From the NCBI RefSeq assembly GCF_030160635.1, contig NZ_BSOS01000008.1, positions 1 through 58,841 on the forward strand: a DNA stretch of 58,841 nt. Reading direction: 5' to 3'. How positions within the stretch are numbered: the stretch's first letter is position 1; each line of letters opens with the position of its first letter. Position numbers and translations under genes: made by a program. Below are positions 1 to 58,841 of this stretch, piece after piece. The DNA comes from Acidocella aquatica. Its GTDB lineage: Bacteria; Pseudomonadota; Alphaproteobacteria; Acetobacterales; Acetobacteraceae. Under the pieces are notes generated by a model. The model was not told the DNA's origin. It did no database searches and was given only the letters and a program-made list of their open reading frames with translations.

Positions 1-49
1 GCGGTTGTGCAGGGATGGCCAAAGAAATCAAACCAAAACAGCTTCGTGA

Positions 50-478
50 ATAATAGCGGCTAGAAAGCAATTAGGCGCGACGGCCTTTCCGAAGGCTTCG
101 ATCGTCTTCGCAAAAATCGGTGCAGCTATATTCCTTGAACGAAAGAAAATCCTCGTTCGTCCAAGCTGCATAGATAATAATATGATGGCGTATGTCTTCA
201 AACGATCCGATGTTGATCCAGTCTTTTTCTATTATCTATTTTTGACGATCGAACTCGGTAAACTTGTTTCCGCAACCGCACTTCCGTCGTTAAACGGCCG
301 AGATATCGCGGCACTTAAGTTTGGCTTTCCATTACCTCCCGAACAAGCCGCCATTGCCACGATCCTTTCCGACATAGACGCCGATCTCGCCGCTCTGGAA
401 GCCAACCGTGACAAGGCGAACGCCATCAAGCAGGGCATGATGCAGGAGCTGCTCACCGGCAGGATCAGGCTGATATGA
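50..478 (+). pseudogene. hsdS: 3' remnant of hsdS, type I restriction specificity subunit
   Basis: HsdS recognises the target DNA of a type I restriction-modification complex. Only about 142 C-terminal residues remain, against roughly 400-450 in a full protein. The reading frame is open from just after a TGA at 47-49. Its translation has family signatures: FAKIGAAIF and DNNMMAYVF (end of the second target-recognition domain), LPPEQAAIATIL (start of the conserved helix) and LLTGRIRL at the C-terminus. An ATG at 182 would give 98 residues, but the similarity starts well upstream of it, so this is a 5'-truncated or frameshifted gene. hsdR follows 118 bp downstream. No hsdM is visible. Confidence 0.8.
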
Positions 479-596
479 TTTCTGCCCCGTCCCCTGCTGG
501 CTCTGCGGTCGGCTGGGATGCCGGGGCGGGGCATTGCGACAAAAACCCAAATAGCCACACTGCGCTGGCTACCCGTATAAAAACAGGAGACAGGCA

Positions 597-3500
597 TTGA
601 GCAATGTCGGGCAGATCGAGAAAAAGACCCAGGCGCGCGTGGTAAAACTGTTCCGCGAGCAGTTGGGCTATGAGTACCTCGGCAACTGGATCGACCGCGC
701 GGATAACCGCAATATTGACGAAGGGCTGCTCCGCGATTTCCTGAAGGGGCGCTATGATGACGCGCTGATTACCCGCGCTTTGTATGAGCTGCAAAAAACC
801 GCTTCCGACCAGGCGCGGAGCCTCTATGAGATCAACCGCTCGGTCTATGACCTGTTGCGCTATGGCGTGAAGGTGAAAGCGGAGGTGGGGGAGATTACCA
901 AAACCGTCTGGCTGATTGATTGGGCGCAGCCGGAGGCAAACCATTTTGCCATCGCCGAGGAGGTGGCGGTTAAGCCCGCCGGGCTGGATGGCGGCGCAAA
1001 AACCTACGGCAAGCGGCCGGATATCGTGCTGTATGTGAACGGTATCGCGCTTGGTGTGCTGGAACTGAAGCGCTCCACGGTGTCGGTGTCCGAGGGCATA
1101 AGGCAGAACCTGGATAACCAGAAGAAGATTTTCATCCAACCGTTTTTCACCACCATGCAGCTGGTGATGGCGGGGAACGACACCGAGGGGCTGCGCTACG
1201 GCACGATCGAGACCACGGAAAAATATTATCTGAGCTGGAAGGAACCGAGCGAGGTTGCGAACCCGCTGGACCGCGCGCTGCTGCAGATGTGCAACAAGCC
1301 GCGGTTTCTGGAGATGATCCATGATTTTCTGGTGTTCGACGCGGGCACCAAGAAGACCTGCCGGCATAACCAGTATTTTGGCGTGCGCGCGGCGCAGAGA
1401 CATGTGAAGCGGCGGGAAGGCGGGATCATCTGGCACACCCAGGGCTCCGGCAAGAGCCTGACCATGGTGTGGCTGGCGAAATGGATACGCGAAAATGTGA
1501 AAGATGCGCGGGTGGTTATCATCACCGACCGCACGGAGCTGGATGAGCAGATTGAGAAAGTTTTTAAGGGGGTGAATGAGGAGATCGTCCGCAGCAAGAG
1601 CGGGGCGGACCTCATTGCCAAGCTGAACGACACCAACCCGTGGCTGCTTTGCTCGCTGATCCACAAGTTTGGCGGCAAGGAGGAGAATGAAGAGGCAACG
1701 GTGAAGGATTATATCGCCGAGCTGCGCCAAGCGCTGCCCACGGGCTTCCGGCCGAAGGGGGACATTTATGTTTTTGTCGATGAATGTCACCGGACCCAGA
1801 CCGGCGATCTGCACAGGGCGATGAAGGCGATTTTGCCGAATGCCATGTTCATCGGCTTCACCGGCACGCCGCTGTTGAAGAAAGACAAAGAAACCAGCCT
1901 CGAGACGTTCGGCCCCTATATCCACACCTATAAGTTTGATGAGGCTGTGCATGACGGTGTGGTTTTGGACCTGCGCTATGAGGCGCGGGATATTGACCAG
2001 AACATTACCTCACCGGCCAAGATCGACCAATGGTTTGAGGCCAAGACCAAAGGGCTGACCGATATCGCCAAAGCGCAGTTGAAGCAGCGCTGGGGCACGA
2101 TGAAGAAGGTGCTCTCCAGCCAGTCCCGGCTTGAGAAAATTGTCGCCGATATTCTGATGGATATGGCGACGAAGGACCGGCTGCGGAGCGGGTACGGCAA
2201 CGCCATGCTGGTGTCGGCCAGTATTTACGAGGCGTGCAAGCTCTATGAGCTGTTCGACAAAACCGATTTGGCGGGAAAATGCGCCATCGTGACGTCCTAC
2301 AAGCCGTCGCCCAATGATATTAAGGGGCAAGATAGCGGCGAGGGGCTGACGGAAAAGCTTCGCAAGTATGAGATTTATAACAAGATGCTCGGCGGGCAGG
2401 ACCCGGAGAAGTTTGAGAAGGATGTGAAGAAGAAATTTATCGACGAACCGGGGCAGATGAAGCTGCTGATCGTGGTGGATAAGCTGCTGACGGGGTTTGA
2501 TGCGCCATCCGCGACATACCTTTATATAGACAAGCATATGCAGGACCACGGACTGTTTCAGGCGATCTGCCGGGTTAACCGCCTTGATGGCGAAGATAAA
2601 GAGTACGGCTACATCGTCGACTACAAGGATCTGTTCAAAAGCCTTGAGACCTCGATCCATGATTATACCGTGGGTGCGCTTGAGGGGTATGCGAAGGAAG
2701 ACGTTGTCGGCTTATTGTCCGACCGGCTTGGCAAGGCCAGGGAGCGGCTGGATGAAGCGCGGGAGGTGATCAACGCACTGTGTGAGCCGGTTGAAGCAAA
2801 GCGTGACACGGCGGCATATCTGAAATTTTTTGGCTGCGCCGATACAGGCGATAAAGCGGCGCTGAAAGACGCTGAACCCAGAAGGCTGGCACTCTATAAA
2901 ATGACAGCGTCTCTGCTGCGCGCATATGCTGACATAGCGAATGAGATGAACGCTGCTGGTTATACAGATGCAGAGGCTGCCAAAATCAAGGCAGAGGTTG
3001 AACATTTTGAAAAAGTCCGCACCGAAGTGAAACTGGCAAGCGGCGATTACATCGACCTGAAGATGTACGAGCCAGCGATGCGGCATTTGATCGACACTTA
3101 TATAAAAGCGGAAGAAAGCGAGCTGATTTCAGCTTTTGACAATTTGTCACTGATCCAGCTGATTGTTGAGCGCGGCGCTGATGCCGTTAATGCGCTGCCA
3201 AAAGGCATCCGGGAAAGCCATGAGGCGGTGGCCGAGACCATAGAGAATAATGTGCGGAAACTCATCATTGATGAGTCGCCGATCAATCCGAAATACTATG
3301 AAACCATGTCGGATCTGTTGGATGCCCTGATCGAGCAGCGCAAAATGCAGGCAATCGACTATAAAGAGTATCTCGCTCAGATTGTTGCTTTGACTAAGAA
3401 GGCGAAAAACCCAGCTGCCGGGGCAACATATCCGATTACCATGAACACAGCAGCCAAGCGGGCACTTTACGACAATCTTGGTAAAGACGAGGCGTTGGCG

Positions 3501-3659
3501 GCTGCGATTGACGCAGCGATCCGCAAAACAAAGAAGGACGATTGGCGCGGGAACAAGTTCAAGGAACGGGAAGTTCGTAATGCCATACGGGTAAACCTGA
3601 GCGACCTAGCGCAGGTTGAATTCGTTTTTGACTTGGTGAGAAACCAGCATGAATACTGA
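597..3659 (+). CDS. hsdR: Type I restriction endonuclease subunit R (HsdR)
   Basis: Motor and nuclease subunit of a type I restriction enzyme; it translocates DNA with ATP and cuts at a distance. The 1020-residue length is normal. The nuclease core is PD-(D/E)xK: RPD at 140-142 and ELK at 156-158. The SF2 helicase part has Walker A TQGSGKS at 281-287, DECH at 395-398 and TGTP at 422-425. The likely start is TTG at 597, with AGGAGA at 585-590. It overlaps the next gene by 11 bp. Because the hsdS upstream is truncated, this subunit may have no working partner unless another specificity subunit exists elsewhere. Confidence 0.95.
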   Translation: MSNVGQIEKKTQARVVKLFREQLGYEYLGNWIDRADNRNIDEGLLRDFLKGRYDDALITRALYELQKTASDQARSLYEINRSVYDLLRYGVKVKAEVGEITKTVWLIDWAQPEANHFAIAEEVAVKPAGLDGGAKTYGKRPDIVLYVNGIALGVLELKRSTVSVSEGIRQNLDNQKKIFIQPFFTTMQLVMAGNDTEGLRYGTIETTEKYYLSWKEPSEVANPLDRALLQMCNKPRFLEMIHDFLVFDAGTKKTCRHNQYFGVRAAQRHVKRREGGIIWHTQGSGKSLTMVWLAKWIRENVKDARVVIITDRTELDEQIEKVFKGVNEEIVRSKSGADLIAKLNDTNPWLLCSLIHKFGGKEENEEATVKDYIAELRQALPTGFRPKGDIYVFVDECHRTQTGDLHRAMKAILPNAMFIGFTGTPLLKKDKETSLETFGPYIHTYKFDEAVHDGVVLDLRYEARDIDQNITSPAKIDQWFEAKTKGLTDIAKAQLKQRWGTMKKVLSSQSRLEKIVADILMDMATKDRLRSGYGNAMLVSASIYEACKLYELFDKTDLAGKCAIVTSYKPSPNDIKGQDSGEGLTEKLRKYEIYNKMLGGQDPEKFEKDVKKKFIDEPGQMKLLIVVDKLLTGFDAPSATYLYIDKHMQDHGLFQAICRVNRLDGEDKEYGYIVDYKDLFKSLETSIHDYTVGALEGYAKEDVVGLLSDRLGKARERLDEAREVINALCEPVEAKRDTAAYLKFFGCADTGDKAALKDAEPRRLALYKMTASLLRAYADIANEMNAAGYTDAEAAKIKAEVEHFEKVRTEVKLASGDYIDLKMYEPAMRHLIDTYIKAEESELISAFDNLSLIQLIVERGADAVNALPKGIRESHEAVAETIENNVRKLIIDESPINPKYYETMSDLLDALIEQRKMQAIDYKEYLAQIVALTKKAKNPAAGATYPITMNTAAKRALYDNLGKDEALAAAIDAAIRKTKKDDWRGNKFKEREVRNAIRVNLSDLAQVEFVFDLVRNQHEY

Positions 3660-4380
3660 ACCTCGTCACATTTTCGTGGGCGGGATACGGGTTGAGATTG
3701 TGCGCAAGGGCATCAAAAACCTCCACCTTGCCGTCTACCCCCCGCACGGTCGCGTCCGGGTTGCGGCACCACTGACCGTGAGCGATGATGCGGTGCGCCT
3801 GGCGGTGGTTAACCGCATGGGGTGGATCAAGCGCCAGCGGGCGAAATTCGAAGCGCAATCGAGGCAGTCCATTCGGGAGTATGTTTCCGGAGAAACGCAT
3901 TATTTCCTTGGACAGCGCTACCGTTTGAAGTTGGTTGACGGCGCCAATGCTGGCAGAGTTCAAATCCGCGGCAGCCGTAGTATCGAACTGCATGTTCGTG
4001 CGGGCAGTGATCAGTTGATTCGAGAGCGGGTATTCCTGGCATGGTATCGCCAGGAATTGCGCAATCGCGCGACGCCTTTAGTTGAGAAATGGGCCACCAT
4101 TATGGGAATCGCCGTTCCTGCATGGGGGATCAAACGTATGAAAACCAAATGGGGGACATGCAACGTCGAGGCTCGGCGAATTTGGCTTAATCTGGAGCTG
4201 ATTAAAAAGCCATCTCAATGTTTGGATTATATTATCGTCCACGAAATGGCTCATTTCTTTGAGCGTAATCACTCCAATCGTTTCGTCGCTTTGATGGAGC
4301 GGTATTTGCCACAATGGCAGTTGGCGCGCGAGGAGTTAAACGCAGAGCCATTATCCCATGAAGATTGGCAAGCCAATTAA
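3649..4380 (+). CDS. YgjP/DUF45-type zinc metallopeptidase
   Basis: SprT-like zinc metallopeptidase of the YgjP (DUF45) family, 243 residues. The metal site is HEMAH at 198-202, with the third ligand probably His208 in ERNHSNRF. The family motif WGTC is at 168-171. The start overlaps the 3' end of hsdR by 11 bp, so the two genes are probably translationally coupled. DUF45 genes often sit next to type I hsdR genes; the physiological substrate is unknown. It is the last gene before the insertion-sequence debris. Confidence 0.85.
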   Translation: MNTEPRHIFVGGIRVEIVRKGIKNLHLAVYPPHGRVRVAAPLTVSDDAVRLAVVNRMGWIKRQRAKFEAQSRQSIREYVSGETHYFLGQRYRLKLVDGANAGRVQIRGSRSIELHVRAGSDQLIRERVFLAWYRQELRNRATPLVEKWATIMGIAVPAWGIKRMKTKWGTCNVEARRIWLNLELIKKPSQCLDYIIVHEMAHFFERNHSNRFVALMERYLPQWQLAREELNAEPLSHEDWQAN

Positions 4381-4787
4381 TCGCCGTGAAACCAAACTGT
4401 TGTGTTTGACTTTGGGTGGTTATCTCTCTTGCAAATTAGAATGTCGCAGGCTCTTATGTAATCGAACTGCAGGCGCGGCTGGCTTGAGGTATTATTCCGA
4501 CCTGAGCGTACCTCAGCTAGCCTCCCTGATGAGGCAAAGATTCTCCGGCCTGAAAGTGTTTTACGATTTTTGGCCGCACTAAGTCCTATATGGAGAGCGA
4601 TGCGGGGATCGGCGCCAAACCGGCACTTCGGAAGGTGCAATATTGGGAGGTGGATGAATTTCTGGCCTGAGCAAAGGAGGGGGTGCATGTTGATTTCCAC
4701 TGAGATCTGTTGGGGTGGAACGGCCCACGGCATCGGATTGTGCCAAGATGAGGTCGCGCAACTGACCATCACGAAAGGGCCGTCCCA
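4381..4787. other. Gene-free interval before the IS110 remnant
   Basis: About 400 bp in which I recognise no gene. Short open frames exist but have no family signature. The last 90 bases probably are the leader of the following IS110 stub: a stretch near 4707-4722 (GTTGGGGTGGAACGGC) resembles, in opposite orientation, the stretch near 5385-5405 upstream of the facing stub. Confidence 0.4.
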
Positions 4788-5069
4788 ATGGAATTTAAAC
4801 GTATATCGATCGATACGTCGAAGCATATTTTCACGTTGCACGGCGTGGACGAGCATGACCACGTCATCCTCCGCCGCGAGCTTCGGCGGGCGCAGGTTGA
4901 AGCCTTCTTTACCAAGGTGCCCCCCACCGAGGTTGCTCTGGAAGCCTGTGCAGGGGCTCATCATTGGGGCCGGGTGCTTGGCGCCATGGGCCACCGGGTG
5001 AAGTTGATCCCGCCGCAATACGTGAAACCCTTCGTCAAGTTATGCTCACCTCGCCATAATTTAACGTAG
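4788..5069 (+). pseudogene. IS110-family transposase, N-terminal stub (plus strand)
   Basis: About 93 residues of the N-terminal DEDD (RuvC-like) domain of an IS110-family transposase. Visible features are SIDTSKHIFTLHGVD with the first catalytic Asp, and VALEACAGAHHW with the Glu. Homology stops after YVKPFVKL at about residue 85 (base 5042). The frame then runs into the antisense of the facing stub and ends. The rest of the domain and the whole C-terminal serine-containing transposase part are missing, so it cannot be active. Confidence 0.8.
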
Positions 5070-5080
5070 GGTTTGACGTA
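5019..5080. repeat. Imperfect palindrome at the junction of two IS110 stubs
   Basis: Arms of 26 bp at 5019-5044 and 5055-5080 match at 22 of 26 positions around a 10-bp spacer. Each arm encodes the same YVKP(F/Y)VKL stretch of a transposase, read on opposite strands. The palindrome is therefore the join of two homologous genes, not an IS end. Confidence 0.75.
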
Positions 5081-5314
5081 GGCTGGCGGCATCATCTTCA
5101 CCGTATGCCCTAATGCAGCGATCTCGCGAGCCCAGTAATGCGCTGATCCACATGCCTCCAGGCCAACCAGGCACGCCGGAATTTTTTTGAAAAACGTCAA
5201 GACATCCGAACGGCGTAACTGCCGGCGAACAACCACGCGGCCATCTGCTGCCACCCCATGAACCTGGAAAACATTCTTCGCCAGATCCAACCCAATCGTC
5301 ACAATCTCATCCAT
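5046..5314 (-). pseudogene. IS110-family transposase, N-terminal stub (minus strand)
   Basis: About 90 residues of a second IS110-family transposase facing the first. It starts at the ATG at 5314 with GGAGG just upstream. Visible features are TIGLDLAKNVFQVHG with the first catalytic Asp and VGLEACGSAHYW with the Glu. Homology ends after YVKPYVKLW, the same codon region at which the plus-strand stub ends; the frame then reads antisense through that stub to 4961. The two proteins are clearly divergent homologues, so this is not a simple recent inverted duplication. Confidence 0.8.
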
Positions 5315-5405
5315 GGCTATGCCCTCCTATATTGACGGTCCTACATCTTACCGCAGATCTCCGCCGGTAAACGCCAGAAAGAGGGGGCGTTCCACACCAT
5401 CAACA

Positions 5406-5446
5406 TTGGAAGCGAAAAAGGGGTCACGGTTGGAAGCGATTTGACA
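5406..5446. repeat. Tandem 10-bp repeats, possible IS end fragment
   Basis: TTGGAAGCGA occurs at 5406-5415 and again at 5430-5439, separated by a GGGGTCAC stretch and followed by TTTGACACC. The pattern resembles the multiple terminal repeats of IS21-family elements, but no istA or istB is present. The stop codon of the following gene lies 2-5 bp away, so the element end abuts the catabolic island. Confidence 0.35.
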
Positions 5447-5448
5447 CC

Positions 5449-6315
5449 TTAGCTGTTTGTCCGATGGTCCAAACAGCTCGAGATAAAAGGGAGTATTGCC
5501 ATGTTAAAGGCAACATTGTCGTCGGCGGCCACCATGTGCCTCGCGCCGGGAATTTCCGCCTGCTGGATGTGAGGCAATATTTGCGCGAGGCGGGCCATCT
5601 CCTCACGGCTGACCACATCGCTTTTTCCGCCGCGCACGGCTAGCGTGGGGCATTTCACGCGCCGCACTGCGGCGATCATTCTGGTTTCGATCTCGGCAGA
5701 ATTCCATTCCACGCCATTTCCCTCGATAAAGGCGGGGTCCCAATGCCAGTAATAACGCCCGTGCTCGTCCTGACGCAGAACCTTGAGCAGTCCTTCAGTG
5801 CGTGCGGGATGCTGCCGCTCCCCGGTATAGCCGGCGATCGCGGCAGCCGCCTCCTCAAGGGTCTTGAAGCCCTGGCGGGTATCTTTCATGAAGGCGCCGG
5901 CCCGGTTTGGCCCGGTATCTTGAAGCCGAAAGGTGACGTCGACCAGCACGAGTCCAGCGCACGCCGCGAACGGCTCCTCGCCACAGGCCAATAGTGCCGC
6001 CATGCCGCCCAACGAAGCGCCGACGATGATCGGGGGCGCTGAGAGTTGGCCGGTGATGGCACGAATGTCGCGGGAGAAATCATCCAGGGCATAATCGCGG
6101 CTGGGACTCCAGCTGCTCTGTCCGTGTCCGCGCATATCGATGGTATAGATGCACAGGCCATGTTCCATCAGCTCCATTGCTGTATTCTTCCAGGACCAGC
6201 GTGTCTGCCCACCACCGTGGAGCAGGATGACTGGCGCCCCGTCTTCAGGACCATGGCGGTCAGCCGTGAGCATGATCTGGGGCGCGGCGGTAAAGGTGAC
6301 AGTCTCAGTTTTCAT
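5449..6315 (-). CDS. Alpha/beta-hydrolase
   Basis: Alpha/beta-hydrolase of 288 residues. The oxyanion-hole motif HGGG is at 33-36. The nucleophile is Ser101 in GASLGG, and the acid and base are probably Asp233 (GGKSDVV) and His260 (GARHMV). No signal peptide is seen, so it is cytoplasmic. It is a different subfamily from the meta-cleavage hydrolase at 28.2 kb. An ester, lactone or thioester substrate is possible, but the substrate is not identifiable. It is the first gene of the island next to the IS debris and is transcribed toward it. Confidence 0.8.
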   Translation of the reverse strand: MKTETVTFTAAPQIMLTADRHGPEDGAPVILLHGGGQTRWSWKNTAMELMEHGLCIYTIDMRGHGQSSWSPSRDYALDDFSRDIRAITGQLSAPPIIVGASLGGMAALLACGEEPFAACAGLVLVDVTFRLQDTGPNRAGAFMKDTRQGFKTLEEAAAAIAGYTGERQHPARTEGLLKVLRQDEHGRYYWHWDPAFIEGNGVEWNSAEIETRMIAAVRRVKCPTLAVRGGKSDVVSREEMARLAQILPHIQQAEIPGARHMVAADDNVAFNMAILPFISSCLDHRTNS

Positions 6316-6520
6316 TTTTTAAATCCTGCCTCTCTGGTCCCGCATCGGCGCCAGACATCTGATAATCTCCGCGCGATGAAAGATGCGGCGGAGGCATACG
6401 GGTGGATACGCCAGTAGAGACCGCTTTAAGTGCGAGCATGCCACAATCGTTTCTTCCAAGGGTGGGCTACGTTTTCGGTTCGCCCACCTGAGCGAACCTC
6501 AAACGATAGCGCTTGGCCCC

Positions 6521-7579
6521 TCACCGGGCCGGGTAATCGGTATAACCCCGCGCCTCACCGGTATAGAGCAAGCTATAATCGGGCTTGGCGAGCGGCGCGT
6601 TATCGCGAATGCGTTCGACAAGGTCGGGGTTTGAGATGAACGCACGGCCGAAGCTTACAGCATCGGCCTTGCCGGTGTGGAGGAGTGCTTGGGCGTTGTC
6701 AGCCCTTAGGTTATTGTTGGCGATGATCGGGCCGCTGAAATTGGCGCGTGCTATGGCAAGCGTGTCAAGGTTTGGAAGGTCCATGTCAACGATGTGGAGG
6801 TAGGCGAGGCCAAGTGCATCTGCCGCTTTCACGAAGTGAGCGAACGCCGCCTCGGGGTCGCTGGGGTCCATGCCGTTATAGGGATTGCCGGGCGAGGTGC
6901 GCATTCCCACACGGCCGGCTCCGATTGCATCCGCCAGGGCGGCGAGCACTTCGATGGGAAAGCGGATTCGGTTTTCTACGCTGCCGCCATAGGCATCATG
7001 GCGCCGGTTGCTTGCGGGGTTCAGGAACTGGTGGATCAGATAGCCGCTGGCGCAATGCAGTTCCACGCCATCGAATCCGGCGGACATCGCATTGCGTGCG
7101 GCTTGTGCATAGTCCTGCAACATTTCCGGTATCTCGGTGAGCGTGATCTCACGCGGCATGGCGGGGGGCGTTGGCGTGCCGTCCGGCCCTGGCACCTGAA
7201 CCGGGCAGGGGATGGCGGAAGGGGCGATTATATCTGCCTCGAACCCGCGGTTGGAGGGCACCACGACGCGGCCACAATGCATCAGCTGCATCACGATCCG
7301 CCCGCCGCGCGAATGCACGGCATCAGCAACCCGCCGCCATCCCTCGATCTGCGCGGCGGAATGAATTCCCGGCGTGCGCCAGTAGCCCTTGCCCGCCGGG
7401 GCCGGCTGAACGCCCTCGGTCACGATCATTCCCGCGCTGGCCCGTTGAGCATAATAGTCCACCATCAGCGCCGTGGGCACATCACCCGGCCCCGCGCGGC
7501 CACGGGTCATCGGCGCCATGAGGATCCGGTTGGCCAGTTCGATGGCACCCAGTTTGACCGGAGTGAAAAGACTGCACAT
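6521..7579 (-). CDS. Old Yellow Enzyme-family NADH:flavin oxidoreductase
   Basis: FMN-dependent ene-reductase of the OYE/NemA type, 352 residues, which reduces activated C=C bonds such as enones. Visible features are the N-terminal LFTPVKLGAIELANRI strand, the LMHCGR motif near 99-104, the active-site segment ELHCASGYL at 173-181 and YGGSVENR. The usual His-x-x-His/Asn pair that holds the substrate carbonyl reads His175-Cys-Ala-Ser178 here, so the second residue is replaced. In a steroid context an enone ring is a plausible substrate. It is divergent from the SDR at 7668, with a shared operator between them. Confidence 0.85.
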   Translation of the reverse strand: MCSLFTPVKLGAIELANRILMAPMTRGRAGPGDVPTALMVDYYAQRASAGMIVTEGVQPAPAGKGYWRTPGIHSAAQIEGWRRVADAVHSRGGRIVMQLMHCGRVVVPSNRGFEADIIAPSAIPCPVQVPGPDGTPTPPAMPREITLTEIPEMLQDYAQAARNAMSAGFDGVELHCASGYLIHQFLNPASNRRHDAYGGSVENRIRFPIEVLAALADAIGAGRVGMRTSPGNPYNGMDPSDPEAAFAHFVKAADALGLAYLHIVDMDLPNLDTLAIARANFSGPIIANNNLRADNAQALLHTGKADAVSFGRAFISNPDLVERIRDNAPLAKPDYSLLYTGEARGYTDYPAR

Positions 7580-7620
7580 AGTTCAAAAATATCCTAAAAA
7601 ACGACCGATACACATTTATT

Positions 7621-7650
7621 TGCGTTATAATATGATATAAACTGTACGCA
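7621..7650. promoter_or_regulatory. 30-bp dyad operator, copy 1
   Basis: Half-site TGCGTT at 7621-7626 and inverted half-site TACGCA at 7645-7650, separated by 18 AT-rich bases. It lies 17 bp before the SDR start at 7668 and 41 bp before the divergent OYE gene. The same architecture recurs at six more sites in this window. Confidence 0.65.
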
Positions 7651-7667
7651 TTTCAAGGAAAAACGTC

Positions 7668-8420
7668 ATGACGTATAAATTCGAAAGCAAAGTTGCGCTT
7701 GTCACCGGCGCCAGCGGCGGCATTGGCCGTGCGACGGCGCTGGCCTTCGCGGCTTCGGGAGCGGCTGTGGTTGTGTCCGATGTGAATGACACCAGCGGCG
7801 AAGAGACCGCCGCGCTGATTGCGGCGGCGGGCGGCCGGGCCGTCTACCAGCATTGCAATGTTGCCGCCGAAGACGAGGTGAAGGCATTGGTTGCGCGGAC
7901 GGTGAGCGTGTTTGGCCGTCTCGACTTCGCGCACAACAACGCGGGCATCAACAACATGGGGGCCAATGAATACGATACGCCGGTTTGGGAGCGCAGCCTT
8001 GCCATCAACTTATCCGGCGTGATGTTCTGTATGCGCGAGGAAGCCGAAATCATGCTCGCGCAGGGCAAAGGGGCGATTGTCAACACATCCTCGATCAATG
8101 GTCTTGTCGGCAATGGCGCCCAGCCTGGCTACACCGCGACCAAGCATGCCGTGATCGGCCTCACCCGCCACGGCGCTTTGCGCTGGGCCAGGAGTGGTAT
8201 CCGGGTAAATGCTGTCTGCCCTGGCGTGATCGAAACCCCGATGACGGCCCCGCTTGCCGCCGATCCAGCAATGCGCAAGAAACTCGACGATTTGACGCCG
8301 ATGGGCCGCATGGGCATGGCCGGAGAGATCGCCGCGGCGGTGCTGTGGCTGTGTTCGGATCAAGCCAGCTTCGTAACGGGACATCCGTTGGTGGTGGATG
8401 GCGGTGCGACGGCGATGTAG
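7668..8420 (+). CDS. SDR family oxidoreductase
   Basis: Classical short-chain dehydrogenase/reductase, 250 residues. The Rossmann glycine motif TGASGGIG is at 13-20, NNAG at 90-93 and the catalytic set is Ser142-Tyr155-Lys159. Such enzymes oxidise or reduce hydroxy/keto groups with NAD(P). In a steroid cluster a hydroxysteroid or hydroxyacyl-CoA substrate is plausible but not provable from sequence. AAGGAAAAACGTC precedes the ATG. It ends in a stem-loop shared with the convergent Rieske gene. Confidence 0.85.
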   Translation: MTYKFESKVALVTGASGGIGRATALAFAASGAAVVVSDVNDTSGEETAALIAAAGGRAVYQHCNVAAEDEVKALVARTVSVFGRLDFAHNNAGINNMGANEYDTPVWERSLAINLSGVMFCMREEAEIMLAQGKGAIVNTSSINGLVGNGAQPGYTATKHAVIGLTRHGALRWARSGIRVNAVCPGVIETPMTAPLAADPAMRKKLDDLTPMGRMGMAGEIAAAVLWLCSDQASFVTGHPLVVDGGATAM

Positions 8421-8441
8421 CCGCTCAGGCCCAAAACAGAA

Positions 8442-8467
8442 CGCCCGGCCAGAGCGTTGGCCGGGCG
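8442..8467. terminator. Stem-loop between convergent genes
   Basis: Perfect 9-bp GC-rich stem (CGCCCGGCC, 8442-8450, pairing with 8459-8467) and an 8-base loop. It lies between the 3' ends of the SDR and the Rieske oxygenase. No U-run follows on either strand, so the terminator role is inferred from position and stem strength. Confidence 0.55.
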
Positions 8468-8497
8468 GGGGTGCGGGGTGCGTTCATGCGCCGCCGG

Positions 8498-9577
8498 TTA
8501 GGCGATCGTATCCCAGGGCGCGACCTTGGTACCTTTGGTAACGTAGCGGCCATCCACGCGCTTTTGGAACGCTTGCGCCTGTGCGCGCGGATTGTAGAAC
8601 TGGCGGTACCAGATTCTCACCTTGTCGAAGGGCCCGTCGCCGCGCGCCATCATCGGGTTGATGCAGGGGCGTTTGTTGGCCCATATCTCGAAATCCTGCG
8701 CGAAGGCGTCGACGCCGGCTTCCTCGTAGTTGCGGGCCAGCGCGATGTCCGCCGTGGTAGGCTGGGCATTGGCTGTCTTCACGAGCAGGCCGTACCAGAC
8801 CCTGACCCGGCCATCGTCGATCGGCGTGTGCGCGATCAGCATATGGGAAGGGTTGGCGCCGATCATCGCCGATTGGAGAATGCCGGGGCCAGTGTACCAG
8901 GTGTCGTTGGTCATCGGTTCCCCGGCGCCGGTCGCCAAAGTTTTGTGGCCGGCTGACAGCACCTGGCGGCAGACATGCCCGGCGAATTCGTTTTCGAACG
9001 AGACCATGTCGATGGAACCATGGACAGGCTCCAGATGCGCTTTGTCAGCGATGTTATCGACGACCTCCTGCGGGTGACAATCCAGGTCGCCCAGGGTTCG
9101 CACATTCCAGTTGACCCAGTGGAGGGCGTCATAATTCTCAAACGCGGGGAGGCCGTAATCGGGTTCGCCGCCCTCCGGGTCGTACCAGGTCCACAGGCAG
9201 CCCGCGCGTTCTATCACAGTCCAGGTCTTGAGGCGGGCTGCCTTCGGCGGGGAGGCTGGGGAATAGGGGATCTGATTACAGCGGCCATCGGGACCAAACC
9301 GCCAGCCGTGATAGGGGCAGCGGATATTTTCGCCCTCCATATGCATGCCATCCTTAATAACATAGGACGTCGTATTGCGGCCGAGATGTGTACCCATATG
9401 CGGGCAATAAGCCTCAACCATATAGGCCTGTCCGCTTTGGCCGCGGTAAATCACCATGTCCTCACCGAAATAGCGGACGGAAAAGACGCCACTTGCCAAA
9501 TCCTGCGAGCGCGCGGCCATGAACCAGCCGCGCGGGTAAGTAAATTCACCTAGACCGTAATCGCTGGTCTTTGCCAT
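8498..9577 (-). CDS. KshA-like Rieske oxygenase, terminal component (long Rieske linker)
   Basis: Rieske non-haem iron oxygenase of 359 residues in the 3-ketosteroid 9alpha-hydroxylase-like group. The 2Fe-2S ligands are Cys58, His60, Cys87 and His90. The mononuclear iron site is near Asp178, His181 and His186 (DKAHLEPVH). The C-terminal FEIWANKRP and WYRQFYN segments resemble KshA. The gap between the two halves of the Rieske motif is 26 residues, longer than the usual 16-18 and than the 17 in the second Rieske gene here. The start is the ATG at 9577 preceded by GAGGGAGG. No reductase gene lies nearby. The exact substrate position is unknown. Confidence 0.8.
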   Translation of the reverse strand: MAKTSDYGLGEFTYPRGWFMAARSQDLASGVFSVRYFGEDMVIYRGQSGQAYMVEAYCPHMGTHLGRNTTSYVIKDGMHMEGENIRCPYHGWRFGPDGRCNQIPYSPASPPKAARLKTWTVIERAGCLWTWYDPEGGEPDYGLPAFENYDALHWVNWNVRTLGDLDCHPQEVVDNIADKAHLEPVHGSIDMVSFENEFAGHVCRQVLSAGHKTLATGAGEPMTNDTWYTGPGILQSAMIGANPSHMLIAHTPIDDGRVRVWYGLLVKTANAQPTTADIALARNYEEAGVDAFAQDFEIWANKRPCINPMMARGDGPFDKVRIWYRQFYNPRAQAQAFQKRVDGRYVTKGTKVAPWDTIA

Positions 9578-9639
9578 GGTAGCCTCCCTCTGAAATTTGG
9601 GGGTCACCATAGCCGTAAGCGGATTAAATGTATAGATAC

Positions 9640-9712
9640 ATTGCGTATATAATTTATTTATACGAAATTTTATAGTTTAATGCGTATATTTATTTACAAT
9701 AAAATGCGCGCA
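9640..9712. promoter_or_regulatory. Variant dyads upstream of the Rieske gene
   Basis: Two relatives of the 30-bp operator. ATTGCGTATA at 9640-9649 faces TATACGAAAT at 9659-9668 (9 of 10 complementary positions, short spacer). TGCGTA at 9681-9686 faces CGCGCA at 9707-9712 (20-bp spacer). Both lie in the AT-rich region upstream of the minus-strand Rieske gene that starts at 9577. Confidence 0.5.
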
Positions 9713-9756
9713 TAGAATGTTTGTTGTTGTTCTAATCTGCGGGCAGTGACGGATGT

Positions 9757-10533
9757 TCAGTCCTCGAGATCGGGCGCCCAGGCAACGCCGTTGATATGGG
9801 CGCCGCCATCCACGAAAAGCGTGTTGCCGGTCAGGTAGCGCGCATCATCGCTGGCCAGAAACGCCGCGACGCCGCCTATATCGGCTTCAGGTGCGCCGAT
9901 TCTACCCATTGGATTGGCGGCGTTGATACGCTCGATCATGTCTGGTTGCTGGTTCATGATCCGGCGTGTCGAATCGGCCAGCGCCGCAGGGCAGATAATG
10001 TTGCAGCAAATCCCGAAAGACGCCCATTCGCGCGCCGCCGTGCGGGTCAGGGCGCGCAACGCCTCCTTGGCGACATTGTAATCTGCGCTGCCCATGTGCG
10101 CGTTGACGCCGTTGAGCGACGCCATGTTGATCACGCGCCCCCAGTTCTTGGCCTTCATGTTGGGCAGGGCGGCTGTCATCGTCCACTGGCTGGCGAACAC
10201 GCCCATCCGGAGCGATGTTTCGAACTGCGCATCGCTTTTGTGCTCGATCCGGGCCAGGCCCTGTCCGCGCCAGGCGTTGTTGACGAGGATATCGGCGGGT
10301 CCGGCGGCGGCCATCATGGCCAGGACGCTGGCTTTCTGGGTGATGTCGACAGGCAGGAAGCGCGCGTCGCCGCCGGTTAGCGAGATCTCCCTGGCGGTCT
10401 TGCGGCCAGCGGTTTCGTCAAAATCAGCGATAACGACGCGTGCGCCTTCCGCGGCAAAGCGCCGGGCGATGCCTTTGCCTATGCCGTTGGCCGATCCCGT
10501 GATAACCGCATTTCGTCCCGCCAATCTCGACAT
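9757..10533 (-). CDS. SDR family oxidoreductase (NNAW variant)
   Basis: Short-chain dehydrogenase of 258 residues. TGSANGIG forms the nucleotide-binding loop, Ser sits in MASLNG and the catalytic Tyr and Lys in DYNVAK. The structural NNAG motif reads NNAW. The start is set at the ATG at 10533 (MSRLAGRNAV), where the Rossmann strand normally begins; the longer frame to 10584 runs into AT-rich promoter DNA. It is divergent from the SDR at 10668, with a 30-bp dyad between them. Substrate unknown; probably a hydroxy/keto group of a steroid intermediate. Confidence 0.8.
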   Translation of the reverse strand: MSRLAGRNAVITGSANGIGKGIARRFAAEGARVVIADFDETAGRKTAREISLTGGDARFLPVDITQKASVLAMMAAAGPADILVNNAWRGQGLARIEHKSDAQFETSLRMGVFASQWTMTAALPNMKAKNWGRVINMASLNGVNAHMGSADYNVAKEALRALTRTAAREWASFGICCNIICPAALADSTRRIMNQQPDMIERINAANPMGRIGAPEADIGGVAAFLASDDARYLTGNTLFVDGGAHINGVAWAPDLED

Positions 10534-10615
10534 CGCCAGCCTCGCCTTTTTCACTGTTGTCCACCGGTTAAAAATATTGCGCAAATAATTTAATTAGTCT
10601 ATTTAAAAGTTGTTT

Positions 10616-10645
10616 TGCGTAATATAAACAGAATATAAAATCGCA
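10616..10645. promoter_or_regulatory. 30-bp dyad operator, copy 2
   Basis: TGCGTA at 10616-10621 and ATCGCA at 10640-10645, with an 18-bp AT-rich spacer. It lies between the divergent SDR genes starting at 10533 (minus) and 10668 (plus). Confidence 0.6.
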
Positions 10646-10667
10646 TTTATTGGTTTTGGAGGGGCGC

Positions 10668-11426
10668 ATGCGCGGCTTGCAAGGGAAAGTGGGGATTGTT
10701 GCCGGCGGCGGGCGCGGGATCGGCGCGGCGACAGCCAGGCGGCTTGCTGAAGAAGGGGTCTGTGTGGTGATTGGCGATATCGCCGAGGAGTGGGCGGTCA
10801 AGACCGCGGCGGAAATCTCCGCGGCGGGTGGTGCCGCGATCGGTGTGCAACTCGATGGCACAAGGGCTGACTCGCAGGCGGCGATTGTTGCCGCTGCGTT
10901 AGATAAATTTGGGACGCTCGATTTCTACCACTCCAACCTCGCCGGTGGAACCGAGGGAGATATCGATGCGCTCAACTGCACCGAGGAGGTGCTCGACCGC
11001 TCGTTCGCGCTCAATGCGAAAAGCCATTTCCTGGCGACGCAGGCGGCGCTGCCGGTGCTGATCGAGCGCGGCGGCGGCGCAATGATCTACACATCCTCGG
11101 GCGCGGCGATTGCAGGCAACCCGTTTCAGGTCGCCTATCCCATGGCAAAAAACGCCATCCATGCGCTTGTGCGTCATGTTGCGCGTAAATATGGCAAGAA
11201 GGGCATTCGAGCCAATGGCATTTGCCCTGGCTTGGTGTTGACGGAGGCGGTGGCCCAGCATCTCTCGGAGGATTATGTTCAGACCTCGCTGAAGGCGCTG
11301 CCGCATACCCGGCTTGGCAAACCAGAGGATATCGCCGGGGCTGTCGCGTTCCTCGCCTCGGGTGACGGCGAGTGGGTGAATGGCCAGGTGTGGCATGTAA
11401 ACGGCGGCTCGCTCCAGCGTGATTGA
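10668..11426 (+). CDS. SDR family oxidoreductase (altered NNAG region)
   Basis: Short-chain dehydrogenase of 252 residues starting at the ATG at 10668, with GGAGGGG 5-11 bp upstream. Features are AGGGRGIG near 12-19 as the cofactor loop, TSSGAAI carrying the catalytic Ser, and YPMAK carrying the Tyr and Lys. The segment that normally reads NNAG reads SNLAG. The C-terminus VWHVNGGS is typical. The enzyme should use NAD(P), but the substrate cannot be told. It is followed after 157 bp by another SDR with its own dyad. Confidence 0.8.
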   Translation: MRGLQGKVGIVAGGGRGIGAATARRLAEEGVCVVIGDIAEEWAVKTAAEISAAGGAAIGVQLDGTRADSQAAIVAAALDKFGTLDFYHSNLAGGTEGDIDALNCTEEVLDRSFALNAKSHFLATQAALPVLIERGGGAMIYTSSGAAIAGNPFQVAYPMAKNAIHALVRHVARKYGKKGIRANGICPGLVLTEAVAQHLSEDYVQTSLKALPHTRLGKPEDIAGAVAFLASGDGEWVNGQVWHVNGGSLQRD

Positions 11427-11496
11427 CCGGCTAACCGGGGTTGCGTGTCCGGGTGGTTTGCGCAAGATGCGTCTGGCTTGTTGATTTTTGATGATA

Positions 11497-11526
11497 TGCG
11501 TAAATCTTATGTGTTGTTTATCCGCA
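11497..11526. promoter_or_regulatory. 30-bp dyad operator, copy 3
   Basis: TGCGTA at 11497-11502 and TCCGCA at 11521-11526, spacer 18 bp. It lies 57 bp before the SDR start at 11584, in the AT-rich gap after the preceding gene. Confidence 0.6.
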
Positions 11527-11583
11527 TAAACCGTGTTATCAGCCAAAAGAATCTGGTTAGTATACAAAAATTGTGGAGAGGAA

Positions 11584-12456
11584 ATGACGACTCGCAAGGT
11601 TGCGCTGGTTACCGGAGCAAGCCGTGGCGCCGGGCGTGGTATTGCTCGCGGGTTCGGTGAGCTTGGCTACACCGTTTATGTCACGGGCCGGACGGTTTCT
11701 CCCGGTGATGCCAAGGGCTGGGACGGTTCGGTTCTGCCGGGCACGGTGGCGGAGGCAGCGCAGGAGGTGACTCGGGCTGGTGGCAGGGGGGTTGCTGTGG
11801 TTTGTGACCATGCCGATGATGCCCAGGTCGCGGCCTTGTTCGAACGGATCAGGAGCGAGGTTGGAAGACTTGATGTTCTGGTCAATAACGCCACCTACAT
11901 CCATCGGCAGTTGATCGAGAAAATGCCTTTCTGGGAAAAGGAGCTGGATGCGGTGCGCATCCTCGATGTGGGGTTGCGTTCGGCCTATGTGGCGAGCTGG
12001 CACGCGGCGCGCATGATGGTTCCCCAGGGCAGTGGGGTAATTGCCTTTGGCTCTTCGTTCGGTGGTACGTGTTATATGCACGGTCCCGCCTATGGCGCGC
12101 AGAAGGCGGGCGTTGACAAGCTGGCCCATGATATGGAGCATGATCTGCGCGGCACCGGCGTGATCGCTGTCTCGGTCTGGATGGGACCGCTGGTGACGGA
12201 GCGTTCGCTGATCGCGCGTGAGACCAATCCGGAGCAGTATGAAGATTTCCTCAAGGACGCAGAAAATCCTGAATTTACCGCTCATATAATCGATGCGATT
12301 TCGCGCGCGCCCAATCGCGGCGAGCTTTCCGGGCAAACGCTGGTCGGCGCAGAAATTGCCCGTGAGCTTAGCGTGACTGACCGCGGCAAGGAGCGCCCTT
12401 CCTACCGCGAAATGCTTGGCAGCCCGCGTCCCAAAAACCCTGCGGCGGTTTACTGA
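11584..12456 (+). CDS. SDR family oxidoreductase, DHRS1-like
   Basis: Extended-length SDR of 290 residues, resembling the DHRS1-like group (an extra stretch after the second strand with GWDGSVLPGT). The cofactor loop is TGASRGAGRG, NNAG reads NNAT, the catalytic Ser is in FGSSFGG and Tyr/Lys in YGAQK. The start is the ATG at 11584 after GGAGAGGAA; the longer frame enters the promoter. The C-terminal tail extends about 40 residues beyond a classical SDR. The substrate is unknown. It precedes the acyl-CoA ligase operon by 133 bp that shows no recognised promoter dyad, so read-through is possible. Confidence 0.8.
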   Translation: MTTRKVALVTGASRGAGRGIARGFGELGYTVYVTGRTVSPGDAKGWDGSVLPGTVAEAAQEVTRAGGRGVAVVCDHADDAQVAALFERIRSEVGRLDVLVNNATYIHRQLIEKMPFWEKELDAVRILDVGLRSAYVASWHAARMMVPQGSGVIAFGSSFGGTCYMHGPAYGAQKAGVDKLAHDMEHDLRGTGVIAVSVWMGPLVTERSLIARETNPEQYEDFLKDAENPEFTAHIIDAISRAPNRGELSGQTLVGAEIARELSVTDRGKERPSYREMLGSPRPKNPAAVY

Positions 12457-12589
12457 TGGCCGCGCGATTTCATTTTTTTGGCTTCGCGCCGAGCAGGATG
12501 CGGGAATACTGGAGTCGCGGGATGGAGGCGGCGGGCCATGAGCGTAGGCGGGATTGCCAGCGTGCTAAACACAGCATGGTGCATGCGTC

Positions 12590-14257
12590 ATGAATCGCAT
12601 TGATCCTGTTTTTGCCGAGGTTACGGCGGCTGGTTCACCGTTCGAAATTATTGAGCGCGATGGCCTGCGGCAGTTTGCTCATGCCCTGCCTGATCTTAAT
12701 CTGATGATCGAGGCCGCGCGGCGGCATGGCGACAAAACGTTCCTGGTCGATTTTTCGTCGGACGGGACTGAGCGGCGTCTGAGCTTCAATCAGATGTTTG
12801 CGTGGCGCGACCAGCTCGTTCCGATGCTTGGGATCAGGCGGGGCGAGCGCGTGGCAATCTGCATGCGCAACCGGGCGGAATGGATGGTCGCGTTTCTTGC
12901 GGTCATCAAGGCAGGCGGTGTTGCGGCCCTCATCAACAGCCGCGGTTCGCCTGCTGAGCTGGTGGCGATGGTTGAGGATGTCTCGCCATTACTGGTGCTG
13001 ATTGATAGCCGGCGCGCGGCCTTGCTTCGCGAGGGCGGCTATGCGGGCCGCATGCTTGATCTGACGAAGCCCTTCGATGCGGATGAGATTGACCGGCGGA
13101 CGCGCGCGCCGGCTGATGATCCAGGTGTTGCCAGCGCGTTGGACCCTTGCTCCATCCTTTTCACCTCAGGCACTACTGGGCGGGTTAAAGGAGTGGTGCT
13201 GACCCATCGCAGTCTGATCACCGGGTTGATGGCGACCCAACTTTCCGGCATGATGGTTCTGCACAACATGGCGCGCGCACACGGCGTGACGGTGCGGGAG
13301 ATCCTCGAGAAGCTGCCGCAGCAGGCGGTGTTGCTGGTCTATCCGCTGTTCCATGTCTCTGGGCTGGGTTCGACATTTCTATCGCCGCTGTTCGCGGGCT
13401 CCAAGGTCGTGATCATGCGCCGGTGGGACGCACAGGACGCGGTTCAGCTGATTGAGCGTGAACATATCACCCAGCTTACTGCGGTGCCGACGATGCTGTG
13501 GGATATGTTGCACCGTGCGACGCTGGGCGATGCGAATCTCTCCTCCCTGCGCAATATCGCCTCGGGCGGCCAGGCTTTTCCGGTCAACCTTCTGGACGAA
13601 ATTCGCTCGGCCTGCCCACAGGCCGTGATGGGCACGGGCTATGGCATGACCGAGGCCGCGGGGGCCATTGCCCAGGCTGTCGGAGAGGATTTCACTTGCA
13701 AGCCTGCATCAGCCGGACGGGTGCTGCCGTTGGCGGATGTGCGGATTGTCTCGCCGGATTTAAGCGAAATGCCAGCTGGGCAGAGCGGTGAGATTCAGGT
13801 GCGTGGTGCCATGGTCATGCAGGGCTACTGGGACCGGCCAGAGGACACCGCCGCCGCTTTTGCGGATGGCAGTTGGCTCCGCACGGGAGATATCGGCTAT
13901 GTGGATGAGGAAGGCTATATCTTCATCATCGACCGGATAAAGGACATGGTCATTTCGGGCGGTGAGAATATCTACTGCGCCGAGGTTGAGCGCGTGCTGG
14001 GCCAGATGCCGGGAATCAAGGAATGCGCGGCCTTCGGAATTCCCGATGAGCGCCTCGGGGAGCTTCTTGTCGCGGCCGTCGTGGCGGATAATGAGAACGA
14101 ACAAGCCGTCATCCATTGGGTGGCCGAGAGGCTTGCCCGCTATAAGGCGCCTGGACGTGTTGCCTTTAGCAAGGAGCGGCTGCCGCGCAATCATCTGAGC
14201 AAGGTGGATAAAGTGGCCTTGCGCCAGGCGTGGCCAAAATTGATTGGAGAAAAATGA
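12590..14257 (+). CDS. AMP-dependent acyl-CoA synthetase (class I adenylate-forming)
   Basis: Adenylate-forming ligase of 555 residues that would activate a carboxylic acid to its CoA thioester. Visible features are the phosphate-binding loop FTSGTTGRVKG near 185-195, a GYGMTE motif, TGDIGY and the C-terminal hinge and lysine region RNHLSKVDK. The segment between the P-loop and the PLFHVSG motif carries an insertion of about 25 residues. It is distinct from the FadD3-like ligase at 34.7 kb, so the locus has two ligases. Its place in an operon with Rieske and amidase genes suggests an early acid, for example a side-chain or conjugate-derived acid, but that is inference. Confidence 0.85.
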   Translation: MNRIDPVFAEVTAAGSPFEIIERDGLRQFAHALPDLNLMIEAARRHGDKTFLVDFSSDGTERRLSFNQMFAWRDQLVPMLGIRRGERVAICMRNRAEWMVAFLAVIKAGGVAALINSRGSPAELVAMVEDVSPLLVLIDSRRAALLREGGYAGRMLDLTKPFDADEIDRRTRAPADDPGVASALDPCSILFTSGTTGRVKGVVLTHRSLITGLMATQLSGMMVLHNMARAHGVTVREILEKLPQQAVLLVYPLFHVSGLGSTFLSPLFAGSKVVIMRRWDAQDAVQLIEREHITQLTAVPTMLWDMLHRATLGDANLSSLRNIASGGQAFPVNLLDEIRSACPQAVMGTGYGMTEAAGAIAQAVGEDFTCKPASAGRVLPLADVRIVSPDLSEMPAGQSGEIQVRGAMVMQGYWDRPEDTAAAFADGSWLRTGDIGYVDEEGYIFIIDRIKDMVISGGENIYCAEVERVLGQMPGIKECAAFGIPDERLGELLVAAVVADNENEQAVIHWVAERLARYKAPGRVAFSKERLPRNHLSKVDKVALRQAWPKLIGEK

Positions 14258-14258
14258 T

Positions 14259-15128
14259 ATGGCAATGCCAACGGATATTAAGATCATTGATTGCATGCTG
14301 GGGATTCCTGAAGCAGAAGACCGCTCGGACTGGTTTGCCGCGTTCCGCCCGCTTATCAGGGATGAGCAGACGCTGAAGCAATTCTCCATGCCCGCGCAAT
14401 ATATGTTCAAGGATATTCCACAAGCGGGCGGCGTGGATGATTTTGTGAAATGGACCGTTGAGCAGATGGATCGGTTCAATGTTGAAAGGGCGTTGGTTGG
14501 TTGGAACGCAAGTGCCACCTCCTACCGTGCGAAGGAGAAACATGGGAACCGCTTTTTCTTTGACTTGCCGTGCGATCCCAACAAGGGCATGGAGGAAGTA
14601 CGCCGTATCAAGCGCATTCATGCTGAAGTTGGTTTGTCGGCGATCAGTATTTTTCCGGCGGGCACATTTCCGCAGATTCCCATCAATCATAAATACATGT
14701 TTCCACTTTATGCCTGCGCTGAGGAACTGGGACTTCCCGTTCTGCTCAATGTAGGAATTCCAGGTCCGCGGATTCCGATGGAGGCGCAAAAAGTCGAGCA
14801 TCTCGATGAAATATGCTGGTTTTTTCCAAATCTGAAAATCGTGATGCGTCACGGAGCGGAACCTTGGGAGGCGCTGGCCGTGAAGCTGATGCTCAAATGG
14901 CCGAATCTTTATTATTCGACCAGTGCCTTCGCGCCCAAGCATTACCCGAAAGCGATCATCGACTTTGCGAATACGCGCGGCGCCGAAAAGATCATCTATG
15001 CCGGGTATTTCCCGATGGGGCTGAGCCTCGAGCGCATCTTCGGCGATATGGTGAATGTTCCGTTCAAGGATGAGGTTTGGCCAAAGTTCTTGCGTGAGAA
15101 TGCCATCAACGTTTTCAATCTTAAATAA
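14259..15128 (+). CDS. Amidohydrolase-2-like TIM-barrel protein lacking usual metal ligands
   Basis: Protein of 290 residues resembling the amidohydrolase-2 (COG2159) TIM barrel. Evidence is the N-terminal IIDCMLGIPEAED strand and the later segments LLNVGIPGP and VMRHGAEPW. The start is the ATG at 14259, one base after the stop of the ligase gene, with GGAGA upstream. The N-terminal His-x-His metal motif reads CML, and the usual GSDYP-type Asp motif reads AGYFP. Only a His in MRHGAEPW remains recognisable, so normal metal hydrolysis is doubtful. It may be a decarboxylase- or hydratase-like relative or a non-catalytic partner. Confidence 0.65.
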   Translation: MAMPTDIKIIDCMLGIPEAEDRSDWFAAFRPLIRDEQTLKQFSMPAQYMFKDIPQAGGVDDFVKWTVEQMDRFNVERALVGWNASATSYRAKEKHGNRFFFDLPCDPNKGMEEVRRIKRIHAEVGLSAISIFPAGTFPQIPINHKYMFPLYACAEELGLPVLLNVGIPGPRIPMEAQKVEHLDEICWFFPNLKIVMRHGAEPWEALAVKLMLKWPNLYYSTSAFAPKHYPKAIIDFANTRGAEKIIYAGYFPMGLSLERIFGDMVNVPFKDEVWPKFLRENAINVFNLK

Positions 15129-15145
15129 AAATTTGGAGGTATCAC

Positions 15146-16231
15146 ATGTCCGACGTTCACAAGAGCGATGCCACTGATGCCCGCACGCCGTCAGTTGCGG
15201 TTTGGCAGGTGCTTGAAAAACTTAAAGGGCAGGAGTTGATCGACTGGAGGCTGGCCGAAACCACGGGCCGGGCGTCCGTTGAGGAGCGCAATCTCAATAT
15301 AGGGTTGCCGTTCGGATGGTATCCAATCGAGCTATCGGCCAATCTTGCTTGCGGCGAGGTGGAGCCCCTTCGCTATTTTTCCAAGGATCTTGCCATGTGG
15401 CGTGGCGAGAACGGTCAGGTTCATATCGTCGATGCCTATTGCAAGCATCTTGGCGCGCATATGGGGCATGGCGGAAAAGTTCATGGTGATTTGCTGGAAT
15501 GTCCGTTTCATTCATGGCGTTACGATGGCGCTGAAGGTGTGGTGAAGGAAATTCCTTACGCACGCGTGATTCCGCCGCAGGTGAAGCGCAAATGCATCCG
15601 TACCTGGCATGTCACCGAGGCGAACCGCTGGATTTGGGCCTGGTATCATCCGCAGGACGCAGCACCTCTTTGGGAGGTCGCGCTGCTCCCTGAGGCCAGC
15701 GACCCGAGTTGGACCGATTACGAGGTTCATGAGTGGAACGTGTGGGGGTCGATCCAGAACATGGCGGAGAACGGCGTTGATGTCGCCCATTTTCGCTACA
15801 TTCACGGCACCGCCAATGTGCCGCTCGGCGAGCTTCGTTGGGGCGAATGGGGGCGCGGTGCTGATGTGAAGGCCAAGATGGGTACTCCCTGGGGCGAGGT
15901 CGATGGCTGCATCAGCTATGACACCATGGGGCCAGGCCAGAGCTGGACGCGCTTTACCGGCATCTGTGAAACGCTGCTGGTCGCCTGTCTCGCGCCGGTT
16001 GAACTTGACCATGTTCATGTCCGCTTTTGTTTCACCCAGCCGCGGGCGCAGGCGGAAGGTGAGCGCGCCGGTGTGGCGAAGGCGATTATCCGTGATATTT
16101 GTAAGCAGTTCGATCAGGACAAGGTGGTCTGGGATCGGCAGAAATATGAAACGAACCCGATTATTTGCGACGGGGACGGCCCCATTCCGCAGTTTCGTCA
16201 GTTCTATTCCCGTTATTATCCCAAGACATGA
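15146..16231 (+). CDS. KshA-like Rieske oxygenase, terminal component
   Basis: Second Rieske non-haem iron oxygenase, 361 residues. The 2Fe-2S ligands are Cys99, His101, Cys119 and His122, with the normal 17-residue gap. The iron-site segment GVDVAHFRYIH gives His215 and His220. The C-terminus DGDGPIPQFRQFYSRYY resembles ketosteroid 9alpha-hydroxylase and cholesterol-desaturase relatives. GGAGG lies 8 bp before the ATG. It sits between the amidohydrolase-like and amidase genes in a tight operon. With the gene at 8498 it gives two oxygenases and no reductase in the window, so one may act at C9 and the other elsewhere on the nucleus or side chain. Confidence 0.8.
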   Translation: MSDVHKSDATDARTPSVAVWQVLEKLKGQELIDWRLAETTGRASVEERNLNIGLPFGWYPIELSANLACGEVEPLRYFSKDLAMWRGENGQVHIVDAYCKHLGAHMGHGGKVHGDLLECPFHSWRYDGAEGVVKEIPYARVIPPQVKRKCIRTWHVTEANRWIWAWYHPQDAAPLWEVALLPEASDPSWTDYEVHEWNVWGSIQNMAENGVDVAHFRYIHGTANVPLGELRWGEWGRGADVKAKMGTPWGEVDGCISYDTMGPGQSWTRFTGICETLLVACLAPVELDHVHVRFCFTQPRAQAEGERAGVAKAIIRDICKQFDQDKVVWDRQKYETNPIICDGDGPIPQFRQFYSRYYPKT

Positions 16232-16284
16232 AACGGGATCGGAATAACCGGAATTATGACCACCACCAAGACAAGGAAGCTATC

Positions 16285-17817
16285 ATGACGCGCAGAGATA
16301 TGTTGGGGACATCCGTGGCTGCGCTCGCGGCGGCCACGGCTACCACGGCAAAAGCGGATATGCAGCCGAACGCATCACCGCAGGCGGGTATTCTCGATGA
16401 TTATGATGCGCTGGGACTGGCGAAACTCGTCCGCGATAAGCAGGTCACCCCGGGCGAGTTACTCGAAGAGGCCATCGCGCGCGCCGAGGCGATGAATCCG
16501 CTTTTTAATTTCATGGAACAAAAAAATTACGACTTTGCCAGGGCTGCCATCAAGCAGGGTCTGCCGCAGGGGGCCTTCACCGGGGTGCCATGGCTGCTGA
16601 AGGATTTGCACACCTACCTTGAGGGGACGGTGACCCAGAATGGTAGCCGCTTCTATAAAGGTGATGTGGCGACGTTCACCTCGGATCTGGTCAAGCGGCA
16701 TGAGCAGGCCGGTTTTGTCATTTTCGGAAAGACAACCTGCCCCGAATTCGGATTGACGGGAACGACCGAAAACAAGGTGACCGGCGATACCCGCAATCCA
16801 TGGAATCCTCATTATATCTCGGGCGGTTCCTCCGGCGGCGCGGCAACGGCGATTGCGGCCGGTGTTCTGCCTGCGGCTCATGCGACCGATGGCGGAGGTT
16901 CGATCCGCATTCCATCGTCGTGCTGCGGGCTTTTCGGGATGAAGCCTAGCCGTGGACGGGTGCCGATGGGACCACCTCATACGGAGGGATGGGGGGGGCT
17001 ATCGGTGGAGCATGCCATCAGCCGAACTGTTCGAGATTCCGCGGCCGTCATGGACGTGACGTGGGGACTTGAACCGGGTTCGCGTTATAGCGCGCCGGCA
17101 CCGGATGGCACGTTTCTCTCGCAGGTGGGGCGTTCTCCGGGCCGCCTTCGCATTGCCTTGATGGTCGCGCCGCTTTCCCATTGTCCGGTAGACCCGGAAT
17201 GTGCCGCCGCCGCGCGCGCCGCGGCGCATCTTTGTGAATCTCTTGGGCATTATGTTGAAGAAGCCGCACCCGTTATCGACGTTGCGGCTCTGGGTGAGGG
17301 AGCTTTCGCTGTTATCAGTGCATCGTTGGCGGTGGAAATCGAGAACCGCGCCAAGGCAACCGGGATCGTGCCGGGGCCGGATGTTCTGGAGCCCATCACG
17401 CTTGCCTTCCTGGCTTACGGCCAGCACGTATCCGGAGCGGATTTCGTCAAAGGCAACAACGCATTCCAAGCCGCCGCGGTTGCGATGAGCAATTTCATGC
17501 AGAATTACGATGTGATCTTAACGCCAACGCTGGCTGAGCCGCCTCTGCCTCTGGGGCAGATCGGCCTTTCGCCAGGTGTTAATTTCGAGACCTGGGGCAA
17601 GCGTGCCGCTCAATTCACGCCGTTTACCCAGATTGCCAACATGACGGGGCAGCCTGCCATGTCCGTTCCGCTTTCGATGTCAAGCAAAGGGTTGCCGATC
17701 GGCATACAATTTATCGGCCGCTATGGGCAGGAAGCCTTGCTGTTCCGTTTGGCGGGCCAGCTTGAGCAGGCGGCACCCTGGAAAGACCGGCGCCCGCCTC
17801 ACCTGACGGCTGCATAA
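16285..17817 (+). CDS. Amidase-signature hydrolase with Tat-type leader
   Basis: Amidase-signature enzyme of 511 residues that cleaves C-N amide bonds. The Ser-cisSer-Lys triad is Lys106 (WLLKD), Ser182 (GGSSGG) and Ser206 (DGGGSIRIP). The start is the ATG at 16285. The N-terminus [17 protein letters not shown] followed by an Ala-rich stretch to about residue 24 looks like a twin-arginine leader, suggesting export to the periplasm. A longer frame from 16165 overlaps the Rieske gene and would bury this leader. In a steroid island a periplasmic amidase could remove an amide-linked group, for example from a conjugated bile salt; this is inference. Confidence 0.85.
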
Positions 17818-17856
17818 TTCAAGGCTGCAAGGGGCAGGGGATAGGAGCCTTCGTTG

Positions 17857-18162
17857 ATGGCCGTATTAGCTGATTTGGCCGGGTTATTGGGGTTGGCGGG
17901 CCTTGCGGGGCTCGCTGCTATGCGCTGGCCGTGCGACAAGACAAGGGCCGGCGCAATGATCCGGCTGCTCGGCTTGCTAGGATTCGGCGGGCTTGCCGGA
18001 TTGTGGATTGATGGTGCAGGTGCGATGGGCGCGGCTGGAGCATTCTCTTTGTGGAATCATCAGAATCCCCGTCTTGCCAGGCTGGGTTGGCTGGGTTGGT
18101 TGTTTCCGATTGGAAGCCTCTACATACTGGTTCATTTCCTGCATTTTCACCTCCGGCACTAG
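17857..18162 (+). CDS. Small Leu/Gly-rich membrane protein
   Basis: Predicted 101-residue protein with three hydrophobic stretches at about residues 4-25, 35-52 and 80-98. The first two are built of repeating LxGLxGL units. AGGAG lies 9 bp before the ATG at 17857, and the frame ends exactly where a perfect hairpin begins. This makes a real small inner-membrane protein plausible. I recognise no assigned function. It follows the amidase in the same direction after 39 bp, so it is probably the last gene of that operon. Confidence 0.55.
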   Translation: MAVLADLAGLLGLAGLAGLAAMRWPCDKTRAGAMIRLLGLLGFGGLAGLWIDGAGAMGAAGAFSLWNHQNPRLARLGWLGWLFPIGSLYILVHFLHFHLRH

Positions 18163-18193
18163 AACATGATCGCTTTAAGGGCGATCATGTTCT
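18161..18193. terminator. Perfect hairpin between convergent genes
   Basis: AGAACATGATCGC at 18161-18173 pairs perfectly with 18181-18193 across a 7-base loop. It starts within the stop codon of the small membrane protein and lies 57 bp from the stop of the convergent flavoprotein. There is no U-run, so it may be a bidirectional terminator or transcript-end stabiliser. Confidence 0.55.
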
Positions 18194-18249
18194 GACCACT
18201 TTCATAGATGACGCCTCACGGTTTAGCGACCTTCTAAAACTGGCGCGCG

Positions 18250-20370
18250 TTACATCGCCCTAATTTGCCCCACCGCTTTGGCTGCGCCTCGGATCGCGCC
18301 TTCGATATAGCTGACACCCGTGCAGTCCCCGGCGGTGAGAACGTTGAACCCGTCCTCGCGCAGTTGGTCGGCCAGACTGGTATCGCCGGTTGCCCCCATG
18401 GCTACGATTACATGGTTTGCTGGAAGCGAGCGAGGCTCCCCACGGGCATCGTTGAACGTAACAGCCGCCCGAGCGATGACAATGTTACTGACACCGCCAT
18501 AAAGTGCCACCCCATGCTCCTTGAGTTCGGGCAGCAGACGCAGCCGGCGTACGAGCAGCAGCCCCTTGCCCAGGCGGGGCGCGGATTCGAGAACCGCCAC
18601 CTGGCGGCCGCGTTCATTGAGAAATTCAGCCAGCTCGATGCCGACGAGTTCGCCGCCGATGATGACGATATTCCGCCCCAGGGGCATCCATCGGCGGCTG
18701 ACCTTGCGGACAAACTCCAGCTTTGCGGTCGACCCGATCGCAGCGCCGATCTTGGTAGCCAGGCGCGTCAGGAGGTTGGTTTTGCGCTTGAGTTCCGCGG
18801 AGCTCTGGCCGAGCAGCAATTGGCGCAAATCGTCGCCGCTATAGACATGAGGCAAATGGCTGCCGGGAATCTCGGGCATGTCTCGCCGTGCTCCGGTGGC
18901 GACGATCACCACATCAGGGGCGAGCGTGCGCAACAATTCCGGCGATGCCTCCGCCTTCAGCCGCACGTCCACCGAGGAGCGGGCGATCCGGTTCTGCAGC
19001 CATTCGAGCAATCGTTCATTGGCCGGATAGGCCAAGGCGGCGAACCGCAAGGTTCCGCCCAGGAGGTTACTCTTTTCCAGCAGCGTTACATGATGCCCCG
19101 AATCGGCCAGGCGGCACGCGGCTTCCATGCCAGCGGGGCCGCTGCCTACAACAACGGCGCGTTTTCGGCCATTATGGCCCTCCGGGAGGCGCTCCCACTC
19201 GAAACCTGTTTCCGGATTGACCGCGCAGCGCACCGGCTCGCGCACATAGGCGCAGCTGACGCAGGTGTAGCAATAAATGCACGGGCGAATCCCGGCTTCT
19301 TGCCCGGCCGCAAGCTTGTTCGGCAGTGCGGGGTCGGCCAGCAATTTGCGGCCCATCGCGATGAAATCGTATTTTCCCGCGCCGATATGCGCGTCCGCGG
19401 CGGCCGGTTCAACCCGGCCCGACGCGATGACGGGGATCGTGACGGCTGCCTTGATCGCTTGCGCGGCCGGGATGTTGGTTTCAGGCTGGTGCGGAATGTT
19501 CGAGGCCGAATGCAGCTTCCCGATACCGGCATTATGATAGGAGGTGACGGTTATCGCATCGGCACCGGCGGCCTCGGCCAGACGGGCTGTCGCGATGGCT
19601 TGTTCCAGGGTAATTCCCCCTTCCTTGCCGAATTCGCAGGCGTCCAGCTTGCACCAGAGCGGAAAATCAGGCTCGGTGGCGGCGCGCACCGCCGCGATGA
19701 TTTCTAGCAAAAGCCGCGCGCGATTTTCCAGCGCGCCACCATAGCGGTCGGTTCGCGTGTTGGTCTTGGGGGAGAGGAACGACGACAGCAAATAACCATG
19801 GCCGGCATGAAGCTCGATTGCATCGAAACCGGCCTTCACAGCCCTTGCCCCGGCGGCAGCGAAGCTGGCCACCACCGCATCGATATCCGCTTGCTCAAGA
19901 ATCTTGAGCTGTGGCGCCTTGCCAGAAAAACCAGAGGTTTCCTCAGGAAGAAAATAATCCATGAAATCCCCCTTCAGAGCGGGCGGGGCGCAGGGCGCCC
20001 AGAGCGGTTCACCGAAGGCGTCTGACGAGTAACCAGCGACGAGTCCGCCATGATGGAGCTGCGCAGCGATTTTGGCGCCATGGCGATGGACGCGTTCGGT
20101 CAACGTGGACAGTCCAGGAAGAAAACAGTCGTCCGAAATCGCCGTCTGGTTGGGCTGCACGGCGCCAACTGGCCATCCCACGCCGGTGACGCCAGAAATG
20201 ATCAGGCCGGCGCCTCCGCGCGCCTGTTCCTCGTGATAGGCAATCAGTCTTTCGCCCACCGTGCCATCGGGCTCGGAGAGGCTCACACCCATCGCGGCCA
20301 CAACAATGCGGTTGCGCGTTTCCAGTGTCGCGATCCGGCCGGGAGAGAAAAGGTTGCTGTAGGTGTTCAT
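18250..20370 (-). CDS. OYE-type NADH:flavin / FAD-NAD(P) iron-sulfur oxidoreductase (FadH/BaiCD-like)
   Basis: Two-part flavoenzyme of 706 residues, as in 2,4-dienoyl-CoA reductase and BaiCD-type 3-oxosteroid enzymes. Residues 1-370 form an OYE barrel with the normal LHAGHGYL active site and YGGALENR. A 4Fe-4S cysteine cluster follows in CIYCYTCVSC, with a further Cys in EPVRC. The C-terminal half has an FAD-binding motif (VVGSGPAGMEAACRLA) and an NAD(P)-binding segment. The start is the ATG at 20370 (MNTYSNLF), where the barrel begins; the longer frame adds an unlikely 33 residues. A reductive or oxidative step on a steroid enone or dienoyl-CoA is likely. It is divergent from the acyl-CoA dehydrogenases across 640 bp. 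Confidence 0.85.
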   Translation of the reverse strand: MNTYSNLFSPGRIATLETRNRIVVAAMGVSLSEPDGTVGERLIAYHEEQARGGAGLIISGVTGVGWPVGAVQPNQTAISDDCFLPGLSTLTERVHRHGAKIAAQLHHGGLVAGYSSDAFGEPLWAPCAPPALKGDFMDYFLPEETSGFSGKAPQLKILEQADIDAVVASFAAAGARAVKAGFDAIELHAGHGYLLSSFLSPKTNTRTDRYGGALENRARLLLEIIAAVRAATEPDFPLWCKLDACEFGKEGGITLEQAIATARLAEAAGADAITVTSYHNAGIGKLHSASNIPHQPETNIPAAQAIKAAVTIPVIASGRVEPAAADAHIGAGKYDFIAMGRKLLADPALPNKLAAGQEAGIRPCIYCYTCVSCAYVREPVRCAVNPETGFEWERLPEGHNGRKRAVVVGSGPAGMEAACRLADSGHHVTLLEKSNLLGGTLRFAALAYPANERLLEWLQNRIARSSVDVRLKAEASPELLRTLAPDVVIVATGARRDMPEIPGSHLPHVYSGDDLRQLLLGQSSAELKRKTNLLTRLATKIGAAIGSTAKLEFVRKVSRRWMPLGRNIVIIGGELVGIELAEFLNERGRQVAVLESAPRLGKGLLLVRRLRLLPELKEHGVALYGGVSNIVIARAAVTFNDARGEPRSLPANHVIVAMGATGDTSLADQLREDGFNVLTAGDCTGVSYIEGAIRGAAKAVGQIRAM

Positions 20371-21009
20371 GGCATAACCTTGCAGCCAGCGGCTGGAAGC
20401 GGGTGATTCGCATGTTTGCGCTTCATGAGCCGTTTTCCTCCTAAATGGGTTATGGCAGGCTTGCCTCAAGCCAACCCGTGCGTCAACGTGTGAATGTTGA
20501 AATTTTTTGGGTGTTTCTTATGTTCACCAAAAAAATATCGGTATTTATACTATATTTGCACATTTTTTTATAGAAAATTTACGCATTATGTGTTTTTGTG
20601 GCCAGTTAGAGTTGTGCGGATTGGGGTGTGGCGGCCATAAATGTTGGCAGCGATGCGGCGCCGATGCGCGCTTGAGACTAAAATCTTATAATTCGTAAAA
20701 AATATATCATAAGATACGCATATAATGAATTGAAACCCGATGGATACTTAGATAATACTCGTTCTGTTCGGTTTTGCGTGATCGCGCGGCGTGCCGGGGT
20801 GTTCGTTGCTCAGGCGCTCCGTTGCGGGTTGACGAGGCCGGTGTTGTGATGAACAGCCGGTTCGCCGAGCCAGGCTGCTTGCCGCAAGATGAGAGCAATA
20901 TGTGATTGTGTTGAGCCGGCGGTTCAATGTCATCGCATGAAATTGCTCGCTAAAACATGGGATAGAGCGTTCATCTGCTCGATGAACACTCTACGGGAGG
21001 GGCTGCATA
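20371..21009. other. Long divergent promoter region without a gene
   Basis: About 640 bp between the minus-strand flavoprotein and the plus-strand acyl-CoA dehydrogenases. Bases 20510-20730 are AT-rich and hold operator-like half-sites (TTTACGCAT at 20578-20586 and a dyad at 20692-20720). Bases 20750-20900 are GC-rich with no convincing coding signature. I see no RNA gene. GGGAGGGG before 21010 is the ribosome-binding site of the next gene. Confidence 0.5.
20692..20720. promoter_or_regulatory. Variant dyad operator (17-bp spacer)
   Basis: TTCGTA at 20692-20697 and TACGCA at 20715-20720, spacer 17 bp, AT-rich. It has the same half-sites as the 30-bp operators but is one base shorter. Confidence 0.45.
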
Positions 21010-22068
21010 ATGGAATTCGCATTTACGAGCGAACAGAAAATGATCGCCGAGACGGCGCGGGTTTTTTTTACCGAGAACGCGACCCGTGAACGGACGCGCC
21101 AGGCAATGGCCTGCGATGGGGTAGATTACGCGCTATGGGCCTCCTTTTGCCAGGAGTTGGGTTTCTCAGCCATAGGCATTCCCGAGAATCTGGGAGGTGC
21201 CGGATTGGGCCTTGTGGAGATGGCGATCATCGCGGAGGCCGCGGGCGCGCAAGTCGCCGCCTTTCCGATGTTTGGCTCGCTGGTGCTTTGTGCTCAGGCC
21301 ATCGCCGCGGGCGGTGGTGCCGGGCAGAGGGAGGATTTGCTCCCCCGCCTGATGTCTGGTGAAACGATTGCGGCCTATGGCCATGCCGCGACTCTCGTTG
21401 ACGATGGAAATGGATTGAGCGGTGAGGCGGCTTTCGTCGCGCATGGTGCCAGCGCGCGGATTTTCGTCGTCACGGGCAACAACGGCGCGTGGATCGTCAA
21501 GGCCGATGCCCCAGGGGTCAGCATTGCCCAGCTGACGACGATGGATCAAACCCGCCCTTACGCTCGTGTTGTGCTGTCGGGTGTGGTGGGTGAGCCTCTG
21601 GCGCAACCGGGCAAGGCCATTGCAGCCGCGCAACGGGCGGGCTTTGTCGCCATTGCGGCCGAGGCGCTGGGCGGCGCCCAGGCCTGTCTCGACCGGACTG
21701 TCGCCTACGCCCGGGAGCGGATCCAATTCGGCCGCTCGATTGGATCATTCCAGGCCTATAAGCACCGTTTGGCGGATATGATGATCGAAATTGAGCAGGC
21801 CCGCTCCGCGGTTTATTGGGCGGCCTGTGCGACCGATGAGGGCGCGGTTGACGCGGAGCTTGCGGCCCATGCCGCCAAAAGCTTCGCCGCCGATACCTAT
21901 TTCATGTGCGCGGGCAACATGATTCAGCTTCATGGCGGCATTGGCTTCACCTGGGAGCATGATGCTCATCTGTTCTTCAAGCGGGCCCGCGCGCTCCAGA
22001 GCATGTTGGGCAATGGCGACTGGCACCGCGAACAAGTCGCGGCCATGATTTTCGGAGAAATGGCATGA
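21010..22068 (+). CDS. Acyl-CoA dehydrogenase family protein, short subunit (pair 1)
   Basis: FAD-dependent acyl-CoA dehydrogenase of 352 residues. The N-terminal helical domain starts EFAFTSEQKMIAETAR, and the C-terminal QLHGGIGFTWEHD and FFKRARAL segments are typical. It is immediately followed, with a 4-bp ATGA overlap, by a 392-residue homologue. Such adjacent short/long pairs form alpha2beta2 heterotetramers in mycobacterial steroid catabolism (ChsE-type). The pair would introduce an alpha,beta double bond into a steroid-derived acyl-CoA. It is the first gene of an operon with MaoC and an NTF2-like gene. Confidence 0.85.
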   Translation: MEFAFTSEQKMIAETARVFFTENATRERTRQAMACDGVDYALWASFCQELGFSAIGIPENLGGAGLGLVEMAIIAEAAGAQVAAFPMFGSLVLCAQAIAAGGGAGQREDLLPRLMSGETIAAYGHAATLVDDGNGLSGEAAFVAHGASARIFVVTGNNGAWIVKADAPGVSIAQLTTMDQTRPYARVVLSGVVGEPLAQPGKAIAAAQRAGFVAIAAEALGGAQACLDRTVAYARERIQFGRSIGSFQAYKHRLADMMIEIEQARSAVYWAACATDEGAVDAELAAHAAKSFAADTYFMCAGNMIQLHGGIGFTWEHDAHLFFKRARALQSMLGNGDWHREQVAAMIFGEMA

Positions 22069-23243
22069 AGCTCGGATTTTCAACCGGAGATGAATTGTTC
22101 CGGCAGGAATGCGCGGACTGGCTGAACGGCCAGATGTCCGGCGAGTTCAAGGACATCAAGGGCATCACCAAGCTTACCGCGAGCCCTGAACGCCGCAAGG
22201 AATGGGAGCAGCGGCTGGGTGAGGCCCGTTGGGGCTGCATCGGTTGGCCGATTGAATGGGGCGGGCGCGGCGCGACTCTGGGGCAGCAGGTGATCTTTGC
22301 CGAGGAATATGCGCGGGCCGGGGTGCCGGGGCGCGTAAACCACATTGGCGTTGAACTCGCGGGTCCGACGATTCTCGCTTTCGGTACGCCCGAACAGAAG
22401 CAACGCTTCTTGCCCAGCATTGCCAAGGGCATGACCATTTTCTGCCAAGGCTTTTCTGAACCCAATGCCGGCTCAGACCTTGCAGGCGTTCGCACCGCGG
22501 CACGGCTCGAAGGTGGCGAATGGGTGGTCAACGGTCAAAAGATATGGACTAGCCTTGCTCACATCGCGGACTGGATTTTCGTGCTTTCGCGCAGCGAGAA
22601 GGGATCGAGCGGGCCCAATGGCCTGACCTTCCTGATGATGGAACTCCGCCAGCCGGGCATTGAGGTCCGTGGGATCAAGCAGATTAATGGTGATTCCGAA
22701 TTCAACGAGACCTTCTTCACCGATGCGCGCTGCCCGGCAGACAGCCTGATCGGCGCGGCGGGCGATGGCTGGCGCATCGCGATGGGGCTGCTGGCGTTCG
22801 AGCGCGGTGTCTCCACCCTGGGGCAGCAGATGGGGTTCCGCAACGAGCTGGACGAGATCATCAGGGCCGCCAAGGAAAATGGCGCAGCCAGGTCTCCGCT
22901 GATCCGCCAGCGTATCGCCAAGGCGGAAATTGGCCTGCGGCTGATGCGTTATGGCGCGCTGCGGATGCTGTCGAACGCGGATCATTCGAAGATCGACGGT
23001 GCCGCCCTTACCTACAAGATTCAGTGGGCAAGCTGGCGGCGCGGCCTCGGTGAACTGGCGATGGACGTGCTCGGCCAGGCGGGGGAGGTGACGGATACCA
23101 ATGACTATGAATGGGCGGCGCTTCCCAACCTGTTTCTTTTTTCCCGAGCGGATACGATTTATGGCGGCACCAACCAGATCCAACGCAACCTGATCGCTGA
23201 GCGTGGCCTTGGTATGCCGCGCGAACCAAGAGGCGATGCGTGA
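22065..23243 (+). CDS. Acyl-CoA dehydrogenase, long subunit (pair 1)
   Basis: Acyl-CoA dehydrogenase of 392 residues. The FAD-binding segment GFSEPNAGSDLAGVRT and the C-terminal IYGGTNQIQRNLIAERGLG are both intact. The position of the medium-chain-type catalytic Glu before GTNQIQR is Gly, so the base must sit elsewhere, as in ChsE-like enzymes. The start overlaps the preceding gene by ATGA, indicating coupled translation and probably a heteromeric enzyme. Sequence style and layout parallel the pair at 40.8-43.0 kb. Confidence 0.87.
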   Translation: MKLGFSTGDELFRQECADWLNGQMSGEFKDIKGITKLTASPERRKEWEQRLGEARWGCIGWPIEWGGRGATLGQQVIFAEEYARAGVPGRVNHIGVELAGPTILAFGTPEQKQRFLPSIAKGMTIFCQGFSEPNAGSDLAGVRTAARLEGGEWVVNGQKIWTSLAHIADWIFVLSRSEKGSSGPNGLTFLMMELRQPGIEVRGIKQINGDSEFNETFFTDARCPADSLIGAAGDGWRIAMGLLAFERGVSTLGQQMGFRNELDEIIRAAKENGAARSPLIRQRIAKAEIGLRLMRYGALRMLSNADHSKIDGAALTYKIQWASWRRGLGELAMDVLGQAGEVTDTNDYEWAALPNLFLFSRADTIYGGTNQIQRNLIAERGLGMPREPRGDA

Positions 23244-23246
23244 GCC

Positions 23247-23762
23247 GTGACCGCCATCTATAACCACCCGCGTGATCTGATCGGGAAGGAAGGTACGCGT
23301 TTTGGCCCGACAGAGTGGTTAACCATCGATCAGGAGCGGATCAATCGCTTCGCCTGCGCTACCGGCGATCATCAATGGATCCATGTTGACGTGGAGCGCG
23401 CTAAAAACGGTCCGTTCGGCGGGACGATCGCGCATGGTTACCTGACCATGAGCCTGGTAGGCCGTTTTTTGCCCCAGTTGGTGGTGGTCAATAATGTTTC
23501 CATGGGCGTCAATGTCGGCGCCGACCGGCTGCGTTTCATCTCCCCCGTTCTCGTCGGGTCGCGTATCCGTGCTGTGGGGGAGATGGTCCGGGTTGAGGAG
23601 ATCAAAGGCGGTATCCAGTCGGTTGTGCGCGTGACGGTGGAGATCGAGGGCAGCGACAAACCGGCCTGCGTTCTCGACATGATCAGCCGCAGCTATCCGC
23701 AGGAACATATCCGCCCAGAAACGGAAGGAGCAGGCCATGAACCAGGATACGGCACTCACTAA
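23247..23762 (+). CDS. MaoC-like enoyl-CoA hydratase (copy 1)
   Basis: Hot-dog-fold MaoC dehydratase of 171 residues. The hydratase-2 motif is present: TGDHQWIHVD with the Asp, then GTIAHGYLT with the His. It starts with GTG at 23247, three bases after the acyl-CoA dehydrogenase stop, so it should hydrate the product of that enzyme. Its 3' end overlaps the next gene by 26 bp. It is clearly paralogous to the MaoC gene at 37517 (shared GPT(E/D)WLTIDQ and TIAHGYLT blocks). Confidence 0.87.
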   Translation: MTAIYNHPRDLIGKEGTRFGPTEWLTIDQERINRFACATGDHQWIHVDVERAKNGPFGGTIAHGYLTMSLVGRFLPQLVVVNNVSMGVNVGADRLRFISPVLVGSRIRAVGEMVRVEEIKGGIQSVVRVTVEIEGSDKPACVLDMISRSYPQEHIRPETEGAGHEPGYGTH

Positions 23763-24390
23763 CCTCGCGCAGCGTATCGACAGGCTCGAATCGCTTGACC
23801 AGATACGGCAGTTGGCGGCCAAATACGCCCTGGCGCTGGATATGCGCGACATGGATGCCATGGTTTCGCTGTTTCCGGAGACTGTCCGTGTGGGGCGGAA
23901 TACGTCAGGCCGTTTGGCGCTGCGCGTTTTCATGGACCAAACCTTGCGTGCGCCCTTTACCGGAACTTCGCACCATATTGGGGGGCATGTCATCGAGTTT
24001 GATGATCCCGGCCACGCCCACGGCGTGGTCTATTCCAAAAATGAGCATGAGACCGGTGATGAATGGGTTATCATGCAGATGATGTATATCGATGACTACG
24101 TTCGGGTGGCGGAGCCTGACGGGCCGAGATGGTATTTTGCGCGGCGGTTGCCACTTTACTGGTATGCGTCCGATCTCAACAAGCCGCCCATAGGCGAGCA
24201 CAAAATGCGCTGGCCGGGAACTGATTGGGTGGATGGGAATTTCCATAAGCTTTTCCCAAGCTACCAGGAATTCTGGGCGCGCGGCGGAGATCATGGGGGA
24301 CCCGTGGCTGATCCAGCGCCTCTGGAAGGATTCCTGAAGGCGATGCGGCGCGGCACTGGCGCGCCGAAGGTGAAAGTGCGGGCCGATTAG
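23737..24390 (+). CDS. NTF2/SnoaL-like protein (copy 1)
   Basis: SnoaL-type (nuclear transport factor 2-like) cone-fold protein of 217 residues. The N-terminal helix DQIRQLAAKYALALDMRD and the following DAMVSLF are typical. AAGGAG precedes the ATG, and the gene overlaps maoC by 26 bp. Members of this fold include ketosteroid isomerases and lyases, but also many without known activity. I do not see residues that prove a reaction. A second, shorter NTF2-like gene at 39663 sits beside the other acyl-CoA dehydrogenase/MaoC set. Confidence 0.7.
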   Translation: MNQDTALTNLAQRIDRLESLDQIRQLAAKYALALDMRDMDAMVSLFPETVRVGRNTSGRLALRVFMDQTLRAPFTGTSHHIGGHVIEFDDPGHAHGVVYSKNEHETGDEWVIMQMMYIDDYVRVAEPDGPRWYFARRLPLYWYASDLNKPPIGEHKMRWPGTDWVDGNFHKLFPSYQEFWARGGDHGGPVADPAPLEGFLKAMRRGTGAPKVKVRAD

Positions 24391-24661
24391 GGGGAAACGC
24401 CGGCAGGGGCTTGCGCTGACCGTTCGCGGTGGGAGATTTCTGAGGATATACCTGTGTAAGGCGCGGGGCTGGACCGTTGATACAAGCCCGGCAGATGAAG
24501 CGAGAATTCTTGTCGCGCTGTTTCTGCGGGCATCGTTTCGCATGGTGCTGGACCAGCGGCCTGGCTTCGGTTATGGATAAAAATGGGGATTTCGTCTTTC
24601 CAGAATTGAAAATCTCAGTTAACTGTAGAGAAATTAGTTGGAATAGCATGGTCATGTGCCA

Positions 24662-25144
24662 ATGAAATTGCGCAAAGGCAGACGTATTAGCACCGTAGGC
24701 ATTGATGATGTTGATAAGGGGATTATTGATCTCCTCACGGTCAATGGCCGCGCGACGAATCAGGAAATTGCGGCGCGGCTATCGGTGACGCCTACGACGG
24801 TTTCTTCCCGGCTGAACCGCATGGAAAAACAAAAAATCATGAAGGTCGTGGCGGTAACGGATTTCGCCGCGCATGGCTTCAACGTGATCATGGCGATAGG
24901 GGTCCGGGTTGCTGGCCGGCCCGTGATGGAGGTTGCGCAGGCCCTGGCGGCGCTGCCGGAAGTGCTTAGCGTCAATATCACCCATGGCAATCATGATATT
25001 GAGATTTTGGTGGTTTTGCATGATTTTGAAGAGGTGAGTGTTTTTCTGAATGAGCATATTCGGCTCGTGCCGGGCATTGAAGAGTTAAGTCCAGGGCTGG
25101 CGGCGGAGATTAAAAAATATGAATTCAATATTGCACCATTATGA
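24662..25144 (+). CDS. Lrp/AsnC-family regulator 1
   Basis: Feast/famine-type transcriptional regulator of 160 residues. The N-terminal winged helix-turn-helix covers about 14-62 (TNQEIAARLSVTPTTVSSRL) and the RAM ligand-binding domain about 75-150. The ATG at 24662 is chosen; an in-frame GTG lies two codons upstream. It overlaps the next regulator by ATGA, so the two are made together and may form mixed oligomers. Small acids or CoA intermediates are plausible effectors, by inference. It is a candidate for binding the 30-bp dyads. Confidence 0.87.
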   Translation: MKLRKGRRISTVGIDDVDKGIIDLLTVNGRATNQEIAARLSVTPTTVSSRLNRMEKQKIMKVVAVTDFAAHGFNVIMAIGVRVAGRPVMEVAQALAALPEVLSVNITHGNHDIEILVVLHDFEEVSVFLNEHIRLVPGIEELSPGLAAEIKKYEFNIAPL

Positions 25145-25656
25145 CTAACCATATGCTGGACGATCTGGACCGCAAGATCATTGAAAGTTTTAGCCGCGAC
25201 GGCCGGGCTTCCAACAGGCAAATTGCTTTGGAGCTTGATGTAACGGAAGGTACGATCCGTACCCGGATCAAACGTTTGCAGGCGCGCCGGCTGATTCATT
25301 TCACGGCGGTGCGCAGCTACCGTTTCGCGGGTTCGCCCAATCTGGTGTTGTTGGGGATTCATTGTGAGCAAATGAAGGTGCCGAAAATCTCCCAGGCCCT
25401 TGTTGAGATGCCTGAGATTGGGTGCGTGATCGAAATGCTCGGGCGTTACAGCATCCTGGCGATGGGGTTGTTTACCAGCCTGGAGGAAGTCCACGAAATC
25501 ATTCTGGAACGTATCCGTTTGCTGCCTGGCGTGAAGCATGTCGAAAGCTCCATTGCGGTTCATAACATCAAATATCATAGCTCCATCGCCCGGATTACAA
25601 GCCGACAGATACAAGATGCCGAAAAGAACGGGGAAGACAGCGAAGAGCGGGGATGA
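25141..25656 (+). CDS. Lrp/AsnC-family regulator 2
   Basis: Second Lrp/AsnC regulator, 171 residues. The helix-turn-helix is at about 7-55 (SNRQIALELDVTEGTIRTRI) and a RAM domain follows. The start overlaps the first regulator by ATGA. The two proteins are divergent, so this is an old pair rather than a recent duplication. It converges with the minus-strand SDR at 25728. No TetR-type KstR repressor is present in the window. Confidence 0.87.
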   Translation: MTNHMLDDLDRKIIESFSRDGRASNRQIALELDVTEGTIRTRIKRLQARRLIHFTAVRSYRFAGSPNLVLLGIHCEQMKVPKISQALVEMPEIGCVIEMLGRYSILAMGLFTSLEEVHEIILERIRLLPGVKHVESSIAVHNIKYHSSIARITSRQIQDAEKNGEDSEERG

Positions 25657-25727
25657 TCCGTCAAGGAAGGGCTTGTTAAGAGTTGGCGTCCCGGGGAGGC
25701 GGCGCGTCAACTTCAGGCGATTAGCCT

Positions 25728-26489
25728 TTAACCCGCTGTTTGTCCTCCATCCACCGGCAGGGCGATGCCCGTTATGTTGCAAGCATCCGCCGACGCCAGA
25801 TAAGCAACCGCGGCGGCGATCTCCTTTGCGTCCGAAAGCTTACCGGTTTTTGGTGCCAGCCGGGAAATTTTTTGTAGATTCGCCCAGTCCGGTATGGGGG
25901 CGTTAGCGCGGATGAGCGGCGTGTCAACCGCGCCAGGGCAGATGGCGTTCACGCGCAGCCCGGCATCGGCATATTCCACGGCCAGGGCGCGGGTGAAGCC
26001 CAGCAGCCCTGCTTTGCTCGCGCAATAGGCCGCCGCGTAGGGCACCCCCTGCAGCCCCGCCGCGGAGCTGATATTAACGATATTGCCCTTGGTCTCGAGT
26101 AAAAAGGGCAGGGCCGCGCGGGTGACGTGGAAGGCCGCATTCAGATTGACATCCAACACCTTGCCCCAGCGGGCCGGGTCACATTCATGTGTGCGGTCCC
26201 AGAGCATGATCCCGGCATTGTTGACCAGCACATCAAGCCGCCCCAACGCCGCAACCGCATCCGCCACCAGCTTCATGCACTGGGCGGGGTCTGCCGCGTT
26301 ATAGCCGAAGGCGAGAGCCACGCTTCCATGCGCCGCGGCAAGGGCGGTGGCGGCGGCCTGGGCCCCGGCAAGGTCCAGGTCGGCCAAGGCTGTGCTGGCC
26401 CCCTCGGCCGCCAAGCGCGCCGCCGTTGCACGGCCGATGCCCGAGGCGGCGCCGGTGACCAGCACGGCCTTACCAGCGAAGCGGATCAC
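25728..26489 (-). CDS. SDR family oxidoreductase at the end of the ipdAB operon
   Basis: Classical SDR of 253 residues. TGAASGIGRA forms the cofactor loop, NNAG is intact, and Ser is in NISSAAG with Tyr/Lys in YCASK. It starts with GTG at 26489 inside a GTGA overlap with the ipdB stop, so the genes are coupled. Several SDRs accompany echA20-ipdAB in actinobacterial C/D-ring clusters, and this one probably oxidises a hydroxyacyl intermediate of ring C/D degradation. The exact step is not assignable. Confidence 0.82.
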   Translation of the reverse strand: MIRFAGKAVLVTGAASGIGRATAARLAAEGASTALADLDLAGAQAAATALAAAHGSVALAFGYNAADPAQCMKLVADAVAALGRLDVLVNNAGIMLWDRTHECDPARWGKVLDVNLNAAFHVTRAALPFLLETKGNIVNISSAAGLQGVPYAAAYCASKAGLLGFTRALAVEYADAGLRVNAICPGAVDTPLIRANAPIPDWANLQKISRLAPKTGKLSDAKEIAAAVAYLASADACNITGIALPVDGGQTAG

Positions 26490-27286
26490 GCCGCGCTCTC
26501 CTGACGAATGCCCGGCGGGTCATTTTTCAGAACCGTCTTGCGTACGCTTCTGGGGTCCAGCCTGGCAATGAGCGCGAGCTGTTCCGCCGTGGGGGCCGGT
26601 GTGGTGGGGATTGTCTCGGGCCGTTCCAGCGGAAAGCCAGTATTGTCGCACACTTGCTCCAGGCTCACTCCCGGGTGAAGTGAGCGCACGCGGATGGCGT
26701 GGTTCTTGCCCCGGAAATCGAGCACCGCCAGTTCGGTTACGATCAACCGGAGGTCCAGCCCGGCGGGGAATTTGCCGCCTGGATAGCGCGCCGGATTGTA
26801 GCCCGCGGAGCAGACATAATCGACTTCACCAGCCACGAAGGCACGGGTGGTGTGCTGTGGAAAGAAGAAGCTGTTGGGATGATGGATGGAATTGCCAGGA
26901 AAGCCGCGTGCGCCCAGCATCGCCGCTTTTGGTTTGGCATGGTCGCCGATGGCGGAGATGTTGGACTGACCGAACCGGTCAAGCTGCACCGGTGCACCCA
27001 TGGCATGGCGCCTGCCGCCCCATAGGCCGGAGAATACGCGCTCATAAGGCGACCAGCCCTCAACCTCCACATCGGCCACCTTCATGCCAGGGGGCAGCGG
27101 GTCGCTCGTGTACCAGCATTCGCCGTCGGTTGTGGCGAGCTTTGGGTTGAAGCTCGCCTTGGCGAGGCTTACAGCGATTCGCGGCAACGGACCGATACCG
27201 GTACCCATGACTTCACCATCATGCCGCCAGGCTTCCGCCCCCGCCACGATGAGAAGCTCGGCCAGGGAAAATTCAATATTGCTCAT
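26486..27286 (-). CDS. ipdB: IpdB-like subunit of the C/D-ring cleaving CoA-transferase-fold hydrolase
   Basis: Beta subunit of IpdAB, a class I CoA-transferase-fold enzyme that acts as a ring hydrolase on COCHEA-CoA in steroid C/D-ring degradation. It has 266 residues. The segments GRRHAMGAPVQLDRFGQSN, GARGFPGNSIHH and RVRSLHPGVSLEQV match mycobacterial IpdB. The start at the ATG at 27286 follows ipdA by 7 bp; a longer frame only adds antisense of ipdA. The Comamonas counterpart is ScdL2. Confidence 0.88.
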   Translation of the reverse strand: MSNIEFSLAELLIVAGAEAWRHDGEVMGTGIGPLPRIAVSLAKASFNPKLATTDGECWYTSDPLPPGMKVADVEVEGWSPYERVFSGLWGGRRHAMGAPVQLDRFGQSNISAIGDHAKPKAAMLGARGFPGNSIHHPNSFFFPQHTTRAFVAGEVDYVCSAGYNPARYPGGKFPAGLDLRLIVTELAVLDFRGKNHAIRVRSLHPGVSLEQVCDNTGFPLERPETIPTTPAPTAEQLALIARLDPRSVRKTVLKNDPPGIRQESAA

Positions 27287-27293
27287 GTCACGC

Positions 27294-28190
27294 TCAATAA
27301 AATGGTTTTGGCAGGGTGGAGACGGCTTCTTCACCGCCGGCGGCGGCGAGGTAAGCAGCGCTCGGCACGTCGACGAAACTGGCGCGGTAGGCGGCCCAGG
27401 CTTCAGGCGAGGCGGCACTCTCGGTGTAGATTTTCAGATGCTTTAGGTCGAGTTGATAATCCGGTGCGGCGCTGGTGGGGTGCGCGCCGAATTTTTGCTC
27501 CGCCACGCCGGTGATGAGCGCGCGTTCGACGAGGTTGTAACGCGCATTGGCGGGCAGGTTCAGCTCGGCGGTCGGCACGATTTTCTCGGCGGTTACATAC
27601 GTGGCATCCGCCGCGCGGGCGAACAGCTCGTCAAAAAACGGATCGGGCGATAGGGTGAGTACATTGCCGCGCGCATCCGAGCGATGGACATGCAGCAAGG
27701 CCGCGTCCAGCTTCAGTGCCGGAAGAGCAACAAATTCCTCGCCATCGGCGAACGGGCTGGTAACGCGATTTGAAAGTTCTGGCTGTTTTAATAAATCTGT
27801 GCCGATACCAATGCGCGTGGGCAAAAACGGCATGCGCATCGCCGCGGCGCGCAGGCCCCAATGCAGCATGCCTTCGTCCAGTTCCAGAATTTGCAATGCG
27901 CCGGCCTGGCGGGCATTACGGAAATGTGGCTCCAGCGGATAGTGATCGAGGCTAACGAAGGCGAAGATCAGTTTCCTGATCTTACCCGCAGCCGCCAGGA
28001 TGCCAACATCCGGCCCGCCATAGGAGACGATGGTGAGATCCTTGAGATTGGAGCGGGCGATGGCGCGCACCAGCGCCATCGGCTTGCGCCGCGTCGCCCA
28101 GCCACCGATACCGATCGTCATGCCGTTTTTTAGCCTGCCAGCGATCTCTTCCACCGTCAGACGCTTATCCAGCGTTGTCATGTCCGTCAT
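27294..28190 (-). CDS. ipdA: IpdA-like subunit of the C/D-ring cleaving CoA-transferase-fold hydrolase
   Basis: Alpha subunit of IpdAB, 298 residues. Strong signature blocks are GMTIGIGGWATRRKPMALVR, VSYGGPDVGIL and LDEGMLHWGLRAAA. Glu106 in the DEG segment corresponds to the glutamate reported as catalytic in the mycobacterial enzyme. This diagnostic gene, with ipdB, fadD3, ipdC and ipdF, points to the HIP (methylindanone propanoate) pathway rather than general aromatic degradation. It lies 6 bp downstream of the hsaD-like gene in the same operon. Confidence 0.9.
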   Translation of the reverse strand: MTDMTTLDKRLTVEEIAGRLKNGMTIGIGGWATRRKPMALVRAIARSNLKDLTIVSYGGPDVGILAAAGKIRKLIFAFVSLDHYPLEPHFRNARQAGALQILELDEGMLHWGLRAAAMRMPFLPTRIGIGTDLLKQPELSNRVTSPFADGEEFVALPALKLDAALLHVHRSDARGNVLTLSPDPFFDELFARAADATYVTAEKIVPTAELNLPANARYNLVERALITGVAEQKFGAHPTSAAPDYQLDLKHLKIYTESAASPEAWAAYRASFVDVPSAAYLAAAGGEEAVSTLPKPFY

Positions 28191-28196
28191 CTGTTT

Positions 28197-29015
28197 TCAG
28201 GTTCCTTGCAAAAATTCAATGGAATATGCGTTGAATTCCTTGGCGCGCTCCACCTGCACCCAATGCCCAACCTTGTTGAAGGTCATGAAACGCGCATCCT
28301 CGCATTGCTCCATGAAATAGCGCGCGCCGCTTTCCGGCAGGAACTGGTCCTGAAATCCCCAGAAGCCGAGGATGGGCATTTTCAATTCATTCAGCCGGGG
28401 TTGGAAATTGGGAGTGCGCATGCGTGCAATCACATCTTTGGGCTGCCGCCGCGCCACCTCGAAACGTTCGGCGACAAGTTCATCAGTGATGAAGCGTTCA
28501 GATTCATACATCAGATTCGTAATGAGGCGGCGTTGATCGGCAATGGTGAAATCCAAGCTGCCAAAATCGCTCTTCATTTTGGCGATGCCAGGCATTGCGA
28601 AATAAACATCCAGCGGCTCTATACAGCCAGGCGACATCAGGATCAGCCGGTCAACGAACGAGGGATGGTCCAGCGCAATCTGGATGGCGATGCCGCCGCC
28701 AAGCGAATTGCCGATAAGCGTGGCCTTTTTTACTCCGGCCTGCTGAAGGGCTTCGTACAGAGTGCTGGAGAAAAGCTGCAGAGTGTAGTCGATGCCTTCC
28801 GGCATCGAGGACTGGCCATACCCGATCAGATCAGGCAGCATAACATGAAAGCCGGCTTCAGAAAAAACCTTGTAATTTTGCTTGAAATTAGAAACGCCGC
28901 TGGCACCAGGGCCGCTGCCGTGAATGAAAACGACGGACGGGCCGGAGCCAGTTTCAGTGATATTGATCTCATAGCCGCCCGAGACGGTATATTTCTTCGC
29001 TCTAATGTCTGACAT
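28197..29015 (-). CDS. hsaD: Meta-cleavage product hydrolase (HsaD/TesD-like)
   Basis: Alpha/beta-hydrolase of 272 residues that cleaves a C-C bond in the product of extradiol ring cleavage. In the steroid pathway it releases the C/D-ring propanoate and a hydroxydienoate. Motifs are HGSGPGASG (32-40), nucleophile Ser104 in GNSLGGG, Asp223 and His251 in GHWVQVE. The C-terminal EFNAYSIEFL is typical of HsaD/BphD. The start is ATG at 29015 or the near-upstream TTG at 29024. It is separated from hsaC by about 14 kb but on the same strand. Confidence 0.88.
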   Translation of the reverse strand: MSDIRAKKYTVSGGYEINITETGSGPSVVFIHGSGPGASGVSNFKQNYKVFSEAGFHVMLPDLIGYGQSSMPEGIDYTLQLFSSTLYEALQQAGVKKATLIGNSLGGGIAIQIALDHPSFVDRLILMSPGCIEPLDVYFAMPGIAKMKSDFGSLDFTIADQRRLITNLMYESERFITDELVAERFEVARRQPKDVIARMRTPNFQPRLNELKMPILGFWGFQDQFLPESGARYFMEQCEDARFMTFNKVGHWVQVERAKEFNAYSIEFLQGT

Positions 29016-29048
29016 GACGTTCAATTTTCTCCATTATGCCTCGGCTGT

Positions 29049-30200
29049 TCACAGCCTCTCGATTATCGTCACATTCGCCTGGCCGCCGCCTTCGCACATG
29101 GTCTGCAACCCATAGCGCAGCCCTCTGCGCTCCAGCGCGCCGAGCAGTGAGGTCATGATGCGCGCCCCCGTCGCGCCGATCGGGTGGCCAAGCGCGATGG
29201 CCCCGCCTTGCACATTCATTTTCTCAAGCGGAATGCCCAGCTCCTGCATCCAGGCCATGGGGACGGAGGCAAACGCTTCGTTACACTCGAACAGATCAAT
29301 ATCCTCCAGTCTCATGCCAGATTTCTTCAGTGCGTATTGTGTGGCAGGAATCGGGCCGGTGAGCATCCAGACCGGGTTTGCGGCGCGCACGGACATATGA
29401 TGAATACGCGCCCGGGGTTTGAGATTGTGCGTTTTTACAGCACCCGCGGAGGCGATGAGAAGGCACGCCGCCGCATCACAATTCTGGCTGGCGATACCGG
29501 CGGTAATGATGCCGCCTTCGCGCACCGGCTTCAGCGCCGCCAGCCCTTCCAGCGTGGAGCCGTAACGCACGGTCTCATCCTGCGCGAAATCACCGATGGG
29601 GGCGATCTCCTTCTTGAACCAGCCATTATCGATCGCGGTCTGTGCCCGGCGGTGAGAGGTGAGTGCGAACACCTCCATCGCCTCACGGCTGATCCGCCAT
29701 TTTTCCGCGATCATCTCGGCAGAGCGGATCTGGTTCACTTCCTCATCGCGATAGCGGGCATCCCAGCCCTTGGCGCCGCGGAACGGATCGTCGAACCCGT
29801 AGGCCTGGCCTGCGCTCATCGCGGCCATGATGGGAATCCGGTTCATGGCCTGGCTGCCGCCCGCCACGATCAAATCCTGTGTACCGCTCATCACGCCCTG
29901 GGCGGCAAAGTGTACTGCCTGCTGAGAGGAGCCGCACTGCCGGTCCACGGTCACGCCGGGCACCTCCTCGGGCAACCCTGCCACCAACCATGCGGTGCGG
30001 CCAATATCGCCCGCCTGCGCGCCGATGGTTTCCGTGCAACCCCAGACCACATCCTCCACTGCGGCAGGGTCGATGCCGGTACGTGCGATCAGCGCCTTGA
30101 TCGGATGGGCGGCCAGATCCGCCGGGTGCATCGCGGCAAGCGAGCCTTTCTTACGGCCGACAGGCGTACGCACCGCGTCGATAATATAGGCTTCGGGCAT
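29049..30200 (-). CDS. fadA6: FadA6-like thiolase
   Basis: Acetyl-CoA C-acyltransferase of 383 residues. The acylated Cys89 is in DRQCGSSQQ, the catalytic His in ALGHPIGATG and the second Cys in MCEGGGQAN. Blocks such as GLPEEVPGVTVDRQCGSSQQ and MLTGPIPAT are close to mycobacterial FadA6, which acts in the last steps of C/D-ring degradation. The ATG at 30200 follows a GAAGGGAAG stretch; the longer frame overlaps echA20. Gene order fadA6-echA20-ipdC supports this role. Confidence 0.88.
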   Translation of the reverse strand: MPEAYIIDAVRTPVGRKKGSLAAMHPADLAAHPIKALIARTGIDPAAVEDVVWGCTETIGAQAGDIGRTAWLVAGLPEEVPGVTVDRQCGSSQQAVHFAAQGVMSGTQDLIVAGGSQAMNRIPIMAAMSAGQAYGFDDPFRGAKGWDARYRDEEVNQIRSAEMIAEKWRISREAMEVFALTSHRRAQTAIDNGWFKKEIAPIGDFAQDETVRYGSTLEGLAALKPVREGGIITAGIASQNCDAAACLLIASAGAVKTHNLKPRARIHHMSVRAANPVWMLTGPIPATQYALKKSGMRLEDIDLFECNEAFASVPMAWMQELGIPLEKMNVQGGAIALGHPIGATGARIMTSLLGALERRGLRYGLQTMCEGGGQANVTIIERL

Positions 30201-30216
30201 TTTCGCTCTTCCCTTC

Positions 30217-30969
30217 TTAGAAACTGGCTGCCTGGCCCTTGTTTTGAACAAAGGCGTCGCGTGCTTTCTGGCTATCCTCGTGCATGTACATTTCCAGAGT
30301 GAAACCTTGCTCGATCCGGTACAGCTCCGCTGGATTGTTGGGTTCGATCAGATTCAGCGCCTGCTTGGCGATTACCAGAGCCGCGCGGCTCTTGGCGGCG
30401 ATGCTGCCGCAAAACGCAAACGCAGCATCTCTCAACTCTTCCAAAGGCACGACCTTTTCGACTGAGCCATGCCGCCACAACTCCTCCACCGGCACGCGCC
30501 CGCCGGTGAAGAAATTCGCGCGCACCTTCTGCACAGGCAGCATACGCGACATGAAGGCCGCGCCACCCATGGCGCCCCGGTCGATTTCAGGCAACGAGAA
30601 ATAAGCCCCTTCTGCGGCGATCAGCGCATCGCAGGCACCCGCGATATTCACCCCGCCGCCGATCACGAAGCCATGCAGCGCCCCCACCACTGGAATCGCG
30701 CAATCGCGGATTGCCTTGAATGTTAGATAATTATCTTTGTTCAGCCTAGTGATACGTTCAGGATGTGCCTGCATCTCCTTGATATCGACACCGCCGCAAA
30801 AGCCGCGCCCCTCGGCGCGGATCAGCAGGCAACGCACGGCCTCATCCGCACTGGAGCGGTTGACGAGGCCGGGTAGCGCCGCCCAGCCTTCGGTATTGAA
30901 CGCATTGACTGGCGGATGGTCCAGCAAAATCTCCGCAACGCGGCCGTGGACATTGTAATGGATTGGCAT
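30217..30969 (-). CDS. echA20: EchA20-like ring-opening enoyl-CoA hydratase/hydrolase
   Basis: Crotonase-fold protein of 250 residues. The segments LLIRAEGRGFCGGVDIKEMQ and FVIGGGVNIAGACD are the crotonase oxyanion motifs, and GVDIKEMQ plus EQGFTLE closely resemble mycobacterial EchA20, which opens ring D of a steroid-derived CoA ester. AAGGAGAG precedes the ATG at 30969. It sits between fadA6 and ipdC with gaps of 14-16 bp, in an operon like the mycobacterial KstR2 regulon. Confidence 0.87.
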   Translation of the reverse strand: MPIHYNVHGRVAEILLDHPPVNAFNTEGWAALPGLVNRSSADEAVRCLLIRAEGRGFCGGVDIKEMQAHPERITRLNKDNYLTFKAIRDCAIPVVGALHGFVIGGGVNIAGACDALIAAEGAYFSLPEIDRGAMGGAAFMSRMLPVQKVRANFFTGGRVPVEELWRHGSVEKVVPLEELRDAAFAFCGSIAAKSRAALVIAKQALNLIEPNNPAELYRIEQGFTLEMYMHEDSQKARDAFVQNKGQAASF

Positions 30970-30983
30970 GTTCTCTCCTTGTT

Positions 30984-32051
30984 TCAGGCGGTGCCACGGA
31001 GTACCGCCAAGCGGCTGCGGGCTTCTGCCATAATGCGCTCCACCAGCTCCTGGCAGGTGGGAATCTCCTCGATGCGTCCGCCAACCACGCCGGTCGCCAT
31101 CACGCCATGCTCCAGATCGCCATGCACCATCGCCTTCTGGATCAGCATCGGCATGGTCGCGGCCAGCATCGCCTGGCGCAGAGGCGCCTCTCCATGGCTA
31201 ACCATTTGCCGTGCAGCCTTGAACATTTGTGGCCAGCTCTGGCTATTTTGCCGGCGTAGCTCAATACCCGCTTCCAGGGCGCGCAGCCACAGGCCGATTT
31301 TTCCGGAGTGTTCGATTTTGTCGAGCAATTTCGTGCGCACCATGCGCTGGGGAATACCGTCCAGCCGCGTTGTCACCACGATATCGCCGGTCCCGGCCTT
31401 TAGATAAGCGGCCTTTACATTATCCGGCACGGGGCTTTCCGTGGTGAGCAAAAAGCGAGTGCCCATGGCGATGCCCACGGCGCCAAATGCGAGTGCGGCC
31501 GCCAGTCCGCGCCCGTCGGCAAAACCGCCACTGGCGATGACCGGAATCTTCACGGCATCCAGCACCTGCGGCAGAAGCACAGTGGTAGGCACGGAGCCGG
31601 TATGTCCGCCGCCTTCGCCGCCCTGCACATTCACCATGTCTGCGCCCAGCTTCTGCATCGTTACCGCATGCTTGACCGCGCCCACGGTCGGTACGCAGAG
31701 AATACCCGCCTCCTTGAAGCGCGAGATCATCTTCGCATCAGGCCCGCGTCCGAAGCTTACGGCGCGTACCTGCTCCTTATTGGAGATAATAAGCTCTACG
31801 ATCTCATCAGCACCGGGCTGAAAAAAATGAAAATTAACTCCGAATGGTCTGTCCGTTCCTTGCCGCACGGCAAGGAGTTTCCGGTCCACCTCGCCAGGCG
31901 TCATCACCGCGGCGCCCAGAAAGCCGAATGCTCCGGCCTCGCACGAGGCGATGACCAGGGAAGGCTCCGCCACCCAGCCCATCGCAGTTTGGATGATCGG
32001 GTAAAGGCAGCCCAAGCGCTCCACCATCACCGTGCGTAGCGGGTCAGTCAT
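30984..32051 (-). CDS. ipdC: IpdC-like FMN reductase (nitronate monooxygenase fold)
   Basis: FMN-dependent TIM-barrel oxidoreductase of the nitronate monooxygenase family, 355 residues. YPIIQTAMGWVA, VQGGEGGGHTG and SGGFADGRGLAAAL match mycobacterial IpdC (ScdK in Comamonas), which acts on a ring-opened CoA intermediate in C/D-ring degradation. The start is the ATG at 32051, overlapping the upstream hydratase by 8 bp. A longer frame is antisense to promoter-distal sequence and unlikely. Confidence 0.88.
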   Translation of the reverse strand: MTDPLRTVMVERLGCLYPIIQTAMGWVAEPSLVIASCEAGAFGFLGAAVMTPGEVDRKLLAVRQGTDRPFGVNFHFFQPGADEIVELIISNKEQVRAVSFGRGPDAKMISRFKEAGILCVPTVGAVKHAVTMQKLGADMVNVQGGEGGGHTGSVPTTVLLPQVLDAVKIPVIASGGFADGRGLAAALAFGAVGIAMGTRFLLTTESPVPDNVKAAYLKAGTGDIVVTTRLDGIPQRMVRTKLLDKIEHSGKIGLWLRALEAGIELRRQNSQSWPQMFKAARQMVSHGEAPLRQAMLAATMPMLIQKAMVHGDLEHGVMATGVVGGRIEEIPTCQELVERIMAEARSRLAVLRGTA

Positions 32052-32952
32052 CGTTTTCGCTCGCCTGCCGCTTGTTGGCGGCGGCCATGGATTTCGCATC
32101 CATTCCGCCAAGGCTGTTAGACGAGACGATGTCGCTCTGCGCGTGGGCGAAATGATGCATATGAAAATGCGCATCCGCAGCGGTGCGCTTGCCGCGCAGA
32201 TCCTCGACATGGTTGAGCGCCTGTTTGGTCAACCAATTGCCCAGGCGCGGCCTTGTGGCGAGTTCCAGCGCCATGGCTTTTACATCCCCATCCAGCTTCT
32301 CGCGCGTGGAGAGCCGGTTGACCATGCCAAAGTTATAGGCGCGCCCTGCGCTCATCCGCTCGCCCAGCATGATGAACTCCTTGGCCACGCGCGGCGGCAG
32401 TTCGAAGCCATGCGCAAAATACTCGACACCAGGAATGCCCATTCGGTTCACGGGATCCTGAAAAAACGCATCCTCCGTGGCGACGATGAAGTCGCACACC
32501 CAGGCCAGCATCAGCCCTCCGGCGATGCATGCCCCCTGCACTGCGGCGATGGTGGGTTTGGGAATATCGCGCCAGCGGCGGCACATACCGAGATAGACCT
32601 CGTGCTCGCGGGTATATAGCAACTCAGCGCCCGGCTTGTTGGTATGGCCGGGAAATAGCCCCCTACGGTCGAACTCCTTGTGCAGATCGCGCCCCGGCGT
32701 GCCGATATCATGTCCGGCGGAGAAATGCTTGCCCGCCCCCTTCAGCACGACCACCGAAACCGCGTCGTCATCCACCGCGCGTTTGAAGGCCGCGTCCAGC
32801 GCGTAGGTCATCTGGCTGTTCTGGGCGTTGTTATATTTTGGCCGATCCATGATAACATAGGCAATCGGCCCATCCGTCTCGTAGCGGACAGGCGTGCCGG
32901 TCTCGTAGACAATCTCAACCTGTTTGGGTTCGATGAAGCTGTTCAATTCCAT
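32044..32952 (-). CDS. Enoyl-CoA hydratase/isomerase family protein
   Basis: Crotonase-family protein of 302 residues, longer than a typical 260-residue hydratase because of an N-terminal extension and a C-terminal tail rich in His and Ala. The crotonase oxyanion blocks are HFSAGHDIGTPGRD and GACIAGGLMLAW. It is the first gene of the operon running down to 25728. It probably hydrates an unsaturated CoA ester from ring C/D, but the exact mycobacterial or Comamonas counterpart is uncertain. It is divergent from the TIM-barrel gene at 33121. Confidence 0.83.
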   Translation of the reverse strand: MELNSFIEPKQVEIVYETGTPVRYETDGPIAYVIMDRPKYNNAQNSQMTYALDAAFKRAVDDDAVSVVVLKGAGKHFSAGHDIGTPGRDLHKEFDRRGLFPGHTNKPGAELLYTREHEVYLGMCRRWRDIPKPTIAAVQGACIAGGLMLAWVCDFIVATEDAFFQDPVNRMGIPGVEYFAHGFELPPRVAKEFIMLGERMSAGRAYNFGMVNRLSTREKLDGDVKAMALELATRPRLGNWLTKQALNHVEDLRGKRTAADAHFHMHHFAHAQSDIVSSNSLGGMDAKSMAAANKRQASENDD

Positions 32953-33058
32953 ATTATCCTGCCTTGGCGGACTTCGGTAAAGCGTTGTATTGTGCTACGC
33001 GTATCATAACCTAGCAAAATAATCTGTATTAATCGATTTATAGTTCTTTATATTGACA

Positions 33059-33072
33059 TTTTGCGTATAAAA
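33059..33072. promoter_or_regulatory. Single operator half-site in a divergent promoter
   Basis: TTTGCGTATAAAAT contains the conserved TGCGTA half-site of the 30-bp dyads, but no matching inverted half-site is visible 18 bp away. It lies between the hydratase gene (start 32952) and the plus-strand gene at 33121. Confidence 0.35.
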
Positions 33073-33120
33073 TGGCAAGTAGATAAACAGCATCGACATT
33101 CAATTTGGGGTTTGTCAGTA

Positions 33121-33957
33121 TTGTCGCAGCCGTTTTCCGGGGGAAACGCCCTGGCACTCGACCATCTGACCGCGACGGATGCCACACCATCGCAACTGGT
33201 GGAGCTGGCGGCCGAGACCGGATGCCGGGCGGTCTGCCTGTTCCTTGAGCAGATGGATCTGCTGCCGCTGATGCCGCCATTCACATTGCTGGGCCGTTCG
33301 GCTGAGGCGCGTGAGACTAAGGCGCGGATGAGCGCGCTGGGGGTGGAACTTGATCTCGCCTATCCCTTCACCTTGTCAGCCCGCGCGAAGGCCGATGACT
33401 TTCGCCCATCTCTGGAGGCTGCCGCCTGGCTGGGCGTTAAGGCGGTGAATGTTCTGCATTATGATCGTGAGCCGGAGCGCCGTTTTGAGAGTTTCGCGGC
33501 GTTCAGCGCGTTGGCAGGGAGTCTTGGTTTGAGGGTAGTGCTGGAATTTTATCCGCCCTCGCAGGTAAAGTCGTTGGCCGGGGCTTTGGCGCTGGTGAGC
33601 AGACTGAATCAGCCGGAGCAGGCGGGGGTGAACGTGGATTTGCTGCATCTGATGCGCTCGGGCGCCACATTGGCTGAGCTGCGCGCCGCCCCTGCTGACT
33701 TTGTGCATTACGCTCAGTATTGCGATGGCCTCTTACCGGGCCCAGCGCCGGGGCTGAGTCTGGATGCGGAAGCCGGCACAGGCCGGCTGCTGCCGGGAGA
33801 TGGCGGCTTCGACCTCGCGGGCTTTGCTAACGCCTTGCCGCGCGGCACCAAAGCCAGCGTGGAATTGCCGCGTGATGAGGCGGCGCGGAGCGGTGAGTCC
33901 AAATCGGCGCGCGCCCGCCGGGCTGTGGAGATGACTGCACGTATTTTATCTTTTTGA
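33121..33957 (+). CDS. Sugar phosphate isomerase/epimerase-like TIM-barrel protein
   Basis: Xylose-isomerase-like TIM-barrel protein of about 278 residues. Metal-site segments typical of the family are visible: LDLAYPF, VVLEFYPPS with a Glu, VNVDLLHLMRSG and ASVELPRDE. No ATG is available. TTG at 33121 is preferred because the longer frame from 33061 overlaps the operator half-site. The substrate is unknown. Related genes occur in proteobacterial steroid clusters, so an isomerase or hydrolase step is plausible. It is on the opposite strand from the surrounding operon. Confidence 0.65.
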   Translation: MSQPFSGGNALALDHLTATDATPSQLVELAAETGCRAVCLFLEQMDLLPLMPPFTLLGRSAEARETKARMSALGVELDLAYPFTLSARAKADDFRPSLEAAAWLGVKAVNVLHYDREPERRFESFAAFSALAGSLGLRVVLEFYPPSQVKSLAGALALVSRLNQPEQAGVNVDLLHLMRSGATLAELRAAPADFVHYAQYCDGLLPGPAPGLSLDAEAGTGRLLPGDGGFDLAGFANALPRGTKASVELPRDEAARSGESKSARARRAVEMTARILSF

Positions 33958-34003
33958 TATTCAGCACCGATGCTCGATGAATGAATGAGGATGATTGTTA
34001 ACC

Positions 34004-34033
34004 GTACATCATGATTTCGCGTTCAAGATGTAC
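34004..34033. promoter_or_regulatory. Inverted repeat upstream of the flavin reductase
   Basis: GTACATC at 34004-34010 and GATGTAC at 34027-34033 form a perfect 7-bp dyad with a 16-bp spacer. It differs from the common TGCGTA dyad, so a different regulator may act here. It lies about 105 bp before the start at 34139. Confidence 0.45.
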
Positions 34034-34138
34034 ATAATTTGCGCCGTAAAAACGATAAAATAAAAATATTTATTAAGTTATGTATCTTGATATTTGAAGA
34101 TATTCGTAATTACAACCGATTCAACCAAGGGGGTCAAC

Positions 34139-34633
34139 ATGCTCGGACATACGCATTTTCGTGAAGCCATGGCCCGTCTGGGGGCGGCGGTGAATATTAT
34201 TACGACGCGTGGTCAGGCGGGCGATGCCGGTATGACCGTTTCCGCTGTATGCAGCGTCACGGATGATCCGGCCACCCTCATCGTGTGCATCAACCGTTCC
34301 AGCCGTCAGCACGTGGTTTTCAAGAATGCGGGCATCATTTGCATCAATGTTCTGGCGCCGGAGCAGGAAGAGCTTTCGGGCATCTTCGCGGGCAAGGATA
34401 ACCTACCCATGCAGGAGCGCTTTGCCCGCGCTTCTTGGTATGTGCTGGCCACCGGTGCTCTTGCTTTGGAGCATGCGGCCGCGAGCCTGGATTGCAAGGT
34501 GGCTCAAGCGGTGGATGTGGGGACGCACACTGTATTTTTCTGTGAAGTTGAGGCTATTGAGCTTGGCGTCATCAATGCGGGTTTGGTCTATCATGGCCGC
34601 GCCTATCATCATATTACCCACGCCGGCGCGTGA
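34139..34633 (+). CDS. hsaB: Flavin reductase (HsaB-like)
   Basis: Flavin reductase-like domain protein of 164 residues that would supply reduced flavin to the two-component monooxygenase HsaA. Typical segments are FREAMARLGAAVNIITT, GMTVSAVCSVTDDP and the C-terminal VYHGRAYH. The ATG at 34139 is preceded by AAGGGGG; a longer frame runs into promoter DNA. It lies on the plus strand, about 11 kb from hsaA and apart from the minus-strand operon. It is the only flavin reductase seen, so pairing with HsaA is likely. Confidence 0.78.
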   Translation: MLGHTHFREAMARLGAAVNIITTRGQAGDAGMTVSAVCSVTDDPATLIVCINRSSRQHVVFKNAGIICINVLAPEQEELSGIFAGKDNLPMQERFARASWYVLATGALALEHAAASLDCKVAQAVDVGTHTVFFCEVEAIELGVINAGLVYHGRAYHHITHAGA

Positions 34634-34698
34634 GCATCAAATGGCGTGGCTTTCTGGAGAGCGGCGCAACAGAAGCCTGAGCTGGCTCGCGGATTATA

Positions 34699-36300
34699 TC
34701 ATTTGTGGTTGCGCAACTCCACGCGCATGACCTTGCCGGCTGCATTCCTTGGTAGTTCGGTGCGAAATTCCACGCTGCGGGGCACCTTGAAATTCGCCAT
34801 GTTTTCCCGCGCCCAGGCGATGATCTCCGCCGCGCCGGCCTGCTGGCCGGGGCGCAGCACCAGGAAGGCCTTGCCGACCTCGCCCAGCCGTTCATCGGGA
34901 ATGCTGATGACCGCGGCCATTTCCACTTTCGGATGCTCGCAGAGAATTTTCTCGATCTCCGCTGGATAGCAGTTGAAGCCGCCAGTGATAAACATGTCTT
35001 TCTTGCGGTCGGTGATGCGCAGATAGTGGCGTTCGTCCAGTGTACCGATATCGCCGGTATGCAGCCAGCCATCCTTGTCGATCGCCTCCTCCGTGGCTGC
35101 GGGGTCATCCAGATAACCGCGCATCACGCCATAGCCGCGCACCAAGATCTCGCCCGCTACACCGGCGGGGAGCGTGTTGCCCTTATCATCCACGCATTTA
35201 ATCTCGATGCCCGGCACGGCACTGCCGCAACTGCCCGCCACTGTCTCAACCGGGTCGCCCTCGCGGGTCATGGCGATGACGCCGCATTCCGTCATGCCAT
35301 AGCCGCTGAAGATGGTCTCGATGCCAAGTTCCCCATGCATGCGCTCGATCAGCACCGGCGGCACCACGGCCGCCCCCGTGACAGCGACGCGCAGCGATGA
35401 AAGATCAAGCCCGTTCTGGGCTTTTTCGGCAAGTAATGTCTGATAGATGGTCGGCGGCCCGGGCAGGAAGCTGATCTTCTGCTCCAGGATCAGGCGCGCG
35501 GCCTGGGCGGGCTCGTAAACCGGCATCGGCACGACAGTGGCGCCGCGCAGCAAGGCGGACACCCAGCCGGCCTTGTAGCCGAATGTATGGAAGAACGGAT
35601 TGACGATGAGAAAACGGTCGCCCGCGCGCAGAGTCATCAGTTTTGCCCAGCCATGGAACAGGGAGATGACCTGATAATGCGTGGTGAGCACGCCCTTCGG
35701 TGCGCCGGTGGTACCTGAGGTAAAGAGAATATCGCAGATACCATCGGGAGAAACCGCGTTCAGCGCGGCATCCACGGCCTGGGGTGGAATATTGGCGCCA
35801 CCGGCGATGAAGTGATCCCATCCGCCGGGCCGCGCGCCCCCGAAGATGATACGCCGCCGCAGGCCGGGCAGTGCCTCGTCCTGCAGCAGCGCCTCATAAT
35901 CGGTGCCGAGGAATTTGCTGGTCATGCACAGCATCACCGCATGGGCGCGGCGGAGGATATCGCTGGCTTCGCGGCCCTTATAGCGCGTGTTCAGCGGCAC
36001 GATGCGCGCGCCGCAAATCTGCGCGCCCAGTGTGGCAAGTATCCATTCCCGGCAATTGGGCGCCCAGATGCCCACCGTCTCGCCCGCCTTCAGCCCGGCT
36101 GCGAGGAAGGCGGCGGCGGCGGCACGGGCGCGGGCCCAGAGTTCGGTGAAGCTCCATGTCTCGCCATTTTCGATGACGGCGGGGGCGTCACGGAAAATCA
36201 TGGCTGCGGCTTCGATGGCGGCGGGAATGGTGATCGGCCGGGTGAGGCGTTCTTCCAGGTCCGGGAACGAGATTTGCTCAGGCGCGAAGGCGAGTTTCAT
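34699..36300 (-). CDS. fadD3: FadD3-like HIP-CoA ligase
   Basis: Adenylate-forming CoA ligase of 533 residues. FTSGTTGAPKG is the phosphate-binding loop. NPFFHTFGYKAGW, FLPGPPTIYQTLL, VTGAAVVPPVLIERM and LPRNAAGKV closely resemble mycobacterial FadD3, which activates the C/D-ring propanoate (HIP) left after ring A/B removal. The start is the ATG at 36300 (MKLAFAPEQ). It lies 10 bp downstream of the thiolase gene in the operon. This is one of the most diagnostic genes for the steroid assignment. Confidence 0.88.
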   Translation of the reverse strand: MKLAFAPEQISFPDLEERLTRPITIPAAIEAAAMIFRDAPAVIENGETWSFTELWARARAAAAAFLAAGLKAGETVGIWAPNCREWILATLGAQICGARIVPLNTRYKGREASDILRRAHAVMLCMTSKFLGTDYEALLQDEALPGLRRRIIFGGARPGGWDHFIAGGANIPPQAVDAALNAVSPDGICDILFTSGTTGAPKGVLTTHYQVISLFHGWAKLMTLRAGDRFLIVNPFFHTFGYKAGWVSALLRGATVVPMPVYEPAQAARLILEQKISFLPGPPTIYQTLLAEKAQNGLDLSSLRVAVTGAAVVPPVLIERMHGELGIETIFSGYGMTECGVIAMTREGDPVETVAGSCGSAVPGIEIKCVDDKGNTLPAGVAGEILVRGYGVMRGYLDDPAATEEAIDKDGWLHTGDIGTLDERHYLRITDRKKDMFITGGFNCYPAEIEKILCEHPKVEMAAVISIPDERLGEVGKAFLVLRPGQQAGAAEIIAWARENMANFKVPRSVEFRTELPRNAAGKVMRVELRNHK

Positions 36301-36310
36301 GCCAGGAGAC

Positions 36311-37513
36311 CTAGAAAATCTCGAACAGACCGGCGGCGCCTTGGCCGCCACCGATGCACATCGTAACGACGCCGTATTTCACGCCGCGCCGCTTGCCCTC
36401 GTAAAGCAAATGCATCGCCAGGCGCGCGCCGGTCATGCCGAAAGGATGGCCAACGGCAATCGCGCCGCCATCAACATTGAATGTTTCCGGATCGATGCCC
36501 AGCGTGTCGCGGCAATAGAGCGCCTGGGAGGCGAAGGCCTCATTCAGCTCCCAGATGCCGATGTCGCTGACCTTCAGCCCGGCGCGGGCGAGCAGCCTGG
36601 GCACTGCGAAGACCGGGCCGATGCCCATTTCCTCCGGCGCGCAACCCGCCACGGCGAAGCCGCGCAGGGCGCCCAGTGGGGTCAGGCCTTGCTGCTCCGC
36701 GAGTTTGGCGTCAATCAGCAGCAATGCGGCGGCGCCGTCGGAAAGCTGGGAGGCGTTGCCGGCGGTGATGTTCGAGCCTTCCTTGATGATTTCGCCATCC
36801 TGGAATAACGGCTTCAGGGCCTTTAGCGCTTCCAGCGTGGTGCTCGCGCGCGGGCCTTCATCGCTGGTCAGTGTAACCTCTTTGTAGGTGACTTCGCCGG
36901 TCTCCTTGCTGGTCACCGCCATGCGCGTTTGCAGCGGCGCGAGCTCCTTGTCGAAACGTCCGGCCGCCTGCGCCGCGGCGACGCGCTGCTGGGAGAGAAA
37001 GCTGAACTCATCCTGCGCGTCGCGGGAAATCTTGTAGCGATCAGCGACGATTTCCGCCGTTTCGATCATCTGCATCCACATATGGGGCATATGGTCCAGC
37101 ACGCTTTGCGAACGGGCGCGGTAGCTGTTCTTATGCTTGGTCTGGGTGAGGGAGATGTTTTCCACGCCGCCGGCGATGATTGCGTCCATGCCATCAACCG
37201 CAATCTGCTTGGCGCCGGTGGCGATGGCCATCAGTCCCGAGCCGCATTGCCGGTCGATGGTGGTGCCGGCGATGCTTTGCGGCAGACCGGCGGCGGCGAC
37301 CGTGAGGCGTCCGATATTGTAGCTCTGATTGCCCTGCTGCGAGGCGCAGCCGAGCAGAATGTCTTCCACCAAAGCCGGGTCGATGCCCGCGCGGCGTACC
37401 ACCTCGGCGGCGACGTGGCCGGCGAGCGCCGCGGCCTCGGTATCGTTATAGGCACCGCGATAGGCTTTGCCGATGGGGGTGCGGGCGGCGGCGGCGATGA
37501 TGGCTTCACGCAT
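36311..37513 (-). CDS. Thiolase family protein (second thiolase)
   Basis: Acetyl-CoA C-acyltransferase of 400 residues. Catalytic Cys90 is in DRQCGSGLM, His in [10 protein letters not shown] and the second Cys in [10 protein letters not shown]. It is less like FadA6 than the thiolase at 29.0 kb and more like general FadA-type enzymes. It could perform beta-oxidation cleavage of the HIP propanoyl side chain; this is inference. It lies between the MaoC and fadD3 genes with gaps of 3 and 10 bp. Confidence 0.85.
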
Positions 37514-37516
37514 GGC

Positions 37517-37978
37517 TCAGGGCTCCGAAAAATAGCGGCTGATGGTATCGGCGATGCAGGCGGGTTTTTGCGCTCCTTCAATTTCGACGGTGACGCGCAC
37601 AATGGATTGAATGGCGCCTTTCATCTCCTCAACCGTCAAAATTTCCCCAACGCCACGCAGGCGCGCGCCGCAGGGAACGGGGGCGAGAAAACGCACGCGG
37701 TCCAGCCCGATATTCACCCCGGACGAGAAATTCCGCACCTCCACCATCTCGGGCAGGAAGAGATTGACGAGGCTGAGCGTGAGATAGCCATGGGCGATGG
37801 TGGTGCCGAAGGGGCCGGTCCTGGCGCGTTCGGAATCGACGTGAATCCATTGCTTGTCGCCGGTGACTTCGGCGAACCCGTCGATGCGCTTCTGGTCGAT
37901 GGTCAGCCAATCCGTGGGACCGAGTTTCATACCCTCGGTGCCGAGCAGCACGCGGGGAGATTCGAAAATGGCCACCAT
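37517..37978 (-). CDS. MaoC-like enoyl-CoA hydratase (copy 2)
   Basis: MaoC dehydratase of 153 residues, paralogous to the gene at 23247. The hydratase motif is TGDKQWIHVD with Asp, then TTIAHGYLT with His. The start ATG at 37978 overlaps the ipdF stop by one base (TGATG), so the genes are coupled. It is expected to hydrate the enoyl-CoA made by the acyl-CoA dehydrogenases at 40.8-43.0 kb. Confidence 0.87.
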   Translation of the reverse strand: MVAIFESPRVLLGTEGMKLGPTDWLTIDQKRIDGFAEVTGDKQWIHVDSERARTGPFGTTIAHGYLTLSLVNLFLPEMVEVRNFSSGVNIGLDRVRFLAPVPCGARLRGVGEILTVEEMKGAIQSIVRVTVEIEGAQKPACIADTISRYFSEP

Positions 37979-38754
37979 CACGCCCTCTGGCTCGAACAGG
38001 AGACGACCTCGCCGGTCATGTAGCTGGAGAGATCGGAGGCGAGGAACATCATCACATTCGCCACCTCCCACACTTCCGCCGGGCGGCCGAAGGCTTCACG
38101 CTTCACGAGTTCGGCCAGCACCTCCCCGGTGGTGACCTTGGCAAGGAACGGGTGCATGGCGAGGCTGGGGCTGACGGCATTGATGCGCACGCCATGCTCG
38201 GCGGCCTCGGCAGCCGCGCAACGCGTGAAGGCCATGACGCCCGCCTTGGCGGCGGCGTAATGGGCCTGGCCCTTTTGCGCGCGCCAGCCCAGCACCGAGG
38301 CGTTATTGACCATGACGCCGGATTTGGCCGCGTACATGGCGGGCAGAAAGGCGCGGGTCATGCGAAAGAGCGAGGTGAGGGTGACATCCAGCACTCTGCT
38401 CCATTGCTCGTCGGTCATCTCGGTGATGGGCACCTCGCCGCCCAGCCCGGCATTGTTGATCAGCACATCCACGCGCCCGAATTTTTCCAAGGCCACGTCA
38501 CGCAGATTTTGTACCTGCGCTTCGTTTGTCACGTCGCATACGCACACATCCGGACGGGTGCCGAGCTTTTCGCCAATGCGGTCAGCGGATTCGTTCAACC
38601 GGCGTTCATGGAAGTCGCTGAGCAGCACCCTCGCTCCTTCCTCGGCGGCGCGTTGCGCGGCGGAAAAGCCGATGCCGGTTCCGGCGGCGGCGGTGACCAC
38701 GACGGTCTTGCCATTCAGCAGGCCGCGCGGTTCAGGATAGGCGGGAATGGCCAT
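37978..38754 (-). CDS. ipdF: IpdF-like SDR (5-OH-HIP-CoA dehydrogenase)
   Basis: SDR of 258 residues. RGLLNGKTVVVTAAAGTGIG, NNAGLGGEVPI and VNNASVLGWRAQKGQAHYAA match mycobacterial IpdF, which interconverts the 5-hydroxy and 5-keto group of the C/D-ring CoA ester. The cofactor loop reads TAAAGTGIG, with an inserted residue compared with TGxxxGIG as also in IpdF. Catalytic Ser, Tyr and Lys are present (NNAS and YAAAK). The C-terminus is Cys-containing and lacks the usual DGG. It sits in an operon between an SDR and maoC. Confidence 0.88.
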   Translation of the reverse strand: MAIPAYPEPRGLLNGKTVVVTAAAGTGIGFSAAQRAAEEGARVLLSDFHERRLNESADRIGEKLGTRPDVCVCDVTNEAQVQNLRDVALEKFGRVDVLINNAGLGGEVPITEMTDEQWSRVLDVTLTSLFRMTRAFLPAMYAAKSGVMVNNASVLGWRAQKGQAHYAAAKAGVMAFTRCAAAEAAEHGVRINAVSPSLAMHPFLAKVTTGEVLAELVKREAFGRPAEVWEVANVMMFLASDLSSYMTGEVVSCSSQRA

Positions 38755-38758
38755 GGTG

Positions 38759-39661
38759 CTATGTCCCGTAAACCGGCTTGGCCGGATGGCGGGAGGCCAG
38801 CAGTTTTTCCACCACCGGAGTCAACTCGGATGCTTGCCAGCGGGTCCCCTTGTCCTCGGCTGGGCCGTCCGTCCAGCCTTGGGAGAGGAAGATTTTTCCA
38901 CCCTTCAACTCAAACACCTGGCCGGTGACGAAGGCTGATTGCACGCTGCACAGCCAGGCCACGAGAGGTGCTGTGTTCTCCGGCGCGAACACGTCGAACG
39001 CGCCCTCTTTGGCGGCCATTTCGAAGCCACCGGTCGCGGTCATGCGGGTGCGGGCATTGGGAGCCAGGGCGTTGGCGGTGATGCCGTAGCGCTTCAGCTC
39101 CGCTGCCTGCACCAGGGTGAGGCTGGCGATGCCGCCCTTGGCGGTGGAATAGGCGCTCTGGCCCATGGAGCCTTGCAGCCCGGCGCCCGAGGAGGTGTTG
39201 ATGATGCGGGCATCGACAGGTCTGCCCGCCTTCTGCTGGCCGCGCCAGTAATCCACCGCGTGGCGGGAGGTGCAGAAGTGCCCGCGTAGATGCACGCGCA
39301 GCACCGCATCCCATTCCTCCGGCGCGCAGGAGACGAACATGCGGTCCCGCACGAAACCGGCGTTATTCACCACGGCGTGCAGATCGCCAAAGGTATCCAG
39401 AGCGGTTTTCACGATTCGCCCGCCGGCTTGCCAATCCGCCACGTCGTCGTTGTTGGCCACGGCCTCGCCGCCCAGCGCCTTGATCTCATCCACCACCTTC
39501 CCGGCGGCGCCTTTGGTGGCGTCTGTCTCGCCATGGGTGCCGACACCGAGATCATTCACCACAACCTTCGCACCTTCCGCCGCCAGGCCCAGCGCATAGA
39601 CACGGCCCAGACCATTGCCGGCGCCGGTCACAATCACCACGCGGCCTTTGCAAATTCCCAT
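38759..39661 (-). CDS. SDR family oxidoreductase, multifunctional beta-oxidation type
   Basis: SDR of 300 residues with the start MGICKGRVVIVTGAGNGLGR and VVVNDLGVG, a pattern shared by 17beta-HSD4-like hydroxyacyl-CoA dehydrogenases and the mycobacterial KstR2-regulon SDR Rv3548c. NNAG is intact; the catalytic residues are in NTSSGAG and YSTAK. It probably oxidises a 3-hydroxyacyl-CoA in side-chain or C/D-ring beta-oxidation. The gap to ipdF is 4 bp and to the NTF2-like gene 1 bp, so all belong to one operon. Confidence 0.84.
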   Translation of the reverse strand: MGICKGRVVIVTGAGNGLGRVYALGLAAEGAKVVVNDLGVGTHGETDATKGAAGKVVDEIKALGGEAVANNDDVADWQAGGRIVKTALDTFGDLHAVVNNAGFVRDRMFVSCAPEEWDAVLRVHLRGHFCTSRHAVDYWRGQQKAGRPVDARIINTSSGAGLQGSMGQSAYSTAKGGIASLTLVQAAELKRYGITANALAPNARTRMTATGGFEMAAKEGAFDVFAPENTAPLVAWLCSVQSAFVTGQVFELKGGKIFLSQGWTDGPAEDKGTRWQASELTPVVEKLLASRHPAKPVYGT

Positions 39662-39662
39662 C

Positions 39663-40115
39663 TCAGCCGTCCTTGTCCATTAGTTGTTTTTTCAGATGCG
39701 CGCTCGTATCCCCCGTGAAGTCGACACGCGCATACAGGCGCTCGGTAAAGCGCCACTCGCCGTCCATGTGCTGGAACTTATCTTCATAGCGCCCGGTGGC
39801 GACGATCTGCAGCGCGTAAGCCTCCGTTGCCTGCAGCACGGTCCATTGCGAGCGGCAGCTTGCCGCGTTGCCGTCTGGTGCCAGTGTGATGATCGGGTTG
39901 GTTGTCAGATGCCTGGTGCGGGGCGAGCCGCCGGCATACAGTTGCACCCAGCCGCGCCAGAGTTCGGCGATGGCTTCCTCGCCCGCAATGCGCTGCCCGC
40001 CGATGACGAGCGCGCCATGGTTGAACAGCCGCGCGGCGCCGGGGAAGTCACCGGCGTCGAACAACTCCGCGTAGGTATAAAGCAAATTCGGGATGGCGAT
40101 GGCTGCGTTGTTCAT
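39663..40115 (-). CDS. NTF2/SnoaL-like protein (copy 2)
   Basis: Small cone-fold SnoaL-like protein of 150 residues with the helical N-terminus NLLYTYAELFDAGDFPGAARLF and TERLYARVDF. Starting at the ATG at 40115 it overlaps the upstream gene by ATGA; the longer frame covers the C-terminus of that gene. It is a counterpart of the 217-residue NTF2-like gene at 23737. Possible roles are isomerase or lyase, but no catalytic residues can be confirmed. Confidence 0.72.
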   Translation of the reverse strand: MNNAAIAIPNLLYTYAELFDAGDFPGAARLFNHGALVIGGQRIAGEEAIAELWRGWVQLYAGGSPRTRHLTTNPIITLAPDGNAASCRSQWTVLQATEAYALQIVATGRYEDKFQHMDGEWRFTERLYARVDFTGDTSAHLKKQLMDKDG

Positions 40116-40762
40116 GACGGCTGCTCCCCGGACTGGGCCGCGGCGCGGCGCTCGCGCGCACGCGCGGCAGGGCCGTGCAGACGCACCGGAATGGCGTTGG
40201 AGCGCATGCGCGCCCGGTCTGGTTCGGCCTGCGGCAAGGGAGACACTTCCACGCAACCCAGCAACATTTCATGCGCCAAGCGTTGATATTCGCCATCGCC
40301 GTCATTGCGCCAGGTGATCTGCCAGGGCTCGAATTGTTTGATGATGCGGGCGGGGTTTCCGGCGACGAGGCTGCGCGGCGGCACGATGACATCGTTCTTC
40401 ACCAGCGCCAGCGCCGCCACCAGCGATTCCGCGCCGATCACCGCATGGTCGAGCACCACGGCGGAGATGCCGATGAGCGCATTCTCCTCCACCACGCAGC
40501 CATGCAGCACGGCACAATGCCCCACGGTGGCACCGCGCTTGACGATGCAGTCAGCCCCCGGCGAGGAATGCAAAGCGCAGTTATCCTGGATGGAGCTGTC
40601 ACCTTCCACGATGATGCGCCCGAAATCCCCGCGCAGCGAGGCGCCAGGGGCGATGAAGCAGCCGGGGCCGATGATCACGTCGCCGATCAATGCCGCCAGC
40701 GGATGCACGAAACTACTGGGGTGCACGACCGGAACCAGGCCCTGGAAGCTATAGCAGGGCAT
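40112..40762 (-). CDS. Gamma-carbonic anhydrase-like hexapeptide protein (PaaY-like)
   Basis: Left-handed beta-helix protein of 216 residues built on hexapeptide repeats. The three zinc ligands expected for the gamma-carbonic anhydrase family are His65, His82 and His87 (GHCAVLHG). PaaY relatives in phenylacetate clusters act as thioesterases that recover CoA, and this role fits a CoA-dependent ring pathway, by inference. The C-terminal 35 residues are Arg/Ala-rich and outside the fold. The start is the ATG at 40762 with AGGAG just before the dehydrogenase stop codon. Confidence 0.78.
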   Translation of the reverse strand: MPCYSFQGLVPVVHPSSFVHPLAALIGDVIIGPGCFIAPGASLRGDFGRIIVEGDSSIQDNCALHSSPGADCIVKRGATVGHCAVLHGCVVEENALIGISAVVLDHAVIGAESLVAALALVKNDVIVPPRSLVAGNPARIIKQFEPWQITWRNDGDGEYQRLAHEMLLGCVEVSPLPQAEPDRARMRSNAIPVRLHGPAARARERRAAAQSGEQPS

Positions 40763-40763
40763 C

Positions 40764-41792
40764 TTACACTCCTGCCCTGGCGAAACCATATTCCGGCCCA
40801 GCGGGCGCCTCGCGCAGCCGTGTCAGGACACGGTTACGATGGAAGCCGGGCCCGCCCCAGGTTGCGCTCAGCGCCAGGGCGCGCTTGAGCAGGAAATGCA
40901 CATCGACCTCCCAGGAATAACCCATGGCGCCATGCACCTGCAGCGAGGCGCGGGTGGCGAGATCGGCCGCTTCGGCCGCTATGATTTTCGCGTGGCTGAT
41001 ACGTGCGCGGGAGAAAAGATCGCGCTGGGCACAGCTCGCGGCGGCGGCGTGGATTACCGGCTTGGCGAATTGCACCGCTACCTGTGCGTTGGCGAGAAGG
41101 TGTTTCACCGCTTGATAGCTGCCGATGGGTTTGCCGAACTGTTCGCGGGTTTTGGCGTATTCCACCGCGATATCGATGGCGCGCTGGGCAATCCCCGTGC
41201 ATTGCGCCGCCGCGAACAAGGCGCCGCGGTCCAGCGCATCCCGCCAGAGAGCGGCATCGCGCGAGAGCGGTGTACCGCTCGGTTCCCATTCCACCTTGAA
41301 CAGACGCCGGAATGGGTCGAGGCTTTGCTGCCTTGTGAGTTTCACCTCGCCGGGATGACGCAGATAGGTCGCCCCCTGATGTTCCAACAGCAGGGCGGCG
41401 GCGGTGTCGGCATCCGCGACGTAGGGATTGATGGCGGGGCCGATGGCGAGGCTTCGCGCGGTGTTGGAAAGAAGCTCGTGAGACGGGTTAATGGCGGCGA
41501 GCAGGGGGGCCGCGATGCCAGCGCTCTCCACGAGCGGTTCTGGCAGCCAGGCATATCCAGCCGCCTCGGCGGTCAGCGCGAAATCGACCTCGCCCAGGCC
41601 CAAGCCGCCCGCCATTTCGGGCAACAGGATCATTGTGAGGCCGGTTTCCGCGATGGTGGACCAACGTGCCTCGTCGCGCGCCTCCTCCTTGGCCAGCATG
41701 GCGCGCAGCTGCGCGGAGGAGGCGGTAGCGGCGAAAAGCTTGCGGGCCGTCTCGGCCATCATCAGCTGGTCGTCGGTGAAGCGGAAATCCAT
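40764..41792 (-). CDS. Acyl-CoA dehydrogenase family protein, short subunit (pair 2)
   Basis: Acyl-CoA dehydrogenase of 342 residues. DFRFTDDQLMMAETARKLF opens the helical domain, and VHGAMGYSWEVDVHFLLKRA closes it. It lies next to a 385-residue homologue 12 bp upstream, giving a short/long pair as at 21.0-23.2 kb. The pair corresponds in position to the FadE subunits that act on HIP-CoA derivatives in mycobacteria. An alpha2beta2 complex is expected. Confidence 0.85.
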   Translation of the reverse strand: MDFRFTDDQLMMAETARKLFAATASSAQLRAMLAKEEARDEARWSTIAETGLTMILLPEMAGGLGLGEVDFALTAEAAGYAWLPEPLVESAGIAAPLLAAINPSHELLSNTARSLAIGPAINPYVADADTAAALLLEHQGATYLRHPGEVKLTRQQSLDPFRRLFKVEWEPSGTPLSRDAALWRDALDRGALFAAAQCTGIAQRAIDIAVEYAKTREQFGKPIGSYQAVKHLLANAQVAVQFAKPVIHAAAASCAQRDLFSRARISHAKIIAAEAADLATRASLQVHGAMGYSWEVDVHFLLKRALALSATWGGPGFHRNRVLTRLREAPAGPEYGFARAGV

Positions 41793-41804
41793 GGCCGGCC
41801 TCTT

Positions 41805-42962
41805 CTAACGTGGCAGGCCGAGCATGCGCTCGGCGATGATGTTGCGCTGGATCTCGTTGGAGCCCGCATAAATCGGCCCGGCGAGGGAGAAGATATAGCC
41901 ATCCAGCCAATCATGGTCCCGCGCGGCCTCTGCCGCCGCCGATGTCAGCTCCGCCCTGGCGCCGAGCAAGGCGAGTGCCGTACGGTGCAGATGAATGTCC
42001 AGCTCCGACCAGAATATCTTGTTGGTACTGGCCTCGGGGCCGATCTTGCCGCCCGAGAGTAGCCGCGAGCTCATGGCATAGATTGTGAGCATATAGGCTT
42101 CTGCGTTCATCCAGGCCCGCGCCACCTCCAGACCCAGCGCCGGATCGGCATCATTGCCTTGAGCGTGGTAATGTGCTGCGAGCTTGGCGGCAGCCTGTTG
42201 ATAGCGAGCGGGGGAGCGCAGCAACAGCCCGCGCTCAAACCCGGCGGTGGCCATGCAGATATGCCAGCCCTGGCCGTCATCTCCCAAACGGTTGAAGGCG
42301 GGGACACGGACATTCTCAAGGAAGAGTTCTGCGAAGCCGATATGTCCGTCCATCTTGCGGATGGGATTGACCGTGACGCCCGGGGCGTTCAGCGGGAAGA
42401 ACACCAGCGACATGCCCTTGTGCCGCTCGCTGCCCGGTGTGCGGAACAGGCCGAAGCCCCAGTCCGCGAAGGCGGCGCGGGAGGACCAGATCTTGTGGCC
42501 GTTCAGGACCAGTTGATCGCCATCCTGGATTACGGTTGCGCGGATATGGGCGAGGTCGGAGCCTGCCTGAGGTTCCGACCAGGCTTGCGCCCAGATTTCC
42601 TCGCCAGAGGCCATGGGGGGAAGAAACCGCGCCTTCTGCTCAGCCGTGCCGAATTCCATCAGCGTCGGCGCCAGCAGGCAGATGCCGTTCTGGTTCACCC
42701 GCCCCGGCGCCGCCACGCGATAATATTCTTCCTCGAAGATCAGCCACTCGATGAGGTCGAGCCCGCGCCCGCCATATTCCTCCGGCCAGCTTACCACGCT
42801 CCAGCCGCCTTGATGCATGGTGCGCTCCCATGCGCGATGCGCTTCGAACCCTTCGCGCGTCGCGTCGAAATGTGGCAGTGGGGCAGCGGGCACATGCGCG
42901 GTGAGCCAGGCTCTGGCTTCGAGCCGGAAGTTTTGTTGCGCTTTGGTGTAGTTCAAATCCAT
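41805..42962 (-). CDS. Acyl-CoA dehydrogenase, long subunit (pair 2)
   Basis: Acyl-CoA dehydrogenase of 385 residues. WSEPQAGSDLAHIRAT is the FAD-contact segment, and the C-terminal IYAGSNEIQRNIIAERMLGLP is complete. It is the longer member of the second pair and probably carries most of the FAD site. It is followed by the short subunit and preceded by hsaC after 70 bp. It would dehydrogenate a C/D-ring propanoyl-CoA or ring-opened intermediate. Confidence 0.86.
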   Translation of the reverse strand: MDLNYTKAQQNFRLEARAWLTAHVPAAPLPHFDATREGFEAHRAWERTMHQGGWSVVSWPEEYGGRGLDLIEWLIFEEEYYRVAAPGRVNQNGICLLAPTLMEFGTAEQKARFLPPMASGEEIWAQAWSEPQAGSDLAHIRATVIQDGDQLVLNGHKIWSSRAAFADWGFGLFRTPGSERHKGMSLVFFPLNAPGVTVNPIRKMDGHIGFAELFLENVRVPAFNRLGDDGQGWHICMATAGFERGLLLRSPARYQQAAAKLAAHYHAQGNDADPALGLEVARAWMNAEAYMLTIYAMSSRLLSGGKIGPEASTNKIFWSELDIHLHRTALALLGARAELTSAAAEAARDHDWLDGYIFSLAGPIYAGSNEIQRNIIAERMLGLPR

Positions 42963-43032
42963 GCTGGCAAAGCCATGATGTTTCCGATGTTAATAAAAAA
43001 TGGCGGTGCTGCTCGGGCGCCGCTGTGCGGTC

Positions 43033-43944
43033 TCAGCCCTTGTGATGTGCCCAGACATGGCCCCAATCGCTTACCGCCATGCTGGTGGTGGGAACCCAGT
43101 TCGCGGGGTCGAGCTGCAACCCCTGGCAGCCGTATTCGATGTCGAAGCCGCTGGGGGAGCGGACATAGAAGGAGATCATTTTGTCGTTCACATGTTTGCC
43201 GAGCGTAGCGGAAATGTGTGCCCCATGCTTTCGTGCGCGGTCATAGGCACGGCCCACATCGTCGATGCTGTTGACTTCCAGCATGATATGCACGGCGCCG
43301 TTCGGGCTCTCCGGCAGCTCCCCCAGCGCCAGGCTATGGTGGCGTGCGTTCTGTGCATGCATGAAGGCGAAGCCAACGCCTTTATCATCCGGCCCGCCGC
43401 CGGCGAGATAGAAGCGGCCGAAATCGGCGTCGCCAAAGCCGAGGATCTCTTTGTAGAATGCGTAGGTTTCCTCGAATCTCGGGGCGGTGAGCACGACATG
43501 GCCAAGCCCCATCTCGCCATTTAGCCCGGTAACGAAACCGCTGACCCCGGAGGGCGAGGCGAAGGGCACGTAGTCCAGGAAGCGGCCATGGAACATCTCG
43601 AACGGGTGGCCTTGCGGGTCCACGGAACGGGCGAGCCTGGAGACGTGGCGGGTGCGTGCGCTCATCACATCCAGGATTTCCACGGCGTGGCCGCCGGCGC
43701 GCAGGCGTTCCAGCGCTGCGTCCATATCGTCCCCGGTCGAAAACTCCCAGCCTGGCATTACAAAGGCGTCGGTATCGCCGGTTTCCACCCAGATGCGAAA
43801 GGGGCGGTCATCGATACGGAACAGCAACACATCCGCGCGCGGGGAGGGGGCCGCCATGACACCCAGAACATCCGTTGCAAATGCCGACCAGGATGCGAGA
43901 TCCCGCGTCTTGGCGACGATGTAGCCTAAAGATGCAACCGCCAT
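43033..43944 (-). CDS. hsaC: Extradiol dioxygenase (HsaC/TesB-like)
   Basis: Two-domain type I extradiol dioxygenase of 303 residues that cleaves the catechol ring of the 3,4-dihydroxy-9,10-secosteroid. By analogy with BphC the iron ligands are His149 (GLGHV), His219 (VHIMLEV) and Glu270 (DIEYG). Second-sphere residues are His203, His251 and Tyr260 (SFYVRSPSG). The start is the ATG at 43944 with GGGAG upstream. It heads the long minus-strand operon and has a 30-bp dyad about 77 bp upstream. Confidence 0.88.
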   Translation of the reverse strand: MAVASLGYIVAKTRDLASWSAFATDVLGVMAAPSPRADVLLFRIDDRPFRIWVETGDTDAFVMPGWEFSTGDDMDAALERLRAGGHAVEILDVMSARTRHVSRLARSVDPQGHPFEMFHGRFLDYVPFASPSGVSGFVTGLNGEMGLGHVVLTAPRFEETYAFYKEILGFGDADFGRFYLAGGGPDDKGVGFAFMHAQNARHHSLALGELPESPNGAVHIMLEVNSIDDVGRAYDRARKHGAHISATLGKHVNDKMISFYVRSPSGFDIEYGCQGLQLDPANWVPTTSMAVSDWGHVWAHHKG

Positions 43945-44020
43945 GTTCTGACTACTCCCTTTATCCAATTTTTAAATGTGCGCATGTTTCTCGCGGCTTT
44001 GATTGTTGAATATAATGATT

Positions 44021-44050
44021 TGCGTTATTAATCAATTATTATAAAGCGAA
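44021..44050. promoter_or_regulatory. 30-bp dyad operator, copy 4 (weak right half)
   Basis: TGCGTT at 44021-44026 and AGCGAA at 44045-44050, spacer 18 bp, all AT-rich between. The right half departs from the consensus. A further lone TGCGTT is at 44084-44089. The site lies upstream of the hsaC-led operon. Confidence 0.45.
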
Positions 44051-44126
44051 TTAAACTAAAAATAACTGATAAAATTAATGAAATGCGTTGTTTTTGGTTT
44101 TATTATGAATTGTCTTGAGTGGGAAA

Positions 44127-45596
44127 CTACGCCATTTTGGGGGCTTTTGCTGCCGCTTTACCGGCCAGCCGGCCAAAGAAGCTGGAATCGGCGAGGCTGA
44201 GCCCTGAGGAATAACCCTTGCCCCAGCGCGGCAGACCGCAGGCGGCGCGCCCGGCGGCGTAGAGGCCGGCAATGGGCTCGCCGGACAGTGCCAGCACCTC
44301 GCCAGTTGGCAGCGTCTCCAGCCCGCCGAGGGTGAAATAAGAGAAATAACTTTGCGACGGGATGAAGGCCAGCGCCGCAAAGGGCGGCTCAGCCAATGGC
44401 TGCAGCCATTTGGCTGCCTTGTGCCAGACCGGGTCTTCGCCCCTGGCTGCGTGTTCATTATACTGGGCGATTGCGCGGCTCAGCGTGCCGGAGCAAAAAC
44501 CAAGCTCGGACTCAACCTCTCCCCAACTCTCACCCACTGCCGCCAGTTCCGCCCCAGCCAACTCCAATGGCCGTGCGAAGATTGCATTGTCGCAGAGCAG
44601 AAAAACGCGGTCTCCCTGCTGTTCTAAGGCTGTGCGCATGACGCGGCCGTGATAGCAATCCTCGTTGATGAAGCGTTGCCCTGCCTGGTTGATGAAAATA
44701 CCCTTCACCAGCGATTCCGGCGGATACCAGGGGCAGGTGACAAAAAATTCGTTCATGTGGATTGCGCGTCCGCCCACGGCTTGGCCCATTAGGATGCCGG
44801 AGCCGTCATCAATGGTGCCGAGCGGGCTTGAGCAACGCAGTGCCTCGGGCGCGTGCTGGCGGATCATCTCCGTGTTCATGCAGAAGCCGCCGGTGGCCAG
44901 CAACACGCCCCTGCGCGCGTGCACCGCCAGCTCCTTGCCGTTTTGGCGGATGATGACGCCGGCGACGGCGCCATTTTCAACCACCAGGGCGCGGCCGCGG
45001 GCGGAGGTTTCCACCTGCACCCCCGCCTCGCGCGCGCGGGCTTCCAGAATATCGATGATCTTGCGTCCGCCACCCCAGCCCACTGACTGTACGGTATGGC
45101 CGCGCGGGGCTGGTTTGGCCTTGGTCACGAAGGGCCATGCCTCCTCCGAGCCGGACCAGATCAGCGTGTCGTCGCCCTCCGGCTCGATGATCTTGCCGGG
45201 CAGGAAACTGCCTTTGTAAGGCACCCCCTGGGCGCGGAGCCAGTTGAAATGGTTCACCGCTTCGCTGGCATATAGCGCTATTTTCGCCATGTCGGGGTCC
45301 TGCCCGCCCGCCATGGCCAGATAGGTGGCGAAATCCTCCGTGGTGTCGGTGAAGCCGTTCTGGTTCTGGATGTCCGTACCGCCGGAGCCGCCGACATATA
45401 TTTCCCCACCGGAGAGGGCGGAGGCGCCGCCGGACCCACCAGCGGCCTCGAAAATGGTGACGGCGGCGCCCGCTCGCGCCGCCTCCAGCGCCGCGCAGGC
45501 GCCTGCTATGCCGAAGCCCAGAACGGCGACATCGGTTTCCTTGTCCCAGGCGGCGATGCTGGCTGCTTGGACCGGATGTTCCGGACGCGCGTCCAT
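44127..45596 (-). CDS. kst4D: 3-Ketosteroid delta4-(5alpha)-dehydrogenase
   Basis: FAD-dependent steroid dehydrogenase of 489 residues. The FAD loop is LGFGIAGACAA (26-36), and SGGEIYVGG at 62-70 is the signature that separates Kst4D from KstD. Active-site residues Tyr315, Tyr462 and Ser464 lie at the same spacing, offset by four, as Tyr319, Tyr466 and Ser468 known in the Rhodococcus enzyme. It introduces the 4,5 double bond into 5alpha-3-ketosteroids. GGGAG precedes the start. It follows hsaA by 100 bp on the same strand. Confidence 0.82.
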   Translation of the reverse strand: MDARPEHPVQAASIAAWDKETDVAVLGFGIAGACAALEAARAGAAVTIFEAAGGSGGASALSGGEIYVGGSGGTDIQNQNGFTDTTEDFATYLAMAGGQDPDMAKIALYASEAVNHFNWLRAQGVPYKGSFLPGKIIEPEGDDTLIWSGSEEAWPFVTKAKPAPRGHTVQSVGWGGGRKIIDILEARAREAGVQVETSARGRALVVENGAVAGVIIRQNGKELAVHARRGVLLATGGFCMNTEMIRQHAPEALRCSSPLGTIDDGSGILMGQAVGGRAIHMNEFFVTCPWYPPESLVKGIFINQAGQRFINEDCYHGRVMRTALEQQGDRVFLLCDNAIFARPLELAGAELAAVGESWGEVESELGFCSGTLSRAIAQYNEHAARGEDPVWHKAAKWLQPLAEPPFAALAFIPSQSYFSYFTLGGLETLPTGEVLALSGEPIAGLYAAGRAACGLPRWGKGYSSGLSLADSSFFGRLAGKAAAKAPKMA

Positions 45597-45696
45597 CTCA
45601 GGACGGCTCCCTGGTCTTTTGCGGGCCAGCCGCCATGATCAAGACAAGCTCCTTCTGCCCGAGGGGCATTTCATGGGGCGCGATCATGATGGCCGA

Positions 45697-46902
45697 TTAG
45701 AGGAACGGGAAAGCGAGCGGAATGCCGAGGAGCCCGTTGGCGAGGTCCGGTCCCATATTGTTCGGGTCGTTGGCCACATGCGCGCGCGCCGCATTAAGGT
45801 CGAGCCAGGGCTGGATGATCGCGCTGTGCATATAGATGGCGCGGCCGCCCAACAGGGGCAGAAGCGCATCGACCAGGGCCGCGCAGCGGCGCGCGACGGA
45901 GGAGGATTGGAAGCGGTAGAGCTGGCGGGTGGCGATATCGATCTCGCCCCCGGTTTCCAGTGTCTGGATGATGTTATCGAAGTTGCGCCGGAGTACGGCT
46001 TCCATCTCGTCCAGCTGCGCATAAGCGGTGGCGACGGCGTTCAGCAAAATCGGGTCGGTCTTTGAGATTTTGCCGGTATTGGTGGAGATGCGCGATTGCG
46101 CGATCTCCAGCGCGGCGTTGATGGCGGCGCGCGCACCGCCAAGGGCAGCGGTGGAGACGAGACGCAGGAAGAGCTGTGCCCAGGGTATGCGGTAGAGCGG
46201 CGCGTTGTTTTCCACCTGGCCGGGGTTCTTGCACAGAAAGCCATCAACGGCCTTATGAGTGCGGTAGTCCGGCACGAAGGCGCGCTCCACCACGATATCC
46301 TGGCTGCCGGTGCCCTGCAGGCCGAACGTGTCCCAGGTATTATCGATTTTGTAGTCTGTGCGTGACACCAGGAAGGTGCGCATGTCCGGCGGGTCGCCTT
46401 CCTTCAGCGGTGGGATCATCGCGCCCAGGAGCACCCATTGGCAATGATTGCAGCCGGAGGAGAAACCCCAGCGGCCGGAGAGGTGGAAGCCCCCCTCGGT
46501 ACGCTCCACCTTACCGACGGGCTGGTAGGAAGAGGAGACCAGGATGCTGTCATCCGCGCTCCAAACATCGCGTTGCGCCTGGTCGTGGAACAACGCCAGC
46601 TCGTAGGGATGGCCGCCGACAACGCCGTAGACCCAGCCGGTGGACATGCACCCCTCGGCCAGTAGCTTCTGAATCTCGAAAAATACGTTGGGATGCATTT
46701 CATACCCGCCCCAGCGCTTGGGCTGCAGCACCCGGAAAAAGCCCGCCGCCTGCATTTCGGTGATGGTCTCGTCAGGGATTTTGTGTTCGGCGGTGGCGCA
46801 CCTCGCGCGCGATTTCAGCACTGGGATCATCGCCCTTGCCCGCTCGATCAGCTCCGCCGGGGCCGGTGTGCGGTCGGCTACGATCCTTTGTATATTCGTC
46901 AT
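45697..46902 (-). CDS. hsaA: HsaA-like flavin-dependent 3-HSA hydroxylase
   Basis: Acyl-CoA dehydrogenase-fold, FADH2-dependent monooxygenase of 401 residues that ortho-hydroxylates the phenolic A ring of the 9,10-secosteroid. Segments GFFRVLQPKRWGGYE, STGWVYGVVGGHPYELALF, GFSSGCNHCQW and GLQGTGSQDIVVE match HsaA. It needs reduced flavin, probably from the flavin reductase at 34139. Two dyads precede it (46964-46994 and 47065-47094), shared with the divergent SDR. Confidence 0.88.
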   Translation of the reverse strand: MTNIQRIVADRTPAPAELIERARAMIPVLKSRARCATAEHKIPDETITEMQAAGFFRVLQPKRWGGYEMHPNVFFEIQKLLAEGCMSTGWVYGVVGGHPYELALFHDQAQRDVWSADDSILVSSSYQPVGKVERTEGGFHLSGRWGFSSGCNHCQWVLLGAMIPPLKEGDPPDMRTFLVSRTDYKIDNTWDTFGLQGTGSQDIVVERAFVPDYRTHKAVDGFLCKNPGQVENNAPLYRIPWAQLFLRLVSTAALGGARAAINAALEIAQSRISTNTGKISKTDPILLNAVATAYAQLDEMEAVLRRNFDNIIQTLETGGEIDIATRQLYRFQSSSVARRCAALVDALLPLLGGRAIYMHSAIIQPWLDLNAARAHVANDPNNMGPDLANGLLGIPLAFPFL

Positions 46903-46963
46903 GAAACTACCTTCACTAAAATTGGGCGCGCCTGAAAGTCAAATTCCGCCCGAGATTATGTTC

Positions 46964-46994
46964 TTCGTAGATATTATATGGTATAAAATACGCA
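46964..46994. promoter_or_regulatory. Variant dyad operator (19-bp spacer)
   Basis: TTCGTA at 46964-46969 and TACGCA at 46989-46994, spacer 19 bp. It lies 62 bp before the hsaA start. Confidence 0.45.
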
Positions 46995-47064
46995 AATGAT
47001 CAATATTTATTTCCAGAAACCGATTATCGTGCAGCTTGATCTAGGGCGGATGTGAGTGTTTACA

Positions 47065-47094
47065 TGCGTTTAAATTAAAATATTATATAACGCA
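47065..47094. promoter_or_regulatory. 30-bp dyad operator, copy 5 (perfect arms)
   Basis: ATGCGTT at 47064-47070 pairs perfectly with AACGCAT at 47089-47095; the core half-sites are 18 bp apart. It lies between hsaA and the divergent SDR that starts at 47186. Confidence 0.65.
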
Positions 47095-47185
47095 TATAGC
47101 TGTTGAATGAAGCTAAACATGAGTATTTTGCAAAAATACCGGAATTTTGTTTTGTTGTTTGGCTGGAGTCTGGGTGGAGGGTGAT

Positions 47186-47938
47186 TTGGCGGCAAAGAAC
47201 TTGGCGGGCAAGGTGGCCTTGGTGACGGGTGGTACACGCGGAATTGGACGGGCGATCGCGGAGACGCTGACCGCCGCGGGCGTGAAAACCTATGTATGCG
47301 GGCGCACGCCGGGGGATTTGCCGGCTACATTGAGCTTTCTGGCTTGCGACGTGCGCGACCCGGAAGCGGTGAGGGCGATGATCAACGAGATCGCCGCGCG
47401 CGAGGGCGGGCTGGATTTTGTTGTCAACAATGCTGGCGGCTCGCCGCACGCGGAGGCGGCCCTGGCCTCGCCGCGCTTTTCCGAGCGGATCGTACAGCTC
47501 AATCTGCTTGCACCTTTGCATGTTTCTCAGGCGGCTTATCCTTACCTGAAGGCCCGGGGCGGAGCGATTGTGAACATTGCCTCCGTTTCGGCGGTGCGGC
47601 CTTCGCCCGGCACCTCGGTTTACGCCGCCGCCAAGGCGGGGCTGCTGGGGCTTTCGCGCAGCCTGGCGCATGAATGGGGGCCGGAGATTCGTGTCAACGT
47701 GTTGATTCTGGGCTATATTGAGACCGGGACCACCGATGCCACTTATGGCGATGCGGAAAAACAAGCGGCGATTGGCCGGAATATCGCTGCCGGGCGGCTC
47801 GGCAGAGCGGAAGAAGTGGCAGAGGTGGTGGTATTTCTGCTCTCGCCCGCCGCATCATATATCACGGGCGCTGAACTTCAGGTGCATGGCGGTGGTGAGC
47901 GGCCGCCATTTTTGGACATCGTGAAGAGCGAGGGCTGA
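47186..47938 (+). CDS. SDR family oxidoreductase
   Basis: Short SDR of 250 residues. TGGTRGIGRA forms the cofactor loop, NNAGGSP is intact, Ser is in NIASVSA and Tyr/Lys in YAAAK. TTG at 47186 is preferred as start because GTGGAGGG lies 6-13 bp upstream and the Rossmann strand begins a few residues later. The stretch between the first and second strand is shorter than usual (YVCGRTPGDLPA). It is probably a hydroxysteroid or hydroxyacyl dehydrogenase. It is divergent from hsaA. Confidence 0.8.
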   Translation: MAAKNLAGKVALVTGGTRGIGRAIAETLTAAGVKTYVCGRTPGDLPATLSFLACDVRDPEAVRAMINEIAAREGGLDFVVNNAGGSPHAEAALASPRFSERIVQLNLLAPLHVSQAAYPYLKARGGAIVNIASVSAVRPSPGTSVYAAAKAGLLGLSRSLAHEWGPEIRVNVLILGYIETGTTDATYGDAEKQAAIGRNIAAGRLGRAEEVAEVVVFLLSPAASYITGAELQVHGGGERPPFLDIVKSEG

Positions 47939-48019
47939 GGTAGATGAGGTGGATACGAAAGCCATGGCTGAAGCCGGCAGCGCGAAGCCCGCGCGGCGTC
48001 AGGCGTTGGCCGAAGGGCG

Positions 48020-48100
48020 TTAGCAACAGTAGCTGCCGCCATTGGCGACGGGAATGGAACCGGTGACGAAGGCGGCGTGGCCTTCAGGCCTGTTGCTCAT
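48020..48100 (-). pseudogene. C-terminal remnant of an SDR, coupled to kstD by ATGA
   Basis: A 26-codon frame reads GHAAFVTGSIPVANGGSY, the C-terminal signature of an SDR (FVTG...V-GG). Its ATG overlaps the kstD stop by ATGA, so ribosomes finishing kstD could translate it. The rest of the gene is absent. Either a deletion fused the tail of a lost SDR to kstD, or a short peptide has been kept. Confidence 0.5.
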
Positions 48101-49791
48101 TGCGCGTTGCCTTCAGTCATGTGCGTTGCAGCGATATAGCCGAAGGTGAGGGCAGGGCCGATGGTGACGCCAGCACCTGGATAGCTTTCGCCCATTGCCG
48201 AGGCGGCGTTGTTACCAATGGCGTAAAGTCCCTCAATTGCCTGACCGTCCTTGCCGATCACCCGCGACAGCGCGTCAGTGCGCAGGCCGCCATTGGTACC
48301 GATATCGCCGGGATAAATCGGCATCGCGTAGAACGGCCCCTGATCAAGCGGCCGCAGACAGGGGTTGGGCGTGACTCGCGGGTCGCCGTACATCTTGTCA
48401 TAGGTGGCTTCGCCGCGATGGAAAGCAGGGTCATTGCCGTTTGCGGCGCTGGCGTTGAAGTGCTCCACCGTCTCACTCAACGCCGCGGCCGGCACACCTA
48501 TTGCCCGGGCGAGATCAGGGATCGTGCGCCCCTTGCGCAGGATAGACCTGGCCGCCCTGCTTTGCAGCCAGTTGGGAACCAAGGGGTAGAGTGGGCCTGC
48601 AGGGTAGGAATGCCGGTAGCGGTGGTCGAATACGAACCATGTCGGGTTGGCATCGCCCTGTTCGGCCTGGCGCCGCGCCATCAATTGGCCGACGATATGG
48701 TAGGACGCGGCCTCGTTCAGATAGCGTTTGCCATTTTGCGCGACCATGATGCTGCCGGGCAGAGCGCGCTCGATTGTGCACAGGCGGCCGCGATCCTCAC
48801 CCGGTACGTAGAAGACCGGGGCGGCCCAGGCTGAATGCATGTTCATGAGGCTAGCGCCGGCGGCAACGCCTGCGCGGATGCCATCGCCGGTGTTGCCGCT
48901 GGTTCCGCCCGAGAGCTGCGCGTTTGGATAAAGCGGTGCATAGTGATGCCGCATCGTCTTGTTCTTGTCAAAACCGCCGGCGGCGAGGATTACGCCCTTG
49001 CGCGCACGGATGCGCAGATTTTTGCCCTCATGGCGAACGACCGCGCCGGTAATCTTGCCGTTTTCGAGGATAAGTTCCTCCAGCGGGCTCTCCAGCCAAA
49101 GCGGAACGCCCTGCCGGTTGAGCGCGAGCCGTAGCCCGCCCGCCAGCGCATTGCCCAGGGTTAGCCGCCTGTCCTTGCGTGAGGTAAGGCGGAACGGCAG
49201 GTCCAGCCAATAGCGCGCGAGGCTTCGCGCGAGGTGGCGCCACCAGCCCGGCGCACGGAACAACAGCATGTAGGTTTCGTCGAAATGCCAGTTCAGATAG
49301 CCAAACAGTGAAGCGGCCGGTGAGGCAAAGCGCAACGTGCGCACGTCATTATTCAGATTACGGCCGTCAAGCGGCAAAGGCATATGGGTACGATAGCCTG
49401 CCGCTGATCCGCCAGGGTTCTCGGCATGGTAGTCGGGATAGGGAAACGCCTGGTATTCAATCTCGGTGTTCGCGCTCAGCCAGCGCAGCATCTGGGATGC
49501 GTTCCCAACATAGGCGCGGATATTCTCGTCCGGCACGTTGGATGCGGAAAGCTTGCGGACATAGGCGAACGCCGCCTCCTCATTGTCCTCGAATCCAGCG
49601 GCCTGCGCCTGATCGCTGGCGGGAATCCAGATTCCTCCACCCGAGGTCGCAGAGGTTCCGCCCCAGAGCGGCGTTTTCTCGACAATGAGAGTTTCTGCGT
49701 GGCGACTCGCCGCGACCAGGGCGGCAAGCATGCCGCCCGCGCCCGAGCCGACGACCAGCACATCAAGCTCTTTGTCCCAATTTTCTACCAT
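48097..49791 (-). CDS. kstD: 3-Ketosteroid delta1-dehydrogenase
   Basis: FAD-dependent KstD of 564 residues that introduces the 1,2 double bond into ring A, priming ring B opening. The FAD loop is VVGSGAGGM (14-22), GGTSATSGGGIWIP is the KstD signature and YPDYHAENPGGSAAG is typical. Tyr537 in SYPGAGVTIGPALTFGYIA matches the active-site Tyr near the C-terminus. CTGGAG lies upstream of the ATG. It is followed by the SDR remnant and preceded by another SDR 48 bp away in the same direction. Confidence 0.9.
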   Translation of the reverse strand: MVENWDKELDVLVVGSGAGGMLAALVAASRHAETLIVEKTPLWGGTSATSGGGIWIPASDQAQAAGFEDNEEAAFAYVRKLSASNVPDENIRAYVGNASQMLRWLSANTEIEYQAFPYPDYHAENPGGSAAGYRTHMPLPLDGRNLNNDVRTLRFASPAASLFGYLNWHFDETYMLLFRAPGWWRHLARSLARYWLDLPFRLTSRKDRRLTLGNALAGGLRLALNRQGVPLWLESPLEELILENGKITGAVVRHEGKNLRIRARKGVILAAGGFDKNKTMRHHYAPLYPNAQLSGGTSGNTGDGIRAGVAAGASLMNMHSAWAAPVFYVPGEDRGRLCTIERALPGSIMVAQNGKRYLNEAASYHIVGQLMARRQAEQGDANPTWFVFDHRYRHSYPAGPLYPLVPNWLQSRAARSILRKGRTIPDLARAIGVPAAALSETVEHFNASAANGNDPAFHRGEATYDKMYGDPRVTPNPCLRPLDQGPFYAMPIYPGDIGTNGGLRTDALSRVIGKDGQAIEGLYAIGNNAASAMGESYPGAGVTIGPALTFGYIAATHMTEGNAQ

Positions 49792-49839
49792 GCCGGCGCT
49801 CCAGTGTAGAGGGTTACGGGCAAGCGTTGCCGCGTGCCG

Positions 49840-50613
49840 TTAAGAGGGAAGATAGAGCTGGGCGGCTTTGCCGCCGTCCACCGGCAGCGCCGTGCCGGTG
49901 ATGTAACTGGCGGCGTCCGAGAGCATGAAGACGATTGCCTCAGCCAGCTCTTCCGGCCTGCCGCCGCGGCCCATGGGGATGGCTTCCATGGTCCTGGCGG
50001 CGATCTCGGGGACTTTGGCCGAAAAATCTTTTGTGCCGGCGGTCTGGACCTGCCCGGGCACGATGGCGTTGACGCGGATTCCGCTGCGCGCGCCTTCCAT
50101 CGCGGCGACCGCGGTGAACTGGATCATGGCGGCTTTGGAGGCGGAGTAGCTTGACATAAATGGGGCTGCGCGGATGCCGCATGTCGAGGCGATGTTAACG
50201 ATCGCCCCTTTGCCAGCCGCGGCCATGATGTTCATCGCGGCCTTGGTCGCCACGAAAACCGCTTCCGTGTTGACCGTGAAATCCTTGCGCCAATGGTCGA
50301 GAGAGAGGCGGTTGATCGGCGCGTAATGAGTGGACATGGCGTTGTTTACAAGCATGTCGAGCCTGCCGTGACGGTGCGCGATATCTTCGATCATGGCCGC
50401 GAGGGAGGCCAGATCGGAAACGTCAAGCTGTACAGCCTCAACCTTGCCGCCTTCGGCCTCGATCCGTTCCTTGGCGTTGGTGAGCATTATCTGCCGGCGC
50501 CCGCAAATGACAACATGCGCCCCGCGGCGCGCCAGAAGCGATGCCGTGGCGAGACCGATGCCATCACTGCCCCCGGTCACAACCGCGACCTGTCCGTTGA
50601 AATCCTGGTTCAT
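49840..50613 (-). CDS. SDR family oxidoreductase
   Basis: Classical SDR of 257 residues starting at the ATG at 50613 (MNQDFNGQVAVV). TGGSDGIGLA is the cofactor loop, NNAM replaces NNAG, Ser is in NIASTCG and Tyr/Lys in YSASK; the C-terminus is VDGG. The longer frame to 50850 runs through the operator region and is not used. It shares an operon with kstD and is divergent from the SDR at 50775, with two 30-bp dyads between them. A hydroxysteroid substrate is plausible. Confidence 0.82.
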   Translation of the reverse strand: MNQDFNGQVAVVTGGSDGIGLATASLLARRGAHVVICGRRQIMLTNAKERIEAEGGKVEAVQLDVSDLASLAAMIEDIAHRHGRLDMLVNNAMSTHYAPINRLSLDHWRKDFTVNTEAVFVATKAAMNIMAAAGKGAIVNIASTCGIRAAPFMSSYSASKAAMIQFTAVAAMEGARSGIRVNAIVPGQVQTAGTKDFSAKVPEIAARTMEAIPMGRGGRPEELAEAIVFMLSDAASYITGTALPVDGGKAAQLYLPS

Positions 50614-50647
50614 GGCGTTGTTCTTACCTGTTCTCATCAGTCTATGT

Positions 50648-50677
50648 TGTGTAGAATTCGTATAAAAGTAAAACGCA
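50648..50677. promoter_or_regulatory. 30-bp dyad operator, copy 6
   Basis: TGTGTA at 50648-50653 and AACGCA at 50672-50677, spacer 18 bp. It lies 35 bp from the minus-strand SDR start at 50613. Confidence 0.55.
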
Positions 50678-50711
50678 GTTGACAAAACAAAACCGATTAT
50701 GTCAACTTGTT

Positions 50712-50741
50712 TGCGTAGAAATAAAATTATAATGTTACGAA
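50712..50741. promoter_or_regulatory. 30-bp dyad operator, copy 7
   Basis: TGCGTA at 50712-50717 and TACGAA at 50736-50741, spacer 18 bp. It lies 34 bp before the SDR start at 50775. This gap therefore holds one dyad per divergent gene. Confidence 0.6.
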
Positions 50742-50774
50742 TAGCTTCTGTTACAAACGGGTTGAGTGGGGAAT

Positions 50775-51536
50775 ATGGGTGATCTTTCCGGTAGGGTGGC
50801 ATTGATAACCGGGGGCGGGCAAGGTGTTGGCCAGGGAATTGCGTTGGCACTTGTTGCCGCGGGCGCGCGCGTTGCCATTAGCGGGCGCACGGCCGCCAAG
50901 CTGGAGGAGACGTGCCGGCTCATCGCGGAGCGTGGCGGCCAGGCTCTGGCGGTGCGGGGGAATGTCAAGGATCCGCGGGAGTTGCCGGCGATGGTTGAGC
51001 AGGTTGCCGCCTGGGGAGGTGGGGTCGATATTCTGGTTAATAATGCACAGGAAGTCCCTGCCGGCCGGCTGCTGGAGGTCTCGGACGAGGCGTTCGTTGC
51101 GGGGTTTGAGTCTGGCCCCTTGGCGAGTTTCAGGCTGATGAAGCTGGTATATCCACATATGGTCGCTCAGGGAGGCGGGGTAATTTTCAACCTTGTTTCC
51201 TCGGCCGCCGCGCGGTGGGATATGACGGGCTATGGCGCTTATGGTGCGGTTAAGCAGGCAATGCGTGTCCTGACCCGAGCGGCCGCCGCCGAATGGGGGC
51301 GCGAGGGTATCCGGGTGCTGGCGATTGCGCCTCATGCAGAGTCGCCCGGGCTCAAGCGCTGGATCGCGCATAACCCGGATGAGGCGGAAGCTTTCTTTCG
51401 GGCCATTCCGTTGGGGCGGGTTGGCCGGTTGGAGGAGGATATCGGCCGCGCGGTGGTGGCGTTATGCGGGCCTGAGCTTGGTTATCTTACCGGCGCGACG
51501 ATTCCACTTGATGGGGGGCAGGCGAATTTTGGGTAA
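50775..51536 (+). CDS. SDR family oxidoreductase (NNAQ variant)
   Basis: SDR of 253 residues starting at the ATG at 50775 after GTGGGG. TGGGQGVGQG is the cofactor loop, and NNAG reads NNAQ. The catalytic Ser is in VSSAAA, and Tyr/Lys in YGAVK. C-terminal GATIPLDGG is typical. The substrate is unknown; context suggests a steroid or its CoA ester. It ends 300 bp before the transport operon. Confidence 0.8.
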   Translation: MGDLSGRVALITGGGQGVGQGIALALVAAGARVAISGRTAAKLEETCRLIAERGGQALAVRGNVKDPRELPAMVEQVAAWGGGVDILVNNAQEVPAGRLLEVSDEAFVAGFESGPLASFRLMKLVYPHMVAQGGGVIFNLVSSAAARWDMTGYGAYGAVKQAMRVLTRAAAAEWGREGIRVLAIAPHAESPGLKRWIAHNPDEAEAFFRAIPLGRVGRLEEDIGRAVVALCGPELGYLTGATIPLDGGQANFG

Positions 51537-51830
51537 TGGGTTGCGCCCAAAGGTTTGAACGGTCTGTTGGAGTGTTGGGCGCGATCTGTAGGTGTGGCGC
51601 ATGGCGATGTCTTTCACGACCGCGATGGGTAGAGTGGCCTAAAAATCCTCATAATCATCGATATTTTAACATATATTATACGAATTATTTGGATTTTACG
51701 GTTGTATATTGCGTTAATGCGTTGACTTTTTCGGAATTTACAGCCTAAAATCCATAACTACAGAACGGCGAAGCAAAACCTGCCGTCGTGCTGTCGCTAA
51801 AAAAGAGAACAAATAAAATATAGAGGAGGG
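51537..51830. other. AT-rich promoter region of the transport operon
   Basis: No gene is seen. TACGAA at 51679-51684 and a tandem pair of TGCGTT half-sites (51710-51715 and 51718-51723) resemble the common operator, but they are not arranged as the 30-bp dyad. GAGGAGGG at 51823-51830 is the ribosome-binding site of the next gene. Confidence 0.4.
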
Positions 51831-51833
51831 ATG

Positions 51834-53483
51834 ATGAGTTACGATTTTCGAGTATATGAATCGTGCCGGCGCCGTTTGGCGTCTGGGAGCATCTCCATGC
51901 TGGGCGCCGAACATTGGCGTGTGGCGTTGGGGGTGGTATCGATGTTGATGATCACTGGCGTGCAGCACGCTAGGGCGATGAACCTGTATACCGGTGTGGT
52001 GAATGGACAGAGTCTAGAAATCAACCTGGACACAACTGTTGAATACTCCAACATATTCCGCGTCAATTCACCGTCGAAGGTGCTGACCAGTAATCTCAAC
52101 GGAAATGACGGTGACCTGAATTTTCAGCATGGTCTGGTTGACAATACCTTCGATGTGTTGCCGATATTCGACTTGAGGTATGGCAATTATGGCGTGCATG
52201 TTAGCGGAGAGGCGTATCTGGATACGTCCTATCTTGGCCGGACACAGAATGATTCGCCTGGCACCTATAATCCCATTAGCGCCAATTACCGGCACTTCAC
52301 CAGCGCTACACGCAATGTTAATGGGCAAAATGCCGTGCTGCTCGATGCCTATGCGTATGGCACGAAATATTTTGGGGTGGATGGAGAGCAGGCCCTCACG
52401 GTAAAGGTTGGCCGCCAGACGCTCATGTGGGGCCAGAGCTTGTTCTTTGCGAACAATGGTATTGCTGCCGGACAGGCGCCGATCGATGTGATTAAGGCTC
52501 TTAATCTACCCAATGCGCAGGCGCAACAAATTTTCCTGCCAGTTGGTCAGGCGGTGGTTACTTATGCGCCTAATTCAAATCTGAGTTTTCAGGCCTATTA
52601 TCAATTCGAGTGGGAGCCGGATACGCTGGAGGGTGTGGGGTCATATTTCAGCACGACCGATATTTTGGACAAGGGCGGGCAGCGCCTCTTGTTTGCCCCG
52701 TATTACGGTGTTCCGCGCGTCAAGGATTTGAGGCCGCCCATTAACAATGGGCAGTTCGGCTTCTCGATTCAGGGGGCGGTTGGCTCATGGGATATGGGAC
52801 TCTACGCGCTACGATATGACGATCATGCGCCGGGCGGCATCTACTTATCAAAATCCTACTCTGATTACTGGGTTGTATATCCGCGCGATATTCAGGTGTA
52901 TGGTTCCTCGTTTAATACGGTCTATGATGGGGTAAGCATTGCCGGTGAAATTTCCGGCCGCAGAAACATGCCTCTGGTCTCTGCGGGAGCGCCGGTTTCG
53001 GCTTATCCCGGGAACTCCAATGGCGGTGCGCTTTATCCGGTTGGTAGCACGGTGGCGGCGCAGGCCTCCGAGATATGGGTGACGCCGAGTCTCCCGTTTG
53101 ACCGGGCAGGTGTGACGGTTCTTAGTGAATTTGCGCTTAATCATGTTGTATCTGTCGATAAGAACCGTAACATGCTTCGGCCTGACCGCAACGCCACCGC
53201 CGGGGCATTTCAGTTTGAGGTGATACCGACCTACGATGATGTCCTGCCGAACTTGAATCTTCAATTCCCAATTGGTTTCAAATATAATCTGTTCGGCCGT
53301 TCTCAGGTTGATTCTACGATGAATCATGGTACTGGATTTTTCAATATAGGTGTTTCCGCACATTATAGAACGACTTGGACAGCATCGTTAACATACCAGG
53401 ATTATTTGGGCGGACCGAACCAAAATCTAAATCCGTTAGCGGACCGTGGCTATATTGCGTTTAGTATCCAGAATGCTTTCTAA
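51834..53483 (+). CDS. DUF1302 family outer-membrane-type protein
   Basis: Predicted beta-strand-rich envelope protein of the DUF1302 family, 549 residues. Segments LKVGRQTLMWGQSLFFAN-like (around 187-205) and DLRYGNYGVHVSGEAYLDTS are characteristic. A hydrophobic stretch ending in HARA near residue 48 looks like a signal peptide, and a second ATG at 51897 with GGGAG would give a normal-sized leader. DUF1302 genes occur beside DUF1329, Ycf48-like and RND genes in proteobacterial steroid and hydrophobic-compound clusters; an uptake or outer-membrane channel role is inferred. First gene of a four-gene set. Confidence 0.8.
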   Translation: MSYDFRVYESCRRRLASGSISMLGAEHWRVALGVVSMLMITGVQHARAMNLYTGVVNGQSLEINLDTTVEYSNIFRVNSPSKVLTSNLNGNDGDLNFQHGLVDNTFDVLPIFDLRYGNYGVHVSGEAYLDTSYLGRTQNDSPGTYNPISANYRHFTSATRNVNGQNAVLLDAYAYGTKYFGVDGEQALTVKVGRQTLMWGQSLFFANNGIAAGQAPIDVIKALNLPNAQAQQIFLPVGQAVVTYAPNSNLSFQAYYQFEWEPDTLEGVGSYFSTTDILDKGGQRLLFAPYYGVPRVKDLRPPINNGQFGFSIQGAVGSWDMGLYALRYDDHAPGGIYLSKSYSDYWVVYPRDIQVYGSSFNTVYDGVSIAGEISGRRNMPLVSAGAPVSAYPGNSNGGALYPVGSTVAAQASEIWVTPSLPFDRAGVTVLSEFALNHVVSVDKNRNMLRPDRNATAGAFQFEVIPTYDDVLPNLNLQFPIGFKYNLFGRSQVDSTMNHGTGFFNIGVSAHYRTTWTASLTYQDYLGGPNQNLNPLADRGYIAFSIQNAF

Positions 53484-53496
53484 AAAGGGGATCGAA

Positions 53497-54897
53497 ATGA
53501 ACCGGCGTAATTTTGGGATTTTGGGTGCGAGCAGCTTCGGCGCTCTTGCAACATATTTGAATAATGTGCGTCCAGCCATGGCGGCCGTAGTCCCCGATAG
53601 GCTGAAGACAGAATTAACACCGTTGGGTGGCGAACGCGCGGGTAATGCGGATGGGAGCATACCGGCATGGACAGGTGGGCTCACCCAAATGCCGGATGGC
53701 TGGGAGCCTGATAAGAATGGATTGATGCCGGATTTCTTTGCCGGTGATGCCAAGCTATTGAGCATCGATGCCAGTAATATGGAGCAATACCAGGATCGTC
53801 TCAGCGTGGGGACGATTGAGATGATGAAGAAGTATGGCTATCGGATCGATGTGTATCCGACCCACCGTACAGCTGCTGCGCCGCAATGGGTGTATGATTA
53901 TACCTATCAAAATGCGCTGAACACTCAGATGGATGCCAATGGTGCCAAATATGGATTTACCGGCGCATATGGCGGTACGCCCTTTCCGATTCTGGATACG
54001 GATCCCAACATCGCTGGCGCGCAGGCCATGTGGAATCACCAGACGCGCTGGCAGGGAACGGCATATACGCGTAACGAGGCTAACTATGTGGTGGATAGCA
54101 CCGGTGCGCTGACGCTTTCCGCGGGACAGCGGCAGTTTGTGCGCTACCCATATTATATGCCGGGCGGTTCAGCCAGCAATTACAGCGGCCTTTATATCCA
54201 GTCTTATACAAAGTACATTGCGCCGGCTAATCAAATAGGCCAGGAATTTTTGGATTACCAGCCGACCAACATGTTCAGCTCTCCTGAGCGGGTTTGGGCA
54301 TATATGCCTGGCGAAGGCCGCGTGCGTGAGGAGCCGGATATGACCTATGATACGCCAGCACCAGGATTGTCAGGCTATATCAATCAAGATGAGTATGATA
54401 TTTTCCGTGGCTCCATGGATCGCTATGATTGGAAGCTCATCGGCAAGAAGGAGATGTACACGCCGTATAACAATAACAAACTATATTTGGCGACTCCTCA
54501 GGAAGGTCATGGACAGCATTTTATAAACCCTGACTTGCTGCGTTGGGAGTTGCATCGTGTTTGGATCGTCGAGGCGACCCTGTCACCAGGCAAGCGCAAC
54601 GTAATGGCGAAGCGCCGGTTCTACATTGATGAGGATACCTGGACGGTGCTGTTAGGTGATACATGGGATGCCGAAGGTAATTATTGGCATTTTGGTGTGA
54701 ATACCATGGAAAATCGTCCTGATTTTCCGGCGGGTGTATTAATTTCCACAACGGTTATCGCTGATTTGCAAGCAAATCATTATTTGAGTTCCGTTGGGAT
54801 CTGGAATGAATCACCCTATAATCAACCGGTTCTTTTGGGCGTGCCCCCGCAGCAATTGTTTGATGCTCGGAGTATGGCTGCGCAGGCGCAGTTCTGA
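53497..54897 (+). CDS. DUF1329 family periplasmic/outer-membrane-associated protein
   Basis: DUF1329 (LolA/LolB-like fold) protein of 466 residues. The leader MNRRNFGILGASSFGAL has a twin-arginine pattern and ends near ARPAMAA-type residues at about 30. The mature part has typical segments PAWTGGL, RVWAYMPGEGRVRE and FRGSMDRYDWKLIGKKEMY. The fold could carry a lipid-like ligand across the periplasm, which fits transport of a hydrophobic steroid. The start ATG at 53497 follows AAAGGGG and lies 13 bp after the DUF1302 stop. A hairpin follows the gene. Confidence 0.82.
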   Translation: MNRRNFGILGASSFGALATYLNNVRPAMAAVVPDRLKTELTPLGGERAGNADGSIPAWTGGLTQMPDGWEPDKNGLMPDFFAGDAKLLSIDASNMEQYQDRLSVGTIEMMKKYGYRIDVYPTHRTAAAPQWVYDYTYQNALNTQMDANGAKYGFTGAYGGTPFPILDTDPNIAGAQAMWNHQTRWQGTAYTRNEANYVVDSTGALTLSAGQRQFVRYPYYMPGGSASNYSGLYIQSYTKYIAPANQIGQEFLDYQPTNMFSSPERVWAYMPGEGRVREEPDMTYDTPAPGLSGYINQDEYDIFRGSMDRYDWKLIGKKEMYTPYNNNKLYLATPQEGHGQHFINPDLLRWELHRVWIVEATLSPGKRNVMAKRRFYIDEDTWTVLLGDTWDAEGNYWHFGVNTMENRPDFPAGVLISTTVIADLQANHYLSSVGIWNESPYNQPVLLGVPPQQLFDARSMAAQAQF

Positions 54898-54906
54898 GTA
54901 AGTTAA

Positions 54907-54937
54907 GGCGGAGATGGTATTCTGTATGATCTCCGCC
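54907..54937 (+). terminator. Stem-loop between DUF1329 and Ycf48-like genes
   Basis: GGCGGAGAT at 54907-54915 pairs perfectly with ATCTCCGCC at 54929-54937 across 13 bases, followed by GATTTTC. It may partly stop transcription or protect the upstream transcript, and so reduce expression of the two downstream genes. Confidence 0.5.
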
Positions 54938-55013
54938 GATTTTCTGGAAAGTCTGGCTCGATGATGACGCATAAACCTCGTGTGGGTGGAGGCAAAAAGG
55001 AGTGTTGGAAGCC

Positions 55014-56087
55014 ATGAGGGGAGCTTTGGTGGTCCTATTCCTTATGATCGCGCCGATGGCGTGGGCCCAGACCAACATTATGGACCTTACCTTGCCTGCT
55101 ATTCATGTAAGCGCACCAGCACATGATTTCCTTGACGGGGTGGCGATGGCTGGCGACCGGATCGTTGTAGTTGGCGAGCATGGGCTGATTGCATATTCGG
55201 ATGATGATGGCAGGACGTGGCGCCAGGCCGCTGTGCCGGTGAGTGTGCTGTTAACAGACGTTGCTTTTGCAAATGCTCAAGATGGTTGGGCAGTTGGCCA
55301 CATGGGTGTGATTCTGCACACCAGCGATGGTGGCATGACGTGGCAAAAGCAAATTGATGGGCGAAATGTAGACGCCCTTAGTCTTGCCGCAGCACAAGCT
55401 GCGCAAGCCGCGAACAGTGCTTTGCCAACTGTTGAGTTAGCTGTTAGGCGCGCAGAGTTATTCCAGAGCATCGGGCCCGACAGGCCGTTTTTGGCTGTGC
55501 TGGCGCAAAGCCCTCAGCAGGCGATTGTGGTGGGCGCTTATCGTATGGCGATACGTACAAACGATGGTGGCAAAAATTGGAGCGATATAAGTCTCGATGT
55601 ACTCGACCGCTTGAGCCATAATCTCTACGATATTTCATCTGTTGCCAGTGGTATCTATGTGTCCGCCGAAACGGGAATCGTATTCTACTCTACCGATGGT
55701 GGCGCGACTTTTCCGCAGGTAACCGCACCAACGGATGCGACTTTATTTGGTATTGCTCCAACAGCTGACGGCTCGGTGTTTGCTTACGGTGTTGCCGGTG
55801 CGGCTTATCTTAGCCATGACCACGGCGCCACCTGGCAAAGTATCAATGTTGGCACCACGTCAAATATTACTTCGGGGTTGCTGCTGAAGTCCGGCGCGCT
55901 TGTGCTCGTCAGTGAAACAGGCGGAGTTTATATCAGTAATGATAATGGCCTGACTTTCCGGAGTCTGCCGGAGGTTATGCCGATGCTCTTAACCGCTCTT
56001 GCGCAGATGCCGAACGGCGATGTGGTGGTTACTGGCTCTAGCGGCGTGAAAATCTTGTCAAAATCCGACTTTACCAAGACCCAATGA
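55014..56087 (+). CDS. Ycf48/BNR-repeat exported protein
   Basis: Exported beta-propeller-like protein of 357 residues. The signal peptide MRGALVVLFLMIAPMAWA ends at about residue 18. At least six Asp-box-like units (S/T-x-D-x-G-x-T-W/F) are visible: SDDDGRTW, TSDGGMTW, TNDGGKNW, STDGGATF, SHDHGATW and SNDNGLTF. This is the Ycf48/photosystem-assembly-like repeat, which in these clusters accompanies RND transporters. The ATG at 55014 has AAGGAG upstream. The RND gene starts 15 bp downstream. A role as a periplasmic scaffold for the transporter is inferred. Confidence 0.8.
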   Translation: MRGALVVLFLMIAPMAWAQTNIMDLTLPAIHVSAPAHDFLDGVAMAGDRIVVVGEHGLIAYSDDDGRTWRQAAVPVSVLLTDVAFANAQDGWAVGHMGVILHTSDGGMTWQKQIDGRNVDALSLAAAQAAQAANSALPTVELAVRRAELFQSIGPDRPFLAVLAQSPQQAIVVGAYRMAIRTNDGGKNWSDISLDVLDRLSHNLYDISSVASGIYVSAETGIVFYSTDGGATFPQVTAPTDATLFGIAPTADGSVFAYGVAGAAYLSHDHGATWQSINVGTTSNITSGLLLKSGALVLVSETGGVYISNDNGLTFRSLPEVMPMLLTALAQMPNGDVVVTGSSGVKILSKSDFTKTQ

Positions 56088-56101
56088 ACCGGAGAGACTA
56101 A

Positions 56102-58501
56102 GTGAATTACTTGCAATCATCCGACGACATGCGGATTGCGGATATTGCTGATTTTGACCGGCAGTCGGGTTCCGTGGTCGAGCGGATTTTATTCAATCAT
56201 CGGCCGATTGTCTTGTTGTTGTGTTTATTCGCGACCATATTTTTCGGCTATGCTGCACTGCATGTGCGCATTAGCGCTAGTTACAATGAAATGCTGCCAA
56301 CGCACCAGCCGTTCATTGTAAACTACTTTAAGCATTATGATGACTTACAGGGGCAGGGCAACGCGATCAGAATTGATGTGGAAAAAAATGGAAATGGTTC
56401 GATTGTCGATGCGAACTATCTGGCCACACTCGAGCAGTTGAGCGATCAGGTCTATTTGCTTCCTGGCGTTGATCGTCCATTCATGACGTCGTTATGGACC
56501 CCGTCGGTACGCTGGATGATGGTAACGCCGGTTGGTTTTAATGCTGGACCGGTGATCGGCGCGGCCTATAATGGGAGTCCATCACAGCTTGCTGTCGTAC
56601 AGCAGAATATCGCGAAGGCCGGAATTATCGGCAGTATTGTTGCCAATGATTTTCATTCAAGTATGATTTATGTACCGTTGATGCAGCATAATAACCTCAC
56701 GGGTAAGGCGCTGGATTATGGGGATTTGGCGCGGCAACTGAATGCATTGCGCAATAAATATAAGAATAAAGGGGTAACCTTGCACGTTATCGGCTTTGCG
56801 ATGGTGGTGGGCGACCTTATCAATGGCATAAATCGCGTACTTACGTTTTTTGGTATTTCCGTGATCATCGCTATAGCCATTCTTTATTGGTATACGAGGT
56901 GCGTACGCTCAACGTTGCTTGTCGTGACGGCCTCGATCACCGCGGTAATCTGGCAGCTTGGAATACTTACCTTGGCGGGTAAGGACCTTAATCCCTATTC
57001 GGTCTTGGTGCCTTTTCTTGTTTTTTCAATCGGCATGAGCCATGGCGCCCAGAAGATGAATGGGGTGGTGCAGGATGTTGGCCGTGGCTCGCATCCGCTA
57101 ATTGCAGCACGTTATACATTCCGGCGATTGTTTCTGGCAGGCTTTGCCGCGCTGACATGTGATGCGGTGTCGTTTGCGGTTTTGTTCACTATTCGTATTC
57201 AGGCGATTCAGGATCTGGCCGTTCTCGCTTCTATCGGTGTCGTTATTTTAATCTTCACGAATCTGATCATGTTGCCAATTTTGCTTAGTTACACTGGCGT
57301 AAGCAAAAATGCAGCGCAGCGGAGCTTACGTCAGGAAGCTGATGCCACAGGAAACAAATATCCATTGTGGCATTTTCTTGACCTCTTCACACGTCGCCGT
57401 TATGCTGCCGCGGTGGTAGTTTGCGCAGCAATCTTAGCATCCTTCGGTTGGTACATCGGGCATAGAATACAGGTTGGTGATTTATCTCCTGGTGCGCCGG
57501 AGTTCAGGCAATCTTCTCAATATAATCGTGATAATGCCTATATCGTTGGCCATTACGCCACTGGTTCTGATAATTTCGTAGTGCTGGTTGACTCCGCTCC
57601 AGGCCATTGCCAGGATGTTGCAACTCTTCAGGCAATGGACAATCTTGAGTGGCGATTGCAACAGCTGCCGCAGGTCCTGTCAACTTCGTCTCTGGCCTCC
57701 ATGAGCGCGAAGTTGAATATGCTGATGACGGAAGGTTCGCCGAAATGGCTTGATTTCATTCCGAATCAGCAGGTAATCGATGATCACGCGAATAACGGTA
57801 CGGAATCCCTCAAGAACAGCACTTGTTCATTCGCGCCGATCAATGTGTCATTGACCGACCATAAAGCTGCGACATTACAAAGTGTTGTGAAAATGGTGAA
57901 GGATTTTTCTTCTAACCCTCAAAATCAAGGACCCTATTTCAAGATTCAGCTGGCAGGCGGCAACGCCGGTATCGAGGCCGCGACGAATATTGCGATTGAG
58001 CAGTCCAATCTTCAAATTTTGATGCTGGTTTATGCTTCGGTCATCCTCTTCTGCTTCATCACCTTTCGCTCCTGGCGGCTGGTGATCTGCACCGTAATCC
58101 CGTTGGCGATCACCTCGTTGCTCTGTCAGGCATTAATGGTTTGGCTGAACATCGGCATTAAAGTGGCGACTTTGCCGGTTATTGCACTGGGTGTCGGCAT
58201 TGGTGTTGATTATGCGTTGTACGTGCTGAGTGTCGTGATCAAACAACTCAAGAATGGTGCGACGCTATCGGAGGCTTATTACCGGGCGTTGCTTTTCACT
58301 GGAAAAGTGGTTTTGTTGACGGGATTTACGCTTGCGGTTGGTGTCGCCACATGGATATTTTCGCCGATCAAATTTCAGGCGGACATGGGGCTGCTGCTGT
58401 GTTTCATGTTTCTTTGGAACATGGTTGGTGCCCTCGTTTTATTGCCGGCCCTGGCTTATTTTTTGTTGCCGCAGCAGCGGCGGAAAGCACTTGTGACATA
58501 A
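56102..58501 (+). CDS. RND/MMPL-superfamily transporter
   Basis: Inner-membrane RND-superfamily transporter of the MMPL/hydrophobe group, 799 residues. The first membrane helix is at about 36-56, followed by a periplasmic domain to about 230. Then come five helices (to about 405), a second half starting near 435 with a periplasmic domain to about 640, and a final helix group. The C-terminal GVGIGVDYALYVLSV motif in a helix is typical. It starts with GTG at 56102 after GGAGAG. It belongs to the DUF1302-DUF1329-Ycf48-like set and would move the hydrophobic substrate or an intermediate across the envelope. Confidence 0.85.
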   Translation: MNYLQSSDDMRIADIADFDRQSGSVVERILFNHRPIVLLLCLFATIFFGYAALHVRISASYNEMLPTHQPFIVNYFKHYDDLQGQGNAIRIDVEKNGNGSIVDANYLATLEQLSDQVYLLPGVDRPFMTSLWTPSVRWMMVTPVGFNAGPVIGAAYNGSPSQLAVVQQNIAKAGIIGSIVANDFHSSMIYVPLMQHNNLTGKALDYGDLARQLNALRNKYKNKGVTLHVIGFAMVVGDLINGINRVLTFFGISVIIAIAILYWYTRCVRSTLLVVTASITAVIWQLGILTLAGKDLNPYSVLVPFLVFSIGMSHGAQKMNGVVQDVGRGSHPLIAARYTFRRLFLAGFAALTCDAVSFAVLFTIRIQAIQDLAVLASIGVVILIFTNLIMLPILLSYTGVSKNAAQRSLRQEADATGNKYPLWHFLDLFTRRRYAAAVVVCAAILASFGWYIGHRIQVGDLSPGAPEFRQSSQYNRDNAYIVGHYATGSDNFVVLVDSAPGHCQDVATLQAMDNLEWRLQQLPQVLSTSSLASMSAKLNMLMTEGSPKWLDFIPNQQVIDDHANNGTESLKNSTCSFAPINVSLTDHKAATLQSVVKMVKDFSSNPQNQGPYFKIQLAGGNAGIEAATNIAIEQSNLQILMLVYASVILFCFITFRSWRLVICTVIPLAITSLLCQALMVWLNIGIKVATLPVIALGVGIGVDYALYVLSVVIKQLKNGATLSEAYYRALLFTGKVVLLTGFTLAVGVATWIFSPIKFQADMGLLLCFMFLWNMVGALVLLPALAYFLLPQQRRKALVT

Positions 58502-58841
58502 GCCGTCAATGCGGGGTGATAACCGGGTTTGGGAGCGATGCTGCCGGTCTACGCTCAATTGAGATAGGGCAAGGTCAATTAGGGCATTTTTTGGTGGAAA
58601 TCGGAACAACCGATGATTTTCAAGTGTACTATTTAGGGTAACGCACGTACGCTTTCAAAAACTCGAAAAATATGGCTGAGAAAATTTAATCGCTATCCGT
58701 CTCATAACCTGAAGGTCCCTGGTTCAAATCCAGGTCCCGCAACCAGATTCTCAAGATAAACCAATACGTTAAAGCGGTAATCCCCCCTGCCATTAAGGGG
58801 ATTGATAAGTAGAATTTTCTCGGCATTTTACGCGAGGAGAT
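58502..58841. other. Right flank of the island
   Basis: About 340 bp beyond the transporter with no gene that I recognise. It contains only the tRNA-Met 3' remnant at 58701-58745. The sequence after it (58746-58841) shows no clear gene start. Confidence 0.4.
58701..58745 (+). repeat. 3' fragment of tRNA-Met(CAT), probable attachment-site scar
   Basis: Forty-five bases match a methionine tRNA, initiator-like, from the anticodon loop CTCATAA through GAAGGTC, a perfect T stem-loop (CCTGG-TTCAAAT-CCAGG), TCCCGCA and ACCA. The 5' part of a tRNA is missing: the sequence just before does not pair with the anticodon stem and no D arm is present. Three-prime tRNA pieces of this kind are left where integrases insert elements into tRNA genes. 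The intact copy would have to lie outside this window. Confidence 0.75.

What the first reader, a model, noticed from the sequence alone, without database searches (positions are those of the whole stretch)
7621..50741. A conserved 30-bp inverted repeat controls the island: a candidate new operator
Seven sites show the same geometry, TGCG(T)(A/T) then 18 AT-rich bases then the reverse-complement half-site: 7621-7650, 10616-10645, 11497-11526, 44021-44050, 47065-47094, 50648-50677 and 50712-50741. Relatives with spacers of 13, 17, 19 and 20 lie at 9642-9666, 20692-20720, 46964-46994 and 9681-9712. All are in promoter gaps of catabolic genes. I found none in the restriction/IS region, nor in the other gaps that I scanned. 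A half-turn-related spacing with two separated hexamers suggests two regulator dimers or an oligomer, unlike the known KstR operator.
Basis: seen in the sequence. Interest (0 to 1): 0.88.

Follow-up and report, generated by a model that had tools for sequence, protein, structure and literature searches.

The report
Shared operator of bacterial steroid-degradation genes
The steroid-breakdown genes in this bacterium carry a repeated DNA switch site that also sits in front of matching genes in distant steroid-degrading bacteria that have the same linked pair of regulator genes, so it is probably the landing site of an undescribed regulator of steroid breakdown.

Summary
All seven N18 sites are at the stated places, though only two have two perfect half-sites. 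In 22 gaps of the window, six N18 sites with at most one mismatch compare with 0.05 per shuffle. Genome-wide, 6 of 24 such places fall in this window, 1.5% of the genome; with two mismatches allowed the genome as a whole shows no excess.

TGCGTA-N18-TACGCA also lies before steroid genes in Azospirillum, Nitrospirillum, Caulobacter, Sphingobium, Novosphingobium and Sphingomonas genomes that carry homologues of the window's Lrp/AsnC genes. In 27 further genomes, 21 hsaC-type loci carry it: 26 pairs at N18, none at N17 or N19. HsaC-type and AsnC1-type genes co-occur (33 and 31 of 328 genomes, both in 27).

Best reading: the AsnC1/AsnC2 pair binds it and represses the pathway until a steroid metabolite appears. 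The operator is well supported; the binder only by association; repression only by promoter overlap at some promoters. A 39/63-bp higher-order spacing in the first set was not reproduced at those values in the second.

The parts
7621..7650 (.). N18 operator (both half-sites perfect) between OYE-family gene (-) and SDR gene (+, ATG 7668)
   Evidence: the matching gap in G016 has an N18 site (L071:10072)
9618..9712 (.). half-site cluster upstream of the KshA-like gene (-): TGCGTA 9642, TACGAA 9661, TGCGTA 9681; the N13 and N20 pairings themselves are not supported
   Evidence: the matching gap in G016 has an N18 site (L071:8020)
10616..10645 (.). N18 operator, right half ATCGCA, between divergent SDR genes
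   Evidence: further half-site 10578-10583, 38 bp away
11497..11526 (.). N18 operator, right half TCCGCA, upstream of an SDR gene
   Evidence: no counterpart seen in G016
20692..20720 (.). N17 operator variant between an OYE-type gene (-) and the IpdE2-like acyl-CoA dehydrogenase gene (+)
   Evidence: no counterpart seen in G016
44021..44089 (.). upstream of hsaC (-): half-site TGCGTT 44021 (weak N18 partner AGCGAA 44045-44050) and half-site TGCGTT 44084 at 63 bp
46964..46994 (.). N19 operator variant in the hsaA/SDR gap
   Evidence: the G016 hsaA gap has an N19 site too (L073:15071)
47065..47094 (.). N18 operator (both half-sites perfect) in the hsaA/SDR gap
50648..50677 (.). N18 operator (left half TGTGTA) between divergent SDR genes
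50712..50741 (.). N18 operator (right half TACGAA), 64 bp from the previous one
51679..51723 (.). everted half-site pair TACGAA/TGCGTT, 39 bp centre to centre, upstream of the DUF1302 gene
24656..25144 (+). AsnC1, Lrp/AsnC-type regulator, candidate operator-binding subunit
   Evidence: Pfam HTH_AsnC-type 1.6e-12 and AsnC_trans_reg 2e-10; homologues
25141..25656 (+). AsnC2, Lrp/AsnC-type regulator overlapping AsnC1 by 4 bases
   Evidence: Pfam HTH_AsnC-type 3.8e-12; 4-base overlap also in the 10 relatives listed

Best explanation
The site is the operator of a pathway-wide regulator of steroid-ring catabolism. Consensus: T(T/A)TGCGTA-N18-TACGCA(T/A)A with an AT-rich spacer. The regulator is most likely the product of the two overlapping Lrp/AsnC genes (AsnC1 24656-25144, AsnC2 25141-25656), acting together. 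Without steroid the protein sits across core promoters (a TTGAC -35-like box starts 9 bp before TGCGTA at many hsaA promoters) and blocks transcription; a pathway metabolite (perhaps a CoA ester) bound to the RAM domains would release it. Shown: the sites, their non-random spacing, their conservation in front of related genes, and their co-occurrence with the regulator genes. Inferred: binding by the pair, repression, the effector, and whether the pair forms a hetero-oligomer.
For: (1) Enrichment in the window. (2) Loci fetched only by AsnC1 homology in Azospirillum, Nitrospirillum, Caulobacter and sphingomonads carry sites next to hsaA/hsaC/SDR/OYE/KshA homologues. (3) Exact TGCGTAN18TACGCA: 23 places against 2 for the reversed control in 17 AsnC1-carrying genomes (two of these are near-identical Nitrospirillum strains); 7 against 22 in the 145 relatives other than G000 and G016 (my sums); Fisher P 4e-7. 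(4) Second set, 27 hsaC-type loci from further genomes: 21 with an N18 site; of 34 inverted pairs with gaps of 4 to 59, 26 are at N18, none at N17 or N19. (5) In 328 genomes of the family of G159: HsaC 33 (E<=1e-80), AsnC1 31 (E<=1e-37, a cut-off set), both 27, Fisher P 1e-29. (6) AsnC1 and AsnC2 are the only DNA-binding regulators recognised among 53 of the 160 listed window ORFs (49 by Pfam, 4 by NCBIfam only). (7) Sites lie 56 to 174 bp upstream of AsnC1 homologues in L052 and L057 and L109. (8) TTGAC starts exactly 9 bp before TGCGTA in 17 of the 21 second-set loci and in 6 of 49 operators of the first collection; in five of those six a TATATT/TATATA/TATATG box follows inside the spacer.
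Against: No binding or expression data. Co-occurrence cannot separate the pair from another regulator that travels with steroid clusters. Sites occur in L150 and L169, whose genomes (G659, G710) have only weaker AsnC1 homologues (39-41%). Six of 27 second-set loci lack a site by the criteria used. In the first set L054, L060, L063 and L064 show none in the stretch scanned, and L052 showed no AsnC2 match. The exact palindrome is absent from G000 and G016 themselves, and the looser N17-19 pattern matches 71 of 147 relatives, so it is not diagnostic alone. No clear site precedes AsnC1 in the window. In most second-set promoters I see no convincing -10 box in the spacer. Closely related loci (for example L162, L163, L165, L166) are not independent. 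Published Lrp sites are 13-17 bp (PMC2995911, passages), not 30.
Confidence: 0.72

Rival explanations
1. The operator is real but is bound by another regulator (TetR, MarR or AraC type) encoded elsewhere and shared by steroid degraders; the Lrp/AsnC pair has another target.
For: Steroid clusters can have TetR regulators, e.g. EdcR (PMC8700777, passages). Sites persist in L150 and L169, whose genomes have only weaker AsnC1 homologues.
Against: No other DNA-binding regulator recognised among the 53 window ORFs scanned. EdcR palindrome (<=2 mismatches) and recalled KstR consensus absent. An AsnC1 homologue was found in 33 of 33 HsaC genomes at E<=1e-20, a cut-off that may include paralogues.
Confidence: 0.2
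2. The pair binds the site as an activator instead of a repressor.
For: Lrp-type proteins can activate (recalled); in many second-set promoters no clear -10 box is seen in the expected register (sequences).
Against: At the Sphingobium-type promoters the operator follows a TTGAC -35-like box and covers the -10 region. At several promoters it lies 17 to about 55 bp from the start codon, though farther at others.
Confidence: 0.22
3. The motif is a by-product of AT-rich promoters and not an operator.
For: Spacers are AT-rich and the window's sites lie in AT-rich gaps.
Against: Shuffles of the same gaps; 80 permuted half-sites, none with more than one inverted or everted pair at any gap except two frame-shifted versions of the motif; the sharp N18 peak in the second set.
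Confidence: 0.03

Closest known systems
Lrp/AsnC operators with several sites (archaeal BarR, Ss-LrpB; PMC10201364 and PMC2995911, passages seen)
   Same: AT-rich centre, inverted half-sites, clusters of sites in promoter regions, candidate binder of the same family
   Different: Those are 13-17 bp sites at two or three helical turns; here two TGCGTA half-sites are 24 bp apart with an 18-bp spacer, and two overlapping paralogues are present
EdcR (TetR) operator of estrogen genes in Caenibius tardaugens (PMC8700777, passages seen)
   Same: Steroid catabolism; palindrome overlapping the -10 box; repressor
   Different: TnnCnnTACnAnTnGTAnnGnnA is absent from this window; different regulator family
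KstR/KstR2 (TetR) of actinobacteria (PMC8399759 and PMC6678751, passages seen; consensus recalled)
   Same: Control of steroid/HIP catabolism by a repressor released by pathway intermediates
   Different: Recalled consensus TNNAACNNGTTNNA absent from the window; regulator family differs
TeiR/TesR of Comamonas testosteroni (PMC8399759 and PMC6678751, passages seen)
   Same: Regulator of proteobacterial steroid genes
   Different: The passages name no operator like this one; the window's candidates are Lrp/AsnC proteins
Two contiguous Lrp/AsnC genes in the Sphingobium sp. Chol11 bile-salt cluster (NCHOL11_RS15865/15860; PMC12882949, passages seen)
   Same: Probably the same gene pair: locus L060, titled Novosphingobium sp. 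Chol11, carries both
   Different: The passages name no operator for them and mention amino-acid metabolism

Membership tests
Lrp/AsnC regulators (AsnC1, AsnC2) | AsnC-type HTH plus RAM/AsnC ligand-binding domain | tested here: met
   Pfam hits above cut-off for both; PDB matches to Lrp-family chains such as LrpA 1i1g, AsnC 2cg4 and Lrp 2gqq
Curated Lrp/AsnC equivalogs of NCBIfam | score above an equivalog cut-off | tested here: not met
   best 52 and 66 bits against cut-offs of 180-250
Lrp/AsnC-type DNA sites | 13-17 bp imperfect palindrome per dimer | tested here: not met
   conserved unit is 30 bp with an 18-bp spacer
Lrp/AsnC-type DNA sites | several sites per promoter at two or three helical turns | tested here: inconclusive
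   39 and 63 bp enriched in set 1 but 0 there in set 2, where 41 and 65 occur 5 times each
Lrp/AsnC-type DNA sites | bound by the regulator | not testable with these tools
   needs gel shift or footprint
EdcR operator | TnnCnnTACnAnTnGTAnnGnnA | tested here: not met
   0 matches with up to 2 mismatches
KstR operator | TNNAACNNGTTNNA (recalled) | tested here: not met
   0 exact matches

The most novel reading that the evidence does not exclude
The two overlapping paralogues form an obligate hetero-oligomer that wraps promoter DNA. One subunit type reads TGCGTA; heterodimers alternate in orientation about every three helical turns, so the read half-sites alternate at 24 and about 39 bp and repeat about every 63 bp. 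This would be a two-paralogue version of Lrp wrapping, used as the steroid-catabolism switch across Alphaproteobacteria.
Probability: 0.22. Interest if true: 0.78.

Novelty: new variant of a known kind. Interest (0 to 1): 0.64.

Why it matters
The paper searches made (in an open-access library only) turned up no operator or master regulator for the ring-degradation (hsaA/hsaC) part of steroid catabolism in Alphaproteobacteria; [quoted passage not shown] A conserved site with a candidate regulator would let regulons be predicted in estrogen-, bile-acid- and sterol-degrading bacteria, suggest new steroid-sensing elements, and test how two linked Lrp/AsnC paralogues share one operator.

Tried and rejected
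Rejected: the N13 and N20 spacings as functional variants (no peak). The genome's N20 match at C25:4660 as part of this regulon: it lies before a BigR-like ArsR gene. A strict 39/63-bp lattice as a general rule: in set 1, threshold 8, 7 everted pairs at 39+-1 and 6 same-direction pairs at 63+-1, against 0.8 and 0.4 after random displacement (its half-site matrix came from N18 sites that partly lie in the same loci); in set 2 none, and 41 and 65 five times each. HTH conservation as proof of which subunit reads the site: HTH against RAM identity between two groups is 0.50/0.42 for AsnC1 and 0.66/0.33 for AsnC2 (14 and 13 sequences against 4 each), which if anything points to AsnC2; undecided. 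Structure prediction was not run.

Rows dropped before counts: sites with spacer GC above 0.5 or 0.45 (and the second-set part of 62); operators within 120 bases of a locus end or in surroundings above 50% GC; half-sites in surroundings above 50% GC; distant loci L065-L068 from all sets; L051 as a near copy of L050; L141, L143 and L144 from the second set because their genomes had been used; G665, G779 and G786, HsaC genomes for which no locus was returned; five repeat copies in G156 not fetched. L097-L135, used, were themselves fetched for having N17-19 sites; leave them out.
Full report
What was checked. The window is contig C8 of a 4.03-Mb bacterial genome. Its gene content is a steroid-degradation island: KshA-type oxygenases, 3-ketosteroid-dehydrogenase-like flavoproteins, HsaA and HsaC, an IpdE2-like acyl-CoA dehydrogenase, a steroid-CoA-ligase-like gene, SDRs, and DUF1302/DUF1329/MMPL genes. 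All sites of the finding are present at the given coordinates. Two of the seven N18 sites match TGCGTW-N18-WACGCA perfectly, four have one mismatch and one (44021) has two.

More than chance. Across the genome 24 places match the N18 pattern with at most one mismatch and 6 of them lie in this 1.5% of the genome (P about 1e-6). With two mismatches the genome as a whole shows 251 against 342 for the reversed control, so the signal is local. In 22 window gaps (4,220 bases) 6 sites compare with a shuffle mean of 0.05. The six lie in gaps between catabolic genes.

Conservation, first set. Loci were fetched with AsnC1 alone as query (20 loci, 16 with 47-61% identity, 4 more distant), plus 120 kb of contig C56 of G016, the one same-genus genome among those searched with a close (77%) homologue. 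N17-N19 sites with AT-rich spacers appear beside homologues of the window's steroid genes in Azospirillum, Nitrospirillum, Caulobacter, Sphingobium, Sphingomonas and others, often between hsaC and hsaA. In G016, where gene order differs, the counterparts of six of the window's eight promoter regions with sites keep one; none was seen for those of 11497 and 20692. Not every locus shows one: L054, L060, L063 and L064 have none in the stretch scanned, though sites elsewhere in their genomes came up. AsnC2 was found beside AsnC1 in 15 of the 16 closer loci (not in L052). Of 45 exact N17-19 places examined in the 15 named-record genomes, 27 are N18, and 18 of those 27 have a homologue of a window protein (BLASTP E<=1e-10) as a neighbour, against 5 of the 18 with N17 or N19 (my count).

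Controls. In 17 AsnC1-carrying genomes the exact palindrome occurs 23 times and the reversed control 2 times (G000 and G016 have 0 exact). In the 145 other relatives it occurs 7 times and the control 22 times. Fisher P is 4e-7. The looser TGCGTW-N17-19-WACGCA is less telling: it matches 71 of 147 relatives. Among 80 permuted hexamers, none gives more than one inverted or everted pair at any distance except two frame-shifted copies of the motif.

Conservation, second set. The hsaC-type gene was then sought in 328 genomes of the family of G159: 33 genomes, 30 loci returned. Leaving out three genomes used before, 21 of 27 loci carry an N18 site with at most one mismatch, although their HsaC is 43-50% identical to the window's (66% in L142). 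Of 34 inverted pairs with gaps of 4 to 59, 26 are at 18 and none at 17 or 19. Related loci are not independent, so the count overstates the number of events.

Who binds it. AsnC1 and AsnC2 overlap by 4 bases, as in the ten relatives listed, and are Lrp/AsnC proteins that reach no curated equivalog cut-off. In 328 genomes HsaC and AsnC1 co-occur (33 and 31, both 27; Fisher P 1e-29; the AsnC1 cut-off was set). In the window's own family, 3 of 397 genomes have AsnC1 at 1e-30 and all three are among the four with HsaC at 1e-90. This supports the pair as the binder but does not prove it. In the 328, four genomes have AsnC1 without HsaC at these cut-offs and six the reverse.

How it may work. TTGAC starts exactly 9 bp before TGCGTA in 17 of 21 second-set loci and in 6 of 49 operators of the first collection. 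In five of those six a TATATT-like box lies 18 bp further on, inside the spacer, so a bound protein would cover the core promoter: repression is the natural reading. In the second set a -10 box is not obvious. Effector and derepression are inferred.

Higher order. In the first set, half-sites are enriched at 39 bp (everted) and 63 bp (same direction) from each other; with the 24-bp pair these add to 63 bp, six turns, and the midpoints fall three turns apart, a spacing reported for Lrp-type dimers (two or three turns; PMC2995911, passages). In the window, 50648-50741 holds two operators 64 bp apart and 44021/44084 are two half-sites 63 bp apart. The second set did not repeat the exact numbers: 0 at 39/63, 5 each at 41 and 65, and the sequences with this arrangement come from near-identical promoters. 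The lattice, and the hetero-oligomer drawn from it, is therefore a hypothesis.

Novelty. Paper searches found no description of this operator; one 2026 paper mentions two contiguous Lrp/AsnC genes in the Chol11 bile-salt cluster, and the passages seen give them no operator. Two reviews searched by term hold no mention of AsnC or Lrp. Subscription journals are mostly outside that library.

Noticed in passing
L017:4660-4691 (G000 contig C25): Near-perfect AT-rich palindrome TGCGTATATATTCG...CGTATATACGCA right before a BigR-like ArsR gene (NCBIfam BigR 84 bits, below its cut-off of 155), followed by further genes; probably that regulator's own operator.
   Followed up: partly
597-4380: Type I restriction R subunit followed by a YgjP-like metallopeptidase gene next to the steroid island.
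   Followed up: no
L109:2964-2992 and L112:2906-2935: AsnC1- or AsnC2-like genes of only 43% identity sit beside the same operator in G157 and G161. In G157 this is a different contig from L059's AsnC1, so paralogous copies may share the site.
   Followed up: no
second-set loci such as L146-L149, L151, L159-L163, L165-L167, L170: A longer conserved string, TTGACGATTTGCGTA and mostly CAATTGACGATTTGCGTA, lies at the operator before hsaA, longer than a -35 box and half-site need.
   Followed up: no
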